A stretch of DNA of 64,000 nucleotides from Duncaniella muris (GTDB taxonomy: Bacteria; Bacteroidota; Bacteroidia; Bacteroidales; Muribaculaceae), in assembly GCF_003024805.1 (NCBI RefSeq), contig NZ_PUEC01000001.1, forward strand, positions 1 through 64,000, read 5' to 3'. The notes under the pieces are model-generated. The model was not told the DNA's origin. It did not search any database and worked only from the letters and a program-made list of their open reading frames with translations. Made by a program: the position numbers and the translations under genes. This document shows, one piece after another, positions 1 through 64,000 of the stretch (positions within the stretch are counted from its first letter, which is position 1; each line of letters starts with the position of its first letter).

Positions 1-75
1 GAGATACCCTTTGAGCGGGTTTTCCTTGTTGGGCGTACCTTTTTGTCGCCCACCTGTTTTCTTACCTTTTGCCAT
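1..75 (-). CDS. Small terminase-like protein, N-terminal fragment
   Basis: Only the first 25 codons are in the window; the gene continues past the left edge. The start is the ATG at 75-73. The fragment is basic and contains GGRQKGTPNK, the N-terminal signature I associate with small terminase-like or DUF5681-like proteins of Bacteroidales phages, which would bind DNA during packaging. It is transcribed away from the virion genes at 155 and has its own late-type promoter 25 nt upstream. The role is inferred from this short motif only. Confidence 0.5.
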   Translation of the reverse strand, partial: MAKGKKTGGRQKGTPNKENPLKGYL

Positions 76-81
76 GATACA

Positions 82-121
82 AAACTTAAAAGTTGCCTGC
101 AAAGATAGTGCTGTAAATTAG
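82..121 (+). promoter_or_regulatory. Late-type promoter for gene at 155
   Basis: AAAACTTAAAAG on the plus strand (TTAAAA begins at 86) is followed 28 nt later by TAAATTAG at 114, one mismatch from TAnnTTTG. The upstream element is a perfect copy of the phage consensus. This and the minus-strand site form an overlapping divergent promoter pair. Confidence 0.5.
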
Positions 122-140
122 CGCACGAATTATAACTTTT
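100..140 (-). promoter_or_regulatory. Late-type promoter for leftward gene at 75
   Basis: On the minus strand AAAAGTTATAA (upstream element, TTATA beginning at 135) is followed by TATCTTTG beginning at 107, a start-to-start distance of 28 nt. Seven other sites in this window have the same spacing. The -7 box fits the Bacteroidetes TAnnTTTG consensus. It overlaps the oppositely directed promoter for 155. Confidence 0.6.
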
Positions 141-154
141 GAAACATCGCTATC

Positions 155-646
155 ATGATAGGAAGTTTAGTAGGCGCAGGTTTGTCGGCTGTCGGGAGCA
201 TTTTCGGCGGTATCTCGGCAAGCAAAGCAATGAAAAAGGTCAAGAAGAATCTGCAACAGCAGAAGCAGGCGAACCAAGACTGGTATGACCGCCGATATAA
301 TGAGGACGCGACCCAGCGTGCGGACGCACAGCGTATCCTAACCAAAACCGAGGAATCAATCCGTAACCGCAACCGACAAGCCGCCGGAGCGCAGGCTGTG
401 ATGGGTGGAACGGAAGAGAGTGTTGCGGCCGCCAAAGCCGCCAACAATCAGGCACTCGCAGACGCGACATCGCAGATTGCCGTCAATGCCGAGGCTCGCA
501 AAGACCAGATCGAGCAGACCTATCAGCAACGTGACGCGCAGATAAATGACGCTCTGAATAATCTTGAAATAAAAAAATCAGAAGCTATCTCGTCAGCCGT
601 GCAGGGTGTGACACAAGCCGGTGCAGGCATAGCAGGTGCATTCTAA
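155..646 (+). CDS. Small Gly/Ala/Gln-rich virion or ejection protein
   Basis: A 163-aa protein. The first 20 residues form a glycine-rich hydrophobic segment (VGAGLSAVGSIFGG) that could insert in membranes. Residues 25 to 145 are charged, Gln/Ala-rich and probably helical or coiled-coil, and the tail is again Gly/Ala-rich. This layout is common in internal virion proteins injected with DNA. It begins the rightward run that leads into the polyvalent gene, behind a late-type promoter, with 13 nt to the next gene. The ejection role is inferred from composition and context; no catalytic motif is visible. Confidence 0.5.
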   Translation: MIGSLVGAGLSAVGSIFGGISASKAMKKVKKNLQQQKQANQDWYDRRYNEDATQRADAQRILTKTEESIRNRNRQAAGAQAVMGGTEESVAAAKAANNQALADATSQIAVNAEARKDQIEQTYQQRDAQINDALNNLEIKKSEAISSAVQGVTQAGAGIAGAF

Positions 647-659
647 TCCTTTGTGACAT

Positions 660-1682
660 ATGGCAGGATATACTGAAGAACAACATGAGCAGAGCCAAGC
701 TGCCACCCCAGCCACCGTGGGTGCTGTCAGTACGTCCGGCTCTCAGCCGCAGAGTGAACAGCCTGCGGTATCAACCGACACCGAACACGAAACGCCTGCT
801 GTTTCTCCCGAACAGCAACAGCGCGTGGACGCTACCGCAGGTACTGACCGACAAATCAAGACCATTCAAGACTGGATGGACGCGGAGGGCAACCGCCCCG
901 AAACCGAGGAAGAGCGAAAGAAGCGTGAGCGCAGGGAGAAGTCCAAGCGTATTATCGCAGCCGTCAGTGACGGCATATCGGCGTTGAGCAACCTGTATTT
1001 TACATCGCAGTATGCTCCCGACATGTACAACCATGAGAAAGGGAGCATGACTAATGCCGTTGACGCTCGCCTTGAACGTCTGAAAACGGAGCGTGAGAAG
1101 AATGCCGACAAGTATCTGCAATTCTCGCTCAAACTCGGAGACCTTGAAAATGAGCGTGCCAAGACCTTGCGCGAACTGGAAGCACAGCAGGAGCGTCAGA
1201 AACTCGCACGCGAGAAAGCACAGCGCGAGGCCGATTTACATCCTCTAATTATGGCGATAAAGGGTGAGCAACAAAAAAAGGCCGAGCAAGAGGCAATTTC
1301 AGCAAAGTATGAAGCAGATAACAAGCCTACATCGCTTGAACTTGATAATGAGTACAAACGAGCAGGAGTAAGGCAAAGGGATGCAGCCGCAGGTGCTTCA
1401 AGAGCATCAGCCGCCAACTCTTACGCTTCTGCGAGAGCGCATGACCGCTCCAACGCAAGGGAATTCACTGCATGGGATGAGCATGGCAACCCCCATCCAT
1501 TTGCGACCGAGAAAGCTGCCATTGCCTATGCCAAACAGCACGGCACATGGAAAGAAGAGGATGTTGTTGAAACAACTGAATCAGAAAATGAAATAAACGG
1601 AAAGACCTCATCGACCAAGACCAAGAAAGGCGGTCATGCAGGCAAACCCAGCCCCACCGGCAGACAATCTCCAACCGCATAA
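660..1682 (+). CDS. Coiled-coil structural protein, unknown
   Basis: A 340-aa protein with a Gln/Ala/Thr/Ser-rich, probably disordered first 60 residues. A highly charged region at roughly 70-105 (many Arg, Glu, Lys) is followed by a short hydrophobic stretch (IIAAVSDGISALSNLYF) and a long coiled coil to about residue 230. The C-terminus is Lys/Gly/Ser-rich. It lies between an ejection-like protein and the polyvalent gene with short gaps, so a virion-internal role is plausible. I do not recognise a family. Confidence 0.5.
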   Translation: MAGYTEEQHEQSQAATPATVGAVSTSGSQPQSEQPAVSTDTEHETPAVSPEQQQRVDATAGTDRQIKTIQDWMDAEGNRPETEEERKKRERREKSKRIIAAVSDGISALSNLYFTSQYAPDMYNHEKGSMTNAVDARLERLKTEREKNADKYLQFSLKLGDLENERAKTLRELEAQQERQKLAREKAQREADLHPLIMAIKGEQQKKAEQEAISAKYEADNKPTSLELDNEYKRAGVRQRDAAAGASRASAANSYASARAHDRSNAREFTAWDEHGNPHPFATEKAAIAYAKQHGTWKEEDVVETTESENEINGKTSSTKTKKGGHAGKPSPTGRQSPTA

Positions 1683-1694
1683 TCATAATCCACT

Positions 1695-4600
1695 ATGGCA
1701 GAAGATAAAGTAACCAACCTATATAACGCATTTGTCAAGAACGGCTATGCGATGGAGCCGGAGGCGCAGTTCCGCGAGAACCTCAAAGACCCCAAGAAGC
1801 GCAAAGCCGCTTATGACGCTCTTGTTGCTGACGGCTACAACATGGAACCGTTCGCCGACTTTGAGAGCAATATCGGATTTGGCGCACCTACACCTGCGCC
1901 TGCGCCCACCGCCCCGACACCACAACAGCAGGCTCAACCTGCCGCGACCGCAGCCCCTACTTCCGTACCTGCTTCGGCAACTGCGGAAGAGCAAGAGCAG
2001 GCACCGGTCCAGTCTCAACCCGAACAGGCTGCATGGCAACCCTCCGAGCAGGAGAAGATACGAATGTCGTATCAGATGCACACCATGCTCAACGATTTCA
2101 AGCAAAAGTCAAAGGCACGCATAGAGCAGGTTCAGCGCATGACCGAGCCGCTCACGCCCGAAGGCAGGAAGAAACTCAAAGCCGCCAAATTCCAAGCGCA
2201 GCTTGCAGGCACTCCTACAAAGGTAATGGGATTGACACCGCCGACACCTGCCCCTGCTACCGAGGGAGCGGAGGTAGCCGCCGAGGGCGAAGCACAGCAA
2301 CAGCCAGTGCAGAGCGGTCAGTCGCCCGTACCTTACGGAGTGAAGTATATAGATGGCAAGGCTGTCACCCAGTGGTTATTGCCCGATGGCAGGCTCACAA
2401 CAAACTATTTGGAGGCAGACCAAGCCGAGTATGGCGCGCGAACCGCACGTCTGCGCCACCAGTTTGAGAACCGCATGAAGCAGAACGGACTTGACCCTGC
2501 CAAACCCGAAGATGTGGAGATGCAGGCGCAGTTTGACGCACAGGCCCCTGCATACAGCGTTGTAGCAGACCTTTGGCGTGAAGCCGAAGAGAAGCACAAG
2601 GCTGACAAAGAGCGCAACGCCAATAAGCATTGGAATAGTTATGCGTCTATGGGAGGCGGACGCGAGATGCGTGTAGTGACGACCTCTATGAATCGCCACG
2701 CTGACAATATTTCGCACATGACACGCTTTGACCTTGAAACGATGATGGACAATGCGTGGAATCGTGTCGGCTCACAGATTACCGCCAACTGCTATAACCG
2801 CCTGCGTCAGCAGTACCCCGGCGCAAGCGAAGAGGAATTGCAGGCTACCGCCTCGCAGATGGCACGTTCGTTGTCGGACAACGCCGTGTACCAGTATGCC
2901 GTTCAGCAGAACACGCCCAAAAGCACACTGGAATACTTCGGTCGTACTGTCGCAGACATGAACGTGGTTAACTCGATCAGCAAAGGTCTTGCCCGAAGCC
3001 AAGCAGGAACGAGTGGCGACCTTGCAGCTTATGAGGCCGCTATGGGTGAGTATGGCAAGAACCACCGCGTCGCGCAGGTGGCAGGCACAGTCGCAGGCAT
3101 GGCTGTTGACCCCGTGACATGGGTGTCGGGAGGTGTCGGCTCTGTCGCAGGCAAGGGTGCAATCAGCCTCGGTGGCCGATATGTTGCAAGCCGGGCCGCC
3201 ACATCTATGTCAACGCAGGTAGGCTCTCGCCTCTTCTCGTCATCGCTGACCGGTCGTATCATTACCGGGGCGGCCGCAGGCGGTGGCAACTTCGCCACAT
3301 ACGAAATGCTCAAAGAGGGCGAGAGCCAGTTTCTGCACGGCGGTCATGTCAATGCCGAGACCGGCGAGGTTGAGGGATATTCAGCCGGAGCAATCCTAAA
3401 GGCAGGCGGTCATGGCCTTGTCCTCGGTAGCGTGACCGGTACGCTGTCGCCTATGATAGGCAATGTCGCCGACAAGTATGCCAAAGCGACCACAAGCACG
3501 GCAGGCAAAGCAGGCGTACGCTTCGGAGAGGTAGCTGTCTCAACTGTCGCCGAGGGTACGGTGTTCTCAATTCCCCAGTGGATAAGCGGAGAGGGAGACG
3601 CTTTTGACGTGTGGACCGACAACATGGCGATGATGTTAGGTTTCAAGGCACAGCATGGAATCAAAAGCGCACCTCGTATGATTGCAAGCCTGCGCCCATT
3701 CAAGCCTACAAACGGCAGACCGCTGACGCAGGCAGAGCGCAACCACAACCGCATGGACTTTGAGGAGCGTCTGCGCCGGAATTTGGACGCAAGTCCGGGC
3801 GACCTATCATTCACAGCCGATGAGCGCGAGGAACTGCGCCGGACAGGCTATGGCGAACTCGCCGACCTGTTCAGCCGAGACCGCGTACAGGAAGCGCAGA
3901 ATCCCAACATCAACCCTGCCGAGGGTGCAATTGAGTTGAGGGCAGAGCGTGTGGAAGCCGAAACAATCCACCGCTCACCCGAATTTGACGGCTATTCGGC
4001 AATGGAAGAACTCATGCAGGACGGCAGGGTAAGCCAAGCCGCACGCGCCAAAGCATATTATATCCTCACCGGTCGTATGCTCCCGATGGGTAGCGTGACT
4101 GGCTACACCAAGACCACCGCCGATGATGGACGTGTAACAATCAATTCCACAACCGCCGACGGCGAGATTGTGACCTCTCGCACGTTCAAGAACGAGCAGG
4201 AAGCCAAGCAGGAGACCGATAACATCATGCGTCAGGCAGAACTCAACACCATTGATGTCGGCGAACGCTACAAGGAAGCAGTCGCCGATGATATGGTGCT
4301 TGACGCAGCTATCAGCGAGGTGTCTCCCGGCGCAGACCCTGCAACCATCAAGAAGATATATCGTGCCGTCAAGGCAGGGAATAAGGACGTGACGGAATCG
4401 CAGGTGCAGTTGGTTGAGTTTCTTGATGACGCTATCGGCCGCAACAAGGAGATTGCCGACAAGTACCGCCCCGAAGCAATCCGTGCGGAACTGATGAACT
4501 CGACCGGGATTGATGTGGACGCAGTTCTGCGTAAAATGCCGGGCAAGCGCACCGAGGCAGAACAGGCGGCTGTCAAATCGTATCTTGAACGGCTCTTTCC

Positions 4601-7600
4601 CGAAGAGGCCCGACAGCAGAACGCAGACCCTACCCCGGAGCAGGCAGAGGCGCAGAACCGATATGAGCAGGGTCGCCTGCTGTACGGACGCTTTGAAGAG
4701 GGCGACCCGACCGTGCAGGCTGATGTGGACGCTATCGCCCTGCGTATGCAGGAAGCATACCAAGCGGTTGAGGACGCGTTCGGAGCAGAAGCCGAATATT
4801 ATATGTTCCATGTCAACGAAAATCCGTGGGCATTGGTAAACGACCCCGAACTTACTGCCGAACAGCAGGACGCAGTTCTATACTACATCAACGCAAAGGC
4901 GGCTCTTGACGGCGTTATGGACGCTTCCAACGAGGTGGCCGACCGAAAGCGTGCAGAGGTTGAGCAGTCAGTAGGCAAGCGCACCCACAAGGATAAGGAC
5001 GGCAAGGACGATGGTATGATAATATCTGCCGAGACCAAAATGGGGAAGCAGGTATATATTGTAATGGGAGATGTCGTGATGTTCCCCGATAATAAGGGCG
5101 TGGACAGACAGAACTCAAGCAGTCAAATATGGGTATTAAATCCCGAAAGCGGTGAATATGAACCGTCCGCACCGGAGTTCATTGAACGTGTAATTGAAAC
5201 TGTAAGTGTGCAAGACGAGCTGGACACCGCATTGTCGGTGATCGAGCAGGAGCAGATGAACATCTTCGGCGAGAATGCCGTTGCTCCCGAAGAAGCAACA
5301 GAATCGGAAGCAGAGCCGGAGTACATAGACCCATTTGCCCGGTCTGCTGAAGCGGAAGCACCTGCAACCACTGACACCGAGGAATACGACCGAGGATATG
5401 AGGAGGGTATTGAGGTTTCTACGAGCCTTTCCGATGAAGTCCTCAACCAAACAATCACCGACCTGCGAGGCCGTGATTTCCTTACCGAGGAATGGCGAGG
5501 CCGTCTTGAAGCCTACGAATATGAGCAACAGCGCAGGCAGATGGAGGCGCAGAACGCGCCCGCCGAAACAACAGGCAACAATGGCACTGAAAATATTCCT
5601 GCGCCCGAACAGCAGGCCGAAACCGCCCTCTCGCGCATACCTTTAGATGAGGAAACGCAGGAGCCGCGCTTTACAGCCGTTGACCCGGAAACAGCATGGG
5701 ACGGCCTCGTTGAGGCTATGGAGGGGGAAGCCAACGCCCTGCCAATCGCACAGCAGATGATTGAGGATGCCAACAAGAGATTGGAGGCACTGGGCAAGAA
5801 GCCGCCGACACCGGTCAAGCCTAAACTTGCAGGCAAGGCCGGGCCGATGGCTATGCGTGCCGAGCAGAAGCGCGTGGATGAGGCCAACGCCAAAGCGCAG
5901 TCCGAGTATCAGCAGGCACTCGCGGACGCGCAGGCCGAGGCGCAGGCGTGGAGCAACATTCTCCGTGTCTATACCTCGCGCAATGCCGAGCTGCGCCGTC
6001 AGCAGGAAGAGGAACGCCGTCAGCGTGACGCTATCGCCCACGATGAAGCTGTCGCACGATTTGAAGAGGAACAGCGTATCAAGGCAGAGAAGCAAGCCGA
6101 GCAGGAGCGCATAGGTGTTCACGCTGTCAATCCGAAGATACGCGAGCGTTGGGAGTCCGCTCCTAAGGTGGAGGGTAACGAGGACGCTCTGACCCTGCCC
6201 GACGGCTCTACTATCTCCGGCAGATACATTCTGACCGAGGCAGGAGCCGCCTCGCCGAGCCATGATGTGAACAATGCTTATGCACCCACCGAGGGTTTCC
6301 CGATTGATGAGAACGGCCAAAGCGTCAACGACCGCGACTATCAGCGTGATAAGGACGCACAGCAGAAAGTTGAGGGTATGGCAGGCAACTATGACAACCG
6401 CGCCCTGCAAGACCCAGTAATAGTGAGCAAGGACGGCGTGGTGCTGTCGGGCAACAATCGCACCATGTCGGGCGACCTCGCAGCGCGTCAAGGCACAGAT
6501 AGGGCATACAATGACTACCTCGCGCAGTTCGGACACAAGAAATACGGCTTTACCCCGGAGCAGGTGGCAAGTATGAAGAATCCTCGCGTGGTGTTTGTGC
6601 CGGACGAGGCTCTGCCTTACGATGCCACCACCTTTGCACGCTTCAACGCGCAGGAGAAGAAATCGCAGGGCAAACCAGAAGCCGCCGTCAAACTCGGCAA
6701 GATTGTTCCCTACAATGTTTTCACAAGCATTGTCAACGATATCAGCCGCTATGACCGCCTTTCGGACTACTATGCCGATGAGAAAGCGATTGCTCACGCA
6801 CTGGGCGCACTCATGCAGGCAGGAGTCATCAACGATATGCAAATGCCCGAAATGAGAACCGGCACAGCGTTGTCGGCCGCAGGCAAGGAACTGATTGAAA
6901 ATACACTCATCGGCAAGGTGTTCCAAACCTCGCCCGATGCAGTGCGTCAGATAATCTCTATGCCGACACTTCGCCAGTCAATCGTTATGGGATTGAATGA
7001 GATTGCCAATAACCGCACTCTTGCCCGAAACGGCTACGACATCAGCGAGGAACTTGCAAAGGCTGTAGACCTTGTTACTCGCGCCAAGGCCGCTATGCCG
7101 GACGTATATACCGATGGAATGCCAGTGTCGCCCTTCGGACGTATGCAGGGATTGTTTGATGATGAGTTTGGAGACAGCCGTGTCGCTGACGCGACCGCAC
7201 TCCTGCTTGCAGACATTCTCAACAGCGGTAAGCCGAGCGACCTGCGCAAGGTGCTGACCTCATACAACAACGAGGCTGCACAAGCTTCGGGCGGTCAGAT
7301 GGATATGTTCTCCGGCTCGATCCCCACAAAAGAAGAAATACTCACAACCGTAAATGAACATTTCAGAAATGCAACCCCAAAAGAACAGCAGGCACTCGTG
7401 GACGCTGCCATTGCGGAGCGCAAGCGCAGAGCCGAAGCAGACGCAGAACAGCGTGAACGAAGCGAGGCAAGTGAACAAACTCCGAATGATGATGAACGCA
7501 GTGCAGTGCCTCAACAGCCAACCGCAGACGGCGGCACAGAGTTAGAACCGCTTGCCAAAGAGCGCAACGACATTCACGAAGATACGCCCGAAGAGGCCGC

Positions 7601-10600
7601 ACTCCGCGCACGAATCAGCGTGGGCGATGAATGGGAAGAGAAAGGCCCCGCGCCCGACAAACCCATCTACAAACGTAAACTCTACGTTGACGGCAAGCAT
7701 GAGGTCATCCAAACTGACGCTCCCGACAAGAACGGCTCATATACTGGCAGTCAGTTGACTTATGAGGGGCGCGACTTCGGCGACCTCAAAGAGATTGCCG
7801 ATTACATTGACGGCGGTATGCAGGCAGAGCCGACCGAGGCGCAGAAAGCCGCAGGCAACTATAAGATGGAACACCGCCGTGTTGACGGATACAACATCAG
7901 CATAGAGAATGCCAAAGGCAGTGTGCGCCGTGGTACTGGAGCGGACGGCAAGCCGTGGGAAACTACCATGCAGAACGACTACGGATATATTCGTGGGACT
8001 GAGGGAGTGGACGGCGACCACATTGACGTGTTCCTTTCCGACACTCCCGAAGAGGGCGATGTGTTTGTCGTTGACCAAGTGAACGAGGACGGCTCGTTTG
8101 ACGAGCATAAGGTTATGTACGGCTTCCCCACGGAGCAGGCCGCGCGTGACGCATACCTCTCCAACTATGAGCCGGGGTGGACCGGCCTCGGCGCGATTAC
8201 CCACGTCAGCAAGGACGAGTTCAAGAAGTGGATTCAGTCGAGCAGACGTAAGACCAAACCCTTTGCCGAGTACAAGAGCGTCAAGCCTATTGTGGGCAAT
8301 GACATGATTGGACGTTCACTCACCGAGCAGGAAGCAACGGAGTTGATTGCACGAATGGAAGCAACCGCCGAAGTCGCTCCCACAATTGAACTCACGCCCG
8401 AAAACTGGATTGCCCAGTTCGGAGAGGACGGCACTGTTGAAACTCCCATAGGCATTGTCAAGATGGGTGCAAACCAGTTGCTGAAACTCTACTCTACCAA
8501 GCGTACTGGTTATTTCGGCATGATTCATCCGACACTCAGCACTCCCGATGTAATCCTTGAGGAAGCAGACCCAAAGGAAGGCTCTGAACGTGATAGCAAA
8601 TATCTTTTCATCAAGACGTTTGTAAAATCGGACGGCACTCGCATAGTTCATTTTGAATCCGTGACCGTCAAGAAAGACGGCATGGAAGTGTCCATCAGCA
8701 GTCATGAGATAAAGGACAAGTCATTAAAGAACAAGATGCAGAACGATATTGTCCTGCACCTTGATGAAAAATTGTCTCCCAGTTCTGAAATGCGCTTAAC
8801 CGAGGCTCCGAGTGAATCGGAGGGACCGGACCTTGTTCCTACGTCCGACAATGTTATATCTTCTGACCGCAAAGATAATACTTTGTCAGCAGATAAACAA
8901 GCGGAGAGCGCGGAAAGTTCTGAACCGTACACCATTACGCCCACAACCTACACCAACAAGAAAGGCAAGACGAGCGATGTTCACCTTGTCAAGTTCAACC
9001 GCGAACTGACCGCCGAGGAAAAGGCGGCTCTTGACACCTTTGTGCGTGAGCCACTCGCAGAAGGTAAGAAAACCTCACGCGGTTGGTATGACCGCAAGCA
9101 GGGCGGTTATATGATGCGCAGTGAAGAAGCTGCACGTCAACTCGGTGAAATGCTTGGCAACGAGGAAGCGGTTGCAGACGTACAACCTATGACTGCCGAG
9201 GAACTCCGTGAGGCTGTCGGTGCGAGCCGCACACGCAATCCCAGGCCTAAGAAATCACCTATCAACCGCGTAAGCCTTGAAGATGTGATGACCGACCTGT
9301 CGACCAAAGGCGAAACCAAGTTGAGCGACCATGCCGAGCCAGTCAAGGCAGAGCAGGAAGCACAGCACGAAATCTCCGATGATGAAATGCAGTGGTTGGC
9401 TAATGAGCTGCGCGAGTTGCTCGGCATCGGAGAGGATGAGGGAGACGCTGATATCAAATTCAGTGACCCCGGCGAACTCACACCGCAGGAGCGTCAGCGT
9501 ATCCAGTCGGCAGGCATACGTCTTGCTATGGGTCTTGTAGAGCGTGACACAACCTCTTTCCCCGACTATGCTACCAAGATGGTTGGATTGTTGGGCGACA
9601 AGATACGTCCGTGGCTCAAATCATTCTACGAGGGCGCACGTTGGACACCCGGATACGAGAAATACGCCTTTACACCTACGGAGCAGGTAGCCGTCTTTGA
9701 CGTGCAGAACTTCGACAAGAAGCAGGCAGACCCTATCGCGCAGGCTGCCATGATTGTTGAAGAGCGCAAAGCTGCCACCGCTTCGGAGCAGGCGCAGAAA
9801 GAACTTATTGAAACCCGAAACAAAAACCGAAGAGAAAATGACAAGCAGAGAGAAGCAGATACAGCAGCTCTTGCAGAAAAAGCAGAGGCTGTTGCAGGCG
9901 AAGCAGAAGTTACAGCGCAAAGCGCAGGAACTGGAGAAGCAGGACGCAAGCGCATCCTCCGCGACCTCAAACGAGTAGATGACACCCTTGACGAGGTCAA
10001 CGACCAGTTGGCAATCCTCGGCTATTATGAAGCCGAAGAGGTTGACAAGGATTTCAACGAAGCATACGGCTATATGCGCAATGCCGAGAAGAAAGCCGTC
10101 AAGGATGCAGTTGAACTCGCCAAACAACTTGTGAACGACCTCGGCCTGGGACTTGACAAGGTGACAGGCTCAACAACCGCCAACCGTGGCAAGAGAAAGA
10201 ACGCCGTTACCGCGAATATCGCGCCCGCAGGCGGTGACATATCCATTCGCCTGCCCCTCAATGAGGGCCGCGAACTCTACATTACTATCGGTCTTGACCC
10301 GTCAGTAACGCCGGGCGATGTGACATACAGCGGAGATAACTTGCAAGCCACTCGCATCATGTACCGCGTTGAATGGCCCGATGAAAAAGGTCATGTGTCG
10401 TTTGACCGCATGGGGCGTAACTGTTGGGCTGATGCCAACGTGACCTATGCCGACCTGCTTAAAGGTATTCAGCGCGAGGCCAAAGAGTATCTTCCATCCT
10501 CAACTCCTGCCGAAGCCGAGGAAACCCACAATGGCTACAAGATAGGCGATGAGGTCATGTGGGACCGTTACGGCAACGGCAATTGGGAGAAAGTCAAGAT

Positions 10601-13391
10601 AGAAGATTTTGACACTGATGGTGGGCCTATCTTTGAGGCTGTCAAGGGTGTCATGTCAGAAAAGGGAGACTGGAGCCGCGTCAAGCCTGCCGATGGAATC
10701 TTCGGCGAGGCAAAGCGTGTAGCAAGAGCCACACAGGAGAAGAAGCGAAGTTCTCGCAAAAAAGATGTAACTTTGAAGCCGGAACAACCTTTCGGAGATT
10801 TGTTCGGCGGCCTATTCGATAACACTCAAAGCTTAAGCAATCATGAAGAAACTGAAATGGGAACTCGCCCCGGAGAAGCCGGGAGACAACGACAGCAACT
10901 CAAGCAGGATACGCAGGTGGGAGGAGATGAACCCCGGCGTGAAACTGAAAGACCTGCCGGAGAAGCAGGCAGTGGAAGCACTGGCATGGATTCTGATGCT
11001 GACCGAGCAGGAAGCAGAGGATTACATGACGTGGCTACGCAGCCAGCCTTAGAACGTCTGCCCGAAAAGGAACGTAAGAACGTTCACAACAACCATGTAG
11101 AGCGCGGCACCGAAGTCGCACCCAAGAGCGAGAGCGCACGCATCAAAGCCAACATCGCCGCCATCGAAACGATGAAGAAACTTGAAGCGAGCGGTGAAGC
11201 ACCAACAGCCGCCGACATGAAGAAACTTCGTGCATTCAGCGGTTGGGGCGGCCTCGGCAAGGCTTTCAGCGACTGGGATACAAGCCGACAGCTCAGGCAG
11301 CTTCTCGGCGATAAATTATATGATGAGGGCGCGGAAATGTCGCGCAACTCGGCATATTTTACCCCAGCTTACATTGTAGATGCAATGTGGGATATTGCGC
11401 GTGCAATGGGATTCAAGGGTGGTCGCGTTCTTGAAGGTTCAGCAGGTATCGGCAATGTCCTCGGTCTAATGCCACAAGACCTTAGTGAGCGTAGTTATAT
11501 CCGCGCCGTTGAAAAAGACCCGACAACAGGCAAAATGCTCAGTCTGCTTTATCCCGATGCCGTTGTTGATATTGACGGCTTTGAGAAAGTCAAGATAGAG
11601 ACTGGCACATACGACCTTGTCATAACCAATGTTCCGTTTGTTCCCGGCTTGAAAGTCGCAGACACAAGCGGTGACGGCGACATCTCAAAAGAGTTCAAGA
11701 CCTCTATCCACGATTTTTGTATTGCCAAGAACGTGCGCAAACTGCGTGACGGCGGTGTTGGCGTGTTCATCACCACAGCAGGCTCGATGGACGGCACAGG
11801 CCGTTTGCATAAATGGCTTAGCAACCGTGAGAACGCAGACATTGTTGGTATGTTCCGTATGCACAATGAGACATTCGGAGGCACTAATGCCACATCCGAC
11901 ATCATTGTTGTGCGCAAGCGTGTGAACGGCGTTAAGTCACCCAACGCCATAGATTGCTCACTCACGACAGGAGTGCGAACAGCCGAGTATGACACCGGCG
12001 AGAAAAAGAAAGTCAAGAATGTTGGCGAAGTGCCAATCATCAAAACGCTTTCCATGTCATACAATCGCTACTATGTTGAGCATCCCGAATACATGGCAGG
12101 CGAAATGCATTTCGGTTTTGAAAAAGGCGACACCAGTTTCAGACCCGAAAGCAAAGGTTTGTATCCGATTAAGGAGAAAGACCAGTCGCAACTATTGAGC
12201 CAGTGGGTTGAGGATATGAAGCAGAAGTTGGCTGACACCTCGGAAGAGCCTGCTCCCACGGTAATGAACCACCGCGATGAGTATGTTCCCACCTATGACA
12301 AGGTTGGCAATGAGGTAAAGACTGGAACTGTTGTTGTAGATTCGCAGGGTCGTATCTGCGTCAACTATGACGGAACGGCTCGTCCACTCATGTCCAAACT
12401 TGACAATAAGAATCCTAAAAGTGCAGATGAACGTATTGCACAGTTCAACAAGAACAAGGTTAAGGGTCGTAGTCGCGTACAGGTGGTACAAGATTACAAT
12501 GCCATCAAGAAGGCCCTCAATGACTTGCTCGAATACCAAAAGACATCAGATTCCGATGAGGGGTTACAGCCGAAACTCAAAGCGTTGAACCGCGCCTTTG
12601 ATTCCTTTGTGGCGACATACGGACACCTGCACGGCAATAACGGCCTGGCATGGCTGAAGAATGATGTTGACTATCCCTCCGTAATTGCCCTTGAAACATA
12701 TCGCGAGGAAGGTCTTGAACACAAAAAAGTGTTTGGTAAGGCTGATATATTCAGCCGCCGTGTCGTTGTTCGCCCCGAACAGCCCAAGGCTACAAATGTC
12801 CGTGACGGAGTAACGCTCAGTATCCGTCAGACTGGCTCACTTGACACCCGATATATCGCAGAACAACTCGGCATGAGTGAAGCAGATGTTCGCCGTGAGG
12901 TAATTGAAGCCGGACTTGGTTATGAGAACCCACTCACACATTCAATGGAAGCCGCGCACGAATACCTGTCGGGGAATGTGCGTGAGAAAATGCAACAGGC
13001 AGAGGTCAACAATGAGGACGGAAGATACACACCAAACATCACCGCCCTGCGTAAGGTTGTGCCTCACAACATCCCATCGCATTTCATTGAGTTCAGTATC
13101 GGCTCTTCGTGGTTGCGCCCTGAACTCTTTGAGCAGTATGTCAAAGAACGTACAGGCGCAAGTGTGAAACTTACCTATGCAGGTGGTATGTGGGCCATGG
13201 ATAAGCCAAAATGGACTGGGGAGCAGGACAAATCATTCGGCATCCGAAGTGAAATCTGCGATAAGATTATCACTGGTACGGAGTTGATAGAGGCCGCCAT
13301 GACCAACCGCACAATCCGTTTTTTGTGTCAAGCAGAAGACGGCCCACGATATCCGACCCTAAAGCTACATCTGCCTGCGCTGCCAAAGTAG
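1695..13391 (+). CDS. Giant polyvalent protein, N-terminal part (ParB-like, pyrophosphatase-like, N6-methylase)
   Basis: This 3898-codon frame is the first part of a polyvalent protein, a class thought to be packaged and injected with phage DNA to act against host defences. Residues 5-60 hold two repeats of the LYNAFVKNGY...FRENL type, then a Pro/Ala/Gln linker. Residues about 430-670 are Gly/Ala-rich and hydrophobic. Residues about 1475-1660 look like a DdrB/ParB-type domain (GRYILTEAGAASPSHD, LSGNNRTMSGD). About 2053-2200 resembles the polyvalent inorganic-pyrophosphatase domain (DYGYIRGTEGVDGDHIDVF). About 3178-3320 is an N6-adenine methylase core, with motif I VLEGSAGIGN and motif IV NVPF in place of NPPF. 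The frame ends 22 codons after it loses similarity, and the protein evidently continues in the frame of 13325-20764. Confidence 0.85.
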   Translation: MAEDKVTNLYNAFVKNGYAMEPEAQFRENLKDPKKRKAAYDALVADGYNMEPFADFESNIGFGAPTPAPAPTAPTPQQQAQPAATAAPTSVPASATAEEQEQAPVQSQPEQAAWQPSEQEKIRMSYQMHTMLNDFKQKSKARIEQVQRMTEPLTPEGRKKLKAAKFQAQLAGTPTKVMGLTPPTPAPATEGAEVAAEGEAQQQPVQSGQSPVPYGVKYIDGKAVTQWLLPDGRLTTNYLEADQAEYGARTARLRHQFENRMKQNGLDPAKPEDVEMQAQFDAQAPAYSVVADLWREAEEKHKADKERNANKHWNSYASMGGGREMRVVTTSMNRHADNISHMTRFDLETMMDNAWNRVGSQITANCYNRLRQQYPGASEEELQATASQMARSLSDNAVYQYAVQQNTPKSTLEYFGRTVADMNVVNSISKGLARSQAGTSGDLAAYEAAMGEYGKNHRVAQVAGTVAGMAVDPVTWVSGGVGSVAGKGAISLGGRYVASRAATSMSTQVGSRLFSSSLTGRIITGAAAGGGNFATYEMLKEGESQFLHGGHVNAETGEVEGYSAGAILKAGGHGLVLGSVTGTLSPMIGNVADKYAKATTSTAGKAGVRFGEVAVSTVAEGTVFSIPQWISGEGDAFDVWTDNMAMMLGFKAQHGIKSAPRMIASLRPFKPTNGRPLTQAERNHNRMDFEERLRRNLDASPGDLSFTADEREELRRTGYGELADLFSRDRVQEAQNPNINPAEGAIELRAERVEAETIHRSPEFDGYSAMEELMQDGRVSQAARAKAYYILTGRMLPMGSVTGYTKTTADDGRVTINSTTADGEIVTSRTFKNEQEAKQETDNIMRQAELNTIDVGERYKEAVADDMVLDAAISEVSPGADPATIKKIYRAVKAGNKDVTESQVQLVEFLDDAIGRNKEIADKYRPEAIRAELMNSTGIDVDAVLRKMPGKRTEAEQAAVKSYLERLFPEEARQQNADPTPEQAEAQNRYEQGRLLYGRFEEGDPTVQADVDAIALRMQEAYQAVEDAFGAEAEYYMFHVNENPWALVNDPELTAEQQDAVLYYINAKAALDGVMDASNEVADRKRAEVEQSVGKRTHKDKDGKDDGMIISAETKMGKQVYIVMGDVVMFPDNKGVDRQNSSSQIWVLNPESGEYEPSAPEFIERVIETVSVQDELDTALSVIEQEQMNIFGENAVAPEEATESEAEPEYIDPFARSAEAEAPATTDTEEYDRGYEEGIEVSTSLSDEVLNQTITDLRGRDFLTEEWRGRLEAYEYEQQRRQMEAQNAPAETTGNNGTENIPAPEQQAETALSRIPLDEETQEPRFTAVDPETAWDGLVEAMEGEANALPIAQQMIEDANKRLEALGKKPPTPVKPKLAGKAGPMAMRAEQKRVDEANAKAQSEYQQALADAQAEAQAWSNILRVYTSRNAELRRQQEEERRQRDAIAHDEAVARFEEEQRIKAEKQAEQERIGVHAVNPKIRERWESAPKVEGNEDALTLPDGSTISGRYILTEAGAASPSHDVNNAYAPTEGFPIDENGQSVNDRDYQRDKDAQQKVEGMAGNYDNRALQDPVIVSKDGVVLSGNNRTMSGDLAARQGTDRAYNDYLAQFGHKKYGFTPEQVASMKNPRVVFVPDEALPYDATTFARFNAQEKKSQGKPEAAVKLGKIVPYNVFTSIVNDISRYDRLSDYYADEKAIAHALGALMQAGVINDMQMPEMRTGTALSAAGKELIENTLIGKVFQTSPDAVRQIISMPTLRQSIVMGLNEIANNRTLARNGYDISEELAKAVDLVTRAKAAMPDVYTDGMPVSPFGRMQGLFDDEFGDSRVADATALLLADILNSGKPSDLRKVLTSYNNEAAQASGGQMDMFSGSIPTKEEILTTVNEHFRNATPKEQQALVDAAIAERKRRAEADAEQRERSEASEQTPNDDERSAVPQQPTADGGTELEPLAKERNDIHEDTPEEAALRARISVGDEWEEKGPAPDKPIYKRKLYVDGKHEVIQTDAPDKNGSYTGSQLTYEGRDFGDLKEIADYIDGGMQAEPTEAQKAAGNYKMEHRRVDGYNISIENAKGSVRRGTGADGKPWETTMQNDYGYIRGTEGVDGDHIDVFLSDTPEEGDVFVVDQVNEDGSFDEHKVMYGFPTEQAARDAYLSNYEPGWTGLGAITHVSKDEFKKWIQSSRRKTKPFAEYKSVKPIVGNDMIGRSLTEQEATELIARMEATAEVAPTIELTPENWIAQFGEDGTVETPIGIVKMGANQLLKLYSTKRTGYFGMIHPTLSTPDVILEEADPKEGSERDSKYLFIKTFVKSDGTRIVHFESVTVKKDGMEVSISSHEIKDKSLKNKMQNDIVLHLDEKLSPSSEMRLTEAPSESEGPDLVPTSDNVISSDRKDNTLSADKQAESAESSEPYTITPTTYTNKKGKTSDVHLVKFNRELTAEEKAALDTFVREPLAEGKKTSRGWYDRKQGGYMMRSEEAARQLGEMLGNEEAVADVQPMTAEELREAVGASRTRNPRPKKSPINRVSLEDVMTDLSTKGETKLSDHAEPVKAEQEAQHEISDDEMQWLANELRELLGIGEDEGDADIKFSDPGELTPQERQRIQSAGIRLAMGLVERDTTSFPDYATKMVGLLGDKIRPWLKSFYEGARWTPGYEKYAFTPTEQVAVFDVQNFDKKQADPIAQAAMIVEERKAATASEQAQKELIETRNKNRRENDKQREADTAALAEKAEAVAGEAEVTAQSAGTGEAGRKRILRDLKRVDDTLDEVNDQLAILGYYEAEEVDKDFNEAYGYMRNAEKKAVKDAVELAKQLVNDLGLGLDKVTGSTTANRGKRKNAVTANIAPAGGDISIRLPLNEGRELYITIGLDPSVTPGDVTYSGDNLQATRIMYRVEWPDEKGHVSFDRMGRNCWADANVTYADLLKGIQREAKEYLPSSTPAEAEETHNGYKIGDEVMWDRYGNGNWEKVKIEDFDTDGGPIFEAVKGVMSEKGDWSRVKPADGIFGEAKRVARATQEKKRSSRKKDVTLKPEQPFGDLFGGLFDNTQSLSNHEETEMGTRPGEAGRQRQQLKQDTQVGGDEPRRETERPAGEAGSGSTGMDSDADRAGSRGLHDVATQPALERLPEKERKNVHNNHVERGTEVAPKSESARIKANIAAIETMKKLEASGEAPTAADMKKLRAFSGWGGLGKAFSDWDTSRQLRQLLGDKLYDEGAEMSRNSAYFTPAYIVDAMWDIARAMGFKGGRVLEGSAGIGNVLGLMPQDLSERSYIRAVEKDPTTGKMLSLLYPDAVVDIDGFEKVKIETGTYDLVITNVPFVPGLKVADTSGDGDISKEFKTSIHDFCIAKNVRKLRDGGVGVFITTAGSMDGTGRLHKWLSNRENADIVGMFRMHNETFGGTNATSDIIVVRKRVNGVKSPNAIDCSLTTGVRTAEYDTGEKKKVKNVGEVPIIKTLSMSYNRYYVEHPEYMAGEMHFGFEKGDTSFRPESKGLYPIKEKDQSQLLSQWVEDMKQKLADTSEEPAPTVMNHRDEYVPTYDKVGNEVKTGTVVVDSQGRICVNYDGTARPLMSKLDNKNPKSADERIAQFNKNKVKGRSRVQVVQDYNAIKKALNDLLEYQKTSDSDEGLQPKLKALNRAFDSFVATYGHLHGNNGLAWLKNDVDYPSVIALETYREEGLEHKKVFGKADIFSRRVVVRPEQPKATNVRDGVTLSIRQTGSLDTRYIAEQLGMSEADVRREVIEAGLGYENPLTHSMEAAHEYLSGNVREKMQQAEVNNEDGRYTPNITALRKVVPHNIPSHFIEFSIGSSWLRPELFEQYVKERTGASVKLTYAGGMWAMDKPKWTGEQDKSFGIRSEICDKIITGTELIEAAMTNRTIRFLCQAEDGPRYPTLKLHLPALPK
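10843..11052 (+). CDS. Possible overprinted 69-aa gene inside the polyvalent ORF
   Basis: In the +1 frame relative to the polyvalent gene there is an ATG-started 69-codon ORF whose product looks like a natural protein: a Trp-rich, soluble, mixed-charge sequence (IRRWEEMNPGVKLKDLPEK, then EALAWILMLTEQEAEDYMTW). Across the same bases the host frame reads as a Gly/Arg/Glu/Gln-rich linker with no hydrophobic core. That is the pattern expected when the alternative frame is the one under selection. Expression is not shown. It could instead be a relic of a separate gene absorbed into the linker. Confidence 0.4.
   Translation: MKKLKWELAPEKPGDNDSNSSRIRRWEEMNPGVKLKDLPEKQAVEALAWILMLTEQEAEDYMTWLRSQP
13319..13345 (+). 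other. Frame change joining the two polyvalent ORFs
   Basis: The first polyvalent frame reads CGT TTT TTG at 13317-13325, so T TTT TTG (13319-13325) sits in register for a -1 slip, and GTG at 13325 begins the second frame. The alternative is one missing C in the C-run at 13343-13345: adding one gives an AEDG-PTISD join, which fits my memory of homologues better. Either way the joined protein would be about 6350 residues. I see no strong downstream stem-loop. Confidence 0.6.
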
Positions 13392-16300
13392 ATGAAATCC
13401 GCGATGACTTCAAATCGTGGCTGCGCTCTCGCATGGAATCTGCCCCCGAACTGGCAAAGGAAATTGAAGAGACCTACAACAACATCTTCAACAACTCTGC
13501 GCCAATGACTATCCCCGATGAGTATATTCCAGAATACTTTGACGGAGCCGCGCGAGTTATCGGAGGGAAGCCTATCAAGATGCGCAAACATCAGTCTAAA
13601 GCCATTGTGAGAGGCACGATGCAGAGCCTTATGCTTGCTCATGAGGTTGGCACAGGTAAAACTTTTACCCTCATCACCACAGCAATGGAAATGCGCCGTC
13701 TTGGTACTGCCAAGAAGCCGATGATTGTAGTGCAGAACGCTACACTCGGTCAGTTTGTGGCAAGCGCGAAAGCACTCTACCCGGACGCACGCATTCTCAG
13801 TCTTGAAGATAAAGACCGCAATGCAGAAGGGCGTAAGGACTTCTATGCAAAGATACGTTACAACGACTGGGATATGGTTGTCATTCCCCAGTCTGTATTG
13901 GAGCGCATTCCCGACCACCCCGACCGTGAACGCCGATTCATCGAAGAATCCATCCAAGAAAAGATGGACGTTATAGAGGCTATGTCAAAAGACCGTGAGG
14001 CAGGACGCGCCGTTGCAGCTCTTAAAAAGGACGTTGAAAATCTGCGCGACCAGTTGAACAAACTCAGCGACACCGAGACAGCCGAGGGTGAAGTGACAGA
14101 GCGCGTAATGGTTACGTCCGGCTCAAAGCCGAAGAAAGACGGCAAGAGAGCCGCAATCGCAAAGGAGAATGCCAAGACTCGCGCGGAAGAGATGCTTAAC
14201 CGCGCTACCGATGACACTCTCAACTTTGATGACCTCGGAGTGGACGCTATTCTTGTAGACGAGGCACACGAATACAAGCACCTCGGATTTGCCACTGCCA
14301 TGCAACGCGGTGTCAAGGGTGTAGACCCGTCATATTCAAAAAAGTGTCAAGGTCTGTATCTCAAAGTAAAGGCGGTGCAGGAGAAGAGCGGAGGCAGAAA
14401 TGTAATCTTCGCAACCGGTACTCCTATCTCCAATACGGCTGCAGAGGTTTGGACGTTTATGCGTTACCTGCTCCCGCGTGAGGTCATGGAGGGCCATAAC
14501 ATTTGGCACTTCGATGATTTTGTGCGCAACTTCGGCAGCATCCAACAGATGCTTGAATTTACCACGCAGGGAACGTATAAAGAGAACAATCGTTTCGCAG
14601 GCTACTCAAACCTGCCCGAACTCGCACGAATATGGGCAGGCATAACCGACACCGTTCTCACAGCTGAGGCAGGCGAGGTAAAAAGCCAAATCCCCGAACT
14701 GGAAGGAGGTCAGCCGACCGACCTTTATTTGCCGCAGACCAATGGACTGCGAGCCGTTCTCAAATTCGTGAGAGCGCAACTCAAAGCCTATGATGAAATG
14801 AGTGGGCAGGAGAAAAAAGAGAATAGTCATATTCCGCTCGTCATGTATGGCATAGCCAAAGCAGCCGCCATTGACGCTCGGCTTGTCATGGCTAACGCCC
14901 CCGATGACCCACACAGCAAGACCAATGAAGCTGTGCGTCAGACTCTCCGCTCATTAGAGGACAGTAAGGCATACAATGGCACTGTCGCAATCTTTGCCGA
15001 CAACTATCAGCGCAAGAATAAGGGAACCGGGGCTGTCGAGTTCAATCTATTCGATGACATCCGTACCAAACTGATTGCGCAGGGTGTGCCTGCCGAGCAG
15101 GTTGTAATCATGCGTGACGGCATGACCGACAAGGCCAAAGAGAAAATCTTTGCAAAGGTCAATGCCGGAGAAATCCGCGTGATACTCGGCACAACACAGC
15201 GTCTTGGTGTAGGCGTGAACATACAGGAGCGTCTTCACACGCTGATGCACATTGATGCGCCTAACCGTCCTATGGACTACTGGCAGAGAATGGGTAGGCT
15301 CTTGCGTCAAGGCAATATGCACAAAGAAATGGGTATCCCCGTAAGGGTTATACGCTTTGGCGTTGAGGATAGTCTTGACGTGACCGCCTATCAGCGACTG
15401 AAAACCAAAGGTGCGATTGCAGACGCTATCATGCACTCCAAGGATTTGCTTGCCAACAACCTTGAAAATCGAATACTGGAAGAAGAGGGAGATGAGTTCG
15501 GCAACATCACAGCAGAGTTGTCGGGCAGTCAATATGCCATGCTTCAGAACCAAACCGAGAAAGAGTTGCGCAAGTTGCAGGCAAAGCAAGATCAGCACAG
15601 ACAGCATCAGATGTATATTCATCGCGCCGAGCCAAGACTTCGTGAACAGATTGAAAAGTTTGGCAATGACATTATGCGCAGTAATGAAATTCTCGCCTTA
15701 CTTGAAAACAATCCCACGACAATCACAATCAACGGCAAGACTTACCAGTCTCGTGAGGATATGCAGAAAGTCTTTGAGGCACACAACAAGGCTATGGCGG
15801 CAAAGAAGCAGAGTGTTCAGCAGGACGAACCTATTACTTCTACTCTGACATTTGACATAGGCAACGTCCATTTCACACTGACTACTCATGTAAGTCAGAT
15901 AGCCGGGTATGGAGGTCAAGGTCCTTTGTCGTTCGATGTTGATGTGCAGCACGATGTGGTTTCCCATGACATAGATTACAAGCGTTCTTTCGGCGATATT
16001 CCGTTGAAGCGAATTATCAACGAACTTGTTGATAGCGTGACAAGTGGCAAGGAAGAGCGTTCCAATCGTGAGGCATGGGTCAACGCTAAAGAACGTAATG
16101 AAACAGACCTCGCAGCCCTGCTTAAAGATAAGGGCAAGCCATTTGAACACGGCGAGCGCATCAAGGAACTGGAGCAGAAACTTGAAGAGTACACTATTGC
16201 CATGCAGGAGGAACTCAAAGAGAAAGAAGCCAAGTATGCCGAAATGGATGCCAACATTGAGGACGCAACGGACATCACGTTTACCTCCGAAGATGATGAG

Positions 16301-19300
16301 GACAGCGAGGACACCCCGACCAACGGAGACGGCAACAAGTACCGTGAAGATGATGATATAGATTATTCTACATTATCAGATTCCAACCCTATGGCGATGG
16401 AAGCACGAATATCGGAACTGTCTAAAAAGGTTCATACTCCAGTTCGCATTATCCGAAGCCTTGAAGAGTTAAACGAAATCACATCGCACAGGAAACGAAA
16501 TGCCAAAGGCTGGTGGAGCGCGAAGGACAATGAGGTTGTCATCGTGCTTCCCAATAATGTGAACGTAGCCGATGTTGACAATACGTTTGTTCATGAGGTT
16601 GCAGGACACAAGGGTCTGCGTGCCTTTATCGGTGAGGAACGCTTTAATGAGTTCCTCGGCGAGGTGTACAACCATGCTTCCAATCCAATCCGTAAAGTCA
16701 TAGACAAGAAAACGGACGATATGGTGAATGCCGAGGCAGACCGTCTGCGAGTGCGCAAAGCACAGGCTCGTGAGCGTGCCGGAGAAGATGTCAACTCAAG
16801 TTACTATGCAGACATGGCTGAGGCCCGTGTTGAAGCCGAGGCCAAACGCGAGGAGTTCCGTAAGGAAGCCACTGAGGAATATATGTCAGAGCTCGGCGGT
16901 CGTATCGGCAGTGAGGGATTTGAGAAGATGAGCCGCGATGAACTGACGCTTTGGGGCAAAATCAAGGCAAAGGTTCAGTCGTTCCTCGACAAATTCCTGC
17001 GCGGTCTGAAAATTGCCAAGAGCATACGCCTCAACGACAAAGACCTGTCGTATATCCTTTACAAGTCGTGGAAGAATCTGCGAGATAAGCAGGGCAAAGG
17101 TGGTGTGTTCGCCGAAGCCGAGGACGTTGTCATGCGCAGACGGACCGGCTATGACGCAGATGATGTAACGCGATTCCGCGACCCCGGCCTGGGATTGGAA
17201 GAAACCATCACCAAGATGAAAGCCGAGGCATTGCAGGCCAACACCGACAACTTGCAGGCTAAACGTGACGCAATGCGTGCAATCGGCGGCAACCTCAATC
17301 ATCTGCGTCAAGCAATGGCACGTCAGCGTGAATATGACATTACGACCGCTAAGAGTGTCAAAGACCTTGCCCGAATCCTTATGGAAAACGGTCTTCTTGA
17401 CACACTTGGTAATGCTGAGGTAAAAAGTCTCTTGGCTCAAGTGACAAATTCAATTGGCAGACAGGACATCAGCAAGCAGGTTGACCGTGTTTTTGAAATT
17501 ATGGTCAATAACCATCTGCGCAACATAGAGCAGACGTTTGGTAAACTCATTTCCATGCGTACAAGTCGTGCTGACGGACGGGGCATAAATGTGCAGGGCG
17601 CACTTGACCCTGACGGAGAGGCGATACTGAAGATATTCAATACATGGAAAAGTTTGAGCGTAGATGAGATAGACGGACGCATCGCGGATGCGATAGACTC
17701 AATGAGCGACCCATACGCTCCCATCGCTGAACGTGCAACTCTTGAATACACAGGTCTTCAGATAGCACGCGATTATGCCGAAAGCATAGCCAAGTCCAAG
17801 CAGGAGGAAAAGATGATGCGCGAGGAAATCAAGAAAGCCAAGGAAGAGAAGGACGCAGGGCGTATGACTGCGGATGCCTATCGCCAATTTGAAGAGGCTA
17901 CCAGAGTTTCTATTCAGCAGATGAAACTTGACCGTATCGCGGCATATGAGTCACTGATGATGAAACTCGGTGGAGAACTCCGCGAGAGCGTTGATCGAGC
18001 AAAGGCATGGCGAGAGGCCGAGAAAGAGAGAGTAAACTCAATCCACCATCTTGCGAACTCGGATATGCAAGGACGCGAATTGCGTGGAGACCGTGAGGAT
18101 ACCCGTTTGATGAAACTCCGTAACCACTGGCTTGTTAACTGGTTATTAGAACCGATGAGTACGCTTGACCAGATGCTTAAGATGTTCGGAAGCAAGAACC
18201 CGAATGGTGAAGGCTATATGCAGAACCACTTCATGCGAGGCTGGATAGACGCAGCCGACAGGGAGCAGGAGATGAAAGAGGCCGTACATAAGCAGATGGA
18301 TGAAAAGGCGGCTGAAATCTTCGGCAAGCGCAGGACATGGCACAATGGAGGGACACGAAAGGTGGACTACACATATTCCGACCTCTACGACTATGCCAAG
18401 GCTCAGCCGGGCGCGACTATCGAATACTATGACGGAGCGGAAATGCGCGAGTATGAGATAGGACAGGGAGAACTCCTCTACCTCTATGCCGTGGATAAAA
18501 TGCCAATGGGCCGCGCGACCAACAGGCGCATGGGTATTGACGATGCAACGATGCAGAGGATTACGGACGCACTTGACCCGAAACTGAAAGCGTATGCCGA
18601 TTGGGTGCAGGATGAACTCCTGCCTCGGATGGGAGACAGCGCGAACGAGGTTCATAAGAAAATGTTTGGCGCGGATATGGACGCAATAGACAACTATTTC
18701 CCCTTCGTCAGAGATAAGGACGCACTGAAACGAGAGGTAGAGAACGGACAAGTCACCCAAACCAATGACCGCATAAGCGTTCAAACCGGTGCCATCAAGA
18801 AGCGTGTAGCGAGCGTTGCCAAGTGGAATATGCGAAAGTGCAACTTTATGGATGTTCTTGCCAAACACGTTGATGAAATGACGCACTGGACAGCCTTTGC
18901 CGAATTGAACCGTGATTTCGGCACACTACTTTCTTACAATCGTCTGAAACAACAGGTATTCGCAATGAACAGTGTCTACGGTTCAGGCGAACAGTTGTGG
19001 AAACGCTTCCAAGAATGCTGTGCCATTGCCACCGATGCCTATGAACCTCAAAGAGCAAAGTTTGACAGCTGGATGGTGCAAGGAACAAAAGGTGTAACAA
19101 TGGGCAAAATCTCGTTGAGACCATTTACAGCATTGAAGCAGACTCTTTCACTTCCTGCTTTCTTTGGAGAAGTGAATATGGGATACGTGGCCGCCGACCT
19201 CGGAACTGGAGGAGTTAAAGCCTGTCAGTGGGCATGGAAAAACATGCCGAACTTTCGCAAGAGAATACTGAGCCGTACTTCGGGAGACTACCGACTGAAA

Positions 19301-20764
19301 GAAAACGAATATGACGGCAAGATAATGAAAGCCTCATCTTACGGTATGCTTCCGAATATCGGAGTGGACGCATGGACAATCGCTGTAGGTAGCCACGGAG
19401 TTTACAAGACCCGAAAGGCTAAGTATCTGCGTTGGGGCATGGAAGAATCCCAGGCCGAAAGGCGTGCAATGCAGGACGCTGAACTTTGCTATAACAAGAG
19501 TCAGCAGTCAAGCGAGGGGCCTTTCATGGCACCAGTGCAGGTTGACCATACTTTCTACGCCACATCAGCAATGCTGTTCCGCAACTCTCCAACCTCCTAC
19601 ACACGCGAGGCACATACGTCAGCACGAAACCTCAAACGACTGATAAGCGGAGAGGTTAATGAGGAATATGTGGCAAAGCAAATACTCCGAACTCTCCACC
19701 CTAAGGCAGAAGGTGCATGGACTGATGCCGAATGGGCTAATGCTCGTAAGAATGCCAAGAGAGAGATAAGAAGTGCATACGTCAAGAACACTGTCAATCT
19801 CGCAATGTTCGGGTGGATATTGCCGTGGCTATGGAGAATAGGCGGCGTAGCACCTATTCTTTTGCTTAGCGGAGACGATGACGAGAAGCAGAAGCAATGG
19901 GAGGACGCAACGCGTCAGTCAATGTTTGCTCCAGTAGAGGGTCTTGCTTATGGTGATGTAATAGCAGATGGATTGAATATGCTGACAGGAGCAAACGAGA
20001 AATCTATATATAATCTCGGTAGAAGCAATCCTATCTACAGCGATATTATGCAGGCTGCAAAAAAAGCGGACAAAGATATGATGGCAGCCGCCAACGATGT
20101 AATAAATATCATTGGAGGTATGGCATTCGGAGTAAATCCGCAGACAATTACCGACTGGACTGCTGCTATCATAGACTACAATTCCGATGCACAGACTCAG
20201 AAAGAGTGCGCGTTGCTTGTGGCACGTTTATTGAGCTGCCCCCCAAGTCAATTGGAGAAAGTCTATTTTGAGGAACTTGACCTGACAGCGAAAGAGGCGA
20301 GTGAGATGACACCGCAAGAGGTTGCCGAGCGATATGCTGAATACAAGATGATGCGCGAAGAACCTCTGACGGGTTGGCTTCGTTCGGAAGCGGAGACCGA
20401 TTCAATTAAAGCAAACCGCAAGAAGAAAGTATTTGACTTTGCGAAAGAACGCATCAATAACAACGTTGCAACCGAGCGCACCAAGCAGTTGCTTTCGGAA
20501 TATGATGAGGTGACCAAGCGTCAGACCGAGATTAACAAACTCCGTAAGACCGACAGAGAGGCATTTCGCGCCGGGCGTAAAGAACTGCTTGAAAGTGTAG
20601 ATATGCGTACTCACGGAAGAGTAAAGCGATATAAACGCGATATGCAGAAACTGACCGAGCGTTATCTTACAGCTAAAACTCCAGCAGAGCGCGATTCTAT
20701 AGTTGGTCTGATGTTCGGAACACGCGACCGATTGCTTGAAGATTTGGACAACACGCAACAATAG
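13325..20764 (+). CDS. Giant polyvalent protein, C-terminal part (helicase, metallopeptidase-like)
   Basis: A 2479-codon frame continuing the polyvalent protein; the GTG at 13325 is probably not an independent start. Numbered from that codon, an SF2/SNF2-type helicase has Walker A HEVGTGKT at 106-113, DEAH at about 312, ATGTPISNT near 363 and motif VI MGRLLRQG near 655. At about 1090 there is HEVAGH within a hydrophobic helix, a zincin-type HExxxH site. Long coiled-coil tracts lie at roughly 1300-1560. The C-terminal third is virion-internal in style and has a hydrophobic segment near 2165-2185 (MFGWILPWLWRIGGVAPILL). Together with the upstream frame this supplies methylase and helicase functions likely used on incoming DNA. 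Confidence 0.85.
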   Translation: MSSRRRPTISDPKATSACAAKVDEIRDDFKSWLRSRMESAPELAKEIEETYNNIFNNSAPMTIPDEYIPEYFDGAARVIGGKPIKMRKHQSKAIVRGTMQSLMLAHEVGTGKTFTLITTAMEMRRLGTAKKPMIVVQNATLGQFVASAKALYPDARILSLEDKDRNAEGRKDFYAKIRYNDWDMVVIPQSVLERIPDHPDRERRFIEESIQEKMDVIEAMSKDREAGRAVAALKKDVENLRDQLNKLSDTETAEGEVTERVMVTSGSKPKKDGKRAAIAKENAKTRAEEMLNRATDDTLNFDDLGVDAILVDEAHEYKHLGFATAMQRGVKGVDPSYSKKCQGLYLKVKAVQEKSGGRNVIFATGTPISNTAAEVWTFMRYLLPREVMEGHNIWHFDDFVRNFGSIQQMLEFTTQGTYKENNRFAGYSNLPELARIWAGITDTVLTAEAGEVKSQIPELEGGQPTDLYLPQTNGLRAVLKFVRAQLKAYDEMSGQEKKENSHIPLVMYGIAKAAAIDARLVMANAPDDPHSKTNEAVRQTLRSLEDSKAYNGTVAIFADNYQRKNKGTGAVEFNLFDDIRTKLIAQGVPAEQVVIMRDGMTDKAKEKIFAKVNAGEIRVILGTTQRLGVGVNIQERLHTLMHIDAPNRPMDYWQRMGRLLRQGNMHKEMGIPVRVIRFGVEDSLDVTAYQRLKTKGAIADAIMHSKDLLANNLENRILEEEGDEFGNITAELSGSQYAMLQNQTEKELRKLQAKQDQHRQHQMYIHRAEPRLREQIEKFGNDIMRSNEILALLENNPTTITINGKTYQSREDMQKVFEAHNKAMAAKKQSVQQDEPITSTLTFDIGNVHFTLTTHVSQIAGYGGQGPLSFDVDVQHDVVSHDIDYKRSFGDIPLKRIINELVDSVTSGKEERSNREAWVNAKERNETDLAALLKDKGKPFEHGERIKELEQKLEEYTIAMQEELKEKEAKYAEMDANIEDATDITFTSEDDEDSEDTPTNGDGNKYREDDDIDYSTLSDSNPMAMEARISELSKKVHTPVRIIRSLEELNEITSHRKRNAKGWWSAKDNEVVIVLPNNVNVADVDNTFVHEVAGHKGLRAFIGEERFNEFLGEVYNHASNPIRKVIDKKTDDMVNAEADRLRVRKAQARERAGEDVNSSYYADMAEARVEAEAKREEFRKEATEEYMSELGGRIGSEGFEKMSRDELTLWGKIKAKVQSFLDKFLRGLKIAKSIRLNDKDLSYILYKSWKNLRDKQGKGGVFAEAEDVVMRRRTGYDADDVTRFRDPGLGLEETITKMKAEALQANTDNLQAKRDAMRAIGGNLNHLRQAMARQREYDITTAKSVKDLARILMENGLLDTLGNAEVKSLLAQVTNSIGRQDISKQVDRVFEIMVNNHLRNIEQTFGKLISMRTSRADGRGINVQGALDPDGEAILKIFNTWKSLSVDEIDGRIADAIDSMSDPYAPIAERATLEYTGLQIARDYAESIAKSKQEEKMMREEIKKAKEEKDAGRMTADAYRQFEEATRVSIQQMKLDRIAAYESLMMKLGGELRESVDRAKAWREAEKERVNSIHHLANSDMQGRELRGDREDTRLMKLRNHWLVNWLLEPMSTLDQMLKMFGSKNPNGEGYMQNHFMRGWIDAADREQEMKEAVHKQMDEKAAEIFGKRRTWHNGGTRKVDYTYSDLYDYAKAQPGATIEYYDGAEMREYEIGQGELLYLYAVDKMPMGRATNRRMGIDDATMQRITDALDPKLKAYADWVQDELLPRMGDSANEVHKKMFGADMDAIDNYFPFVRDKDALKREVENGQVTQTNDRISVQTGAIKKRVASVAKWNMRKCNFMDVLAKHVDEMTHWTAFAELNRDFGTLLSYNRLKQQVFAMNSVYGSGEQLWKRFQECCAIATDAYEPQRAKFDSWMVQGTKGVTMGKISLRPFTALKQTLSLPAFFGEVNMGYVAADLGTGGVKACQWAWKNMPNFRKRILSRTSGDYRLKENEYDGKIMKASSYGMLPNIGVDAWTIAVGSHGVYKTRKAKYLRWGMEESQAERRAMQDAELCYNKSQQSSEGPFMAPVQVDHTFYATSAMLFRNSPTSYTREAHTSARNLKRLISGEVNEEYVAKQILRTLHPKAEGAWTDAEWANARKNAKREIRSAYVKNTVNLAMFGWILPWLWRIGGVAPILLLSGDDDEKQKQWEDATRQSMFAPVEGLAYGDVIADGLNMLTGANEKSIYNLGRSNPIYSDIMQAAKKADKDMMAAANDVINIIGGMAFGVNPQTITDWTAAIIDYNSDAQTQKECALLVARLLSCPPSQLEKVYFEELDLTAKEASEMTPQEVAERYAEYKMMREEPLTGWLRSEAETDSIKANRKKKVFDFAKERINNNVATERTKQLLSEYDEVTKRQTEINKLRKTDREAFRAGRKELLESVDMRTHGRVKRYKRDMQKLTERYLTAKTPAERDSIVGLMFGTRDRLLEDLDNTQQ

Positions 20765-20800
20765 TTAAACGATAGTGGACGATGCATGGAGTTATCTTTG
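20761..20800 (+). promoter_or_regulatory. Late-type promoter for the portal gene
   Basis: ATAGTTAAAC (TTAAA begins at 20765) is followed by TATCTTTG at 20793, again 28 nt start to start. The upstream element overlaps the stop codon of the polyvalent gene. The predicted transcript starts about 20 nt before the portal ATG, which supports the start at 20826 over the in-frame GTG at 20775 lying upstream of the -7 box. Confidence 0.65.
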
Positions 20801-20825
20801 CACCGTCCACTATATACCAATCACA

Positions 20826-22781
20826 ATGGCAAAGAAGAAATTACATAAAGCAAGCCGCGTAATGCCCAAGAGTGAACTGGACAGCGTGGCACGCGCCAAG
20901 AGTACGGGGCGCAACCGAGCCTTTGATGTTCTATGGGAAGCGCAACAATATTGGCAGGCAATGGAGACATTCCGTCAAGACCGAGAGCGCAACAAGAACT
21001 ATACATACGGCAGACAGTGGGATGACTATATCTGCGTTGACGGTAAGATGGTCAAGGAAGAGGACTACATCAAGTCGCAGGGTAATGTCGCGTTAAAAAA
21101 CAACCTTATCCGCCGAATGGTGCAGGCGGTACTCGGCGTGTACCGCAGTCAAGCCAAAGAGCCGACCTGCACGGCGCGAGACCGCGATGAGCAGAAATAC
21201 GGAGAAACAATGTCGACCGTCCTGCAATGCAATATGCAGCTCAACCGCATGACTGAGATAAATGCCCGGTGCATGGAAGAGTTTCTTATCTCCGGTTTTG
21301 TGGTACAGCGAAAATGGTATGGCTGGCGCAATGACAAACTGGATTGTTGGACGGACTACGTTCAGCCAAACAATTTCTTTATTGATAATAATATGCGAGA
21401 CTTCCGAGGGTGGGATGTGTCCTGTCTCGGTGAAGTTCACGATATATCGTTTGAGGAGTTGTGCGGACGCTTCGCCCATAACGAGGCCGACTATTCAAGA
21501 CTTTCCGAGATATACGCCCATGCACGAGATAAGGCTGTGGTAGGTGCTACCTATGACTATTTCGGTTATCCGTTGCAGGGATATTTCGACTTCCTTGTAC
21601 CTCGTGACCTCACACGCTGTCGCGTGATAGAGGTATGGCGCAAAGAGAGCAAGCCACGTTACCGTTGCCACGATGTCAACAATGGCGATGTGTTTAAGAT
21701 TGACATCGCGGATTATGAGGAATTTGTCGGCAGTGTCAACAGGGAACGCCTGCGAGAAGGTGCGGAACTGGGCATGGAGCCGGGCGAAATTCCGTTAATT
21801 CAATGTGAGTGGTTTATTGATTCATACTGGTATTATTACTATCTGACACCTTTTGGCGACATACTTGACGAGGGAGAAACACCTTACGAACACAAGAGCC
21901 ATCCTTATGTGTTCAAGGCATATCCATTTATTGACGGCGAGATACATTCATTTGTAAGCAATGTGATCGACCAACAGCGATATACCAATCGCCTCATCAC
22001 GATGTACGACTGGATTATGCGTGCAAGCGCAAAGGGTGTGCTACTCTTCCCGGAAGAATGTCTGCCAAAAGGAATGTCAATTGAAGATATAGCAGACGAG
22101 TGGGCGCGCTTCAACGGCGTGATAATGATAAAGCAACCAAAGACAGGCACGGCATTACCGCAGCAGGTTGCCAACAACTGCACGCAGATAGGCATTACCG
22201 AGTTGCTGAATATGCAGCTTAAGTTCTTTGAGGACATATCGGGCGTGAACGGCGCATTGCAGGGCAAACCCGGCTATTCGGGTATGTCGGCCAGTCTCTA
22301 CAATCAGCAGGCGCAGAACGCAACGACCTCGTTGCTTGACCTGCTTGATACATTCTCTTCTTTTATCAAAGACGGTGCGACAAAGGATGTCAAAAACATA
22401 CAGCAGTTTTATGATACACCGCGAGTATTTAACATCGCAGGCAAGAACTCGGCAATCGTTGAGTACGACCCACGCAAAATCCGTGACGTTGAGTTTGACC
22501 TGTCAATCGTTGAAAGCACGTCAACCCCGGCGTATCGCGCGATTGCGAACGATATTCTGATGAAACTGTTTGAGGTGCAGGCAATCTCAGTGGAGCAATT
22601 GCTTGAACACGGCGACTTCCCATTTGCCGATAAACTCCTGCAAAGTATCAAGAGCCAGCGTGAACAACTGGAGAAAGGCCAGATGCCGGACGGTCTATCG
22701 CCCGAACTTGCACAACAGGTCCAGCAGGGAGCAAATATGCAGGCAGCCCAAAAGGCACATCAGATGTTGATGGCAGCATAA
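20826..22781 (+). CDS. Portal protein
   Basis: A 651-aa protein matching the portal proteins of Bacteroidales phages. It has an N-terminal Lys/Arg-rich segment, then a WEAQQYWQAMETFRQDRERN helix and a GNVALKNNLIRRMVQAVLGVY segment, a long alpha/beta body with many aromatic residues, and a Gln/Ala-rich C-terminal helix (LAQQVQQGANMQAAQKAHQ) typical of portal barrels. Portals form the dodecameric DNA gate at a capsid vertex and bind the terminase. The ATG at 20826 is chosen because the longer frame would start 5' of the -7 box. Size and content resemble P22-type portals more than the smaller HK97 type. It converges with the terminase gene. Confidence 0.85.
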   Translation: MAKKKLHKASRVMPKSELDSVARAKSTGRNRAFDVLWEAQQYWQAMETFRQDRERNKNYTYGRQWDDYICVDGKMVKEEDYIKSQGNVALKNNLIRRMVQAVLGVYRSQAKEPTCTARDRDEQKYGETMSTVLQCNMQLNRMTEINARCMEEFLISGFVVQRKWYGWRNDKLDCWTDYVQPNNFFIDNNMRDFRGWDVSCLGEVHDISFEELCGRFAHNEADYSRLSEIYAHARDKAVVGATYDYFGYPLQGYFDFLVPRDLTRCRVIEVWRKESKPRYRCHDVNNGDVFKIDIADYEEFVGSVNRERLREGAELGMEPGEIPLIQCEWFIDSYWYYYYLTPFGDILDEGETPYEHKSHPYVFKAYPFIDGEIHSFVSNVIDQQRYTNRLITMYDWIMRASAKGVLLFPEECLPKGMSIEDIADEWARFNGVIMIKQPKTGTALPQQVANNCTQIGITELLNMQLKFFEDISGVNGALQGKPGYSGMSASLYNQQAQNATTSLLDLLDTFSSFIKDGATKDVKNIQQFYDTPRVFNIAGKNSAIVEYDPRKIRDVEFDLSIVESTSTPAYRAIANDILMKLFEVQAISVEQLLEHGDFPFADKLLQSIKSQREQLEKGQMPDGLSPELAQQVQQGANMQAAQKAHQMLMAA

Positions 22782-22789
22782 CTATACAA

Positions 22790-24910
22790 TCAGAAAACGG
22801 CCTCGGAAACGGGGCCTTTTCTTTTTCTCGCCTGTTCCAGCTTTTTGGGGATAATCCGTGGAATCTCCATCTCATAGAAGCAGATGTGCATACCGATAGC
22901 GCGTGTCATCAGCAAGTCATCGTGCTTGCCAACAATCGCACCATACGCCCCATTGGGCTTGCGTTCATATGTAAGATACTCAGCGAGACAACGCTTATCG
23001 CGCTCTGTGTACAGATGTTCTCGTATGACCTTGACAAGCGTTGATATAATCATCGGCTTTGTGGCGATGTTGGTGTGGAAGCCGTATTTACGCGGAATTC
23101 CCTGCCTTATCTCGTCCTCAGACTGACGGCGTGCGTAGAGGTTTGGATATATGGTTGAAATCTGATTGAGGATATATTGCGACTGGTCGCCACCCTCTAC
23201 TTGCCTTTCGCGGTCATGTGTCTCAAGAGTGTTGCTCTCTATAACCAGCAAGGAGTTGTTATAATAAGCCGCCACCTGTGCAGCTTTCCACGCGAGGCGG
23301 TCAATATCGCAATGCCCATACCATTGAGCGACCACAGCCGGGCGACCACCCTCAATCATATTCAAGCGGTCAATAACAAGGATAACCGACCAGTCGGCTT
23401 TAGACGAGCGACCGCCCACGTCAACGACAGTCAGATAGCGGTCAGTAATCTCAACATCATCATCTTCTTCGGGTTTCGCCCATATCCACAACTGCCCTTG
23501 CCTGTCCTCATGGAAACGCAGATTTTCAAGAGCCGATTCTCCCTCGTCTCCATCGGCATACACATCACCGATAAAACGAGGCGGACGGCACGCCTTGTCA
23601 AATTCTTCAACGTGGTATTTGTCAAACACCATTGTGCCGGAATGAACAAACGCCTCAACATCATCAGAGGGAAACTCGGAAGCCATAACGCCGTGGTCGT
23701 TCTTACCGCTACGCTCCTTGATGTACCAGTTGATTGCTTCCAGTGATGCACCTTTCTCCCACAGCCACCAAAGATACTTACCGCATTCCTCGCGTGTGGA
23801 TAGTACATTGTCGTTCTCCCGATTTTCGTAGAGCCACCGGGCAAAGTCACGCAGAGCCTCGCCGCTGTCAAAAGGCAGAGAATACTGCTCAATCTGAAAC
23901 CATGAAATAAACAACGCTTCAAACTGCGAGGGTATATCGGGGTCAGCGGCCGCAGAATATTCAGTGTGGAAGAAATTACCGGTTCCGTTTGCCGTTGATT
24001 CCATTACAATCATGGTAAGCGGACGCAGGAGAATACCCGAACATGCAGAACGCACAATATCTTCGGGCGACTTGCCGTCAGTCTTTTTCCATATACCGAC
24101 TTCGGAGAGGTGTACAAGAGAGTACGCACCGCCACGACAACCATCAGGACGCTCTGCTGTACCAATTTTAATCTTGCAGTTGCGCTGAGGCACGCGCGAT
24201 GTGGAGCCGGATTTACCGACCCCGACCATTTTAGGCTCATTCTCATTGTAGGTTTCTCCCATGTCATAGAGCAATTCAATAGGATATTCCTTAATCATCG
24301 TGTCGAACATATCCTTGATTTCATCGGAAGCCGTGCCTTGATGGGCGATGATAAGTGAATTGAGACCACGTTTGTGAAAGAACTGCAACCAAGCCATATA
24401 CAACTGGGTCGTAGTGGAGCCGCCCCACTGACGTGCTTTCAGCAGGATAAGACGTATCGGCAGACCCGCCTTTCGCTTCTCTTCAAAGCGTGATACCAGT
24501 ATGCGTTGAGGATAGCGCAGGCGAAAAAGCACGTCCGCGCCTGCGTCCTTGTTGTGTATCCACACAAGTGTAGCTGCCCAAAACGGAAAGTCATGACGAT
24601 AGCGTAAGCGGATAAATTTTTCTGCAACCTTGTCATGGTCGATGTCGTTAGGCTCAACGTGCATGACATCGGAAAGGAATTTATCAATAGATCCGGCCTT
24701 GATAAGTTTGCCGACAAAAGGGATTGCCATCATCTCGGCAGGCAACCACTGAACAGGTATAGCGAAATCGGAGATATATACCTGCACCCTCTCTCCAATA
24801 GACCCTTCCCCAGTTATCGGGTTGAACGGCGCATACATCACCTCATTCCTGCGGTCGTTCTCCGTCAATATCTTTTCTATATCGGTCAAACTGCTTGTCA
24901 TACCAACCAT
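22790..24910 (-). CDS. terL: Terminase large subunit
   Basis: The packaging ATPase and nuclease. The start is placed at ATG 24910 (or 24901, three codons later): the frame upstream is open but only shadows the neighbouring gene. The product is about 706 aa. The ATPase half has KARQWGGSTTTQ near residue 150 as its Walker A-like motif, YSLVHLSEVGIW as the Walker B region and MESTANG as the coupling motif. The nuclease half shows YLTVVDVGG, LLVIESNTLETHD and GKHDDLLMTRAIG, supplying the expected acidic residues. It overlaps the upstream gene (24843-25301) by 68 nt and is probably translationally coupled to it. It is transcribed against the portal and capsid genes. Confidence 0.9.
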   Translation of the reverse strand: MVGMTSSLTDIEKILTENDRRNEVMYAPFNPITGEGSIGERVQVYISDFAIPVQWLPAEMMAIPFVGKLIKAGSIDKFLSDVMHVEPNDIDHDKVAEKFIRLRYRHDFPFWAATLVWIHNKDAGADVLFRLRYPQRILVSRFEEKRKAGLPIRLILLKARQWGGSTTTQLYMAWLQFFHKRGLNSLIIAHQGTASDEIKDMFDTMIKEYPIELLYDMGETYNENEPKMVGVGKSGSTSRVPQRNCKIKIGTAERPDGCRGGAYSLVHLSEVGIWKKTDGKSPEDIVRSACSGILLRPLTMIVMESTANGTGNFFHTEYSAAADPDIPSQFEALFISWFQIEQYSLPFDSGEALRDFARWLYENRENDNVLSTREECGKYLWWLWEKGASLEAINWYIKERSGKNDHGVMASEFPSDDVEAFVHSGTMVFDKYHVEEFDKACRPPRFIGDVYADGDEGESALENLRFHEDRQGQLWIWAKPEEDDDVEITDRYLTVVDVGGRSSKADWSVILVIDRLNMIEGGRPAVVAQWYGHCDIDRLAWKAAQVAAYYNNSLLVIESNTLETHDRERQVEGGDQSQYILNQISTIYPNLYARRQSEDEIRQGIPRKYGFHTNIATKPMIISTLVKVIREHLYTERDKRCLAEYLTYERKPNGAYGAIVGKHDDLLMTRAIGMHICFYEMEIPRIIPKKLEQARKRKGPVSEAVF
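22794..22826. terminator. Bidirectional terminator between portal and terminase
   Basis: AAAA-c-GGCC, a 10-nt loop, then GGCC-TTTT forms a hairpin with one bulged base, followed by CTTTTTC on the plus strand. It lies just inside the last codons of the leftward terminase gene and just after the portal stop. It would therefore end portal transcripts and, with its A-rich left arm, terminase transcripts too. Confidence 0.6.
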
Positions 24911-25301
24911 TCTTAATACGATATATAAATTCTCCAACAGTACGAGGTGTGAGATAAAATTTCGGTGCAGGCTGACGAACAATATCAGACACCAAAACAA
25001 AAAGTGATTTATCCGGGTGTAAGTCGCGTAGAGCAATATATCTGCGAAATATCTCTTCAAACATCTCACGTTTATTCGGGCGCATACGTGAGAATGGCTT
25101 TCCAACCAACATACGCGATACCTCAACGGCGGCACGTTCTTCGGAAACCCAAAAGCGTTTGGCCGGAGATTCAGCCACTTTTTCAAAAATTTCGGGCATG
25201 ATAATGTAGTTAGCCAATGCAAGCTGCTCACGATACGCACGCATAAGGTCATCGTTGCGCTCTCGTGTAAAATCCATTATTGAGCCGAAATGTTTTGCCA
25301 T
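24843..25301 (-). CDS. Conserved packaging-module protein upstream of terminase
   Basis: A 152-aa basic, helix-rich protein paired with the large terminase and overlapping it. Conserved-looking segments are FWVSEERAAVEVSRML, MRPNKREMFEEIFRR and IVRQPAPKFYLTPRTVGEFI. I remember close relatives next to large terminases in Bacteroidales phages, without an assigned function. A DNA-recognition role as a second small-terminase-like subunit would fit the position and charge, but no helix-turn-helix is obvious. The gene at position 75 is the other small-terminase candidate. Confidence 0.6.
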   Translation of the reverse strand: MAKHFGSIMDFTRERNDDLMRAYREQLALANYIIMPEIFEKVAESPAKRFWVSEERAAVEVSRMLVGKPFSRMRPNKREMFEEIFRRYIALRDLHPDKSLFVLVSDIVRQPAPKFYLTPRTVGEFIYRIKNGWYDKQFDRYRKDIDGERPQE

Positions 25302-25335
25302 CTATTCCATTGCGATATTGATTGAAAGGTACTTG

Positions 25336-25399
25336 CAAAGTTACCCAATTCACGTCACAAAACTTAAAAGTCGCCCACGAATTTATAACCTTACTTTTG
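25336..25399. promoter_or_regulatory. Divergent late promoters for terminase and scaffold/capsid units
   Basis: On the plus strand AAAACTTAAAAG (TTAAAA at 25364) precedes TACTTTTG at 25392 with 28-nt spacing, driving 25437. On the minus strand TAACTTTG (plus bases 25336-25343) lies 42 nt from the terminase-pair start. Its upstream partner is the same quasi-palindromic ACTTTTAAGT read on the other strand, here 24 rather than 28 nt away. One element may therefore serve both directions. Confidence 0.55.
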
Positions 25400-25436
25400 C
25401 GCATAAGATTGACACAACCATAAGATTTTCAAAGTA

Positions 25437-26180
25437 ATGGCTGATAATAACGAAGTTAAGAGCAGACGCGACCAACATCTTGACCGCCTGCGTAGTAAAT
25501 ACCCCGACAAGAAATTCGAGGACGATGAGGAAATCTATGGACAGATTTCCGATGATTACGATACTTACGAGGCAGAACTGGAGGGATTAAGAGGCAGGGA
25601 GAAATCGCTGTCAGATATGTTTGCGGCCGACCCTCGCAGTGCGCAGTTCCTAACCGATATGCACAACGGCAACGACCCCGTCCTCGGTCTTGTCCGCAAC
25701 TTCGGCGTAGAAATCAAGGACGTTCTTGACGACCCCGAAATGCAGGATAGGATAGCCGAAGCAAACAAGGAGTATGTTGAGCGCATAGCCAACTCTAAGA
25801 AACTTGATGAAGAGTATGAGAAGAACATGGACAATACGCTTGATACTCTCCGTCAGTTCCAGGCCGAGCGAGGCATGAGCGATGAGCAGATTGACCAAGT
25901 TGTAGATTTTCTGCTCGGCGTAGTCCGTGACGGTGTTATGGGCAAATTCAGTACCGAAACTCTCAACATGGCCTGCAAGGCACTCAACTATGACGCAGAT
26001 GTGGCGGCCGCCGGGGAAGAGGGCGAAGTGGCAGGACGCAACGCCAAGATAACCGAGAAACTGCGAAAGAGCAATAAAGGCGATGGCACAGCACCCCTCG
26101 GAGGCAAGAACGGACAAGGGCATTCAAGTTCACCTCAAAAGAATCAATCAATATTCGACCTCGCAGCAGAGGCTCAGTAA
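25437..26180 (+). CDS. Capsid scaffold-like protein
   Basis: A 247-aa, strongly acidic, Asp/Glu-rich helical protein immediately before the capsid genes. The N-terminal half is charged (DRLRSKYPDKKFEDDEEIYG). The middle contains helices with MSDEQIDQVVDFLLGVVRDG. The end is a Gly/Ser/Gln linker followed by the short hydrophobic tail IFDLAAEAQ. Composition, length and position match scaffolding proteins, which guide procapsid assembly and are removed before packaging. No protease domain is visible in it. The call rests on context and composition. Confidence 0.6.
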   Translation: MADNNEVKSRRDQHLDRLRSKYPDKKFEDDEEIYGQISDDYDTYEAELEGLRGREKSLSDMFAADPRSAQFLTDMHNGNDPVLGLVRNFGVEIKDVLDDPEMQDRIAEANKEYVERIANSKKLDEEYEKNMDNTLDTLRQFQAERGMSDEQIDQVVDFLLGVVRDGVMGKFSTETLNMACKALNYDADVAAAGEEGEVAGRNAKITEKLRKSNKGDGTAPLGGKNGQGHSSSPQKNQSIFDLAAEAQ

Positions 26181-26181
26181 A

Positions 26182-26346
26182 ATGCATCAACGAGTACGAG
26201 TAGTGAAAACTAAGCCCGAAAAACCATCAAAAGGTAGTGTCGGACTTGAAAGCCAGTGCATGGGTATGGTGACAACTGTCAGTGCAGTATCCAATGCTAC
26301 TGGCGGGCTAAAAGCAGGTAACATAATATCCACATCAAATAAATAA
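26182..26346 (+). CDS. 54-aa mini-protein resembling the capsid leader
   Basis: A small ORF of 54 codons starting at ATG 26182, two bases after the scaffold-like gene's stop. Its second half, TTVSAVSNATGGLKAGNI, closely resembles TTVSAAATATGGVGAGNF at residues 36-53 of the major capsid protein encoded 20 nt downstream. The first half is basic (HQRVRVVKTKPEKPSKG). An in-frame upstream start at 26083 exists but lies inside the scaffold gene. It may be a duplicated N-arm acting as a minor capsid component, or a translational leader. Its function is unknown. Confidence 0.55.
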   Translation: MHQRVRVVKTKPEKPSKGSVGLESQCMGMVTTVSAVSNATGGLKAGNIISTSNK

Positions 26347-26365
26347 TCATTTAATTTCAAAAGAC

Positions 26366-27898
26366 ATGGCAGAAGAAATCAGCACTCAGAATGCTGTGGT
26401 AACAGGCGGAACGCCTGCCACCACTTCCCCCGGTCACGCCGGCTTACCTACGCAGGTTGCAGGCGAGGCAACGACCGTCAGCGCGGCCGCGACCGCTACT
26501 GGCGGTGTCGGAGCAGGCAATTTTATAGAAGTTGACATTGACAAAGAACTTTTCAAGTTTGAAAGCGATGATACGCCTCTCATGCAGCTTATGCTCAATG
26601 CTAAGAAAGTTCCGGTCAATTCACCCGAAATTCAACATTTCGCAATTGACCAAGCGCGTCCGAGCGTAGTTACCAACGCAACCGTTGGTGATGGAACAGG
26701 AAATGTTGCTGTTCTCCCTCTTGACAATGCAGACAAGAAGTTACTTCAGCCTTATGGCACAATTCTCGTCAAAGGAGTTGACGGTTATGCTTCGGACGGC
26801 AAAACCAAGACTCCGGGCAAAGACCTCATGCTTTTCATAACCGACCGCGACAAGGTTTCAGGTAATCCTATCGCTATCGCCGTCAACGGTCCCAAGAACG
26901 AAGCAACCGATGATTCTTGTCTTGTTCCCGAAATTCCGGCAGGTACAACGCTTGTTATTCTCGCTAATGCTATGTTCGAGACTCAGAAAGAAGTTCTTCC
27001 CGATTTCGTTGTGCCTTCTCCATCGCTTATTTATGCTCAGAAGCGTGGAATGAACAGCATCACATCGGACTACTTTGAGAGTGTTGCCAAACGTATTCCG
27101 TTCAGTAAGGCTCTCATCGCAGAGGCTCAGATTCGCAACTTCAAAACAAAGGGTAACCGCACCCTATGGGCCAGTCGCGCAAGCAAGTTCACGGTTGATA
27201 CCGAGCTTGGCCAGCAGACAGTCTATACAACCGAGGGGGTCCGCTGGCAGATTAAACGTCACCTTGACCACAAAGGCAAGTGGACGTTTGAGGAGTTCAT
27301 CAGCGTTGCCAAGATGATTTTTACCGGAGAAGATGTGCCAAAGTCTGTGGTGATGCTCTGTGGTAAAAACTTCCTTGAGAGCGTTCAGTGCATCGACTTT
27401 TCAAAACACCCCGAAGTACAGATTTCGGTAAAGACTAACAAACTCGGTTGGCAGGTAACAGCCATTCATACCGTATTCGGCGAGTTCGAGTTCAAACGCG
27501 AGCCGACTCTTGACTACCTCGGCTGGAGTAATAGCGCAGCTGTCATCGCTTATGATCGCCTTGTTCATTACGTTTACTCTTCTGAGCACAAAGACAGTGA
27601 ACGAGTGGACGGACATGAGGCAAGCCGTGAGCATACAATCGTATGGGATGCTCTTGCTCTCAAAGGCTCTTGCCATATCTGGATTGACGGCGAGGGCGAG
27701 TGCTCGGCAGAAGGCGCAACGACTTACGCCCTTTGGGGCAGTGAGGAGGCTCCTGAAAGCCCGATTGAGGGTAAGGTCTATGTACTCGTCAGCGATTGTC
27801 CCGGAATTAATGCCAAGGCTGTCAGTGGCACAATGTGGCAATATGACAGCACTTCAAAGTCGTGGAAAGAGTACACGGGTGAAATTTTAGCTAACTAA
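26366..27898 (+). CDS. Major capsid protein
   Basis: A 510-aa protein in the standard position after the scaffold. It has a Thr/Ala/Gly-rich N-arm of about 55 residues, then a mixed alpha/beta body including LFKFESDDTPLMQLMLNAKK and LIAEAQIRNFKTKGNRTLW, a C-terminal beta-rich region, and an added module rich in Gly/Glu/Trp near residues 430-510. I recognise it as the major capsid type of Bacteroidales phages, presumably HK97 fold. The last 80 residues look like a surface-exposed insertion or Ig-like decoration, which is inferred. A strong hairpin follows the stop codon. Confidence 0.8.
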   Translation: MAEEISTQNAVVTGGTPATTSPGHAGLPTQVAGEATTVSAAATATGGVGAGNFIEVDIDKELFKFESDDTPLMQLMLNAKKVPVNSPEIQHFAIDQARPSVVTNATVGDGTGNVAVLPLDNADKKLLQPYGTILVKGVDGYASDGKTKTPGKDLMLFITDRDKVSGNPIAIAVNGPKNEATDDSCLVPEIPAGTTLVILANAMFETQKEVLPDFVVPSPSLIYAQKRGMNSITSDYFESVAKRIPFSKALIAEAQIRNFKTKGNRTLWASRASKFTVDTELGQQTVYTTEGVRWQIKRHLDHKGKWTFEEFISVAKMIFTGEDVPKSVVMLCGKNFLESVQCIDFSKHPEVQISVKTNKLGWQVTAIHTVFGEFEFKREPTLDYLGWSNSAAVIAYDRLVHYVYSSEHKDSERVDGHEASREHTIVWDALALKGSCHIWIDGEGECSAEGATTYALWGSEEAPESPIEGKVYVLVSDCPGINAKAVSGTMWQYDSTSKSWKEYTGEILAN

Positions 27899-27927
27899 AA
27901 TACTACACAACCGAAATTCCTAAAACG

Positions 27928-27969
27928 GAGGGAAGCGGAGTGCAGCCCGCACATCCACTTCCCTCTTTC
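27928..27969 (+). terminator. Long hairpin after the capsid gene
   Basis: GAGGGAAG-c-GGA-GTGC, loop agccc, GCAC-a-TCC-a-CTTCCCTC gives about 15 base pairs with one mismatch and one bulge, followed by TTTCT. It lies 30 nt after the capsid stop and 16 nt before the next ATG. With no promoter of the late class between it and 27985, it probably attenuates, so capsid mRNA exceeds the downstream genes. Confidence 0.65.
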
Positions 27970-27984
27970 TAATAACTCTCAATT

Positions 27985-28554
27985 ATGAATACGAAAAAGA
28001 CTAAAACAACCTACGGCGTTTACAATCTCATAGAGTGGCACGCACGTCTGCGTATGGGTAAAGCCACTGTTAAAGTTGCATTCACAGGAGGCAGCATAAC
28101 AACACAAGGTGTAACACCTGCCACATTCACTACTGAGAACCCCGTTATTCAGTTTGCTATTGAGAATAGTCCTGAATTTCATAACGGCAAAATAAAAGTC
28201 GTTAGACGTGTAAAACTTAATGGTGTTGTAGAAATCGAGTGCAACGTTCCAAAAGTTGCGCTTCCCATTCCGGCCCCTGCTCCAATCTCTACCGAGAGCG
28301 TGGACGCTCCAGTCAAGGAGGACGAGAACGCCCCCGACACGCAGGCCGACAATGAAGTCGAGGCAGAGGACAACGCCGAGGCAGAGGACAACGCCGAGAC
28401 TGTTCCTGCGACAACGCAGGTAGAGTTCTCTTGCAACGATGACGCAAAGGACTACCTTGAGCAGACTTTCGGATTTGTACGTTCCAAACTCCGCAACCGC
28501 GAGGATATAGTAGCCGCAGGCAAGGCACGCGGCGTTGACATCATCTTCGTATAA
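27985..28554 (+). CDS. Head-associated phage protein
   Basis: A 189-aa protein. Residues 1-90 are a beta-rich domain with AFTGGSITTQGVTPATFTT and FHNGKIKVVRRVKL. An acidic Glu/Asp/Ala linker (about residues 105-145) contains an exact 18-bp tandem duplication. The C-terminus, DAKDYLEQTFGFVRSKLRNR, resembles the helix-extension-helix motif found at the ends of small phage head and decoration proteins. I remember relatives directly behind capsid genes in Bacteroidales phages. A head-decoration or completion role is inferred from position. Confidence 0.5.
   Translation: MNTKKTKTTYGVYNLIEWHARLRMGKATVKVAFTGGSITTQGVTPATFTTENPVIQFAIENSPEFHNGKIKVVRRVKLNGVVEIECNVPKVALPIPAPAPISTESVDAPVKEDENAPDTQADNEVEAEDNAEAEDNAETVPATTQVEFSCNDDAKDYLEQTFGFVRSKLRNREDIVAAGKARGVDIIFV
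28360..28395 (+). repeat. Two exact 18-bp tandem copies
   Basis: GAGGCAGAGGACAACGCC occurs twice in a row in frame, encoding two EAEDNA units in the acidic linker of the 27985 gene, followed by a partial third GAG. Linker length is likely to vary by slippage. Confidence 0.8.
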
Positions 28555-28566
28555 ACGTCCAGCGAT

Positions 28567-29202
28567 ATGGTGTACAAAATCCTGCATATAGCGCGTGACG
28601 TGCGTATCGCCATAGATGAGAACAAAACGAGCGAACAACTGATAGCGGATGAGGATATTGACACCCTATCGTTGAACGACATTGTCCGCTCCAAGATTGT
28701 CGAAGCAGTGCGCCGTGTGGTGACCGAAGCACCCACGCACCTGCTTGACGGCGGTCAGCCATTCGGCGATGCAATCTTTTGGCGTAGCAAAGGTTCGGGT
28801 TGGACACTCCTGCCCGAAGATTTCATGCGCCTCTTAATCTTCAAAATGAGCGATTGGGAGCGACCTGTGTATGAGCCAATCACAGCCGCCGACCCTCAGT
28901 ATCAACTGCAATTCTCACGCTACAAAGGACTGCGAGGCAATCCGCAGAAACCAGTAGTGGCAATTGTCAGCCGTGCCGAGGGTCGTGCGCTGGAGCTATT
29001 CTCCTGCAAGGACGCGACCGCAACAGTAGAGCAAGCCGTCTATATCCCCCTGCCGAGGGTAGATTGTGATGGCGGTATTGAAATCCCGGAGCGTTGCTAT
29101 ATGTCCGTGGTCTATCAAGCCGCCTCGCTTGTGCTTGCCACTATCGGTCAAGGCGACCTATCCTCAATGATGTCAGACCTTAGCAAACAACTTTTAGTAT
29201 GA
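28567..29202 (+). CDS. Head-to-tail connector-type protein
   Basis: A 211-aa protein between the head genes and the fibre. Its sequence (YKILHIARDVRIAIDENK at the N-terminus, then LPEDFMRLLIFKMSDWERPV and FSRYKGLRGNPQKPVVAIV) matches a family I associate with the neck region of Bacteroidales phages. The stop codon overlaps the next start by 4 nt, so the fibre gene is probably translationally coupled to it. The exact structural role is not visible from sequence. Confidence 0.5.
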   Translation: MVYKILHIARDVRIAIDENKTSEQLIADEDIDTLSLNDIVRSKIVEAVRRVVTEAPTHLLDGGQPFGDAIFWRSKGSGWTLLPEDFMRLLIFKMSDWERPVYEPITAADPQYQLQFSRYKGLRGNPQKPVVAIVSRAEGRALELFSCKDATATVEQAVYIPLPRVDCDGGIEIPERCYMSVVYQAASLVLATIGQGDLSSMMSDLSKQLLV

Positions 29203-32200
29203 GTCAGATAAAGACAACCGAAATTGAGGGTGACGTTGCGATTGGCAGACACGTCACCGCAGGCGGAAATGCGACCATACAGGGAAATGCGACCGTTAAG
29301 AAGAATCTCAAAATTGAGGGTTGGCTTGATGCACGAAACATCAAAGGCCCCAACAAGGGAATCTTCCTTGACGTGACAAAACTCCGTGAGGCATATCCGC
29401 TACCGCATGATGGTTGGTGGGCATTAATCGGCAACACTCTCCCGGCCCCCTTGTACATCGCTGACGGCGGTGCGTGGGTGGCAACCGGGGAAAGCGCAGG
29501 CAACCCGACCATTGACAGCCAACAATACAATGAAGCCGTTGCGGCACTTGACGCTGAATTGAAAGCACTGGCTACCGATGTTTCAGCCAACAAGCAGAGC
29601 ATTGACCAAATCCGCACTCAGATAGACACTATCGGCAGTTCGGTCAATACGCTCACGACCGATGTGTCCGGCCTGAAAACTCGCGTGACCAATGCTGAGA
29701 CAAGCATTCAGAGCATCAACAACAGCAAGGGCAAGGCTAACGGCCTGGCCTCTCTTGACGCAAACGGCAAAGTTCCGTCAGCGCAGCTTCCCGGCTTCGT
29801 TGATGATGTCGTAGAGTTCAATGCCATAGTCTCCGACATAACACCGCTTGCACAATCAGCGAACAAAAAATCAACTGATGCCGGTTGTATGGTGGTTTAT
29901 GACAGCGACCGCAACCGATTTATTCTTGCAGTGTCGCATTTGGCCATACCCGATGAACAGCGTACACAATGGGGAGAGCAGATATTGCGCCCGATAAAGA
30001 CACTCAACACTCCTGCCACCGCCACCGCAGAGAGCGTTGAGGCGTTGCCTCTATTGAACGTTGTGGATTACTGGGAACTTACGGACGGAACAGCCTCACT
30101 CATCACATCAAAATTCACCTACTACAACAACTGGCTTGACGGTGGCTCCTTTGGTGAAGTTGACGCAAAAGGTAGAATCCCCGAAGGTGGCAAGGTGTAT
30201 ATTTCTACCTCAGATAATAAAACCTATCGTTGGAGTGGCACACAACTTGTCATCATTGGTAATGACCTTGCACTGGGTCGTACAGCAAACACGGCGTTCC
30301 CCGGCGATGAAGGAGCGCAGTTGCAGGAAAATCTAAAAAACACCGATAACCGACTGTACGACACAGCCAACCGATTGCGCAACTTAGGGATTCTGCTTTG
30401 TGACGGTCAATGGGATGGAACCGGCACTACACCTAAAAGTGGTGTATGGCTTTGTCCGAATGAAGAGGGCGGTTGGTATTTCCGCAGTTTTGGCAACACC
30501 AATTTTTATGACCTCCCTGAAGAAGAATATAACTCTGACATGACGTATAATTCCGGCTGTCTATATCGTATGGCAGACGGACTATACCGCATTATCAACG
30601 ATAAACTGACAATGGTCGGAGGGGCTTCAGTCGGCAATACGTTCAACCTCACATCGGAAATACCCACAAGCGACCCCGACAAGTTGTTCTATCAATTGAA
30701 CGACCCGACCGACACCAAGTATTATGCTCCAGCGATAGTCTATGAGCAGGGAAAGGCAGGTTTCGGCTTGCAGATTACCTTTGCCGTTGCTCACGGTGCG
30801 TGGAAGATATACCAGTATGTCGGCGCGACACTTGAAAAGGAAGATGTTTTGAGCAGTGAAAACTGGCTCGATCTCGCAGGCATGAGCGCAGGCGCAGAAG
30901 CCATCGTGAATGTCAATGAGGTGTGCGAAGATAAAGACTACACCATGTCGCTTGCCATACAGGCACTCATTGACCTGCGCGACACCACCGGGGTAAACTA
31001 TCTCAAATCCGGACTTGTCATAACCTACCGCAGGGATTCTTCCAAAACGCCCCATGCATGGGAGACAAAGCAGTTCCGTGGGCAGGTGCAGGATATATCC
31101 GCGACAAACGGCGATGACCTATGGCCAGACTTCGGCGGTGGCGGTGGCTCTACTTTTGAACTCGGCAACGAGCCAGAGGTAAACGGCACTAAAGCATTGT
31201 CAACCGGCGGCGCGTACGATATGGAACAACGCTCATTCGGAGGCTTGCAGATAGAACCCGCCCCATCGGATTATATCATACAAGCCGTAACTAAAGCAGG
31301 CGAACCTCTCGGCGATTCCGTGAAGATACCCAAGAGCAACGGCGGTGGCGGTCAGAGCGGAAGCACACTCACCATCTACTGCGACTCTGCCGTATGGGGC
31401 GCGTATGGTGGTAAAATCGTTTTGTCGGCCGCCATCAAGAGCGTAAGTTATGACGGCGAAGATGAGGTACTGGGAACAATCCGCTCACTGAGTATCATCG
31501 ACCCGACCACCAATATAGAGTTGTGGAGTGAGGTTGTCAATCAGCCGTCCTCAACATCAGCCAATGACCTCAAATTTGAATTTGACTTTACCGAGTTCAT
31601 AACCGGGGCATCGAGCAAGGACTACAAAATCAAAGCCACTGACGCGGACGGCAACGAGCGCACTCGTGTAATCAGCGTTACCGCCGTTGACGTGACGTGT
31701 ACCTGTGTGCAGGCACTTAACTACTCAGCCGCCACCGCTCTTGAAGCAGGAGGACGCGAGAAGAGCCTGCCGATGTATAAGTTTGAAAACAACGTCAGCA
31801 CCAAACAGGGCATTCTCGTAACCACTGAAATGTTCTACAATGGGGAATGGCGTACCCTCGGCACAGCGACCGTTACCGACCAGTACAGTCACAACATAAG
31901 CATCAACCCCAACAACGTGTTCGGCAATTCCGAACAACTGACGCACGGCGCATACCCCCTGCGCATTCAAGGCAAAGACATTGCTTCGGGTGTGACAGGC
32001 AATACAATCTACACAGCCGTGATGTGCGTTGACGCAAACAACAGCACGCCGATTGTAGTCATGCGATACGATGACCGCAACGAGGGTAAAGTGCGCTTGT
32101 ATGATTCCATCGCGCTTGATGTCGCAGCTTACACTCCGGGCAAAACACGCACAGCCATTGAGGTAATGATTGACGGACATATAGCCACTACCGCCAACTG

Positions 32201-35200
32201 CGAAACCAGTCAGACGCTCAATGTAACGAAGCAGATTCAAGGTTATGCCTCGGACGGAAGCAAGAGTTTTGACGTGTACGCACAGAGCGGAACATCAAAG
32301 TCCTTGACCGTCACACTGACCGTTGAGGGTTCAGCAATAGACGCTGAGGTCAAAGAGGGTGCATTGTTCGCCTTTGACTTCTCCACCCGAAACAACAGCG
32401 AGACCGACCACACCATTGAGGACAACGGCTACTCCATGAACGTAAGCGGCAGCAACTGGAACTCCAACGGCTTTGTGTCGGTACTGGGAGAGAATGTTCT
32501 GCGTATCGCCGAGAATGTAAAAGCGGAGATACCTTATGCACCGTTCTCATCATCAGCCCTTGAAACGAGCGGAGCCGCAATCCAGTTGGCTTTCTCAACC
32601 AAGAGCATCAAGGACAAGGATGCCATGCTCTGCGAGTGCTACGACCCAGCCGCAGGTGTCGGCTTCTATATCCGAGGCAACGAGGTAGTGCTTACGGTCC
32701 TCAACGGAACTCCGAAGCGTCAGCGCGTAGGGTTCAAGTGCGGAGAGAAAGTAACAGTTGCCATTGTTGTAGAGCCGGGCAGCAAGTATGTCACCTACAA
32801 AGCCTCAGAAGCATCGAGCGGAACAAATTACTCATTTGTCAAACTCTATGTGAATGGCGAGGAGTGTGCTTCTATCGGCTATCAGCCGGGAACGAGCGCA
32901 CTGCGTCAGAACAGGACAATCACGTTCAACTCCGAGAACGGCGATTTCAACCTCAACTACATCATGGCCTACAACTCCTATATGGAATGGTTGCAGGCAT
33001 TCCGCAACTACCTTTGCAAGTTGAGCGATGTCCGCGCCATGATTGCGGAGTATGACAAAGAGAATGTACTGGATACGACAGGCAAGCCGTCCATGAGCCT
33101 TATGGCGGCCAAAGGTATACCTTACTATGTGATTGTCGCCGACCAGACCACATTCAATAATTTCGACTATGCTCTGAACGGCGGTACATCAACAAGCGAC
33201 CAGTTTGCCTGCACGCTGTACTACTTCAACCCACAGCATCCGGAAGTAAACTTCAAGGCTGTGAATGTGCTTTGGCGCAGGCAGGGAACGACTTCGGCAC
33301 AGCGACCCATTAAGAACGACCGCTTCAACTTCAACAAGAAGAACAAGACCACAGGACTTAAAGCGACCGTCACCCTGCTCAATCCCGATGACAGCACCGA
33401 ACTTGGACTCAACGCAATCAAGGCTGCTGCTGACCGAAAGGTGTTTTGCGCTGAGACTGGTAACTTTATTGACGTGGTTACTGTCAAAGTCGATTATTCC
33501 GACAGTTCCAATGCCAACGACTGCGGCGTGTGCGATATGATGAACGCCACATTCCGCTCTCTCGGCTCGTCATACATGACCCCGGCGCAAAGAGCCTTTG
33601 ACGGGCGTCAGATTCTTTCCAACGGAGACGTTATCACGGGTCGTCAGATGGACCATTCCACAAAGAACCACCCGATAGCCTGCTTCCGCGCCACGACCGA
33701 CACCTTGCAGGACGCATGGTTTCATGCCAAGGGCAACTGGAAAGAGGACAAGGGAGAGCAGACCGCCCTCGGCTTCAAGGATACACCCGGCTATAACAAA
33801 GGCTGTCTCAACTACGGAGACTTTGTGGAATACTTCGGCACACCCGATGAAACCCTCGCGCAAACCGAGGCTCGTTTCAAGGCAGACCCCGAAACAAATA
33901 CAGAGGCCGCCCAAAAGAATGTGTATCTCATATCACAGTATTGCGGACGCGACTATGCTATCTACCGCTACAAGAACGGCGCATGGACACGTTCGACTGG
34001 CTCAATGAAGCAGGTTGACGGCATGTGGGTTGTGACCGGCGATGTGCTTAACCCGGTGAGTGGTTACGAACTACTGCAATATGCAGGTATGGACTGGTGG
34101 CAGGGTGTAGCGACTATTGAAGACATGATGAAGCCGTCAACACAGATTTCATCATGGGTTCGCAAACTCGGACTTGCGGCTACGGAATATCCTGCATGGA
34201 CGTACTACTTTGAGTGCATGATTGACGATGACCAACTCCAAGAGGATTTGGCACTCGGCAAGAAAGTACCCTACGACCTCTTCAATATGCTTCGTTTCTT
34301 CAACTCCTGCGACTACTCCAAAGTCAACGGGTGGGAGAAGATATGGAGAGAGAACGCCTACCGCTATATGTCGCTTGAGAGCGCAATGGCATACACCGCC
34401 TTTACTGACTATCTCGCGGCTGTTGACCAACGAGCCAAGAATATGCAGCCTATGTTCTTCTTGGAGGACGGCTGTTCGGTAGAGAACGGCGTTTACTCCG
34501 GCTACCGAAATATGGAGCCAACCCGAATGTATCTTAACAAGGTATATGACTGTGACACCTGCAACGGCGCAGACAATGACGGCGGCCGAGACATAGACGC
34601 GGAGGTAGACCCCAACAAGATGACTGATGAAGCTACCGGTTATACCAATCCCTACATGGGTTACGGCTCGGTACTCTTCAACAACATGGACCGTCAGCAG
34701 GAGTGCTGGAACAGCAACGACCTCGGCACGACCACCATATCACTGAAGAGTGTTGTAAACCGAATGCGAAATCAGACTGCGCAGATTGACGGCAAGACAA
34801 TCGTTCCGTTCTCGCCTGACGGCGCGTTATATTTCTTTGTGGAGAAGCGACTGATGTTCTGGCCGAAAGTCATCTCTTCCTATGACGGGGAGCGTAAGTA
34901 CATAGATAATACCGGGATAGCCAATCAGCCGTATTTCTATGCACTGCACGGCCTGGGATTGACCTCCTTACCTCGCTTCATAGAGCAACGATGGGCAATC
35001 CGTGACGGCTATTATCAGACAGGCGACTTCTTTACCAATCCATTGAGCGGACGTGTGTCTGCCATCAAAGCCGATTCTAAAATCTACATCACCGCAGCAG
35101 CTCCGGGATATTTCGGAATCGGTAATGACGCAAGCGGTCAGTTGTCGGAATCCGTCTTTTTGGAAGCAGGACAGACCCACGCGTTCACGCTTTTTGCTCA

Positions 35201-37622
35201 TGACGCAGGCGCGTTGCTCTACATCTATCAGACCGGGCGCATGAGCATGATTGACCTTTCGGAAATGTCGCTTGCATTCCATTTTGATGATTTGAGCAAG
35301 ATGCAGCTTGCCGAAGAAATCATATTGGGTGGAGAGAAGCACACCGCGAATACTGCGCTCAACGGTTTCAATTCACTTGGCAACTTGACGCTCGGAGATA
35401 TGCCGTTCCTGCGCCGACTTGACGTGAGCAACACAACGGCAACGAGCGTGGACGCAAAAGGCTGTCCGCGTATCGAGGCAATCATAGCCAACAACACGCC
35501 TCTGACAAACTGCGACCTCGCGCAGACCGCGCCTATTGAAACGCTGACACTTCCTGCAAGCGTCACGAAACTGGAGCTTGTGAACCTGCCGAGGCTCACA
35601 TATCCCGGCGGTCTAACTCTTGAAAGCGTCAATGGCATCAACCGCCTATGGGTGGAGGGGTGCGACTTCGTGGACGTAGAGGGTCTTGTAATGAACATAG
35701 CGCAGGCAGGAGCAATCCGCGAGGTGCGTATTCCCGACATCAACATGACGGCAAGCGTGTCGGTACTGCGTCAGTTGCGCAGGACCGGAGCCATAGGTCT
35801 TGACGCAACCGGCAAGGCATGCGAAGAGAGCGGTCAGTGTTCGGGTATCACAGGCCGCTGGATACTGTCGGAACTGATAGAAGATGAAGATGTGGACGGC
35901 AATGCAGGTCTTACTACCCTTGACCGCTATTTCCCCGAACTCACGCTCATCAACTCCCAGTTCTCCATGCTGAAGATTGATGACATCATCAGCGGAGATT
36001 TCTGCGAGAGATACAGCAACCCAGAAAACGAGACAGGCGCGGAGTATAACAAAGCGTTTGTTCCAAGCGGTCACACCCTAAAAATCAAGCAGGGTACGCA
36101 CGCCTATAAGTGTACATTCAACCCCAAACTCAACCAAATGGAAGGCGTTCAGTTGAGCGACACGGATTTCGGATATCTCAATTCGGGTGAGAGTTTCGAC
36201 AACGCCGACCAAGCCGGAGAGGGTTTTGACATCTTCCACCATCTCCCACACCACTGGTATAAGGGTGTGAACGACTACAAGAACCAAAAGAAATACATCT
36301 TGTATTCTACCACTGATGGCGAACCGCTATCAACAGTAAACAAGAGCTTGAAAGCAATGTTATCGGAACTGCTCTATGCAGAGAACACAGGCGTATATGC
36401 AGATGAAGCACAAGCAGGTGAAATGATAGATGACAGCATTATCGCCACTGCTTCCAACACCAATGCCTATCGCATGGACGTTGAGGGTATGAAGCAGGTA
36501 CGTTGGCCCGGACTGAACCACGCACGCCTCGGTGCTGTGTTCACTGACGCAGACGGACGGATTGTAGGTTCATTCATCATGCAGGTAAGCCATACCTACT
36601 TTGATTTCTCGATCGGCAACTATATCTTCTGCGATGTGCCGAGCGGAGCGAAGTGGATGTACTTTACTTCATACCGCGATATCGGTGACATAATGTGCCT
36701 GGCAGTTGACAGCGCACATATTGAAGCGATCGAACCCGAATGGACGGAACACACCGTAGGCGAAAACGACAGCCTTGTCGGTACATATCCGATAACAATT
36801 GACGGACTGAAGATGCCTCGCAGTCTTTCGGGTGCAGTTCGTTCCAAGAAAGGCAACGGCACATCTTCAACGTCATCAGAGTGGGCGTATGATTCGGATG
36901 GCAATCCGACCGAAACGCCAGTCGGAACAATCAACTACACAGCAAAGGATTTCCAAAACAGCACTCGCAGACGTGGCCCCGGCTACCAGTTGCAGGACTA
37001 TGAGCAGCATAAGGAAATCAGCAATCTTTGGTGGGCTTTGGCCGGAACGACAAATGAGCAAGCAGTTGTGGGTAACGGCGCACATGACGCAACCCTAAAT
37101 ATTCGAGACAGCATAGGCATGGCGGATACTGTGTATGTAGGTAATGCCATGAACTCCATACTTGGTCTTAAACACTATGTCGGCTGTGATTCTGAATGGA
37201 TGGATTACATCGCCTGCAACGTGACAAGCTATGCTGAGTTCTATAAGAACCGCTGTCTTGACAATAATAACAACGCCCCGATTGACTATAAGGCGCACAT
37301 CTATGACCCCGTGACAAAAACGGAACGAGTTGTGCAGACCGTAACTGGCAGCGGTCATTGCGTTGTGCGTGTTGTTCATGGCGCGAAATGTGACATTCTT
37401 GCAAGTAAGGTTCATCAGACCGACACAAGCAAATATACGACCCACTATGCGGCAGGACACTGGCTACCCGGCTCACGCGGCCGTGTGGTTTTGCGGTCGG
37501 GCAGCCATTCGCATGCGTACAGCGGCCTCGCTTATGCGTACGCGCACTACGCTTCATCGTACTCGGTCACGCTCTACGGTGGTCGGCTCGCCTTCCGCGG
37601 AAAATTCGTCATAGTCGGATAG
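29199..37622 (+). CDS. DGR-diversified tail fibre / receptor-binding protein
   Basis: A 2807-aa virion fibre and the target of the retroelement. Residues 1-100 are a beta-helical attachment module (GDVAIGRHVTAGGNATIQGN) followed by LPHDGWWALIGNTLPAPLYI. A coiled coil lies at about 105-170. Long beta-rich and lectin-like modules follow, with a leucine-rich-repeat-like region near 2048-2180. The last 45 residues carry the variable repeat and end in YGGRLAFRGKFVIVG, the closing strand pattern of C-type-lectin-fold DGR targets. Ten positions that are Asn in the template read S, H, H, Y, Y, H, Y, Y, V, L here. It presumably binds a host surface ligand, and diversification would change that specificity. 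The start overlaps the previous stop by 4 nt. Confidence 0.9.
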   Translation: MSQIKTTEIEGDVAIGRHVTAGGNATIQGNATVKKNLKIEGWLDARNIKGPNKGIFLDVTKLREAYPLPHDGWWALIGNTLPAPLYIADGGAWVATGESAGNPTIDSQQYNEAVAALDAELKALATDVSANKQSIDQIRTQIDTIGSSVNTLTTDVSGLKTRVTNAETSIQSINNSKGKANGLASLDANGKVPSAQLPGFVDDVVEFNAIVSDITPLAQSANKKSTDAGCMVVYDSDRNRFILAVSHLAIPDEQRTQWGEQILRPIKTLNTPATATAESVEALPLLNVVDYWELTDGTASLITSKFTYYNNWLDGGSFGEVDAKGRIPEGGKVYISTSDNKTYRWSGTQLVIIGNDLALGRTANTAFPGDEGAQLQENLKNTDNRLYDTANRLRNLGILLCDGQWDGTGTTPKSGVWLCPNEEGGWYFRSFGNTNFYDLPEEEYNSDMTYNSGCLYRMADGLYRIINDKLTMVGGASVGNTFNLTSEIPTSDPDKLFYQLNDPTDTKYYAPAIVYEQGKAGFGLQITFAVAHGAWKIYQYVGATLEKEDVLSSENWLDLAGMSAGAEAIVNVNEVCEDKDYTMSLAIQALIDLRDTTGVNYLKSGLVITYRRDSSKTPHAWETKQFRGQVQDISATNGDDLWPDFGGGGGSTFELGNEPEVNGTKALSTGGAYDMEQRSFGGLQIEPAPSDYIIQAVTKAGEPLGDSVKIPKSNGGGGQSGSTLTIYCDSAVWGAYGGKIVLSAAIKSVSYDGEDEVLGTIRSLSIIDPTTNIELWSEVVNQPSSTSANDLKFEFDFTEFITGASSKDYKIKATDADGNERTRVISVTAVDVTCTCVQALNYSAATALEAGGREKSLPMYKFENNVSTKQGILVTTEMFYNGEWRTLGTATVTDQYSHNISINPNNVFGNSEQLTHGAYPLRIQGKDIASGVTGNTIYTAVMCVDANNSTPIVVMRYDDRNEGKVRLYDSIALDVAAYTPGKTRTAIEVMIDGHIATTANCETSQTLNVTKQIQGYASDGSKSFDVYAQSGTSKSLTVTLTVEGSAIDAEVKEGALFAFDFSTRNNSETDHTIEDNGYSMNVSGSNWNSNGFVSVLGENVLRIAENVKAEIPYAPFSSSALETSGAAIQLAFSTKSIKDKDAMLCECYDPAAGVGFYIRGNEVVLTVLNGTPKRQRVGFKCGEKVTVAIVVEPGSKYVTYKASEASSGTNYSFVKLYVNGEECASIGYQPGTSALRQNRTITFNSENGDFNLNYIMAYNSYMEWLQAFRNYLCKLSDVRAMIAEYDKENVLDTTGKPSMSLMAAKGIPYYVIVADQTTFNNFDYALNGGTSTSDQFACTLYYFNPQHPEVNFKAVNVLWRRQGTTSAQRPIKNDRFNFNKKNKTTGLKATVTLLNPDDSTELGLNAIKAAADRKVFCAETGNFIDVVTVKVDYSDSSNANDCGVCDMMNATFRSLGSSYMTPAQRAFDGRQILSNGDVITGRQMDHSTKNHPIACFRATTDTLQDAWFHAKGNWKEDKGEQTALGFKDTPGYNKGCLNYGDFVEYFGTPDETLAQTEARFKADPETNTEAAQKNVYLISQYCGRDYAIYRYKNGAWTRSTGSMKQVDGMWVVTGDVLNPVSGYELLQYAGMDWWQGVATIEDMMKPSTQISSWVRKLGLAATEYPAWTYYFECMIDDDQLQEDLALGKKVPYDLFNMLRFFNSCDYSKVNGWEKIWRENAYRYMSLESAMAYTAFTDYLAAVDQRAKNMQPMFFLEDGCSVENGVYSGYRNMEPTRMYLNKVYDCDTCNGADNDGGRDIDAEVDPNKMTDEATGYTNPYMGYGSVLFNNMDRQQECWNSNDLGTTTISLKSVVNRMRNQTAQIDGKTIVPFSPDGALYFFVEKRLMFWPKVISSYDGERKYIDNTGIANQPYFYALHGLGLTSLPRFIEQRWAIRDGYYQTGDFFTNPLSGRVSAIKADSKIYITAAAPGYFGIGNDASGQLSESVFLEAGQTHAFTLFAHDAGALLYIYQTGRMSMIDLSEMSLAFHFDDLSKMQLAEEIILGGEKHTANTALNGFNSLGNLTLGDMPFLRRLDVSNTTATSVDAKGCPRIEAIIANNTPLTNCDLAQTAPIETLTLPASVTKLELVNLPRLTYPGGLTLESVNGINRLWVEGCDFVDVEGLVMNIAQAGAIREVRIPDINMTASVSVLRQLRRTGAIGLDATGKACEESGQCSGITGRWILSELIEDEDVDGNAGLTTLDRYFPELTLINSQFSMLKIDDIISGDFCERYSNPENETGAEYNKAFVPSGHTLKIKQGTHAYKCTFNPKLNQMEGVQLSDTDFGYLNSGESFDNADQAGEGFDIFHHLPHHWYKGVNDYKNQKKYILYSTTDGEPLSTVNKSLKAMLSELLYAENTGVYADEAQAGEMIDDSIIATASNTNAYRMDVEGMKQVRWPGLNHARLGAVFTDADGRIVGSFIMQVSHTYFDFSIGNYIFCDVPSGAKWMYFTSYRDIGDIMCLAVDSAHIEAIEPEWTEHTVGENDSLVGTYPITIDGLKMPRSLSGAVRSKKGNGTSSTSSEWAYDSDGNPTETPVGTINYTAKDFQNSTRRRGPGYQLQDYEQHKEISNLWWALAGTTNEQAVVGNGAHDATLNIRDSIGMADTVYVGNAMNSILGLKHYVGCDSEWMDYIACNVTSYAEFYKNRCLDNNNNAPIDYKAHIYDPVTKTERVVQTVTGSGHCVVRVVHGAKCDILASKVHQTDTSKYTTHYAAGHWLPGSRGRVVLRSGSHSHAYSGLAYAYAHYASSYSVTLYGGRLAFRGKFVIVG
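37480..37595 (+). repeat. DGR variable repeat (VR)
   Basis: This 116-nt stretch aligns without gaps to 37709-37824 (constant offset 229). Fifteen positions differ and every one is an adenine in the downstream copy; no G, C or T differs. Twelve changes fall in ten Asn codons and three convert AAA to GCC. The repeat ends near a 10-nt palindrome, TTCCGCGGAA (37593-37602), close to the place expected for the initiation-of-homology signal. Confidence 0.95.
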
Positions 37623-37673
37623 CGTAAGCGGACACGAATCACGAAAAGCGAGTCGAGTTCGGAGATTTTTTCG

Positions 37674-37681
37674 TAACTTTG
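37674..37681 (+). promoter_or_regulatory. -7 box for the template repeat and RT transcript
   Basis: TAACTTTG matches the Bacteroidetes -7 consensus and lies 28 nt before the template repeat, so transcription would start just ahead of it. The AAAACTTAAAAG element of the late promoters is absent at the fixed spacing, suggesting separate control of the TR RNA. No convincing -33 element was found. Confidence 0.45.
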
Positions 37682-37708
37682 CACCTTGAAAGGCAGATAA
37701 CCCCGCGC

Positions 37709-37824
37709 GCCGTGTGGTTTTGCGGTCGGGCAACAATTCGAATGCGAACAGCGGCCTCGCTTATGCGAACGCGAACAACGCTTCATCGAACTCGAACACG
37801 AACTACGGTGGTCGGCTCAAATTC
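37709..37824 (+). ncRNA. DGR template repeat (TR) RNA
   Basis: The unmutated template. In the frame of the fibre it would read ...GNNSNANSGLAYANA... with ten Asn codons (AAC or AAT), the usual DGR arrangement in which adenine mutagenesis of AAY reaches many residues without stop codons. It is non-coding here, ending in TGA in that frame. It lies between the fibre gene and the reverse transcriptase, which copies its RNA error-prone at adenines. Confidence 0.93.
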
Positions 37825-37856
37825 TGAATGGTTAGAACAATCGGATGACCCTGCAC

Positions 37857-37902
37857 GCCTGCGAGACAGGCAAGGCATTTCTCCGAGGGGTTTGCGCCTC
37901 GG
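37857..37902 (+). other. Two hairpins in the TR-RT spacer
   Basis: GCCTG-cgaga-CAGGC at 37857-37871 and CCGAGG-ggtttgcg-CCTCGG at 37883-37902 are perfect stems separated by 11 nt, ending 15 nt before the RT start. In studied DGRs the RNA downstream of TR is structured and needed for priming. These stems are candidates for that function, or they may limit RT translation. Confidence 0.55.
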
Positions 37903-37917
37903 CAACAGCATAACAAT

Positions 37918-39402
37918 ATGGAAAGCCGGAAGAACATTATAACCAAACGTGGAGAGGGGCAATGCCTCTCTCCACAGGACCGGAAGGCGGTCACTGACAT
38001 AGCAACATTCATGGAGTTGACCGAGGATTGCCCCTCGGTCAACTATCCTTTATGCAACCTTATCCCAGAGATAATAGCCGAAGACAATATCATATCTTCG
38101 TTCAACCGCGTGATAAAAAACCTGCGCCAATCGGCCACCGATGCCGAGAAGAAAGATTGTGTTGTGATAGACGGCAACGAGTACACACGCAGGCAAGCAC
38201 GGTATATACGGCAAAAGGATGCCATCGTAGCGTATCTCAAACAGTCAATCAAGAGCGGAGATTTCCGCATAAGCAAACTGACATCGTTTGCGACCAAAGA
38301 CGGTCCGAAAATGAGGATAGTCCAAGCTCCAATTGTTGTAGAACGCATGGGAAGCAATAGCATAATGGAGGTTATTGAGAAACGTCTTGCTCCAGTATTG
38401 ATAAAAAGCACTGCCGCCTCTATAAAAGGACGCGGGCCACATGGTCTGTTCCATGAGATACAAGATGCGATAAAGGTTAACCCTAATCTAAAATACTACT
38501 ATCAGACAGATTATCAAGGCTACTATGACAACATCATCCATGATAGGATGATTACCGTGATAGAACGGTACATATCAGACCCAGTGCTGTTACCAATACT
38601 GCATAATTTTGTGAAAGCCCTGCACCCCGACGGCGATGTCGGAATCAGCAAAGGGCTACGCTCATCGCAGTTTTTCGGCAACTTGTATCTCAACGACCTC
38701 GACCACGCCATGATAGAGAAACACGGTGCAGCTTACTATTTCAGATTTTGTGACGATACGTTTATACTGGCAGAAAGTAAAAAGGAGTTATGGAGATTAA
38801 GGGAGTGCTTACATGAAGAGAGTGCCAAACTTGGACTGACAATAAAGTCCAGTGAAAGGATTGCGCCCATATCGGCAGGCATGGACGCACTCGGCTATGT
38901 GAATTTCGGAGACTATGCCCGGATACGCAGACGCACAAAGCAGAACGCGGCCCGTAAACTGGCAAAGATAAAGTCTCGAAAACGCAGACAAGAAATCATC
39001 GGCTCATTCAAAGGCATGGCTTGCCATGCAGATTGTAAGTATATTTTTCACTTAATCACAGGTAAACGTATGAAAAAGTTTTCTGAACTGGGAGTGACCT
39101 ACACTCCTGCAGACGGGAAGAAACGCTTTCCCGGAAAGGTGATGCGCTTGGGCGCAATCCAAAACAAAGCGTTAGAGATACACGATTATGAGGTAGGCAT
39201 GAACACATCACAGGGCGATGACCGATACCTTGTTTCTTTCAAAGACAAGGCTACCGGCGAGTGGGGCAAGTTCTTCACCGCGAGCGAAGAGATGAAGAAT
39301 ATCCTTGACCAAATCTCGGACATCGAGGACGGCTTTCCCTTTGAGACCACCATCGTTAGCGAAATCTTTGACGGCAACAAGCAAAAGTTCTCGTTTACCT
39401 GA
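37918..39402 (+). CDS. DGR reverse transcriptase with C-terminal extension
   Basis: A 494-aa reverse transcriptase. Visible motifs are SIKGRGPHGLF, YYQTDYQGYYDNI with catalytic Asp198, GISKGLRSSQFFGN with the DGR-typical Ser-Gln pair at 250-251, and YYFRFCDDTF with Asp279-Asp280 (FCDD in place of YxDD). A basic thumb follows (RIRRRTKQNAARKLAKIKSRKRRQ). Residues about 405-494 add a separate beta-rich domain (MRLGAIQNKALEIHDYEVG ... FPFETTIVSEIF) that is not part of a usual DGR RT of 300-400 aa. It resembles small stand-alone proteins I remember from Bacteroides, possibly OB-like. No Avd-like gene lies next to it. Confidence 0.92.
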   Translation: MESRKNIITKRGEGQCLSPQDRKAVTDIATFMELTEDCPSVNYPLCNLIPEIIAEDNIISSFNRVIKNLRQSATDAEKKDCVVIDGNEYTRRQARYIRQKDAIVAYLKQSIKSGDFRISKLTSFATKDGPKMRIVQAPIVVERMGSNSIMEVIEKRLAPVLIKSTAASIKGRGPHGLFHEIQDAIKVNPNLKYYYQTDYQGYYDNIIHDRMITVIERYISDPVLLPILHNFVKALHPDGDVGISKGLRSSQFFGNLYLNDLDHAMIEKHGAAYYFRFCDDTFILAESKKELWRLRECLHEESAKLGLTIKSSERIAPISAGMDALGYVNFGDYARIRRRTKQNAARKLAKIKSRKRRQEIIGSFKGMACHADCKYIFHLITGKRMKKFSELGVTYTPADGKKRFPGKVMRLGAIQNKALEIHDYEVGMNTSQGDDRYLVSFKDKATGEWGKFFTASEEMKNILDQISDIEDGFPFETTIVSEIFDGNKQKFSFT

Positions 39403-39425
39403 TGTCTTTTCGGTGATACGTCACT

Positions 39426-39465
39426 AAACTTAAAAGGGTCTGCGCGGAGCAGGCCCTTATCTTTG
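39426..39465 (+). promoter_or_regulatory. Late-type promoter with a hairpin between its two boxes
   Basis: AAACTTAAAAG (TTAAAA at 39430) and TATCTTTG (39458) have the fixed 28-nt spacing. The spacer contains AAGGGTCTGC-gcgga-GCAGGCCCTT, a 10-bp stem with one G-T pair (39434-39458), which could act as terminator for the RT transcript. The promoter serves 39487. Confidence 0.65.
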
Positions 39466-39486
39466 TGCCAAAAATCTGATATTGAT

Positions 39487-39978
39487 ATGGAAAAGATTTA
39501 TGGCACAACCATACGGCAGGACGGACTGCAACGTATAGGACGCGATACATGGGTGCTTTTCTTTGGACTTTATGAGACAACGGACGGAGGCACATACGAA
39601 TATCGCCATACGTTCAAGCACCGCCCCACACTTGACGAGATAAAGGCAGTCATCAACGCGCAGTTGTCTGCGGACGCTGACGAGCGCAAGCGCAACGGGT
39701 TCTCATGGCAGGGCGTACCGGTCCGCTACGATGAGGAAGCGGAGCGCAACATAACCGGGCTATCGGTAAAGATACCGAGGCTTGGAGCTGCGATGTTTCC
39801 TCTGCAATTCAAACTGGGCGATTACCCGGACGGTAGTCCTGCTTTCTATGAGTTCAAGGACGCAGAAGAATTTGAGAGTTTCACGGACGCTCTTCTGTTG
39901 TTCTCGCAGGAATGCTATGCGCAGGCGTGGCAAGCCAAAGCGGAAATAGACTGGAATAAATTTACTGACGCGCTATGA
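39487..39978 (+). CDS. DUF4376-like phage protein
   Basis: A 163-aa protein. The ATG at 39487 is chosen since it lies 22 nt after the -7 box; the in-frame GTG at 39463 overlaps that box. The centre, LDEIKAVINAQLSADADERKRNGFSWQGVPVRYDEE, resembles DUF4376 domains that sit near phage tail-fibre genes. The C-terminal half is mixed alpha/beta. It is the first gene of the unit following the RT and overlaps the next gene by 4 nt. Its proximity to the fibre suggests a tail or fibre-assembly role, which is inferred. Confidence 0.5.
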   Translation: MEKIYGTTIRQDGLQRIGRDTWVLFFGLYETTDGGTYEYRHTFKHRPTLDEIKAVINAQLSADADERKRNGFSWQGVPVRYDEEAERNITGLSVKIPRLGAAMFPLQFKLGDYPDGSPAFYEFKDAEEFESFTDALLLFSQECYAQAWQAKAEIDWNKFTDAL

Positions 39979-40460
39979 TGATTGCAGACTTTATATGCGT
40001 GACGTTATCGTGCGCCATAATGACGTTGTACCTCACGGCGTACATTCTCAATGTCGGCTTGCCAAGTTCGATCAGCGAGACCTACTACCATACTGAGGCG
40101 AAATGGCTCTTCCCGACCAGCACAGCCACAGCAGGGGCATTGGCTCTTGTACCTCTCATGAACATAACCCCCGACAGCTATCAGTTTGTTGCTTTCTTTA
40201 TTGTCGTTTCCATATTGTTTGTGGCGGCCGCTCCTGCATTCCGCGAGGAACTGACAAACATGGTACACAGCGGAGCCGCCATAATACTGGGTGTGTCGGC
40301 ATTTGCATGGCTCATACTGACAAGCGGAGTGCCATACATAGCAATCACAGCAATACTGGCAGGACTACTGTTTGACCGCAGACGCTTTGTGTTTTGGCTT
40401 GAGGTCGGACTGCTATACAACCTATACACATCGCTTATTTTGATACTTTCATCTTGTTAA
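39975..40460 (+). CDS. Polytopic membrane protein
   Basis: A 161-aa hydrophobic protein with five to six predicted membrane helices, including CVTLSCAIMTLYLTAYIL, FVAFFIVVSILFVAAAPAF, AAIILGVSAFAWLILTS and LEVGLLYNLYTSLILIL. It starts at an ATG overlapping the upstream stop by 4 nt and is followed by a strong hairpin. It sits between a fibre-linked gene and the holin, so a role in lysis timing or superinfection exclusion is possible, but nothing in the sequence decides this. I do not recognise a named family. Confidence 0.55.
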   Translation: MMIADFICVTLSCAIMTLYLTAYILNVGLPSSISETYYHTEAKWLFPTSTATAGALALVPLMNITPDSYQFVAFFIVVSILFVAAAPAFREELTNMVHSGAAIILGVSAFAWLILTSGVPYIAITAILAGLLFDRRRFVFWLEVGLLYNLYTSLILILSSC

Positions 40461-40467
40461 TGAGTGG

Positions 40468-40500
40468 ACGGCGCAGGATTGCTTCCTGCGCCGTACTTGT
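40468..40500 (+). terminator. Perfect 10-bp hairpin after membrane protein
   Basis: ACGGCGCAGG, loop attgctt, CCTGCGCCGT, followed by ACTTGT. The stem is perfect and GC-rich but the T-tract is weak. It separates the 39487-40460 unit from the lysis unit. Confidence 0.6.
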
Positions 40501-40510
40501 ATCATATCAC

Positions 40511-40551
40511 AAAAGTTAAAGAGTGGCAGGGATTGTATATGGGTAACTTTG
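40511..40551 (+). promoter_or_regulatory. Late-type promoter for the lysis genes
   Basis: AAAAGTTAAAG (TTAAA at 40516) then TAACTTTG at 40544, 28 nt start to start. The predicted transcript begins about 17 nt before the holin ATG, which rules out the longer frame starting with GTG at 40464 inside the upstream terminator. Confidence 0.7.
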
Positions 40552-40574
40552 CGCCAAACCAAAAATTACACATC

Positions 40575-41024
40575 ATGGAATCAATCTTATCACTTGACAA
40601 ATTCTATCTGTTCCTCGGCATATTCCTCGCCGTGTGCATACTGGTAATTGTTGCCATTATGCTTGACCTTTGGGATGGAGTACACACGGCGAAGAAAACC
40701 AATCAGCGGGTACACTCCCACAAATTGAGAGTGACTATCGCCAAAATGTGCGAATATTGGCGATTCATCTTAATAGGCTTTCTTGTGGACTGTATCGGTG
40801 TGTTCTTCAGTTTCTACTTCATGCCGTTTGTAGTTGTGCTGTTTGGTGTCGGACTGATTGTAGTAGAGGCAAAGAGTATGTTTGAACACGCCACCCGGCG
40901 TAAGAGCCACATGGCCGAATTGCCTGACATCATCAAGCGTATCGTAGAATGTGCGCATGAAAAGGACGCTCAGAAGATACTGGAGCAGTTTACAACAATA
41001 TCAGACACATCAAATCATCACTAA
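40575..41024 (+). CDS. Holin
   Basis: A 149-aa membrane protein with an N-terminal helix (FYLFLGIFLAVCILVIVAIML), the sequence DLWDGVHTAKKTNQRVHSHK, then two helices (FILIGFLVDCIGVFFSFYF and FVVVLFGVGLIVVEA) and a soluble C-terminal tail. The DLWDG-TAK-HS-LR pattern is that of holin-family proteins in Bacteroidales phages. It would permeabilise the inner membrane to release the amidase encoded 8 nt downstream. The ATG at 40575 is supported by the promoter position. Confidence 0.75.
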   Translation: MESILSLDKFYLFLGIFLAVCILVIVAIMLDLWDGVHTAKKTNQRVHSHKLRVTIAKMCEYWRFILIGFLVDCIGVFFSFYFMPFVVVLFGVGLIVVEAKSMFEHATRRKSHMAELPDIIKRIVECAHEKDAQKILEQFTTISDTSNHH

Positions 41025-41031
41025 CTGAAAC

Positions 41032-41688
41032 ATGATAGTTCTTATTGACAACGGACACGGGAGCGACACCCCCGGCAAATGTAGCCCCGACCAAAAACTA
41101 AAAGAGTATCTCAAAAGCCGGGAGATAGCACGGAGACTGGAAACATTGTTGAATCTGCGAATGGTAGATGCTCGACTGCTCGTTGAGGAAGATAAAGACA
41201 TCAGCCTGCCCGAACGATGCCGCAGAGCAAACGCATACTGCGACAAGTACGGCAAAGAGAATGTTCTGCTTGTTTCAATCCACTGCAACGCCGCAGGAGC
41301 GGACGGACAATGGAAGAGTGCAGGCGGTTGGTGTGTCTATACCTCGCCGGGCAAGACCAAGGCAGATGACCTCGCCACCGAGATATGGAACGCGGCCGAT
41401 GAACGTCTCAAAAACTACAAAGAGCGTTTCACCATATTGCAGGCGCAGGGCGCATACGACAGCAAGCAGAAACCCATGAGGGCAGACTGGAGTGACGGCG
41501 ACCCCGACTATGAGGCACGCTTCTACATTCTCGTCCACACTAAATGTCCGGCAGTGCTGACGGAGTCGCTTTTCCAAGACAACAAGGCTGACTGCGACTT
41601 CCTGCTCTCGGAAGAGGGAACAAAAGCGATAGTGGAACTCCACGCTAACGGAATCATCAACTACATCAAAAAGGTTAAGAACACATGA
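41032..41688 (+). CDS. N-acetylmuramoyl-L-alanine amidase (endolysin)
   Basis: A 218-aa amidase_3-type zinc hydrolase that cuts the amide bond between muramic acid and the stem peptide. The zinc ligands are readable: His in IDNGHG (residue 9), Glu in the TLLNLRMVDARLLVEED region and His in VSIHCNAAGADG. The catalytic Glu is in VLTESLFQDN. There is no signal peptide, so export would depend on the holin. It is a single domain without a wall-binding module. It ends in a 4-nt overlap with the spanin-like gene. Confidence 0.88.
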   Translation: MIVLIDNGHGSDTPGKCSPDQKLKEYLKSREIARRLETLLNLRMVDARLLVEEDKDISLPERCRRANAYCDKYGKENVLLVSIHCNAAGADGQWKSAGGWCVYTSPGKTKADDLATEIWNAADERLKNYKERFTILQAQGAYDSKQKPMRADWSDGDPDYEARFYILVHTKCPAVLTESLFQDNKADCDFLLSEEGTKAIVELHANGIINYIKKVKNT

Positions 41689-42233
41689 AAGATTTTCTGA
41701 AGATACTCTTGGTTGTAGTCGCAAGTCTTGTGGCAGGCGCGTATCTCCACAAGTGCCAATCGCCTCCGGGCGACATCCCAGGCCGAGAGGATTGTGTGAT
41801 GGATACAGTCAAGGTATATGATACCATTTCCTACATCGAGCCTGCGCCGGTGTCAACAACTCCGATAGGCTTTATCAACGTGACTATTCCGGCTCCTGCT
41901 ATCCCCAGTGCGAACCTTGACAGTCTGCCCGACATAAGAGCGGACACCGCAGAACTGGCAAGCGCAGACGTTGACGCGACAGCCCCCGACAGCCTGACAT
42001 TACAGCTGCCAATCACGCAGAACGTCTATGAAGGAGAGGACTACAAGGCATACGTCAGCGGTATGTATCCGAGCCTTGACAGCCTGTTCGTATATCCCCG
42101 GCGCGAGATAGTGACAATTAAGAAGCCACCCAAGAGATGGCATATAGGACCGACTGTCGGTTTTGGCTATACTCCACACGGCTTTGAACCATTTATAGGG
42201 GTCAGTCTGACCTTTTCAATCATTGAATTATAA
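41685..42233 (+). CDS. Spanin-like protein with N-terminal membrane anchor
   Basis: A 182-aa protein with a single N-terminal membrane segment (FLKILLVVVASLVAGAYL), then a Pro/Ala/Thr/Asp-rich extracytoplasmic region and a beta-rich end (IGPTVGFGYTPHGFEPFIGV). It resembles the DUF6808 proteins found after holin and amidase in Bacteroidales phages. The anchor and the gene order fit an inner-membrane or single-protein spanin that disrupts the outer membrane. It overlaps the amidase by 4 nt and its stop by 1 nt with the next start, so all three are probably coupled. Confidence 0.6.
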   Translation: MKDFLKILLVVVASLVAGAYLHKCQSPPGDIPGREDCVMDTVKVYDTISYIEPAPVSTTPIGFINVTIPAPAIPSANLDSLPDIRADTAELASADVDATAPDSLTLQLPITQNVYEGEDYKAYVSGMYPSLDSLFVYPRREIVTIKKPPKRWHIGPTVGFGYTPHGFEPFIGVSLTFSIIEL

Positions 42234-42778
42234 TGGAAACGATTACAATACAAATATTTCAAGACGATGTGTATGAAGAGGTAGCCAAAGCCACAGACTA
42301 CACAGGGTCAAAACTGATAGACGGCGATGATGGCGCGCGCGACCGCATACTTGCGGCAGATGATGATCTTGCCGAACTCAGCAGATTTTGGGAAGAATCG
42401 GTGCTTGCCACCAATGAAAACCTCAAAGAGATGCTGGTATCGGGCAAGACAAAACGAATAACCGCCACGCTCAATCCAATCTACCCAGTGCAGGGAACAA
42501 CCAGTGAGCCAGCCACACAAGCAGGCATAGTCATTCCGGTAATCGGGAAGATAGGCTATGAAGCCGTCATCGAAGTAAGCAAATCGTTTGACAAGGTTCT
42601 GACGGCAAGCGTACAATCAACCCTGCGCAGCTTCTTCATTGCTTCAATCATCGGACAATGGTTCAAGTTTGCCAATAAGGGAGAAGCTAAAGACTACTTC
42701 ACGCAGGCGGCCGACATGATGGAGACCGCCGAGCGACTGTTGTACAGCCGCAGGAAGCCGACACGTCCAACAGACTAA
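42233..42778 (+). CDS. Small virion-type protein, paralogue 1 of 3
   Basis: A 181-aa acidic protein. The N-terminal third is helical with Asp/Glu clusters. The centre (TLNPIYPVQGTTSEPATQ) may be a loop. The C-terminal half, FFIASIIGQWFKFANKGEAKDY, aligns with similar segments in the next two genes. It ends in RKPTRPTD, nearly identical to the end of the next protein. The three consecutive relatives suggest a repeated assembly role such as tail or neck subunits. I know no function for the family. Confidence 0.5.
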   Translation: METITIQIFQDDVYEEVAKATDYTGSKLIDGDDGARDRILAADDDLAELSRFWEESVLATNENLKEMLVSGKTKRITATLNPIYPVQGTTSEPATQAGIVIPVIGKIGYEAVIEVSKSFDKVLTASVQSTLRSFFIASIIGQWFKFANKGEAKDYFTQAADMMETAERLLYSRRKPTRPTD

Positions 42779-42802
42779 CAATAATCTAAATAATATCAAA
42801 CT

Positions 42803-43312
42803 ATGCCAGACCCTACATTAGGAGCAAAGAAACCAGTGACAGCCACAATCAAAATATCGTGGCTGCTCTATGACATCATGAATGAGACGTTCCTGCGCGG
42901 ACGTACCATTCAGAATAAGGAGAATCACAAAGAGGTAGCAAGTATGTTCGCCTCCGAGGACGAGGAGAACCGCGAGAAAATACTGCGTTCCGTCAAGCGA
43001 GCCTTTGCCGAGGTGCAGACTGAACTCGGAGAGTATCTCAACGAGAACGGCACAACCACGGATAACAGTCACTATGACGGAAGCCATGACCTTATCCTCA
43101 ACCTCACTATGCCGAGCAACTTCAACGAAGCGGCTACGACAGGCGTAGGCGAGGCTGTCCATGCCTATCTCGCCAACTCGGCCATCGCCGATTGGTATAT
43201 GGTGACCAACAAGGCTGACGCGGAACAATACTACACCCTCGCCAACAAGAATATGGAGTTAATCCGTCAGACCGTGAGCAAGCGTAGCCGTCCGACACGT
43301 CCAACAGACTAA
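42803..43312 (+). CDS. Small virion-type protein, paralogue 2 of 3
   Basis: A 169-aa protein of similar plan: an N-terminal helical domain (ATIKISWLLYDIMNETFLRGR), then a Glu/Arg-rich coiled coil and a C-terminal half with YLANSAIADWYMVTNKADAEQYY, matching the end regions of its neighbours. It terminates in RSRPTRPTD; the last 21 coding bases are identical to those of paralogue 1, pointing to duplication or gene conversion. Its position after the lysis genes and before the tail hub suggests a structural role, which is inferred. Confidence 0.5.
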   Translation: MPDPTLGAKKPVTATIKISWLLYDIMNETFLRGRTIQNKENHKEVASMFASEDEENREKILRSVKRAFAEVQTELGEYLNENGTTTDNSHYDGSHDLILNLTMPSNFNEAATTGVGEAVHAYLANSAIADWYMVTNKADAEQYYTLANKNMELIRQTVSKRSRPTRPTD

Positions 43313-43323
43313 CCCAACAGCCC

Positions 43324-43848
43324 ATGAGTTGCTTTTTGGAGGAAAAGGACGGCTCGCTGAATGCCGTGTTGGGATTCAAGCGCGACCAACTGCTGTATGA
43401 CATAAAGAACTATGCCTACATAGAGGGTAGCGTGATGGACACGGAAAGCAACCACAACCGCCACATGGTGCAGGATGTAGGCGAAGAGGGTAATGTGGAC
43501 CGTGTGACCAGAGTGCTGAACCTGACTGTTGCGAAATGCAGGGAACTCTTGTATCCATACACCAAGAACGAGCTGCACCGCACGGAACTGAACGACACCC
43601 TGCGAGAGCCGAAAGTATATGGAATAGTGTTGAGTGTTCCTACAGATTTCTCGCAGACCACGCTCTACCTGCTTGAGAACCTCATACACGAATATCTTGT
43701 GTGCAAGGCTGTGTCGGATTGGTTGAGCATAACCAATCCAGCAAAGGCGCAGGTGTGGGAGGCGAAAGCAGAGGACGCAGAGAGCGAGATACGGGCAAAT
43801 CTGCACGCAAGGATAGCAAGGACACGCCGACGACTCCACCCATTTTAA
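43324..43848 (+). CDS. Small virion-type protein, paralogue 3 of 3
   Basis: A 174-aa protein. The N-terminal half contains FKRDQLLYDIKNYAYIEGSV and the end repeats the shared pattern (YLVCKAVSDWLSITNPAKAQVWEAKAEDAE). It lacks the RPTRPTD tail and ends instead in a basic segment (RIARTRRRLHPF). It is the last gene of the rightward late block and is followed by a rho-independent terminator. The loss of the tag makes it the most diverged of the three. Confidence 0.5.
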   Translation: MSCFLEEKDGSLNAVLGFKRDQLLYDIKNYAYIEGSVMDTESNHNRHMVQDVGEEGNVDRVTRVLNLTVAKCRELLYPYTKNELHRTELNDTLREPKVYGIVLSVPTDFSQTTLYLLENLIHEYLVCKAVSDWLSITNPAKAQVWEAKAEDAESEIRANLHARIARTRRRLHPF

Positions 43849-43864
43849 GGTTGCCATATTAAAG

Positions 43865-43907
43865 CGAAAGACCGCTGTGCATCACGCATGGCGGCCTTTC
43901 TTTTTTT
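43865..43907 (+). terminator. Rho-independent terminator of the rightward late block
   Basis: GAAAG-a-CCGC, a 15-nt loop, GCGG-c-CTTTC, then an uninterrupted run of eight T (43900-43907). It lies between the converging rightward virion genes and the leftward tail-hub gene. Confidence 0.8.
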
Positions 43908-43928
43908 ACAATAGAAATAGTACATGAG

Positions 43929-46610
43929 TTATCTCGGTTGATTAGTGAGGCGTGGCGTGAACTGGACTGACGCGCCAAAGATACTTTCATCGGCACCAAG
44001 TGTAGCCACTCCTGCTATTCGGAAATATTTGTAAGGTGTTCCTCGGAAACCTCGTAAGAAATGGTCTTTGCTTGACCATACCAAATGCCAATTAACCAAA
44101 TCGCGTGAGCCATATAGCGCAGTTGCCACATTCCCATTACGGAAGAATCCTCGCTGAATGATGTTGTCAATAGTCTTGTGGATATTGATTGTGTCAAGTT
44201 TTAGAGGCCGTGTAACAAACATACTCTTGACTTGCTTGGCTTCGGTCTCGGAGAAATTAACTATGTTGTTATTGTTATCAACAGCCAGTGCTTCGGGATA
44301 GGAGTTGAGATGAGAGGCAATATTAGAAAATGTCATGCCCCACAGTTTTGATTTCAGCGAGAATACATAGGCGTAGGTAATGCCCGGCGCATAGACTATG
44401 ACACGCTGGTGGACATAGTCGTAAATCATACGACATTGTTTCAGGAACTCTGTAAACGGAAGCGTAGGCAGGCATTTGTCATTAACCGGAGAATGCCCTA
44501 ACATATCGTGCAGTTTACTGAAACCAGGCAAGTCAAGAGCATTAAAAGGATATTCCGAATTAATTGCTTCAGAAATACATTGTGTCTGAGAACCCGATAT
44601 GAGCATGATTCCTCGATCCGTGGGGAACAACACTGCACTATCCAGTTGGGTAATGCCATCGGCATTTATACAGACATCACGTGTGATAGGTTGCCGCGCC
44701 GAATATGTGCCAGTAGCCGACACTTCCAACGCCCATACGCCCTCAGATGTGAAAGCATAAAGAGGGAACTGACCAAACTGCCCCTCGGAAAGAGCCTTTG
44801 CAGCCGAACAAATGCCTTTTATTTCCCCAGTTCCAACCGTGTTTATGCCGAGAACCGGGAACACAAAAGGATTGTTGACCTCGGAGGTGTAAATCTTATT
44901 TGGAATATCAATCGTGCGGTCTGCGTTTGAACTTGCAGATGGCATACTGCCGCTCATTCCGGGATTATCCCAACCTGCAAAGTAGAAAGCACCATTGAGG
45001 AAACCATGCTGCTCCAGTTGAACCTCATAGCAGGAGGGAAAACCATACCAAGAGACAATGACCGCCTTGTAGGCATTGACATTTGGATAGTATAAGAAAA
45101 TGAATGGAGCGTCAAGACTTGCCATTTGACAACTCTCTCCTTGTACAATGATATCCTTTCCGTCTTGCTTTATAAAGAAATAGACTCCGACACTGGCTTT
45201 GTTATCTAAATAAGTCGGTGGCACATCTGCCCAGTTGGCTACATATCCGTCGGTATGGCACATCAAGGCTCCCGAATTGTATTCTGCATAGAGACGTTTA
45301 GATATATTACTCAGATTGAGGCGCGAATTGTATGTAAAGCAGTATCGTGGTATGAGAGTATCATGGCTGTCGTAATCATCAGTCATAACTTCTCGTGTCA
45401 CCAATGATTGTAGATAATCTTCTTCAACGGTCAGTTTTGTACGCGTAGTGGAAAGTTGCTCTACCTTAATACTCTCAAGCAGATAGAACTGAGATGTTGA
45501 GCGAATATCTTCTTTGACAGCATCAACGCTTCGGCGAGGAATCATCAAACGCCCCATCGGATATGAAAGATTAGTGGGGTTGAACGTGAAGGCGTAAAGT
45601 TTGTTGAACGTGTTGCGCTGATAACGCAGAGGATATGTTGCTGTAGAGGCCGCCTGATTGGTATGCTTGCACACACAATAGGAATTATATCCCTCAGACT
45701 TGGCGAACTTGGTACACTTGCCGTTCTGGTCGTAAGTGTAAATCGGTTTAGAAATAAAGACATCTACCGAGCGCACAATATCTTTCCAGTTATTGAGCAT
45801 ATCAAGCCTCGATTGAAGAATCACGGCATAATCAAGGGTATGCACCATTGCGCAGACACGAAGCTGCGCATCGGTGTATTTACCTTTGCCAGTGATGTGA
45901 GACCAAAACACCTGCGGAGTAAGGTCAGATGATGCTATCATGAGAACCGGCGAAGAGTGCATTGTGAGCGAACCATCGTAGAGACGGTAGGCGTAGCGGA
46001 CGAAGAAAGGAAAGATGAACTTGCCCTTATTGGTGGACTCATCAGCAATAAACTTATTGATATGTGCAAGCACTTGGTCTGTTATCCGAGTCTTGTTGTT
46101 ATCTGAAAACTCGTTCCAAATGCTACCCTCATTGATGGAGTCAAAGGAAATGGAAAATTCATCAGTCCTCACCATCTCGCCCTGCAATCCAAACGAGATA
46201 GGACATTCGGGTATCTTACCGCCCAAATAGAGATAGCCAGTTGCGCCACCTTTCCAAAGATAGTATTGCATGCCATCATCAGTAAGGAATATCAGTGTGT
46301 TGCCGACTGATGTAACCTTTATATACTTTGATATTGTTCCGATGGTTGTCAGTGTGTCCGGGGTCTCTTTATCATACCAACTAAAAGAGTTTGAATTTTG
46401 GACGATATAATGTGTATATCCCGAATTTTTATGGATATACACGCAATTACCGATAGTTGCAGATGTCTGTCCTTCAATTTTCGGAGGCAGGACCGGTTTC
46501 AATGCTCCATCTTCCGGCACAAGATTTATGGCTACTGCAAGTTCGCCGTCCTGACATTCGTAGTCGGACGGCTGTGCGGAGTAGCCATTGTACTTTATTT
46601 CTTTGTTCAT
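43929..46610 (-). CDS. Tail hub / tubular-type virion protein
   Basis: An 893-aa beta-rich protein with many Tyr, Ser and Asn and few charged runs. The N-terminus (NGYSAQPSDYECQDGELAVAINLVPEDGAL) and the propeller-like later region (LYAFTSEGVWALEV, VLFPTDRGIMLISG) match the large tail-tube or hub proteins of short-tailed Bacteroidales phages. No tape-measure or sheath gene is present, which fits a podovirus-like particle (inference). Its start overlaps the upstream stop by 4 nt, and base composition is slightly more AT-rich than the head genes. It is transcribed from the late promoter at about 47.0 kb. Confidence 0.65.
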   Translation of the reverse strand: MNKEIKYNGYSAQPSDYECQDGELAVAINLVPEDGALKPVLPPKIEGQTSATIGNCVYIHKNSGYTHYIVQNSNSFSWYDKETPDTLTTIGTISKYIKVTSVGNTLIFLTDDGMQYYLWKGGATGYLYLGGKIPECPISFGLQGEMVRTDEFSISFDSINEGSIWNEFSDNNKTRITDQVLAHINKFIADESTNKGKFIFPFFVRYAYRLYDGSLTMHSSPVLMIASSDLTPQVFWSHITGKGKYTDAQLRVCAMVHTLDYAVILQSRLDMLNNWKDIVRSVDVFISKPIYTYDQNGKCTKFAKSEGYNSYCVCKHTNQAASTATYPLRYQRNTFNKLYAFTFNPTNLSYPMGRLMIPRRSVDAVKEDIRSTSQFYLLESIKVEQLSTTRTKLTVEEDYLQSLVTREVMTDDYDSHDTLIPRYCFTYNSRLNLSNISKRLYAEYNSGALMCHTDGYVANWADVPPTYLDNKASVGVYFFIKQDGKDIIVQGESCQMASLDAPFIFLYYPNVNAYKAVIVSWYGFPSCYEVQLEQHGFLNGAFYFAGWDNPGMSGSMPSASSNADRTIDIPNKIYTSEVNNPFVFPVLGINTVGTGEIKGICSAAKALSEGQFGQFPLYAFTSEGVWALEVSATGTYSARQPITRDVCINADGITQLDSAVLFPTDRGIMLISGSQTQCISEAINSEYPFNALDLPGFSKLHDMLGHSPVNDKCLPTLPFTEFLKQCRMIYDYVHQRVIVYAPGITYAYVFSLKSKLWGMTFSNIASHLNSYPEALAVDNNNNIVNFSETEAKQVKSMFVTRPLKLDTINIHKTIDNIIQRGFFRNGNVATALYGSRDLVNWHLVWSSKDHFLRGFRGTPYKYFRIAGVATLGADESIFGASVQFTPRLTNQPR

Positions 46611-46978
46611 AGCGGAAGCGCAGTTATGATTGGGAGATATGTTGTATCACCACGAACGAAAGCCTCGCCAACCATGTAGGCGACTTGTTCAGCCTTCACT
46701 CCGACTGAATCAAGCAGGGCCCGACATAGGCGCACGGAGTATGCGCAGTAGTTGTTGCTCCCTCTTTTGGTGGGATAGCACTGTGCCTCATGGCGACCGA
46801 TGTTGTTGACTCGGTGGACAGCATGCAAAAGATACTCGCCGTTGCTCACGGCTATGTTGATTGAATCACCCGGACGCAGGGTGAGGATACGCGCCACTTT
46901 TGCCGTAATGCGGATAGTTCCTCTTTTACGGCTGAATGAGATATCGGGTCGGCGCGTATGTTCCAATAGTTTAATCAT
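46607..46978 (-). CDS. Small protein coupled to the tail hub
   Basis: A 123-aa basic protein. The start is ATG 46978, only 5 nt after a perfect TATCTTTG box, so the mRNA is probably leaderless; the longer frame starting at 47158 reads through the promoter and into the methyltransferase gene. A beta-rich N-terminal part (ISFSRKRGTIRITAKVARIL, then LRPGDSINIAV) is followed by an alpha-helical end. It overlaps the hub gene by 4 nt and is probably its assembly partner. I do not recognise the family. Confidence 0.6.
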   Translation of the reverse strand: MIKLLEHTRRPDISFSRKRGTIRITAKVARILTLRPGDSINIAVSNGEYLLHAVHRVNNIGRHEAQCYPTKRGSNNYCAYSVRLCRALLDSVGVKAEQVAYMVGEAFVRGDTTYLPIITALPL

Positions 46979-46983
46979 GGGGG

Positions 46984-47026
46984 CAAAGATACTGGGGTTT
47001 GGTTGTGATATTGTTTTAAGTTTAGA
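46984..47026 (-). promoter_or_regulatory. Late-type promoter for the tail-hub unit
   Basis: Minus strand TAAACTTAAAAC (TTAAAA begins at 47019) then TATCTTTG (begins 46991), with the fixed 28-nt spacing. It lies between the end of the early operon and the first hub-unit gene, so late genes here can be switched separately from early genes on the same strand. Confidence 0.7.
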
Positions 47027-48548
47027 AAAGCGAGAGTTGCTGAACGTCCGGGATTTCTTGGCTATGCGCGGTCGGCGCACCATATTCTCGTGCCGTCTCG
47101 CAGAACATTTTGCGGAAGATATGATAGAGGCAGGCGACAACGATAGAGTTTCCTGCAAGTTTATAGAGTTGTGAATTGGATATGCCTGCGTTGAGCAATC
47201 GGTTTATATGGTGTTCGGGTACGTCCATAAGCCGGAAACATTCGCGCGGAGTAAGTTTGCGTATCCAGTATTCGATGACGGCAAAGTTATTGTCCTGCCA
47301 CTTTGATGTAGTCATAGCCGGGGCAATATCAAAGAAACCGCCTTTGGCGTATCCGTGACCGCGCTGGAGTATCTTCACTTCGCGCTGACCGCCCTCGTTG
47401 CAGTTAAGGCATGGAGCAATACCCTCAATTGAATAGACACGCCCACGATGAGGATTCTTATAGTTTGAATCCTCTATGAGATTGCCAACCTGTATGACGC
47501 GCGGTTCTGCGACCATGCTGTCCTTTTGAACAGACGTGATTGCATTGGCAACGTCAGAACCCAGTTCGATCTGCTGAAAATTTCGCCCCGATGCATCGGG
47601 GCGGCCGCGAGGGTCAGATACAAGATAATGCCCTGTCGCATTTACTCTTGCCAGTATCGTGCCTGCTATGTCGGGGTCAACACGTTGGTTGTAGCAATCT
47701 ATCCACAGCGTTTCTTCCGGGTCAACCTTTCCATCGGCAATCATGGCGTTGAGACGGCTGTTGCCGTAGATGGGAACTTTTATAAGAGTATCGCATGAGC
47801 ATAACCCCTCTCGTGTCTTGATTGTTCCACTAATGCCCTCGCCAGTCTGAAAATTTGTTTTGAAACCGCAACCCTCTGACTGCTTGCGCTCGTTGTGCTT
47901 TATCAACGCCTGAATCTGCTCCTGCTTCAGCCAATACTTTTCATCAACTACATCTTCAAGGATGTGTTTCAGACGACGCACCAGTTCAAACGGCTTTGGG
48001 AATGTAAAGGGTGTATGTTCCCTACGAAAGGACACCATAAAGACGCGCTCACGATTCTGCGGAACGCCGTAGTCTTTTGCGTTGAGGACGGCATAGTAGT
48101 TGGTGTAGCCCTGCTTTATGAGCCATTTTCGCCACCTGCGGAAGTCTGCACTGAATTTCTTTTGCGTGAGAGCCTTGACATTTTCCATAAGCAGAAATCG
48201 GGGGTGCTTCTTCTCAATGGCGTTGGCGCAGGCCCATAAGCATGAAGAGCGTGTGCCGCTACCCTCGGAGAAGCCACGTTGTTTACCCGCCGAAGATATA
48301 TCTTGGCAAGGGAACGAATATGTGAGCAGGTCAAAGTCGGCGGTCTGCGACCAATCAATCTTGGTTATGTCGCCATGATTGGGTATAGCCTCACCGTGGA
48401 GAGTATGATATGCTCTTATAGCATATTTGTCAATCTCCGATATTCCGACAGTCTCAAACTGGAAATCGGGGAATGATTGAGAAAGCAGGTCAAGCGCGAT
48501 GGATTGAGAGCCGTAGCCTGCAAAGGCTTCAAAGACGCGGAGTTTCAT
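47022..48548 (-). CDS. C5-cytosine DNA methyltransferase
   Basis: A 508-aa Dcm-type enzyme that transfers a methyl group from S-adenosylmethionine to cytosine C5. Motif I is FEAFAGYGSQSIAL at residue 5, motif IV SFPCQDISSAGKQRGF holds the catalytic Cys, motif VI is LLMENVKAL, motif VIII is QNRERVFMVSF, and motifs IX-X are LTPRECFRLMDVP and LYKLAGNSIVV. The ATG at 48548 gives a protein starting right at motif I; the longer frame overlaps the next gene. It is the last gene of the early operon and has no partner restriction nuclease, so protection of phage DNA or regulation is likely. It directly follows a radical SAM gene. Confidence 0.9.
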   Translation of the reverse strand: MKLRVFEAFAGYGSQSIALDLLSQSFPDFQFETVGISEIDKYAIRAYHTLHGEAIPNHGDITKIDWSQTADFDLLTYSFPCQDISSAGKQRGFSEGSGTRSSCLWACANAIEKKHPRFLLMENVKALTQKKFSADFRRWRKWLIKQGYTNYYAVLNAKDYGVPQNRERVFMVSFRREHTPFTFPKPFELVRRLKHILEDVVDEKYWLKQEQIQALIKHNERKQSEGCGFKTNFQTGEGISGTIKTREGLCSCDTLIKVPIYGNSRLNAMIADGKVDPEETLWIDCYNQRVDPDIAGTILARVNATGHYLVSDPRGRPDASGRNFQQIELGSDVANAITSVQKDSMVAEPRVIQVGNLIEDSNYKNPHRGRVYSIEGIAPCLNCNEGGQREVKILQRGHGYAKGGFFDIAPAMTTSKWQDNNFAVIEYWIRKLTPRECFRLMDVPEHHINRLLNAGISNSQLYKLAGNSIVVACLYHIFRKMFCETAREYGAPTAHSQEIPDVQQLSLF

Positions 48549-48579
48549 TATATAATTTGGCTGAAATATTGTATATAAA

Positions 48580-49494
48580 TTATCGTAGATTATGTAAATA
48601 GGCCTCACACTTGAATCCTTTGCGCGGCATAAAGTCGGCGAAGCTGCACGTCTTGAAGATTTGTGGCTTGTTGACGTACTGGGCGAGGTCTTTCTCATAC
48701 TGCGATGGAGTGCGTTTGTTCTCAAAGTCTCGGTAAGGCATGACGTAGGGCTTTATGCCAAAGGAGCGGAGTGTTTCAATGCGATACATATCCTGCTCGA
48801 TAGTGGAGTTGAACCCAACCAACACATAACACATGATTTTGTATGGCTTGATGTAGCGCGTGACCTCTCGGAGTTTGTCGGTCAAGTCAAGCGCAGGCAA
48901 ATCCCATGCTATATGAATATTCCGGCGCAGACGCAGTTTGTTGAGCCAGTATGCCTGCTCCTCGTTCATAATCCTTATATCTACTCCATGCAGGTTTACT
49001 TTCTGCCCAACTTTAATCAGATAGTCAATAGCACTCTTCCAGTCGGGATTGGCGAAGAAATTATTATCAAGGACTTCTATCCATTCTCCGTTGGGGTTGA
49101 GTTGGACCGGTTCGACCGGGTGTATCTTACCTTCTTTGTCATGAACGAGGCAGAACGGACATCTGCGGATACAGCCGCGCGAAAAGAATTGGATCGAGAA
49201 AGGGTGTTGAGGATATAAAGAATAATCCATTGCCGTAGATTGCTCAATGCATTCGGGCAGTCGGCTGTGAATGTCGTAGCCAGTACCACCACGGACAACC
49301 TCGCACTTGCCGTCAAAGTCGGCAGAATCGGGAGTGAACGTGAATATTTTCGACTGATATACGCGGTCATAGTTGCCGAACATGGGCAACGCAATCTCCA
49401 CGTTATCGCCCTGCAGCTTGTGCCACGCTGATATTTTCATGAGTGCGAAGTTGGGGAAGTTATGCCCATCAACGTCAACTATACCTATGTTCAT
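48580..49494 (-). CDS. Radical SAM protein
   Basis: A 304-aa protein with a C-x3-C-x2-C cluster site (SRGCIRRCPFCLVHD, near residue 109-115) that would hold a 4Fe-4S cluster to generate a 5'-deoxyadenosyl radical. The N-terminal 80 residues (MNIGIVDVDGHNFPNFALMK, then a flavodoxin-like pattern) resemble a B12-binding-type fold, though no cobalamin-binding DxHxxG is clear. The TIM-barrel part includes LNPNGEWIEVLDNNFF. The substrate is unknown. It lies 32 nt upstream of the cytosine methyltransferase in one operon, so nucleic-acid modification is possible. It overlaps the upstream gene by 4 nt. Confidence 0.8.
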   Translation of the reverse strand: MNIGIVDVDGHNFPNFALMKISAWHKLQGDNVEIALPMFGNYDRVYQSKIFTFTPDSADFDGKCEVVRGGTGYDIHSRLPECIEQSTAMDYSLYPQHPFSIQFFSRGCIRRCPFCLVHDKEGKIHPVEPVQLNPNGEWIEVLDNNFFANPDWKSAIDYLIKVGQKVNLHGVDIRIMNEEQAYWLNKLRLRRNIHIAWDLPALDLTDKLREVTRYIKPYKIMCYVLVGFNSTIEQDMYRIETLRSFGIKPYVMPYRDFENKRTPSQYEKDLAQYVNKPQIFKTCSFADFMPRKGFKCEAYLHNLR

Positions 49495-49697
49495 GTGATA
49501 ATGAATTGAATATTAAAATTAAACTCCCGGCAGAGCCGGACTACTTGAATGTGTTTGTATGGCTCTTCGCCATAGGGAATGAAGATGACACGCTGTTTGG
49601 TGTCAGCCTCAATTCCTTTATGGCGCAGCTTATAGAGCAGGTTGGCACGGCGTTTCTTTGCCTTGCAAAGCGCCGCGGGCGATAAGGGGAATCTCAT
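49491..49697 (-). CDS. Small early protein, unknown
   Basis: A 68-aa basic protein starting at ATG 49697; the longer frame from 49769 mostly shadows the overlapping gene. Sequence features are CKAKKRRANLLYKLRHKGIEAD and a beta-type end (VIFIPYGEEPYKHIQVVRL). It overlaps the upstream gene by 68 nt and the downstream radical SAM start by 4 nt, the dense coupling seen through the whole early operon. Basic charge hints at nucleic-acid binding; there is no known family. Confidence 0.5.
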   Translation of the reverse strand: MRFPLSPAALCKAKKRRANLLYKLRHKGIEADTKQRVIFIPYGEEPYKHIQVVRLCREFNFNIQFIIT

Positions 49698-49887
49698 AAG
49701 CAGGATAGCGATTAACCGAGGCACTGCGCTGAATGAGAGAGCCATCAGCGACCAAAGAGTCGAGTGCATGGCCGACCATAGAGTTTATCTCATTGCGGAG
49801 CGCGTAATCGGGCGCGATGTGTTTATGCCTCTTGTCTGCGATTATTTCCTTGACAAGAACGAGTGCGAGTTGTTTTGCGATAGTCAT
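49630..49887 (-). CDS. Small early protein, helical
   Basis: An 85-aa protein: an N-terminal helical domain (AKQLALVLVKEIIADKRHKH), then NEINSMVGHALDSLVADGSLIQR, which reads like a winged-helix or DNA-binding fragment, and a short C-terminal tail. It lies 3 nt after the upstream gene and overlaps the next by 68 nt. A regulatory role is possible but only composition supports it. Confidence 0.5.
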   Translation of the reverse strand: MTIAKQLALVLVKEIIADKRHKHIAPDYALRNEINSMVGHALDSLVADGSLIQRSASVNRYPAYEIPLIARGALQGKETPCQPAL

Positions 49888-49889
49888 GG

Positions 49890-50171
49890 CTATTTAGATG
49901 TGTGGAGGGTTTCACGTTTGAGTATGAGGTAAGCTGCGAAACTATCTTCGCCTGCGCAGGTTGCTATTTCCCAACCATCAGCACCCAGCTTGCAGAGTTC
50001 GGCGATGCACTCGTCCATTTTGCTGTATGAGTAGCGGTAGCGCATATACTCGCAGGTTATGTGATAATCTCCGTGCCTTTTGCGCTCAATGCGATTGATG
50101 AGCAGGACAATAATAGTGATTATTACTGCCGAAATGATTACGGAAGCGAAGTGTACAAGTAATTCAATCAT
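49890..50171 (-). CDS. Small membrane-anchored early protein
   Basis: A 93-aa protein starting at ATG 50171, where the ATGATT context overlaps the upstream gene by 8 nt. One N-terminal membrane helix (LVHFASVIISAVIITIIVLLI) is followed by a basic stretch and a cytoplasmic domain with YSKMDECIAELCKLGADGWEIAT, reminiscent of DUF4177-type domains. Such early membrane proteins are often host-directed, but no function can be assigned. Confidence 0.5.
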   Translation of the reverse strand: MIELLVHFASVIISAVIITIIVLLINRIERKRHGDYHITCEYMRYRYSYSKMDECIAELCKLGADGWEIATCAGEDSFAAYLILKRETLHTSK

Positions 50172-50547
50172 TGTTATCTCCTTTCTCATCAATCTTGGTA
50201 AGCAGGGCATCGGCGTAACCCATTGCGTTACGAGCAACAATCTCGAAAAGCTTGGGATACGGGGGATTTTGTGCCACATCAATGTAAGCCTGCATAGTTC
50301 GTTCATTGCTCAATATCCCCTGCATGGCTGCTGTGGCAACTCTCAACCGGTCCTCACGCTGACAAGTGATATATCCATAACCAGTGCCTTCAAGTTGCTC
50401 CTTGATATGTTCGGCACGTTGTTTGGCGGCTCGGCGGTCTATGCGAGTGAGCCGGGCGACACACTCCTTACAGCGGTGCTTGTAGGATTTTGACATTTCG
50501 TGCTGTTCTTTCCACTGACCGCAAATTCCGCATTGCTGTTTGCTCAT
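50164..50547 (-). CDS. Zinc-finger-type early protein
   Basis: A 127-aa protein with an N-terminal CGICGQWKE ... CKEC pattern (C-x2-C-x18-C-x2-C) that should bind one zinc ion. It is followed by a basic helix (RLTRIDRRAAKQRAEHIKEQ) and a helical C-terminal half. The arrangement suggests nucleic-acid binding. It overlaps the upstream lipoprotein gene by 4 nt and the downstream gene by 8 nt. The specific role is unknown. Confidence 0.6.
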   Translation of the reverse strand: MSKQQCGICGQWKEQHEMSKSYKHRCKECVARLTRIDRRAAKQRAEHIKEQLEGTGYGYITCQREDRLRVATAAMQGILSNERTMQAYIDVAQNPPYPKLFEIVARNAMGYADALLTKIDEKGDNND

Positions 50548-50783
50548 TCCTCACCTCCTTCCTTATGGCACGGGCAGTCGGGGTCGTGGGTGATGGATAC
50601 CGATGACATTCTGCCTCCCGTATCATACTTGATATAATAATGACCGTCAAAATAGATTCGACTCATGCAATGGTGGTTGCGTGGTATTTGAGGTGCAGGC
50701 TGTGTTTGTGTTTTTGAGTCTGCGCATCCGCTCAGGCACACGGCGCAGAGGACGGCGGCGAGGATGGTTGTAAGGTGTTTCAT
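50544..50783 (-). CDS. Small lipoprotein
   Basis: A 79-aa protein with a lipoprotein signal peptide: MKHLTTILAAVLCAVCLSGC, the lipobox being LSGC with cleavage before Cys20. The mature part is short, with four further Cys/His residues (NHHC, DPDCPCH) near its end, possibly metal-binding or disulfide-linked. An early-expressed surface lipoprotein could act in superinfection exclusion, which is inferred. It overlaps the genes on both sides by 4 nt. Confidence 0.6.
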   Translation of the reverse strand: MKHLTTILAAVLCAVCLSGCADSKTQTQPAPQIPRNHHCMSRIYFDGHYYIKYDTGGRMSSVSITHDPDCPCHKEGGEE

Positions 50784-51004
50784 ATTGATTTGGATATTCG
50801 GTTAAACAATTCATTCAACTCTTGCCATCCCTCGCTTTTGCTCACCTTGCGCCAACTGCGATACTTCTTACGCCATTCACAAGGGAGTTTCGCTCGTTTG
50901 GCGGCAGTCATTAGCTGTGCCCCAGTGTAGGGGAAATCAAGTCTGCTCAACTCTTGATACTCGGCTTTGGCTTTGAGTATCTTCATTGCTATTCTTGCTT
51001 TCAT
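50780..51004 (-). CDS. Small basic early protein
   Basis: A 74-aa Lys/Arg-rich protein (AKRAKLPCEWRKKYRSWRKV) with an N-terminal helix and the sequence FPYTGAQLMTAAKR, which could form a small helix-turn-helix. It lies between a lipoprotein gene and a 26-codon gene, overlapping each by 4 nt. DNA binding is suggested by charge only. Confidence 0.5.
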   Translation of the reverse strand: MKARIAMKILKAKAEYQELSRLDFPYTGAQLMTAAKRAKLPCEWRKKYRSWRKVSKSEGWQELNELFNRISKSI

Positions 51005-51081
51005 TTCTTCTTCGGTTTAATGGTGATGGAGACTTCGAGAGGTTTGGACTCCCATGTGCCTCGGAATTTAATTGTTCTCAT
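51001..51081 (-). CDS. 26-codon gene in a double ATGA overlap
   Basis: ATG at 51081 opens a 26-codon frame ending in TGA at 51003-51001, with product MRTIKFRGTWESKPL... and a tail of KPKKK. Its start overlaps the stop of the upstream gene by 4 nt (ATGA) and its stop overlaps the start of the downstream gene by 4 nt. This exact geometry on both sides would be surprising for a random frame. It suggests either a real microprotein or a coupling device that hands ribosomes from one gene to the next. The lengths of neighbouring gaps do not otherwise explain the frame. Confidence 0.55.
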   Translation of the reverse strand: MRTIKFRGTWESKPLEVSITIKPKKK

Positions 51082-51455
51082 TTCTCGTTGATTTTGTCAA
51101 GAAGTTCCTGCGCTTCGCTCCGTGCGAAGTCCTTGTCATCTTCATAAGGGAATTCCTTGATGAGACAGTAACAGATGCTCTCAATGTGTTCGCCTGCATA
51201 GGTGGACTTGCGCACATAGACTTTCATGAACACCCGGCAAGTGGAGTTGCTATCGTCCTCCTCAATCTCAAAGTGGCGGTCATACTTTGAGGAGTTCTCA
51301 ATGCGGTCCAGTGAACGAGAGAGTTTGTCTCGCTCATCCTTGGTCTTGTTGAGGAGGTTCTGACGGCGAGTGCTGATGACAGCAGAGCGACCGAACAGGA
51401 ACGCGAAGATTGCCAAGAGGCAGATTGCTGTTGTTGTTACGATTGTCATTGTCAT
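51078..51455 (-). CDS. Membrane-anchored coiled-coil early protein
   Basis: A 125-aa protein with an N-terminal membrane helix (VTTTAICLLAIFAFLFGRS), a basic coiled coil (RRQNLLNKTKDERDKLSRSLDR) and an acidic mixed domain (HFEIEEDDSNSTCRVFMKVYV). It begins 20 nt after the helicase-loader stop. The role is unknown; a membrane tether for host-directed activity is one option. Confidence 0.5.
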   Translation of the reverse strand: MTMTIVTTTAICLLAIFAFLFGRSAVISTRRQNLLNKTKDERDKLSRSLDRIENSSKYDRHFEIEEDDSNSTCRVFMKVYVRKSTYAGEHIESICYCLIKEFPYEDDKDFARSEAQELLDKINEK

Positions 51456-51474
51456 TTTGATTTCTGATTGATTG

Positions 51475-52308
51475 TTATCTCCGACTTGTGCCAGTCAGTT
51501 CGATTATGTTATATGATTTGAGACGATCGACCGTGCGTCCATAGACATCAGCAAATTCTTTGGCAAGCTGCTGTACAGACAGATTGGTCGTAAGGTGTCC
51601 ACGGATATTCCACTGCGTCCATATCTCATATCGTGCATGGAGGAACTCTGTTACCAGTTTCTTGCCGTCCTGCCCGAAGAATGATTGTGTCTGCAATCCG
51701 ATATCGTTGAGGCAGACATTAGACGGGCGGCACCCATCAAATGTGTTATCTTCCTTGACGCTGGAGCGGTCGTTGTAGGTGTATCGGTTGAGGTTGTTGT
51801 TGATGGTGTAGTAATTGACCATTTCAGTAACCGATACATTGAAAAATGAATTGGGGTTATTGGTCCGGCGCAGATATTCGGAGAAGAGCTGCATAAGGAA
51901 AGTCTTGCCTACGCCCTTGTCGCCACGTATAAGCAGAGGCTTTGCAAGTTTAAAGCGTTTGTCGGGAAATATCTGCTCGGCGAGGGAACAGTTGTTGAAG
52001 TAGTACAACAGAAAGATTATTATCTTATTGTTGTTATCATCAATCACGAACTTGCGCCGTTGTGGGGCAAGAACAATATCCTCAGCGACACGGCAGAGGA
52101 AATCCCAGTGACATTTGAAAATGTCGGGGTCGGTCAAATCGGGGAATGACTTGCTTGTCCTGCTTATATCAAGGCGCACTTGATTGAGAGCCTTGTCTAT
52201 CTTCAGTTTCTCATCGCGCAAAGCGTCAAGTCGGCGTTTCTCCATGACCTTAGCTACGGCTTCGGGAGGAAGCCCTGTGGTATTTTCTGTTACATAACTC
52301 ATAATCAT
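51475..52308 (-). CDS. DnaC-like AAA+ helicase loader
   Basis: A 277-aa ATPase with Walker A GDKGVGKT at about residue 134, a Walker B region CLNDIGLQTQ, sensor-like HLTTNLSVQQLAKEF and an arginine-bearing GRTVDRLKSYN. This is the DnaC or DnaI-type arrangement that loads the replicative helicase. No helicase gene of DnaB type is in the window, so the host enzyme is the likely partner. It starts at the ATG overlapping the upstream replication protein by 4 nt, which fits a replication module. Confidence 0.75.
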   Translation of the reverse strand: MIMSYVTENTTGLPPEAVAKVMEKRRLDALRDEKLKIDKALNQVRLDISRTSKSFPDLTDPDIFKCHWDFLCRVAEDIVLAPQRRKFVIDDNNNKIIIFLLYYFNNCSLAEQIFPDKRFKLAKPLLIRGDKGVGKTFLMQLFSEYLRRTNNPNSFFNVSVTEMVNYYTINNNLNRYTYNDRSSVKEDNTFDGCRPSNVCLNDIGLQTQSFFGQDGKKLVTEFLHARYEIWTQWNIRGHLTTNLSVQQLAKEFADVYGRTVDRLKSYNIIELTGTSRR

Positions 52309-52892
52309 TGTTCTTCATAATCCATACCTCCGAAATCATCACCCACTTCCGGGAAAGGCACTGAAGAGTTATCGGGTATGGCCTGGGGTATTGTTGTTTG
52401 CTGTTGGGGATAAGCCTTTGTCATCCAGTAGCGCAAATGACTCTGACAATCTACGAAACTATCATGATGTTCCTTGCCCTTGCGTGCCTTGTCATCGTTA
52501 CAGCGATCGAGGAAACGAGAGAGCCGCTTATCATACTCTTCCGCAGTGATGTTGAAATCCTCGCAGATAGTTATGCGCCATTTCTCGTCATTTCTCATCT
52601 GCTCAACTTCCTGTTCGTAGGTAAGGACGTATGCAGATTCAGCCGAAGCCACCTGCTTCTTGGTGCGCTTGCGCCCACCTTTCTTGCCATTCTCAAACCG
52701 AGCGGTGTTCACGTCAATGTTAGGCTTTATCAGCGTGAACATACCCTTTGCGACTTCGGAGAGGCTCTTCGGTATCTTGCCGAACAGGGCATACTCGCAG
52801 ATGGCAGGATATATTTCAGCCTGCACATCTGACGGCATACACCTTATAGCCTCGTAGAAGCTGCGGTAGAATATGAAACTCTCACGGTCCAT
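52305..52892 (-). CDS. Replication-initiator-like protein (DUF6291/DUF7833 type)
   Basis: A 195-aa protein. Residues 1-75, with FYRSFYEAIRCMPSDVQAEI and YALFGKIPKSLSEVAKGMF, resemble the DUF6291 domain placed before helicase loaders in Bacteroidales phages. A basic linker (GKKGGRKRTKKQ) follows. The C-terminal half (EEYDKRLSRFLDRCNDDKA ... CQSHLRYWMTKAY) looks like the DUF7833 module, and the tail is disordered. Initiator or loader-partner function is inferred from the neighbour with which it overlaps. Confidence 0.65.
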   Translation of the reverse strand: MDRESFIFYRSFYEAIRCMPSDVQAEIYPAICEYALFGKIPKSLSEVAKGMFTLIKPNIDVNTARFENGKKGGRKRTKKQVASAESAYVLTYEQEVEQMRNDEKWRITICEDFNITAEEYDKRLSRFLDRCNDDKARKGKEHHDSFVDCQSHLRYWMTKAYPQQQTTIPQAIPDNSSVPFPEVGDDFGGMDYEEQ

Positions 52893-52894
52893 AA

Positions 52895-53308
52895 TCAGAC
52901 TTCTTTTATGCGGATACCGTGCCGAAAGAGCATAAGTTTCCGCTTGATTATATATTCCTTTGTTCTCACGCCTTTGGTGTCCTCTACGATTGTCTGCCCA
53001 GTCTCGTTGTCGGTATAGACAAAGTCGGCAATGTATCGGCAGGCGCGCTCGATCAGTTTTGGTTTTGCAATGCGTGAAGTCGCGGTGTCCACACTATACT
53101 GGGCAGGGATAAGTTCAAAGGGCACTTGCTCACGGAGATTGGAGATAACCCCGGCGCGTTGCCACAACTTGAGTTGAACAGCGCGATTATGCTCCTTGCG
53201 AGAGGCGTGTTCGCCGACACGTTGCGCACCATATTTGTTGCGCTTCTTCGGCTCATACGCAGGGTTTCTCCGACCTCCGTTAGCAAATGGATTAGCACAT
53301 TTAGCCAT
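52895..53308 (-). CDS. DUF1064-family PD-(D/E)XK nuclease
   Basis: A 137-aa protein starting at ATG 53308. The basic N-terminus (KKRNKYGAQRVGEHASRKEH) and the core ADFVYTDNETGQTIVEDTKG carry the D-x(n)-E-x-K catalytic pattern. DUF1064 proteins are phage endonucleases thought to cleave branched or Holliday-type intermediates. It overlaps the DUF4494-like gene by 8 nt. The longer frame to 53572 shadows that gene and is not used. Confidence 0.7.
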   Translation of the reverse strand: MAKCANPFANGGRRNPAYEPKKRNKYGAQRVGEHASRKEHNRAVQLKLWQRAGVISNLREQVPFELIPAQYSVDTATSRIAKPKLIERACRYIADFVYTDNETGQTIVEDTKGVRTKEYIIKRKLMLFRHGIRIKEV

Positions 53309-53744
53309 TATCTGTGGATAGTTTAGCTTTATACACCTCAACCAGTTTGGTCTCAGTAATCGCCTCAATCTCGTAATCGGCCATGGTGCCGCGCATTCCG
53401 TCAATGAAATTGTCGTAGGCTTCTTTGAAACTGGAAGCCTGCACAAGGATATACGAGGCTGTTTTCTTTTCGGTCGCGGTCTTTTCATCAAGTGTGATGA
53501 AGTTGATCTTAACCTTGTAGAACTTATCGCCAGTCTCATCCCAAAAGATTTCGGCAATCTTGGTTGTGACAACCGATGATATGCGGAAGTCTCCGCTGAT
53601 GAAAGGCTGGAGTTCCTCAGTCACTCTTGCTTCTGCTTCAGTGCAGGACAGCGCGTCAGCGAGATAAGGTTCGGTTACTTTCTTGACCGAGCCGTTCTCC
53701 ATCATCTTGTCGTAACGCGCTCTTACTTCAATCCACTGTGCCAT
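53301..53744 (-). CDS. DUF4494-like phage protein
   Basis: A 147-aa protein with WIEVRARYDKMMENGSVKKV and LADALSCTEAEARVTEELQP, the signature I associate with DUF4494 proteins that are frequent in Bacteroides phages and mobile elements. It is mostly beta-rich with a helical end. It lies in the replication module between the HU gene, which it overlaps by 17 nt, and the nuclease. No biochemical function is known to me. Confidence 0.65.
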   Translation of the reverse strand: MAQWIEVRARYDKMMENGSVKKVTEPYLADALSCTEAEARVTEELQPFISGDFRISSVVTTKIAEIFWDETGDKFYKVKINFITLDEKTATEKKTASYILVQASSFKEAYDNFIDGMRGTMADYEIEAITETKLVEVYKAKLSTDNG

Positions 53745-54015
53745 TGTTGAGTAGTTCTTTAAGTTCTTTACTGATTCTGAATTTCACGGTGCGGCGGGCA
53801 GGAACGACTATCGGTTCTTTGGTCTTGAAGTGAACCGCATTGCGCTCTTCGCGCTGAACAACGGAGAGAGTGCCGAAGCCTCGCAGGGTTACTTCCTCGC
53901 CCTTGCTGAGTGCTTCCTTAATGACACGGAAAACTCCGTCTACTGCCTTGAATGCCGTTGAGAGGCATAGTTTCTCTGAAACTGCTACCTCTTTGGCTAA
54001 ATCATTTTTTGTCAT
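53728..54015 (-). CDS. HU/IHF-type DNA-binding protein
   Basis: A 95-aa nucleoid-type protein. The helical N-terminal half is followed by EEVTLRGFGTLSVVQREERN, the beta-arm region VHFKTKEPIVVPARRTVKFR with the Pro that intercalates DNA, and a C-terminal helix (ISKELKELLNN). Phage HU proteins bend DNA for replication or packaging. The residues match the HU fold, with the usual GFG turn and arm. It overlaps the 53-aa gene upstream by 14 nt. Confidence 0.85.
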   Translation of the reverse strand: MTKNDLAKEVAVSEKLCLSTAFKAVDGVFRVIKEALSKGEEVTLRGFGTLSVVQREERNAVHFKTKEPIVVPARRTVKFRISKELKELLNNGTVD

Positions 54016-54163
54016 TTAGTTTTGATTTTAATTTAGTTGTCAACTGGTTTATCATGTGCGCCCGGCATTTGCATTTCTGCATGGGGAGCGCGTCATATAG
54101 CTTCGCTGCCTCATCGAGGTAGGAAATGACCTTTTGCAGGTCGGTCTTGCAAATGTCAGCCAT
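54002..54163 (-). CDS. 53-aa early protein
   Basis: ATG at 54163 opens a 53-codon frame (MADICKTDLQKVISYLDEAAK... ending KLKSKLNDKK). It fills the interval between the helicase and HU genes, overlapping the first by 8 nt and the second by 14 nt. A pair of Cys in MQKCKCRAHM and a basic C-terminal helix are visible. I remember similar 50-60-aa proteins near HU genes in Bacteroidales phages. Its function is unknown. Confidence 0.6.
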   Translation of the reverse strand: MADICKTDLQKVISYLDEAAKLYDALPMQKCKCRAHMINQLTTKLKSKLNDKK

Positions 54164-55655
54164 CGGGGTCGGAGTTTAGGAAGAGGTTTGCAAGTTGGTT
54201 GAAATACATTTCATCGGTCGGAATATCATCGTCGGTACCCATAATCTGATTGGCGATTGATTTCTTCTTGTGAATGATGTCGTAGAGAGTTCGGTCAATG
54301 GTGTGCCGTCCGATGAGGTAGTAACAGGTTACATTGTCCTTTTGTCCTATGCGGTGCGCACGGTCCTCACACTGGCAACAGTCGGCATACGTCCACGGAA
54401 ACTCCACGAATGCCACGTTGGAGGAAGCCGTGAGGGTCAGTCCGACACCTGCCGCCTTGATGGAGCAGACGATAAGTTGAGCCTTGCCCGACTGGAAAGC
54501 GTCAACCGCCGCCTGTTTCATCATCATGGAGTCGCGCCCTGTGACGCTGACCGCTTTCGGGAATGCCTTCTTAATCTCATCTACAATCTCATGCAGGGAG
54601 CAGAAAAGAATGAGAGGCTTGCCGTTAGCGAGGAATGTCTTAACGAAGTCCACCGCCTGCCTGACCTTCCCCTTTGAGGAAAGGGAGCGCAGGGTCATGA
54701 ACTTGACCAACGCTTCCATGCGCATTTTACGGCGTATGTCAATATCATCGCACTCGGTGTACTTGCGAAGATACTCAGCTAAATCCTCGGCCGCAAGTTC
54801 ATATTCATCGCGGTTTGAGATGTCAACATAGAGGTCTGTCCGGGTCTTGTCGGGGAGCTGCGTCAGTACCTTTGCTTTCTCACGGCGTATCATACAGCGA
54901 GAGTAGAGTTCTTCCGAGAGGCGCTCAAGGTTGCGAGGCTCATCATCTTCATCCTTGCCCCGGCGTTCCTTTGAGATTTCGCCACCGCCGTAGTCGGCAA
55001 GGAATTTGGATCGACCGCCGAACTCCGCAAGTCTGCCCATGATTGAGAGCTGCGCAATGAGGTCGGCAGGTCGGTTGACAACGGGCGTACCCGAAAGGAG
55101 TATGCGCCATTGCTTGCCCTCAACAATGCCACGAGCAAAGATTGTCTGCTGTGCCGTGGGGTCTTTGACGCGGTGGCTCTCATCTATGATTACCGACTTG
55201 AAGAGATTGATTTCGGGGCAGAACACAACATCTTTGAGCCGGAATGATTGTCCTTTGCGTGCGTGAATATCCCAAACGAAATATTTACGCAGACTTTCAT
55301 AGTTGACAACTGCTACATGGTGCATACCCATTCGCAGGAGATAGGGCCATGTGGTAAGCACGGAATTGTCAAGCACCAGTGCTTTTTTATCCGTAAATTT
55401 TTCAAACTCGCGTTGCCAGTTGATTTTGAGTGAGGACGGACAAATAACCAAGCAGGGATAAGCGTTTGCTGTGTCAACTACGCCTATGCTTTGGAGTGTC
55501 TTGCCCAACCCCGGCTCATCGCCGATAAGGAAACGCTTCCACCGCAGGCCTGCCTCGATACCTTCCTTTTGGTACTCGTAAGGCTCAACCTTTAGGTTTA
55601 TCATTGCCTTGTGCTGAAGTTTGGAGGTCAGTTCAATATTTGTACTCGTGTCCAT
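54156..55655 (-). CDS. SNF2-family DEAD-like helicase
   Basis: A 499-aa superfamily 2 translocase with motif I GDEPGLGKT (about residue 45), motif II IIDESHRVKD, motif III LLSGTPVVNRP and motif VI DRAHRIGQ. The Q-like motif YEYQKEGIEAG precedes motif I, and the C-terminal RecA-like half includes LILFCSLHEIVDEI and AAGVGLTL. SNF2-type proteins in phage recombination modules move on duplex DNA. It sits between the PAPS-reductase-like gene (6 nt) and the 53-aa gene. It is distinct from the helicase in the polyvalent protein. Confidence 0.85.
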   Translation of the reverse strand: MDTSTNIELTSKLQHKAMINLKVEPYEYQKEGIEAGLRWKRFLIGDEPGLGKTLQSIGVVDTANAYPCLVICPSSLKINWQREFEKFTDKKALVLDNSVLTTWPYLLRMGMHHVAVVNYESLRKYFVWDIHARKGQSFRLKDVVFCPEINLFKSVIIDESHRVKDPTAQQTIFARGIVEGKQWRILLSGTPVVNRPADLIAQLSIMGRLAEFGGRSKFLADYGGGEISKERRGKDEDDEPRNLERLSEELYSRCMIRREKAKVLTQLPDKTRTDLYVDISNRDEYELAAEDLAEYLRKYTECDDIDIRRKMRMEALVKFMTLRSLSSKGKVRQAVDFVKTFLANGKPLILFCSLHEIVDEIKKAFPKAVSVTGRDSMMMKQAAVDAFQSGKAQLIVCSIKAAGVGLTLTASSNVAFVEFPWTYADCCQCEDRAHRIGQKDNVTCYYLIGRHTIDRTLYDIIHKKKSIANQIMGTDDDIPTDEMYFNQLANLFLNSDPDG

Positions 55656-55661
55656 AATAAT

Positions 55662-56558
55662 TCATTCACAAAGTCCATGATACAAGGATACGCAAGACAT
55701 TATAGGTTCAGTCTCATCCCAAAGAGTAGGCTGGTTCTCATCTTTAAGCACATATTCAGAAACCTCCCCAAAGGTTGGTGATCCATTACTATTTTGGTTA
55801 CAAAATCTTGCAGGAATTTTACCTTTGCAAAAGAATGTTGCCTCATTTCCATTATCTCGTTTTGAGTTAATGGTGTTTTCAAGGTCAATAACTCGTTGTT
55901 TGTATTTCTCATCACGAGCCACTATCTTGATTTCGTTCAACCTCGCAAATATACATGGAAAACATCCCACTCTTGATGCTCCCCGTTCATACAACGGGTT
56001 AGGACGTTGTCCATGAGACAATATATAGTCAATCACTTGCTGCGCAGACCATGAAAAAATTGGACGAAGAACTGAAGCATCGTGCATATTACACCATTTC
56101 CTAACGTCTTGTTTTCTATATAACCGCTTCTTAACTGAAGTATCGAAGTAATCTTTGAAATATGAGCATTCAACATCAAACTTGACCCTTTCAGCACTTT
56201 CTTTTGCCCGAATACCCTGTAAGATTATCATGTGTTCATCCTGCGCAAGTATCCAGTCTATCATAGGATATACTTTCAATTGCACTGTACACATCCTATT
56301 TTTGGCATCGGGGAACCAGTTCATTCTACGACATAGCCCAGCCATGCCATCAACTTTGTTATTCTTGAGTATTACAAGTTTAACACCAAGAAGATTAACT
56401 ATATTATGGATGTGTTTATATGTTAATTCATGTTCCCAACCTGTATCACAAAAAATGGCTGTAACCTTATCTGCGCCGTATGTTTCGCAGGCTTTTATAA
56501 GGCAGGCTTGTGAGTCTTTGCCACCGGAAAACTGAACTATAATTTTTACTTTGCTCAT
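55662..56558 (-). CDS. PAPS-reductase-like N-type ATP pyrophosphatase
   Basis: A 298-aa protein with VQFSGGKDSQACL, the SGGxDS pyrophosphatase loop, at about residue 8, then IFCDTGWEHELTYKHI, RMCTVQLKVYPM and GCFPCIFARLNEI near residue 200. The two Cys regions (RMCT and GCFPC) resemble cluster or sulfur-transfer cysteines of DndC/IbrA-like members. Family activities include sulfate activation, tRNA thiolation and DNA phosphorothioation, so the substrate cannot be fixed here. The gene is visibly more AT-rich than its neighbours, suggesting late acquisition. It overlaps the exonuclease gene by 4 nt. Confidence 0.75.
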   Translation of the reverse strand: MSKVKIIVQFSGGKDSQACLIKACETYGADKVTAIFCDTGWEHELTYKHIHNIVNLLGVKLVILKNNKVDGMAGLCRRMNWFPDAKNRMCTVQLKVYPMIDWILAQDEHMIILQGIRAKESAERVKFDVECSYFKDYFDTSVKKRLYRKQDVRKWCNMHDASVLRPIFSWSAQQVIDYILSHGQRPNPLYERGASRVGCFPCIFARLNEIKIVARDEKYKQRVIDLENTINSKRDNGNEATFFCKGKIPARFCNQNSNGSPTFGEVSEYVLKDENQPTLWDETEPIMSCVSLYHGLCE

Positions 56559-57211
56559 AATGTGAATGCCCAGTATTGAAAGGCAAGTTCCTCATACTTC
56601 TCGCGTCCACGAGTGTAGATTGCATCGCCTCGGTTGATGAATAACTTGAAGATTTTGCAGTTCTTTTTGGAAATGGCATAGATGAAGTCTTTGTTACTTT
56701 GTGCTATGTCCATATACCAAGCGCGGGACCGGTCCCAGTCAAAGAAATCCACCGCCTGCTCAAACTCCGCTTGCGTGGCGCAGGCTGTAGTCTTGAGGTC
56801 TCCACCGAATCGGGCAGCTTCCAGCCACCAATCCCATTTACAGCGAGTGGGAAGTGTGAAACGGAATCCGCCGTTTTCAAACTCCTGCGCCTTGTTAACC
56901 ATGAACCGCTGTGTGTCGGCGAGTTCAAGTACTTTGGCAAGGAACTGGTCTCGGCGAGCCTCAGCCCGGAGAGCGCGTTGCATTTCGCGTGCATGAAGCC
57001 ATTCGTCCTCATTGACCGGTTCGCCATCAATTGTAGCGTGCAGGAAATCCACTCGCGAGGGTTCGGTGATGATAGCGTCGACGATAGACCCGAAGCGGAA
57101 AGCACCCTCGCGGTCACCGAACATCGGGCGATGGTGCAGGAGTTCTTTCAATGCAGTGAGGTCGGAGTTGCTGACCTCACTGCGCTGATAATATGCATCG
57201 GGATTGTTCAT
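56555..57211 (-). CDS. PD-(D/E)XK exonuclease (RecE/exo VIII type)
   Basis: A 218-aa nuclease that likely resects DNA ends to feed the RecT annealing protein. The sequence FRFGSIVDAIITEP (near residue 40) and FGGDLKTTACA (near 136) hold the Asp and Asp-x-Lys catalytic residues; WDRSRAWYMDIAQ supplies the QxxxY-like segment. The start overlaps nothing upstream and lies 2 nt from the coiled-coil gene stop. The recombination pairing with RecT is two genes away in the same operon. Confidence 0.75.
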   Translation of the reverse strand: MNNPDAYYQRSEVSNSDLTALKELLHHRPMFGDREGAFRFGSIVDAIITEPSRVDFLHATIDGEPVNEDEWLHAREMQRALRAEARRDQFLAKVLELADTQRFMVNKAQEFENGGFRFTLPTRCKWDWWLEAARFGGDLKTTACATQAEFEQAVDFFDWDRSRAWYMDIAQSNKDFIYAISKKNCKIFKLFINRGDAIYTRGREKYEELAFQYWAFTL

Positions 57212-57213
57212 GC

Positions 57214-58461
57214 TTACTTGGCTTTAACTTCCTCTTCGTAGTGTACGAACGGCGAACTGATGAGTTCGGGGCTGTCCTTGTCGTTGGCAAGTTTCTCGCA
57301 GAAGGTAATTTGCTTCTTGAAAATCTTGCAGAGTTCCTCCATTGAGAGGAAGCGACCCTCTTTAGACCACCACATAGACACTACAGCGAGCATACCTTCG
57401 GGGCTGTCGGTAACAATGCGCTTCTTCACGGCGGTTTTTGGCTGATAGCCTACCGGGGTAGCCACGGCGGCCTGGCCGAAGAGTCCGTCCATTTCGTTGG
57501 CGGTCTGCTGTGCTTTTTTTGCCGCCTGTGCTTCTTCTTCCTTGCGTCTGCGGTCCTCGTCAAGACGGCGAGCCTCTGCGGCCTCACGTGCTTCAAGTTC
57601 GGCTTTCATACGCGCCTGCTCTTCGGCATTGGCTTTCGCCATGCGCTCCAGTTCGCGCTTCTTTGAGGGCAGAGCGTCAACAATGGTGTCGCGGTATTCG
57701 CCGACCTCGGAGGCGTATTGCTCTTTGAATTGCTTGGAGAGGCGGTTGAGGATAGACTGGCGAATGTCAATAGCCTCGGCATCGCTGATTTCAAACGGCT
57801 TGTGGGCGTAGGACTGGCAATGCTGAAACCACTCGTTGCCGAGGGTGACGTTGAAGTTCTTGATTTTCTCGCTAACCTCATCAAAGTTCTCGATCGTGAG
57901 CGACTGGTTGAGGCTTGTAAGGGTGTTTATGTCGGCGGTTATTTTTCCGTCAAACTGACGGCGGTAATCGTCTTCGGCGTTCTGCTGATAGTCCTTGGTC
58001 GCTTTCTCGCGCTGTTGACGGCGCAGCTCTTCTTGGCGTGCGCGTTCAGCCTCTTCACGTTTTTTGGCGGCATAAGTGTTACGCGCCTGCTGAATGAGGT
58101 AAGGAACAGTGTCCTTTTTGGAGGGGTCAATAGAGTTCTCCATGCCAGTGAACTCGGAACGTATCTGGTCAAAGAGTTTGGTAAAGGGCGCACGGCGTTC
58201 GTTCATCTTCGTTATAGTGCGCTTTGCTTTGAAAATGAACTCGGCGCAACGCTTGTCAAGTTCATCGGTCATGCCGTGCTGCTGAATCTCGGCGAGAAGA
58301 TTCTTGCCATAATCCGCGCAACGCATTGAGGACAGCGAGTTGATGTTGTATGCGTTCGGGGCAGATTGAACTATCATCTGCACATTCTCTTGGCGCAGGA
58401 TAGGCAGGTTGGGGTTGGTTGTTTCTCCGCTTTGGCAGAGCGGTAAATCGTTTACACTCAT
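57214..58461 (-). CDS. Coiled-coil protein of the recombination module
   Basis: A 415-aa protein. Residues 45-140 are helical; a long charged coiled coil (Glu/Arg/Lys/Ala repeats) runs over residues about 130-160 and again 255-320; and the C-terminal 80 residues form a small domain (GMLAVVSMWWSKEGRFLSMEELC). It resembles DUF1351-like coiled-coil proteins found between RecT and exonuclease genes. It may scaffold the nuclease and annealing proteins, inferred from order only. Confidence 0.6.
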   Translation of the reverse strand: MSVNDLPLCQSGETTNPNLPILRQENVQMIVQSAPNAYNINSLSSMRCADYGKNLLAEIQQHGMTDELDKRCAEFIFKAKRTITKMNERRAPFTKLFDQIRSEFTGMENSIDPSKKDTVPYLIQQARNTYAAKKREEAERARQEELRRQQREKATKDYQQNAEDDYRRQFDGKITADINTLTSLNQSLTIENFDEVSEKIKNFNVTLGNEWFQHCQSYAHKPFEISDAEAIDIRQSILNRLSKQFKEQYASEVGEYRDTIVDALPSKKRELERMAKANAEEQARMKAELEAREAAEARRLDEDRRRKEEEAQAAKKAQQTANEMDGLFGQAAVATPVGYQPKTAVKKRIVTDSPEGMLAVVSMWWSKEGRFLSMEELCKIFKKQITFCEKLANDKDSPELISSPFVHYEEEVKAK

Positions 58462-58485
58462 TGTACTTTGGTATTGTAATGGTTA

Positions 58486-59505
58486 TTAGAATACATCATC
58501 GCCACCGTCTGCGTTGTCGGCAGAGGCTTCGGGATTGATTGTCACACCTGCGGAAGTGTCGGGGCCAGGAGCAAAGCCAGTGTCCTGCTTGGATATTACT
58601 TCGCCTGTTGTGGTGTTGACGGTCGAGCCGTCCTCAAGTCCGTAGATGTCATCGTTGATTTCCATGTCATCGACCTGCTGAGACTCCAGTTGCGTTGCAC
58701 GTCCGACACGCGCTTTGGGGTAGGTCTTGAAAGCGTGCTTGATACACTTGGCAACGAGGAAGCCAGTGTCAATCTTCAGAGAGCCGTCCTGCTGTTGTCC
58801 GTAAAGCGCGTTGGGTTTGAGGTTTGTCCACTGACGTTTTTCGTTATCCCATCGGGCATTATTGCGTGCAGAGTATCCTGCAAGGCGGCTCCAGTCCTCG
58901 GGAAGCATAACGGAGTAGTCTATCGAACCATCTGCGCGTGTTATTTTCATGTAGCAGGCCACGATGTTGCCTGATGTGTGAGGATGACGACAAGTAAAGT
59001 TTACAAACTTGTTGCCGTTACGTTCTCCGTACTCAAACTCATCTTCGGCATAAACGATGATTGGGTTGTCGGCGTGACGTATCTGACCGACACGGGCGCG
59101 GTGCAGGAGTTCTCCGTAGCCGGAGATTGTGAGGATGCAGTGCGTCTCGTACTTGCTTTTCTTTTGTCCGTTCTCGTAGTATGAATCAACGGCTATAGAG
59201 CGAGATAGCAGATAACACTGTGCGCGTGAGCCGGGTTCAAGTGATAGCCCCGATATAGCCACATCGAGGAACGCGGTGAAGATTGAGAAGCGTGTACATT
59301 TTTTGCGAATGTCCTCTTTCTCGCCGAGAATGCGGTTGAAAAATCGGCTTTCACGCTCATAGGCAGCTACGCCCGGAACGCCAGTGGTGGGAGTCCACAT
59401 CGCTTCGTAGATTTGAATGAACTTGTCGCGCACAAGTTCGTTTGTGGTGATGTCCTGCGGTTGCAGTTCGTTGATTTGCTCAACGGTAAGATTGATTTTA
59501 CTCAT
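58486..59505 (-). CDS. recT: RecT single-strand annealing protein
   Basis: A 339-aa RecT/Bet-like protein. The start is ATG 59505; the longer in-frame reading to 59568 runs into the tRNA-like sequence. Core features are YEAMWTPTTGVPGVAAYERE, LDVAISGLSLEPGSRAQCYLL, HCILTISGYGELLHRARVG and VACYMKITRADGSIDYSVM, typical of RecT. The last 60 residues are acidic and disordered (ending ADNADGGDDVF), as in single-strand-DNA-binding partners. It promotes strand annealing after resection by the neighbouring exonuclease. Confidence 0.88.
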   Translation of the reverse strand: MSKINLTVEQINELQPQDITTNELVRDKFIQIYEAMWTPTTGVPGVAAYERESRFFNRILGEKEDIRKKCTRFSIFTAFLDVAISGLSLEPGSRAQCYLLSRSIAVDSYYENGQKKSKYETHCILTISGYGELLHRARVGQIRHADNPIIVYAEDEFEYGERNGNKFVNFTCRHPHTSGNIVACYMKITRADGSIDYSVMLPEDWSRLAGYSARNNARWDNEKRQWTNLKPNALYGQQQDGSLKIDTGFLVAKCIKHAFKTYPKARVGRATQLESQQVDDMEINDDIYGLEDGSTVNTTTGEVISKQDTGFAPGPDTSAGVTINPEASADNADGGDDVF

Positions 59506-59537
59506 ACTTTGTGATACTAAAAATGTTTGTTGTCTAT

Positions 59538-59647
59538 TGGTGGGATAGGCAGGAGTCGAACCTGCCACTGAGTGTCTAATGTCTTTCGCGGTGCGCGCTG
59601 TCCGCTACTTGGGCCGCCTCGTAACCTTTAGCGGTCTTTATCTCCCA
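59538..59647 (-). ncRNA. tRNA-like element ending in CCA
   Basis: On the minus strand the end reads GCAGG-TTCGACT-CCTGC, a perfect T-arm with a canonical T-loop, followed by CTATCCC-A-CCA. About 80 nt upstream, TGGGA-ga-TA can pair with TATCCCA as an acceptor stem with a 2-nt bulge. Between them are CCGCTA/TAGCGG and CGCG-cac-CGCG stems rather than a normal D-arm and anticodon arm. This is therefore not a standard tRNA. Candidates are a tRNA-mimic RNA, a decayed tRNA, or a tRNA-derived attachment core. Confidence 0.4.
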
Positions 59648-59652
59648 TTGGT

Positions 59653-59680
59653 GGACTATTTGGTCGGGTCTAAATAGTCC
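59653..59680. other. 9-bp hairpin next to the tRNA-like element
   Basis: GGACTATTT, loop ggtcgggtct, AAATAGTCC is a perfect stem. It lies in the 213-nt gap between the RecT start and the 59719 gene, which otherwise holds only the tRNA-like element and no supported coding frame. Confidence 0.6.
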
Positions 59681-59718
59681 TGTTGAGTTCTTTGTAGCAG
59701 TCGCAGGTCTGCCGTGCG

Positions 59719-59901
59719 TTATTCCAGTTTGCCCGGACGCTTGCAGGGGCTGACCTTGCCCTGCCTGCGCCACCGCTCCACGTTCCTACGTCCGAATATC
59801 TCATAGGCTTTCCGTTGGCTAATGTATTCGGGGTCGGCTTCATCTTTCTTGAGAAGGTGGACGACCTCAGCGGCTACATCTTTCACGAATACGCCATACA
59901 T
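59719..59901 (-). CDS. Small DNA-binding-type protein
   Basis: A 60-aa protein. SQRKAYEIFGRRNVERWRRQGKVSP reads like a short helix-turn-helix with a winged or MerR-type recognition part, similar to small excisionase-like proteins of Bacteroidales mobile elements. The N-terminal helix (VAAEVVHLLKKDE) precedes it. It could regulate the early operon or excision. No integrase is in the window to test the latter. Confidence 0.55.
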   Translation of the reverse strand: MYGVFVKDVAAEVVHLLKKDEADPEYISQRKAYEIFGRRNVERWRRQGKVSPCKRPGKLE

Positions 59902-59941
59902 AGGGTACGCTCTTGTCGGAAAACTGGAGAAACGTCATTGA

Positions 59942-60220
59942 TTAGTCCTCGCTGTCTTTAATGCACATAGGGTTAGGCTTCTCCATGACTTCCTCGCACA
60001 TCTTGTCGTATGCGATGAGCCAAGGGTCAACCTTGCTCCAACGTTTGTAGAGCCGTGCGATGAGGAACATTGTGCCAAAGCCAACAGCCTTGTCAACGAT
60101 AAAGCGGAATGTCCATGTAAGCAGGTTCGCGTCCTGCTCCTCGCCGAAGATGAGCAGGAAAGCCACCATGCCAAGGGCGAAGAGGATTGCTATGCGAATG
60201 ACTGAGATTGTCTTGTTCAT
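59942..60220 (-). CDS. Small membrane protein
   Basis: A 92-aa protein with two membrane helices (VIRIAILFALGMVAFLLIF and FIVDKAVGFGTMFLIARLY) separated by a short acidic loop, and a cytoplasmic charged tail. It resembles small two-helix proteins I know from Bacteroides phages. Its function is unknown; the gene is 11 nt from the preceding lipoprotein gene. Confidence 0.55.
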   Translation of the reverse strand: MNKTISVIRIAILFALGMVAFLLIFGEEQDANLLTWTFRFIVDKAVGFGTMFLIARLYKRWSKVDPWLIAYDKMCEEVMEKPNPMCIKDSED

Positions 60221-60231
60221 GGCTGTATGAT

Positions 60232-60468
60232 TTAATAGGGTTCAACTCCTGCCTCAATGAGGGCTGTTTCCTCCTCCACTGAGCCGCACCAAGTATCAAG
60301 GTACTCGTTGACGGCTGTATAGGTGTTGTCGTTGCGGTCGTATCCGCGTGCATCGCAGAAAGCATTCCACGATATTTCGCCACGGAGATTGTCAAGAGCG
60401 ACCTTGTTGGAGGTGCAACCGGTCAGCAGGGCGGTTGCGAGTGCGAGAGTTATGATGTACTTTTTCAT
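60232..60468 (-). CDS. Small lipoprotein
   Basis: A 78-aa protein with a lipoprotein signal: MKKYIITLALATALLTGC, lipobox LTGC, cleavage before Cys18. The mature part is acidic with two Cys (FCDARG, DTWCGS). It is the second predicted lipoprotein in this early operon, which may modify the host envelope. No family is recognised. Confidence 0.6.
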   Translation of the reverse strand: MKKYIITLALATALLTGCTSNKVALDNLRGEISWNAFCDARGYDRNDNTYTAVNEYLDTWCGSVEEETALIEAGVEPY

Positions 60469-60475
60469 TCTATTG

Positions 60476-60619
60476 TTATTTGTTGATGATTATCAAATCG
60501 GGGTGATATTTGAGGAGGTACTGGGTAAAGCGATATAGGCGATTGACCCAGTCGCCACGGGTGTCAATCAGATTGACAATGCGCTGTGCCTGCGCTCTCT
60601 TCTGCTCGGTGGTCTTCAT
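60476..60619 (-). CDS. 47-aa early protein
   Basis: ATG at 60619 opens a 47-codon frame, KTTEQKRAQAQRIVNLIDTR then WVNRLYRFTQYLLKYH. The start overlaps the upstream stop by one base (TAATG), indicating re-initiation. It is probably a helical, basic protein. Its function is unknown. Confidence 0.55.
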   Translation of the reverse strand: MKTTEQKRAQAQRIVNLIDTRGDWVNRLYRFTQYLLKYHPDLIIINK

Positions 60620-60819
60620 TACTTTGCGTCTTTGAAGTTGTCCACATAGAGGACGTGGGTCTTTTTGTCGGAGTCATATCGCCCGGTGCAGATAACGAAC
60701 TCGGGGAATGTGTGGCGTGCTGCGTCGATGACCTTGCAGACGATGTCCTTACTTACCACTACCTCGCCCTCGTTGAAGAGGGAGCAAATCGCATAGAAGA
60801 TTTCGTGATTGCTTGCCAT
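60619..60819 (-). CDS. Small early protein
   Basis: A 66-aa protein, EGEVVVSKDIVCKVIDAARHT then VICTGRYDSDKKTHVLYVD, with an alpha/beta pattern. It lies 3 nt after the 55-aa gene and is linked to the 47-aa gene by a TAATG overlap. I recognise no family. Confidence 0.5.
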   Translation of the reverse strand: MASNHEIFYAICSLFNEGEVVVSKDIVCKVIDAARHTFPEFVICTGRYDSDKKTHVLYVDNFKDAK

Positions 60820-60822
60820 AGG

Positions 60823-60990
60823 TCAATAGGTGTTTAGGTACTCCATGTGTGAGCAGACGGCATATTGCCCTGCGTGACGTGTGCCTTTCGGCATTTTGAA
60901 AATCTCATCGCAACACGATACGTTGTTGCGCTTGCGGTCGCAAAGAGCCTGCTTTGCTTCTGCTTTTGACTTGAAATACTTTCGTGCCAT
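60823..60990 (-). CDS. 55-aa early protein
   Basis: ATG at 60990 opens a 55-codon frame beginning MARKYFKSKAEAKQALCDRK and ending ...AVCSHMEYLNTY. It contains a CC pair and several Lys/Arg; a zinc-binding or nucleic-acid role is possible but not shown. It fits in tandem between its neighbours with 3- and 10-nt gaps, which supports it as a gene. Confidence 0.55.
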   Translation of the reverse strand: MARKYFKSKAEAKQALCDRKRNNVSCCDEIFKMPKGTRHAGQYAVCSHMEYLNTY

Positions 60991-61000
60991 AGTCAATTAT

Positions 61001-61195
61001 TTATTTCAGTCGGGTTATAGTCTGCACTCCTGCGCGGGTTGAGGTCTGAAACAGGTAGCCCTGCTCTTTGAGTTCTACACACGTCTTTGTGACGGTCTTG
61101 GGCTGATAGCCGTCGGGGGCTACACATGTTTCGCCGACTGTCATCCCTTTTAAAGCATCGGCGAGTGAGGCTGTTTTGAGTTTTTTTATTTCCAT
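61001..61195 (-). CDS. First gene of the early operon, Cro-position regulator
   Basis: A 64-aa protein starting at ATG 61195, which lies 40 nt after the early -7 box; the longer frame from 61237 overlaps that box. Features are KTASLADALKGMTVGETCVAPDGYQPKTVTK, with a Thr/Gln/Lys recognition-like turn. As the first gene opposite the repressor it has the position of a Cro-type regulator, although a classical helix-turn-helix is not clear. Confidence 0.5.
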   Translation of the reverse strand: MEIKKLKTASLADALKGMTVGETCVAPDGYQPKTVTKTCVELKEQGYLFQTSTRAGVQTITRLK

Positions 61196-61235
61196 TTCTG
61201 AGGTTATTTGGCTACTTTTTAGTAACTTCGAGTGC

Positions 61236-61274
61236 AAAGATAATCATAATTATGTTTCCAACATCATAATGATG
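61236..61274. promoter_or_regulatory. Early leftward promoter and paired operators
   Basis: TATCTTTG on the minus strand (plus bases 61235-61242) is the early -7 box. Beside it are ATCATAATTATG (61243-61254) and ATCATAATGATG (61263-61274), 11 of 12 bases identical and exactly 20 bp apart, each embedded in a palindrome (CATAATTATG; CATCATaATGATG). They lie between the divergent repressor and early operon and are the likely CI-type operators. They would occlude the -7 box when bound. Confidence 0.7.
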
Positions 61275-61330
61275 TGTTATTTAACTGTCTTTAACTCTGT
61301 TTGATGTTGATTGTTAATATAAGTAAATAA

Positions 61331-61723
61331 ATGAAGCCAATACCCGACATCCACATCGGCGAAGAGATAAAAAGCCGATTTGATAAGTCCGGCCTAACTC
61401 AAAAGGAGTTTGGGTCAAGAATTGGAATGCCACAGCAGAACGTGAGCAGAGTGTTCAATGGAGAGAGCATAGACACCAAGAGGCTTGTTGCTGTAAGTCG
61501 GGCATTAAACTTTAATTTCTTTGAACTCTACGCAAGCATAGACTATCACGAGGTGCATACCGAGGGTGACTATTCGCCTGCCTCCGATAGTGGAGACATC
61601 TCCGTAATCGTTGGAGATGCCGTCCTCGCAGAGCGAGTGAGGTTGTTGCAACAACTAATGGAAGAAAAGGACGAGCGTATAACTGAACTCAAAGAACGGA
61701 TCGAGGAACTGAAAGCAAAATGA
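61331..61723 (+). CDS. CI-like repressor with C-terminal coiled coil
   Basis: A 130-aa helix-turn-helix regulator. Residues 10-65 form an XRE-type domain: IKSRFDKSGLTQKEFGSRIG, MPQQNVSRVFNG and SIDTKRLVAVSRALNFNFFE. A short linker rich in Asp/Ser follows. The C-terminal 35 residues (RVRLLQQLMEEKDERITELK) form a coiled coil for dimerisation, in place of a cleavable peptidase-type domain. It is transcribed away from the early operon across paired operators and is the likely lysogeny repressor. The absence of a LexA-type protease domain implies induction by an antirepressor or another route. Confidence 0.8.
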   Translation: MKPIPDIHIGEEIKSRFDKSGLTQKEFGSRIGMPQQNVSRVFNGESIDTKRLVAVSRALNFNFFELYASIDYHEVHTEGDYSPASDSGDISVIVGDAVLAERVRLLQQLMEEKDERITELKERIEELKAK

Positions 61724-62085
61724 ACAACAGAATGATGTTTTACGTGCAAACTGCGTGGATTGGAGTAATAGGTGGTTGTTCGTTATGGTTGAGCAGATTA
61801 ATTTCTGATAACTATTGGATATCAGTTCCGCTGTTTTTGCTTATGTGGATTGCGCTAAGTTTCATCGGAATGGGATTGATAGGTTTATGCAACCCAGACC
61901 ATAGGTTATGCGCCAAATACGGGATTAAGATAGAGAATCTTCCGCTTTACCAAAAAGCATTTGAAGAACTTGTAGAGGCGGAAAAACGAGGCGAGGATAC
62001 GCAATGGATAGGAGACGAATTGCCGGATAAAAATGAATGGCTTAGATACCTCAGCTATGAAATAGAGCAGGGGCTAACGAAATAA
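61720..62085 (+). CDS. Two-helix membrane protein of the repressor operon
   Basis: A 121-aa protein with two N-terminal membrane helices (TAWIGVIGGCSLWLSRLI and VPLFLLMWIALSFIGMGLIGL) and a cytoplasmic part with ENLPLYQKAFEELVEAEKRG. It overlaps the repressor by 4 nt, so it is expressed in lysogens. Membrane proteins in this place often exclude superinfecting phages; that is an inference from operon position. Confidence 0.6.
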   Translation: MNNRMMFYVQTAWIGVIGGCSLWLSRLISDNYWISVPLFLLMWIALSFIGMGLIGLCNPDHRLCAKYGIKIENLPLYQKAFEELVEAEKRGEDTQWIGDELPDKNEWLRYLSYEIEQGLTK

Positions 62086-62092
62086 AAATTAT

Positions 62093-62482
62093 ATGGAACT
62101 GAAAGAATTTATAAAAACAGCAATAACTGATATCACTGAAGCAGTCAGCGAGTTGCAATCGGAACTCAACAATGGGGCGATAGTCAATCCGACTTTGCCA
62201 AATCCGATTGCGTTGAAAACACTGACGGTTGATAATGAGATTCGCCCGATAGAGCAATTGGCATTTGATGTTGCTGTGACGGCGACGGAAGCATCGGGTA
62301 TAGATGGCTCTGCGAAAGCAGGAATCAGCATCTTCGGCGCGAAAATCGGAACCGAATCAAGTGCAAAGACCGAAAATGTGTCAAGACTTACGTTTTCAGT
62401 CCCAATAGTATTTCCGACAACACACGTTAAGACCCCACAAGAAATCATGAGGGAAAAGAGACCGAAAAGGCCGACTGATTAA
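62093..62482 (+). CDS. Trypco2-like domain protein
   Basis: A 129-aa protein. The pattern LKEFIKTAITDITEAVSELQ, then IEQLAFDVAVTATEASG and SRLTFSVPIVFP, matches the trypsin-co-occurring domain 2 (trypco2) family found in bacterial conflict and peptidase-linked systems. The C-terminus is REKRPKRPTD, a short tag like those on two virion-type proteins of this phage. It is the last gene of the repressor operon, 7 nt after the membrane protein. A lysogen-expressed defence or immunity role is inferred. No trypsin-like peptidase is adjacent. Confidence 0.6.
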   Translation: MELKEFIKTAITDITEAVSELQSELNNGAIVNPTLPNPIALKTLTVDNEIRPIEQLAFDVAVTATEASGIDGSAKAGISIFGAKIGTESSAKTENVSRLTFSVPIVFPTTHVKTPQEIMREKRPKRPTD

Positions 62483-62643
62483 ATCCAGTCATCCCAATCC
62501 TCACCAGTTAGTCGCAGGAATGCCTCATCTGCTTGTGCAGCGGCCTCATATGCATAATTGAATCTGCCAGCGTAATGCTTAAAGAGTTTGCGATAAAGAC
62601 GTGAGTATAGCAAACGTTTAATTGTTCTGAATATATTTTTCAT
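62479..62643 (-). CDS. 54-aa basic protein with late promoter
   Basis: ATG at 62643 opens a 54-codon frame, basic at its start (MKNIFRTIKRLLYSRLYRKL) and acidic at its end (TGEDWDDWI). I remember similar 50-60-aa proteins in Bacteroides phages and conjugative elements. The ATG is 4 nt after the -7 box, so the mRNA may be leaderless. Its stop overlaps the convergent trypco2 gene stop by 4 nt. Its function is unknown; late timing is inferred from the promoter. Confidence 0.6.
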   Translation of the reverse strand: MKNIFRTIKRLLYSRLYRKLFKHYAGRFNYAYEAAAQADEAFLRLTGEDWDDWI

Positions 62644-62647
62644 GCCG

Positions 62648-62689
62648 CGAATATACGGCGGTTGGCATCATTCTGACTTTTAAGTTTTG
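62648..62689 (-). promoter_or_regulatory. Late-type promoter for the 54-aa gene
   Basis: Minus strand CAAAACTTAAAAG (TTAAAA begins at 62683) then TATATTCG (begins 62655), again 28 nt start to start. The upstream element is perfect and the -7 box has one change from TAnnTTTG. The +7 position falls at or just after the ATG. Confidence 0.6.
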
Positions 62690-62693
62690 AATT

Positions 62694-63107
62694 ATGGACG
62701 AAAACAAATACGAAGTATCGGATGAAGAACTGGCTTCCCTCGTGGAGGCTCTTGACAATATGCTCAATGAGGAAGAGCCGGACTTCTTCAGCGAACTGAA
62801 AGATTGTGCTTGGAACATCCTACATGAGAATCCCGGCATTGACATGGACGAATGGATTGATTTGCTCATGCGCCAATATCCTGCCGAGGTTGTAGATGCT
62901 ATCGGCTCTCATCCTGCGGAAGCATACGCCTCTCTCTCCTTGATGTGGAATGACGAATATACCGACAGCGACACTGGAGAATGTGACACCTTCCGAGGTT
63001 GGGCAAAGAGGTTTTCTTCGTATGGCGCGATAGACCGCTACGACAAGGCCGCTGAACAAGAAGCCATTTTAAGGTATTTGCAGGCGCAACATTACAAAAA
63101 ACAATAA
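62694..63107 (+). CDS. Acidic accessory protein, unknown
   Basis: A 137-aa acidic protein. The N-terminal helical region (SDEELASLVEALDNMLNEEE) and the end (GAIDRYDKAAEQEAILRYLQ) are helical; the middle contains PGIDMDEWIDLLMRQYPAEV. It is the last gene before the phage-host junction and uses less GC-rich sequence than the virion genes, as cargo genes near an attachment site often do. I recognise no family. Confidence 0.5.
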   Translation: MDENKYEVSDEELASLVEALDNMLNEEEPDFFSELKDCAWNILHENPGIDMDEWIDLLMRQYPAEVVDAIGSHPAEAYASLSLMWNDEYTDSDTGECDTFRGWAKRFSSYGAIDRYDKAAEQEAILRYLQAQHYKKQ

Positions 63108-63371
63108 AACCCTCAACCGAGGCCATAAAGTCCAGCAGAGGGGCATTTCTGAAAGAAATAGAGGACGATTAACCCTTACATCATAATCTCAAAAATCAAA
63201 CAAACGAATATGAAATGAAAATGACCAACATATTATCCCCTAAAATGTATGACGCACAAATAGCGTACAGCACACGGGTAAATCTCGAATTACGTTATAG
63301 TTTAAACGCTGCTCAGGCACTTATACTCTGATTAGTTTCATTGCAGCTTGACAGACTGCCTGAAATCTTTT
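63108..63371. other. Phage-host junction region
   Basis: This 264-nt AT-rich interval separates the last phage gene from the chromosomal transporter. It contains no supported gene; a 38-codon frame from 63215 is too weak to call. The attachment site should be within it, but the core cannot be defined without the left junction. Confidence 0.5.
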
Positions 63372-63373
63372 TT
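63336..63373 (+). terminator. Terminator at the junction
   Basis: TTTCA-tt-GCAG, loop cttgacaga, CTGC-c-TGAAA, followed by TCTTTTTTAG. The T-run is on the plus strand, so it ends rightward transcription leaving the prophage. On the minus strand the hairpin directly follows the transporter stop. Confidence 0.6.
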
Positions 63374-64000
63374 AGAATGATCCTGCGAGGCAGAGGTCTG
63401 TGATCCAGAGCCAGAGCGGGCAGAAACCTATAAAGAGGATGACCGAGAGGGTCAGTGACGAAGTGCCCTCGGCCACATAGGTGTCATATTCGTCGGCGAT
63501 GATGATGCCTGAAAATGCAGGAGGCAGAGCGCCGGCCACAACGAGCATCTTAAGGTTCAGAGGATCCATATGGAAGATCAAGCCCATGATAAGCAGCACG
63601 GCTGGCATCATGATCATCTTGAGGATTGATCCGAGTATTACCTGCCAGTTGATAGAGATCTTGATGGCCGAAAGGGTGATGCCGGCTGAGAATACGGCCA
63701 TTGAGGCATTGGCGCCCTTGATGAGTGTGAACGAGGGGCTTGCCCAGTCGGGCCAGGGTATTCCGACGAGCACCCAGATGACTGCGAGTATCGGGGCCCA
63801 TGCCACAGGCTGTTCCAGCGCGTGGATCACAGGAGCCCAGGCGCTTTTGTTTTTCGATGATCCGGGATTTTGCTTTTCAAGAGATGCGTTGAGCAGTGAA
63901 AGGCCCACGGGGATGCCGACGGCGTTGACAACAATGCCTACGATAGCCACAACGAGTGCCACAGTAGGGGTGGTGCCGAAGATAGGCTCCAGCACGGCGA
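63372..64000 (-). CDS. AEC-family transporter, C-terminal part (host gene)
   Basis: At least 207 codons of a leftward gene that runs past the window edge; its stop is at 63374-63372. The product is polytopic, with six or so membrane helices (VALVVAIVGIVVNAVGIPVGL, AWAPILAVIWVLVGIPW, ASMAVFSAGITLSAI, MIMMPAVLLIMGLIF, SLTLSVILFIGFCPLWLWI) and the substrate-pathway segment GALPPAFSGIIIADEYD typical of the auxin-efflux-carrier family, secondary transporters of organic anions in the inner membrane. It is a chromosomal gene and marks the right side of the insertion. The C-terminus seems intact. Confidence 0.8.
   Translation of the reverse strand, partial: AVLEPIFGTTPTVALVVAIVGIVVNAVGIPVGLSLLNASLEKQNPGSSKNKSAWAPVIHALEQPVAWAPILAVIWVLVGIPWPDWASPSFTLIKGANASMAVFSAGITLSAIKISINWQVILGSILKMIMMPAVLLIMGLIFHMDPLNLKMLVVAGALPPAFSGIIIADEYDTYVAEGTSSLTLSVILFIGFCPLWLWITDLCLAGSF

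Follow-up and report, generated by a model that had tools for sequence, protein, structure and literature searches.

The eight sites and their spacing

The window, a stretch of 64,000 nt at the start of contig NZ_PUEC01000001.1 of Duncaniella muris, carries eight sites at which an A+T-rich element stands 28 nt, start to start, upstream of a TAnnTTTG-like -7 box. This raised the question of whether the sites represent a promoter class of a phage and, if so, which factor reads the element. All eight, first reported in a preliminary description, were recovered at the positions collected in Table 1. The element letters are the same (CAAAAC/TTAAAAG) at 86+, 25364+ and 62683-, and read CTAAAC/TTAAAAG at 39430+, CAAAAG/TTAAAGA at 40516+, CAATAG/TTAAACG at 20765+ and CTAAAC/TTAAAAC at 47019-, while the element at 135- (CAAAAG/TTATAAT) is the poorest fit of the eight to the word originally proposed. 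Six of the eight -7 boxes match TAnnTTTG in full, those of 86+ (TAAATTAG) and 62683- (TATATTCG) having one mismatch, and the distance from the end of the box to the ATG is 4-37 nt at all eight sites.

Table 1. Promoters and candidate factor genes in the window
Feature	Element	Core start	-7 box	Gene span	Strand	Gene served or remark
Promoter 1	81-90	86	114-121		+	T7-gp14-like gene, ATG 155
Promoter 2	131-140	135	100-107		-	small-terminase-like gene, ATG 75, runs off contig start
Promoter 3	20760-20769	20765	20793-20800		+	portal, ATG 20826
Promoter 4	25359-25368	25364	25392-25399		+	scaffold-like gene, ATG 25437, then capsid 26366
Promoter 5	39425-39434	39430	39458-39465		+	DUF4376 gene, ATG 39487, after reverse-transcriptase gene
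Promoter 6	40511-40520	40516	40544-40551		+	holin, ATG 40575, then amidase 41032
Promoter 7	47015-47024	47019	46984-46991		-	AbrB-like gene, ATG 46978, then hub-like gene 43929-46610
Promoter 8	62679-62688	62683	62648-62655		-	54-aa ORF, ATG 62643
Early operon promoter			61235..61242		-	box TATCTTTG
Leftward promoter			25336..25343		-	box TAACTTTG; would serve phrog_27246 and large terminase
phrog_27246 gene				24843-25301	-	152 aa; leading candidate reader of the element
AbrB-like small protein gene				46607-46978	-	123 aa; rival candidate factor
HU-like protein gene				53728-54015	-	rival candidate factor
HTH-like small protein gene				first early operon		window copy broken; family of BKO1-TP3 gp4; rival candidate factor

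Identical spacing at so many sites had been judged hard to explain by chance, and scans of the window, shuffles, a position matrix and counts in relatives all support that judgement. TTAAA followed by an exact TAnnTTTG occurred five times at 28 in the window and not once at any spacing of 20-27 or 29-36. A looser window scan ([CG]TTAA, with at least 5 of the 6 fixed box letters) gave seven sites at 28 and at most two at any other spacing in 15-44; in 60 dinucleotide shuffles the same scan had a mean of 0.97 and a maximum of 4 at 28, and the best spacing out of 30 held 3.1 sites on average and never more than 5. The matrix was built from 163 sites of relatives, those sharing a 25-mer with the window being left out. 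When applied to the window, it placed exactly the eight sites at ranks 1-8 (22.6-32.6 bits), with the next match at 6.9 bits. Matches were thus not equally frequent inside genes, all others in the window scoring 6.9 bits or less. The early operon promoter had been described as devoid of the element, and the position 28 nt upstream of its -7 box (61270) indeed scored 6.9 bits, whereas each of the eight reached 22.6 or more.

Nor were matches equally frequent in the host, where 380 kb of DNA held none at 16 bits or above and one at 14 bits or above. Within the bacterium's own genome, [CG][AT]TAAA, 23 nt and TAnnTTTG occurred five times in the 64-kb window versus twice in the other ~3.2 Mb, and TTAAA at 28 from a -7 box was absent from 360 kb of host DNA. 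Use of the element by the host was rejected on the host-DNA scans together with these own-genome counts. The host had been said to carry TTTG near -33 instead, and across the 360 kb TTTG peaked at 23 and 24 (17 and 14 sites, respectively). None of the exact -7 boxes of the window had TTTG at 23 or 24 and one had it at 25; the element core begins some 4-5 nt upstream of the position that TTTG takes in the host.

Genes served and recurrence in related phages

The virion, packaging and lysis context of the units behind the sites held on re-examination, while several gene starts and names were corrected. The starts of the portal and of the holin (identified by Pfam PF05105) were moved to those of Table 1, and the gene behind the 39430 site was assigned to DUF4376 by Pfam. 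The gene at 155 is T7 gp14-like, its match scoring 26.8 bits where the cut-off is 27. The first gene served by the 47019 site is the AbrB-like gene, ahead of the hub-like gene. Record G036 likewise has a site ahead of a small gene, the resemblance to promoter 8 and its ORF being judged by eye. Scaffold, tail hub and small terminase are names taken over from the preliminary description, PHROGs giving the scaffold and the tail hub as 'unknown function'. The element is common to the virion and lysis operons and is missing before the early operon.

A search of the window and its relatives for A[CG][AT]TAA followed by an exact TAnnTTTG gave 222 distinct sites at 28, as opposed to 1, 1, 13 and 1 at 26, 27, 29 and 30. 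Of the 222, 215 had the ATG of an ORF 50 aa or longer within 120 nt, and 3 of the 13 sites at 29 had an ATG within 60 nt. Fifty genome-contig loci, a set separate from the viral one that may contain some of the same phages, held 51 sites at 28 and no more than three at each of the remaining spacings from 15 to 44. When the spacing was left free over 24-32 in this set, 28 was the best choice in 31/32 upstream regions on the scaffold side and in 38/47 at the portal. The element was absent before operon-internal genes (gp2, 0/3; capsid, 0/51; endolysin, 0/24; reverse transcriptase, 0/8). Elements were taken at 28 by construction in the mutual-information set, in the Mantel sets other than the genome-contig one and in part of the gene-context comparison; the spacing evidence that does not impose 28 includes the window scans, the host scan, the operon-internal genes, the shuffled scan, the genome-contig set and the 222-site count. 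The element, the exact 28 nt and the kind of gene behind it are found again in many related phages, which strongly supports a class of phage-specific promoters ahead of virion, packaging and lysis genes.

Paired promoters, predicted leaderless starts and element classes

Promoters 1 and 2 lie face to face with their core starts 49 nt apart, the terminase-side and ejection operons having a common promoter pair at 49 nt from element to element. Both elements of the pair were matched independently, 49 apart, in 13 of 20 phages, and back-to-back -7 boxes at phage-side loci numbered 24 distinct cases at a gap of 6, with no other gap of 0-15 exceeding 5. The search for distant pairs imposes 28/28/49, whereas these two counts do not. 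In the pair search 3 of 38 records fell below the box score (G035, G042 and G051), the G042 pair scoring 12/12 in another run. The ATG follows the -7 box by 4 nt at promoter 8 and by 5 nt at promoter 7, which would be near-leaderless; the promoter subclass with the ATG 4 nt past the box would thus be expected to yield leaderless mRNA.

BF1-TP2 was considered as a phage lacking the promoter, the usual element giving one match at 28 and five elsewhere, and this was rejected since another element was found at the same geometry. Three of its sites have a different element sequence and keep 28 and 49; no such site was found upstream of its portal and hub. The promoter word is TTATYGTTATG in BF1-TP2 as against AAAAGATAA in BKO1-TP3. 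With the consensus AAAAG(A/T)TAAA, the element covers about 10 bp, and about five element classes share one geometry. Geometry is conserved and specificity is not.

Proposed mechanism and its alternatives

The best explanation, to which we assign a probability of roughly 85%, is that these are late promoters of a family of temperate, podovirus-like Bacteroidota phages, at which host polymerase with the primary sigma factor works together with a phage DNA-binding activator on the element. The host primary-sigma -7 box TAnnTTTG is retained at each and the host -33 TTTG is absent. A phage-coded protein would sit on the element, whose core begins exactly 28 nt before the -7 box so that it spans about -45 to -36, and would touch the host polymerase rigidly, probably at sigma region 4 or nearby. 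The bound protein would thereby replace the missing -33 contact, so that late operons of both strands are turned on together; phrog_27246 is the leading candidate for it. Start sites are placed here from the published position of the -7 box, as given in an excerpt of PMC9723704. The preliminary description had left the choice between a phage activator and altered sigma use. Retention of the -7 box, absence of the -33 TTTG and, in BF1-TP2, another element at unchanged distances favour a phage-coded DNA-binding factor over a host factor and sharpen the proposal; late timing and the need for an activator are inferred, and the use of host primary sigma and the identity of the factor are likewise proposed.

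An alternative sigma factor, encoded by phage or host, could instead read the element together with a host-like -7 box. Sigma factors typically recognise two sequence parts a fixed distance apart, and near-exclusive use of 28 would suit one rigid protein. However, the -7 box equals the host primary-sigma consensus TAnnTTTG (excerpts of PMC7366714 and PMC9723704), the core of the element is offset from the host TTTG position, and about 45 window proteins and ORFs, scanned with the three giant proteins left out, gave no sigma-like Pfam match; we consider such a factor unlikely. The element could also be an operator at which a repressor or silencer keeps late promoters shut in the lysogen; once that protein was removed, the -7 box would suffice by itself. 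The element of promoter 4, over the leftward -33 region at the scaffold/terminase junction, does occupy a repressor-like position. Against this, the window has no exact -7 box with TTTG at 23/24 to be freed, and an operator needs no single exact distance, yet 222 sites lie at 28, which makes this reading highly improbable. An artefact of chance or composition is scarcely credible: A+T-rich words are common in some phages, and an exact-pattern scan of viral contigs gave, among 80 loci listed, at least 20 at 27 and at least 16 at 29 beside at least 44 at 28, but these matches were not used for the distribution because many look unrelated, and chance is contradicted by the window scans, shuffles, matrix ranks, genome-contig set and 222-site count.

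Candidate factors

Among the proteins that may read the element, phrog_27246 is the strongest candidate. It was found in 20 of 20 full-length phages, the window included. In partial Mantel tests, from which rows with identical phrog_27246 sequences were left out, it co-varied with the scaffold-side element (0.467; 0/500, n=63), the portal element (0.291; 0/500, n=49) and the distant TerS/gp14 pair (0.455; 0/1000, n=30). The scaffold-side value in the genome-contig set was 0.468 (0/500, n=31); the portal co-variation was gone there (-0.019, n=25, the scaffold-like protein giving 0.290), as it was in each of the four smaller subsets (-0.012, -0.224, -0.008 and -0.016). For the pair, an 11-record subset gave 0.001, and in a 16-record subset the hub-like protein (0.466) exceeded phrog_27246 (0.251). 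An earlier pair run, with wrong pair elements for BF1-TP2 and G035, had given 0.02-0.24 for phrog_27246 and 0.35-0.50 for the hub-like protein. In the full sets the divergence of phrog_27246 thus runs parallel to that of the element at two promoters out of three, with the portal inconsistent and the subsets mixed. Mutual information between element bases and protein columns singled out no protein, and sequence searches for a DNA-binding domain in phrog_27246 gave nothing above chance.

The same promoter mechanism could be served by another phage protein, AbrB-like, small HTH-like or HU-like, and this we regard as a possibility at less than even odds. The AbrB-like protein matched phrog_27246 on the scaffold-side element (0.292, 0/400, versus 0.296; n=24), reached 0.217 (4/400) for the portal element and, in the run with wrong elements for BF1-TP2 and G035, 0.589 (1/500) for the pair; its gene's own promoter bears the element, and its G029 copy is a weak AbrB-family match, below cut-off. 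On the corrected pair, however, it fell to 0.144 (73/400, n=16), and it was not found in 4 of 20 element-bearing phages (G033, G034, G037 and G039), although here, as for the absences of the other two, diverged copies may escape a sequence search. The HU-like protein surpassed phrog_27246 on the scaffold-side element in 10 records (0.457, 0/400, versus 0.332), but was missing from 8 of the 20. An HTH-like gene, in an early position, was present in 14 of 20 phages with the broken window copy counted; its absence from the other 6, together with its little co-variation on three elements (0.003, 0.155 and -0.082; n=11-12), weakens it as the factor.

The element of promoter 4 overlies the -33 region of the leftward promoter of phrog_27246, at 21 nt in the window and 18-21 nt in 51 of the 73 rows kept, low-scoring or duplicate regions having been dropped. 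phrog_27246 may thus activate rightward and restrain itself. We tentatively suggest that phrog_27246 might found a new family of late activators for Bacteroidota RNA polymerase, with a rigid 28/49 geometry, a specificity diversified into about five element classes, a gene that faces away from the capsid operon across a shared site with activating and self-restraining roles, and a regulon that is in part leaderless.

A class of invariant spacing would permit late operons to be annotated in many such phages from sequence alone, and gives a route to finding the activator. The element classes would be natural specificity variants on the phylum's unusual primary sigma factor, and the face-to-face pair and leaderless starts are exact, cheap predictions for 5'-end mapping.

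Comparison with known promoter systems

P2 Ogr/delta and lambda CII are phage activators that act together with the host polymerase from sites upstream of the -10 box; their site positions and protein families differ from those here, and no family of either type was found among the window proteins scanned with Pfam. Among the titles and abstract openings listed from the open-licence literature, no late promoter class was found for gut Bacteroidota phages. The TAnnTTTG box of Bacteroidota sigma-ABfr (sigma-A) promoters, at -12 to -5 in F. psychrophilum, is shared by the phage promoters (excerpts of PMC7366714 and PMC9723704). Host promoters of this kind have TTTG near -33 at variable spacing, whereas the phage promoters lack the -33 TTTG and carry, at exactly 28, an element of 10 bp.

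T4 middle promoters depend on sigma appropriation by MotA/AsiA, with the MotA box centred at -30 (PMC2988021, in excerpt). As there, a host -10-type box is kept and the upstream box is swapped for a phage element, an analogy that would carry across to Bacteroidota; the MotA box is centred at -30 as compared with about -45 to -36 for the element here, and the host sigma and boxes of the two systems differ. Among the window proteins scanned, with the three giant proteins left out, MotA and AsiA had no Pfam match, and among those scanned Mu C/Mor had none either. In Mu, the C protein is one activator for four late promoters (PMC4461284, in excerpt), which resembles the single phage activator proposed here for several late operons, with its site at or just upstream of -35. 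The architecture of the four Mu promoters varies, whereas the spacing of the present class is constant across many phages.

Promoter sites in the window

According to the preliminary description, eight sites in the window combine a TTAAAA-type word (core of the element) with a -7 box TAnnTTTG or a one-base variant that begins 28 nt after the start of that word. All eight were present (see the table), and at every one of them the end of the -7 box lies 4-37 nt from an ATG. The claim of a fixed spacing was upheld, TTAAA followed by an exact TAnnTTTG being found five times at 28 and not at all at 20-27 or 29-36 in the window; a looser pattern was seen 7 times at 28, against a mean of 0.97 and a maximum of 4 in 60 dinucleotide shuffles. 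The form [CG][AT]TAAA at distance 28 had five occurrences in the window and two in the rest of the own genome. A matrix was built from 163 sites of relatives, which share no 25-mer with the window; as orthologues of the eight promoters are among them, their independence is one of sequence and not of descent. It ranked the eight sites 1-8 (22.6-32.6 bits), and the ninth match, at 6.9 bits, belongs to the -7 box of the early promoter. In 380 kb of host DNA it gave no match of at least 16 bits and one of at least 14 bits. On C60, a 3.1-kb contig of the same genome, a close copy of the promoter (L388, 1031-1070) has a spacing of 29 and is possibly part of another phage.

Promoter sites (start of element core) and other features of the window
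Feature	Position	Strand	Genes downstream, or type
Site	86	plus	T7-gp14-like protein, ATG 155
Site	135	minus	Small-terminase-like gene, ATG 75
Site	20765	plus	Portal, ATG 20826
Site	25364	plus	Scaffold-like gene 25437, capsid 26366
Site	39430	plus	DUF4376 gene, ATG 39487
Site	40516	plus	Holin 40575, amidase 41032
Site	47019	minus	AbrB-like 46978, hub-like 46610
Site	62683	minus	54-aa ORF, ATG 62643
Giant gene	1695-20764	plus	
phrog_27246 gene	24843-25301	minus	
Reverse transcriptase	37689-39402	plus	Phage type (phrog_1423)
Three adjacent late genes	42233-43848	plus	
AbrB-like gene	46607-46978	minus	
HTH-like gene	59680-59940	minus	
Right end of prophage	63,107-63,372		

A related phage record (G036) has a site ahead of a small gene that is similar by eye, which makes the eighth site probably genuine as well. 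The name small terminase comes from the preliminary description; the record of the Bacteroides phage BF1-TP2 labels the counterpart DUF5681, and the copies of BF1-TP2 and BS-TP4 gave no real Pfam match.

The prophage and its relatives

The window is the beginning of a 195,595-bp contig in a 3.27-Mb genome, which its promoters and relatives place in Bacteroidota, and the prophage in it runs off the contig start on the left and gives way to host genes on the right, where a transporter gene and, by eye, oxalyl-CoA decarboxylase and formyl-CoA transferase genes were seen. Its gene order is that of the Bacteroides phages BS-TP4 and BKO1-TP3, BF1-TP2 being more distant. Fifty loci on genome contigs carry relatives of the portal; the contigs bear the labels Muribaculaceae, Prevotella, Bacteroides, Phocaeicola, Prevotellamassilia, Alloprevotella and others, and one MAG is labelled Bacillota. 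The best match (100%) was a Muribaculaceae isolate.

No integrase was seen on the right-junction side, and that of BS-TP4 is flanked by the counterpart of the last phage gene and by the small-terminase-like gene; the integrase of the window prophage is thus probably on another contig. The giant gene consists of two overlapping ORFs (3,898 and 2,479 aa), its BS-TP4 counterpart is a single long gene of 16,176 nt, and the split may be a frameshift, an assembly error or real. Just upstream of the reverse transcriptase, a 231-bp stretch with 84% identity to the same place in BS-TP4 was the sole near match of window positions 20001-44900 in the phage collection, and may represent the template repeat of a diversity-generating retroelement. 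The three adjacent late genes belong to a single similarity cluster. PQ571277 gp7, PQ571269 gp51 and PQ571263 gp60, homologues of the large terminase, are labelled 'tail spike protein', probably a mis-annotation.

Conservation of the spacing and variation of the element

The strict element stood 28 from the box in the upstream regions of 34/78 portal, 18/71 scaffold-like, 5/8 holin, 4/18 DUF4376, 7/18 AbrB-like and 4/8 gp14-like orthologues, and in none of these regions at 27 or 29. Operon-internal genes were without it (gp2 0/3, capsid 0/51, endolysin 0/24, reverse transcriptase 0/8), and it was present in 2/28 hub-like and 4/19 large terminase orthologues, the start of the latter being wrongly placed. 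Many regions without the strict element carry a close variant, AAAAG-ATAAA, as read at an imposed 28. In the window and all fetched relatives together, A[CG][AT]TAA preceded TAnnTTTG at 28 in 222 distinct sites (distinct strings, many of them orthologous), 215 of which have an ORF starting within 120 nt; spacings of 26, 27, 29 and 30 gave 1, 1, 13 and 1. When any distance of 24-32 could be chosen in the 50 genome-contig loci, 28 was taken in 31/32 scaffold-side regions (one other) and 38/47 portal regions (four other, five below score). Among the 20 full-length phages, the exact box combined with a looser element gave 71 sites at 28 and 13 summed over the twelve other spacings of 22-34.

The sequence of the element varies between phage lineages: CA(A/T)A(C/G)TTAAA in the window and G029, AAAAGATAA in BS-TP4, BKO1-TP3 and G034, TTAAC(C/G)G(A/T)TAA in G037, G038 and G041, AGAACTTA in G042, and TTATYGTTATG at three sites of BF1-TP2. 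All three BF1-TP2 sites lie 28 from their own box and two of them are 49 apart; none of this type was seen in the stretches upstream of its portal and hub. Because Bacteroides is the host of both BF1-TP2 and BKO1-TP3, a phage-coded reader of the element is more likely than a host-coded one.

Facing promoters and predicted leaderless starts

The gp14-like and small-terminase-like genes are served by two facing promoters whose -7 boxes are set back to back across a gap of 6 nt, the elements lying on the outer sides exactly 49 nt apart. Both elements were matched independently in 13/20 phages, and, read at the 28/49 geometry, the pairs of BF1-TP2, G041 and G042 fit as well; with the geometry imposed, both boxes scored at least 9 of 12 in 35/38 records. 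In phage-side loci, back-to-back boxes occurred in 24 distinct cases at a gap of 6 and in at most 5 at any other gap of 0-15. As each start site lies inside the opposite promoter, both could hardly be occupied together.

The distance from box to ATG peaked at 4 nt (18 of 215 sites with an ATG), with a broad peak at about 20-40. If the sigma-A box occupies -12 to -5, as in PMC9723704, a distance of 4 nt would make the A of the ATG +1, and leaderless mRNA would thus be expected, mainly from the abrB-like operon.

Candidate readers of the element

ORFs of 50-420 aa from G037 and G040 were used as seeds for a family search in the 20 full-length phages. Antisense frames aside, the families present in all 20 were late-operon proteins (capsid, portal, tail and others), mostly without assigned function, together with phrog_27246, whose gene adjoins the large terminase and which may be a packaging protein. 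The rival candidate, the AbrB-like protein, was not found in 4/20 phages that have the promoters. Co-variation of element and protein was assessed by partial Mantel tests controlled for the other proteins of the same record; shared descent survives the permutation, so that the values are hints and not proof of a reader. For the scaffold-side element (n=63), phrog_27246 reached 0.467 (0/500 permutations) and the others -0.022 to 0.077, and the result was repeated in the genome-contig set (0.468, n=31). For the portal element (n=49) it reached 0.291 (0/500; others -0.011 to 0.114), which was not repeated in the genome-contig set (-0.019, n=25; scaffold-like 0.290). For the TerS/gp14 pair of facing sites (n=30) it reached 0.455 (0/1000), with portal at 0.255 (5/1000) and the rest at 0.102-0.135.

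Smaller sets spoke partly against phrog_27246. At the portal element it fell to -0.012, -0.224, -0.008 and -0.016, where gp14 reached 0.209 and hub-like 0.344, and the AbrB-like protein exceeded it at n=20 (0.217); at the scaffold-side element (n=24) the two were about equal (AbrB-like 0.292, phrog_27246 0.296). In 16 records the pair gave hub-like 0.466, phrog_27246 0.251 and AbrB-like 0.144, and in 29 records phrog_27246 0.428. The scaffold-side element lies 18-21 nt from a leftward -7 box in 51/73 rows, over its -33 region. This box, from which phrog_27246 and the large terminase would be expressed, makes the arrangement divergent and possibly self-restraining.

An HTH-like gene in the first early operon belongs to the family of BKO1-TP3 gp4 and BS-TP4 gp54, with members in 13/19 other full-length phages. 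The window copy is broken twice, by a frameshift close to the start and by an in-frame stop close to the end, and G028 has an HTH_17 (excisionase-like) protein at its place.

Comparison with known phage activators

These promoters keep the host -7 box and lack the -33 box, in place of which they carry an element at a single fixed distance; bound there, between about -45 and -36, a phage activator would contact RNA polymerase. No paper on them was found among the open-licence titles and abstract openings searched, which does not prove absence. T4 MotA works similarly, but its box is centred at -30 (PMC2988021) and the element here lies at about -45 to -36. As the position differs from that of MotA and no homologue of MotA or Mu C was found among the proteins scanned with Pfam (a set without the three giant proteins), the promoters were filed under neither. 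Mu C also works similarly, its site lying beside the -35 position or just upstream of it (PMC4461284).
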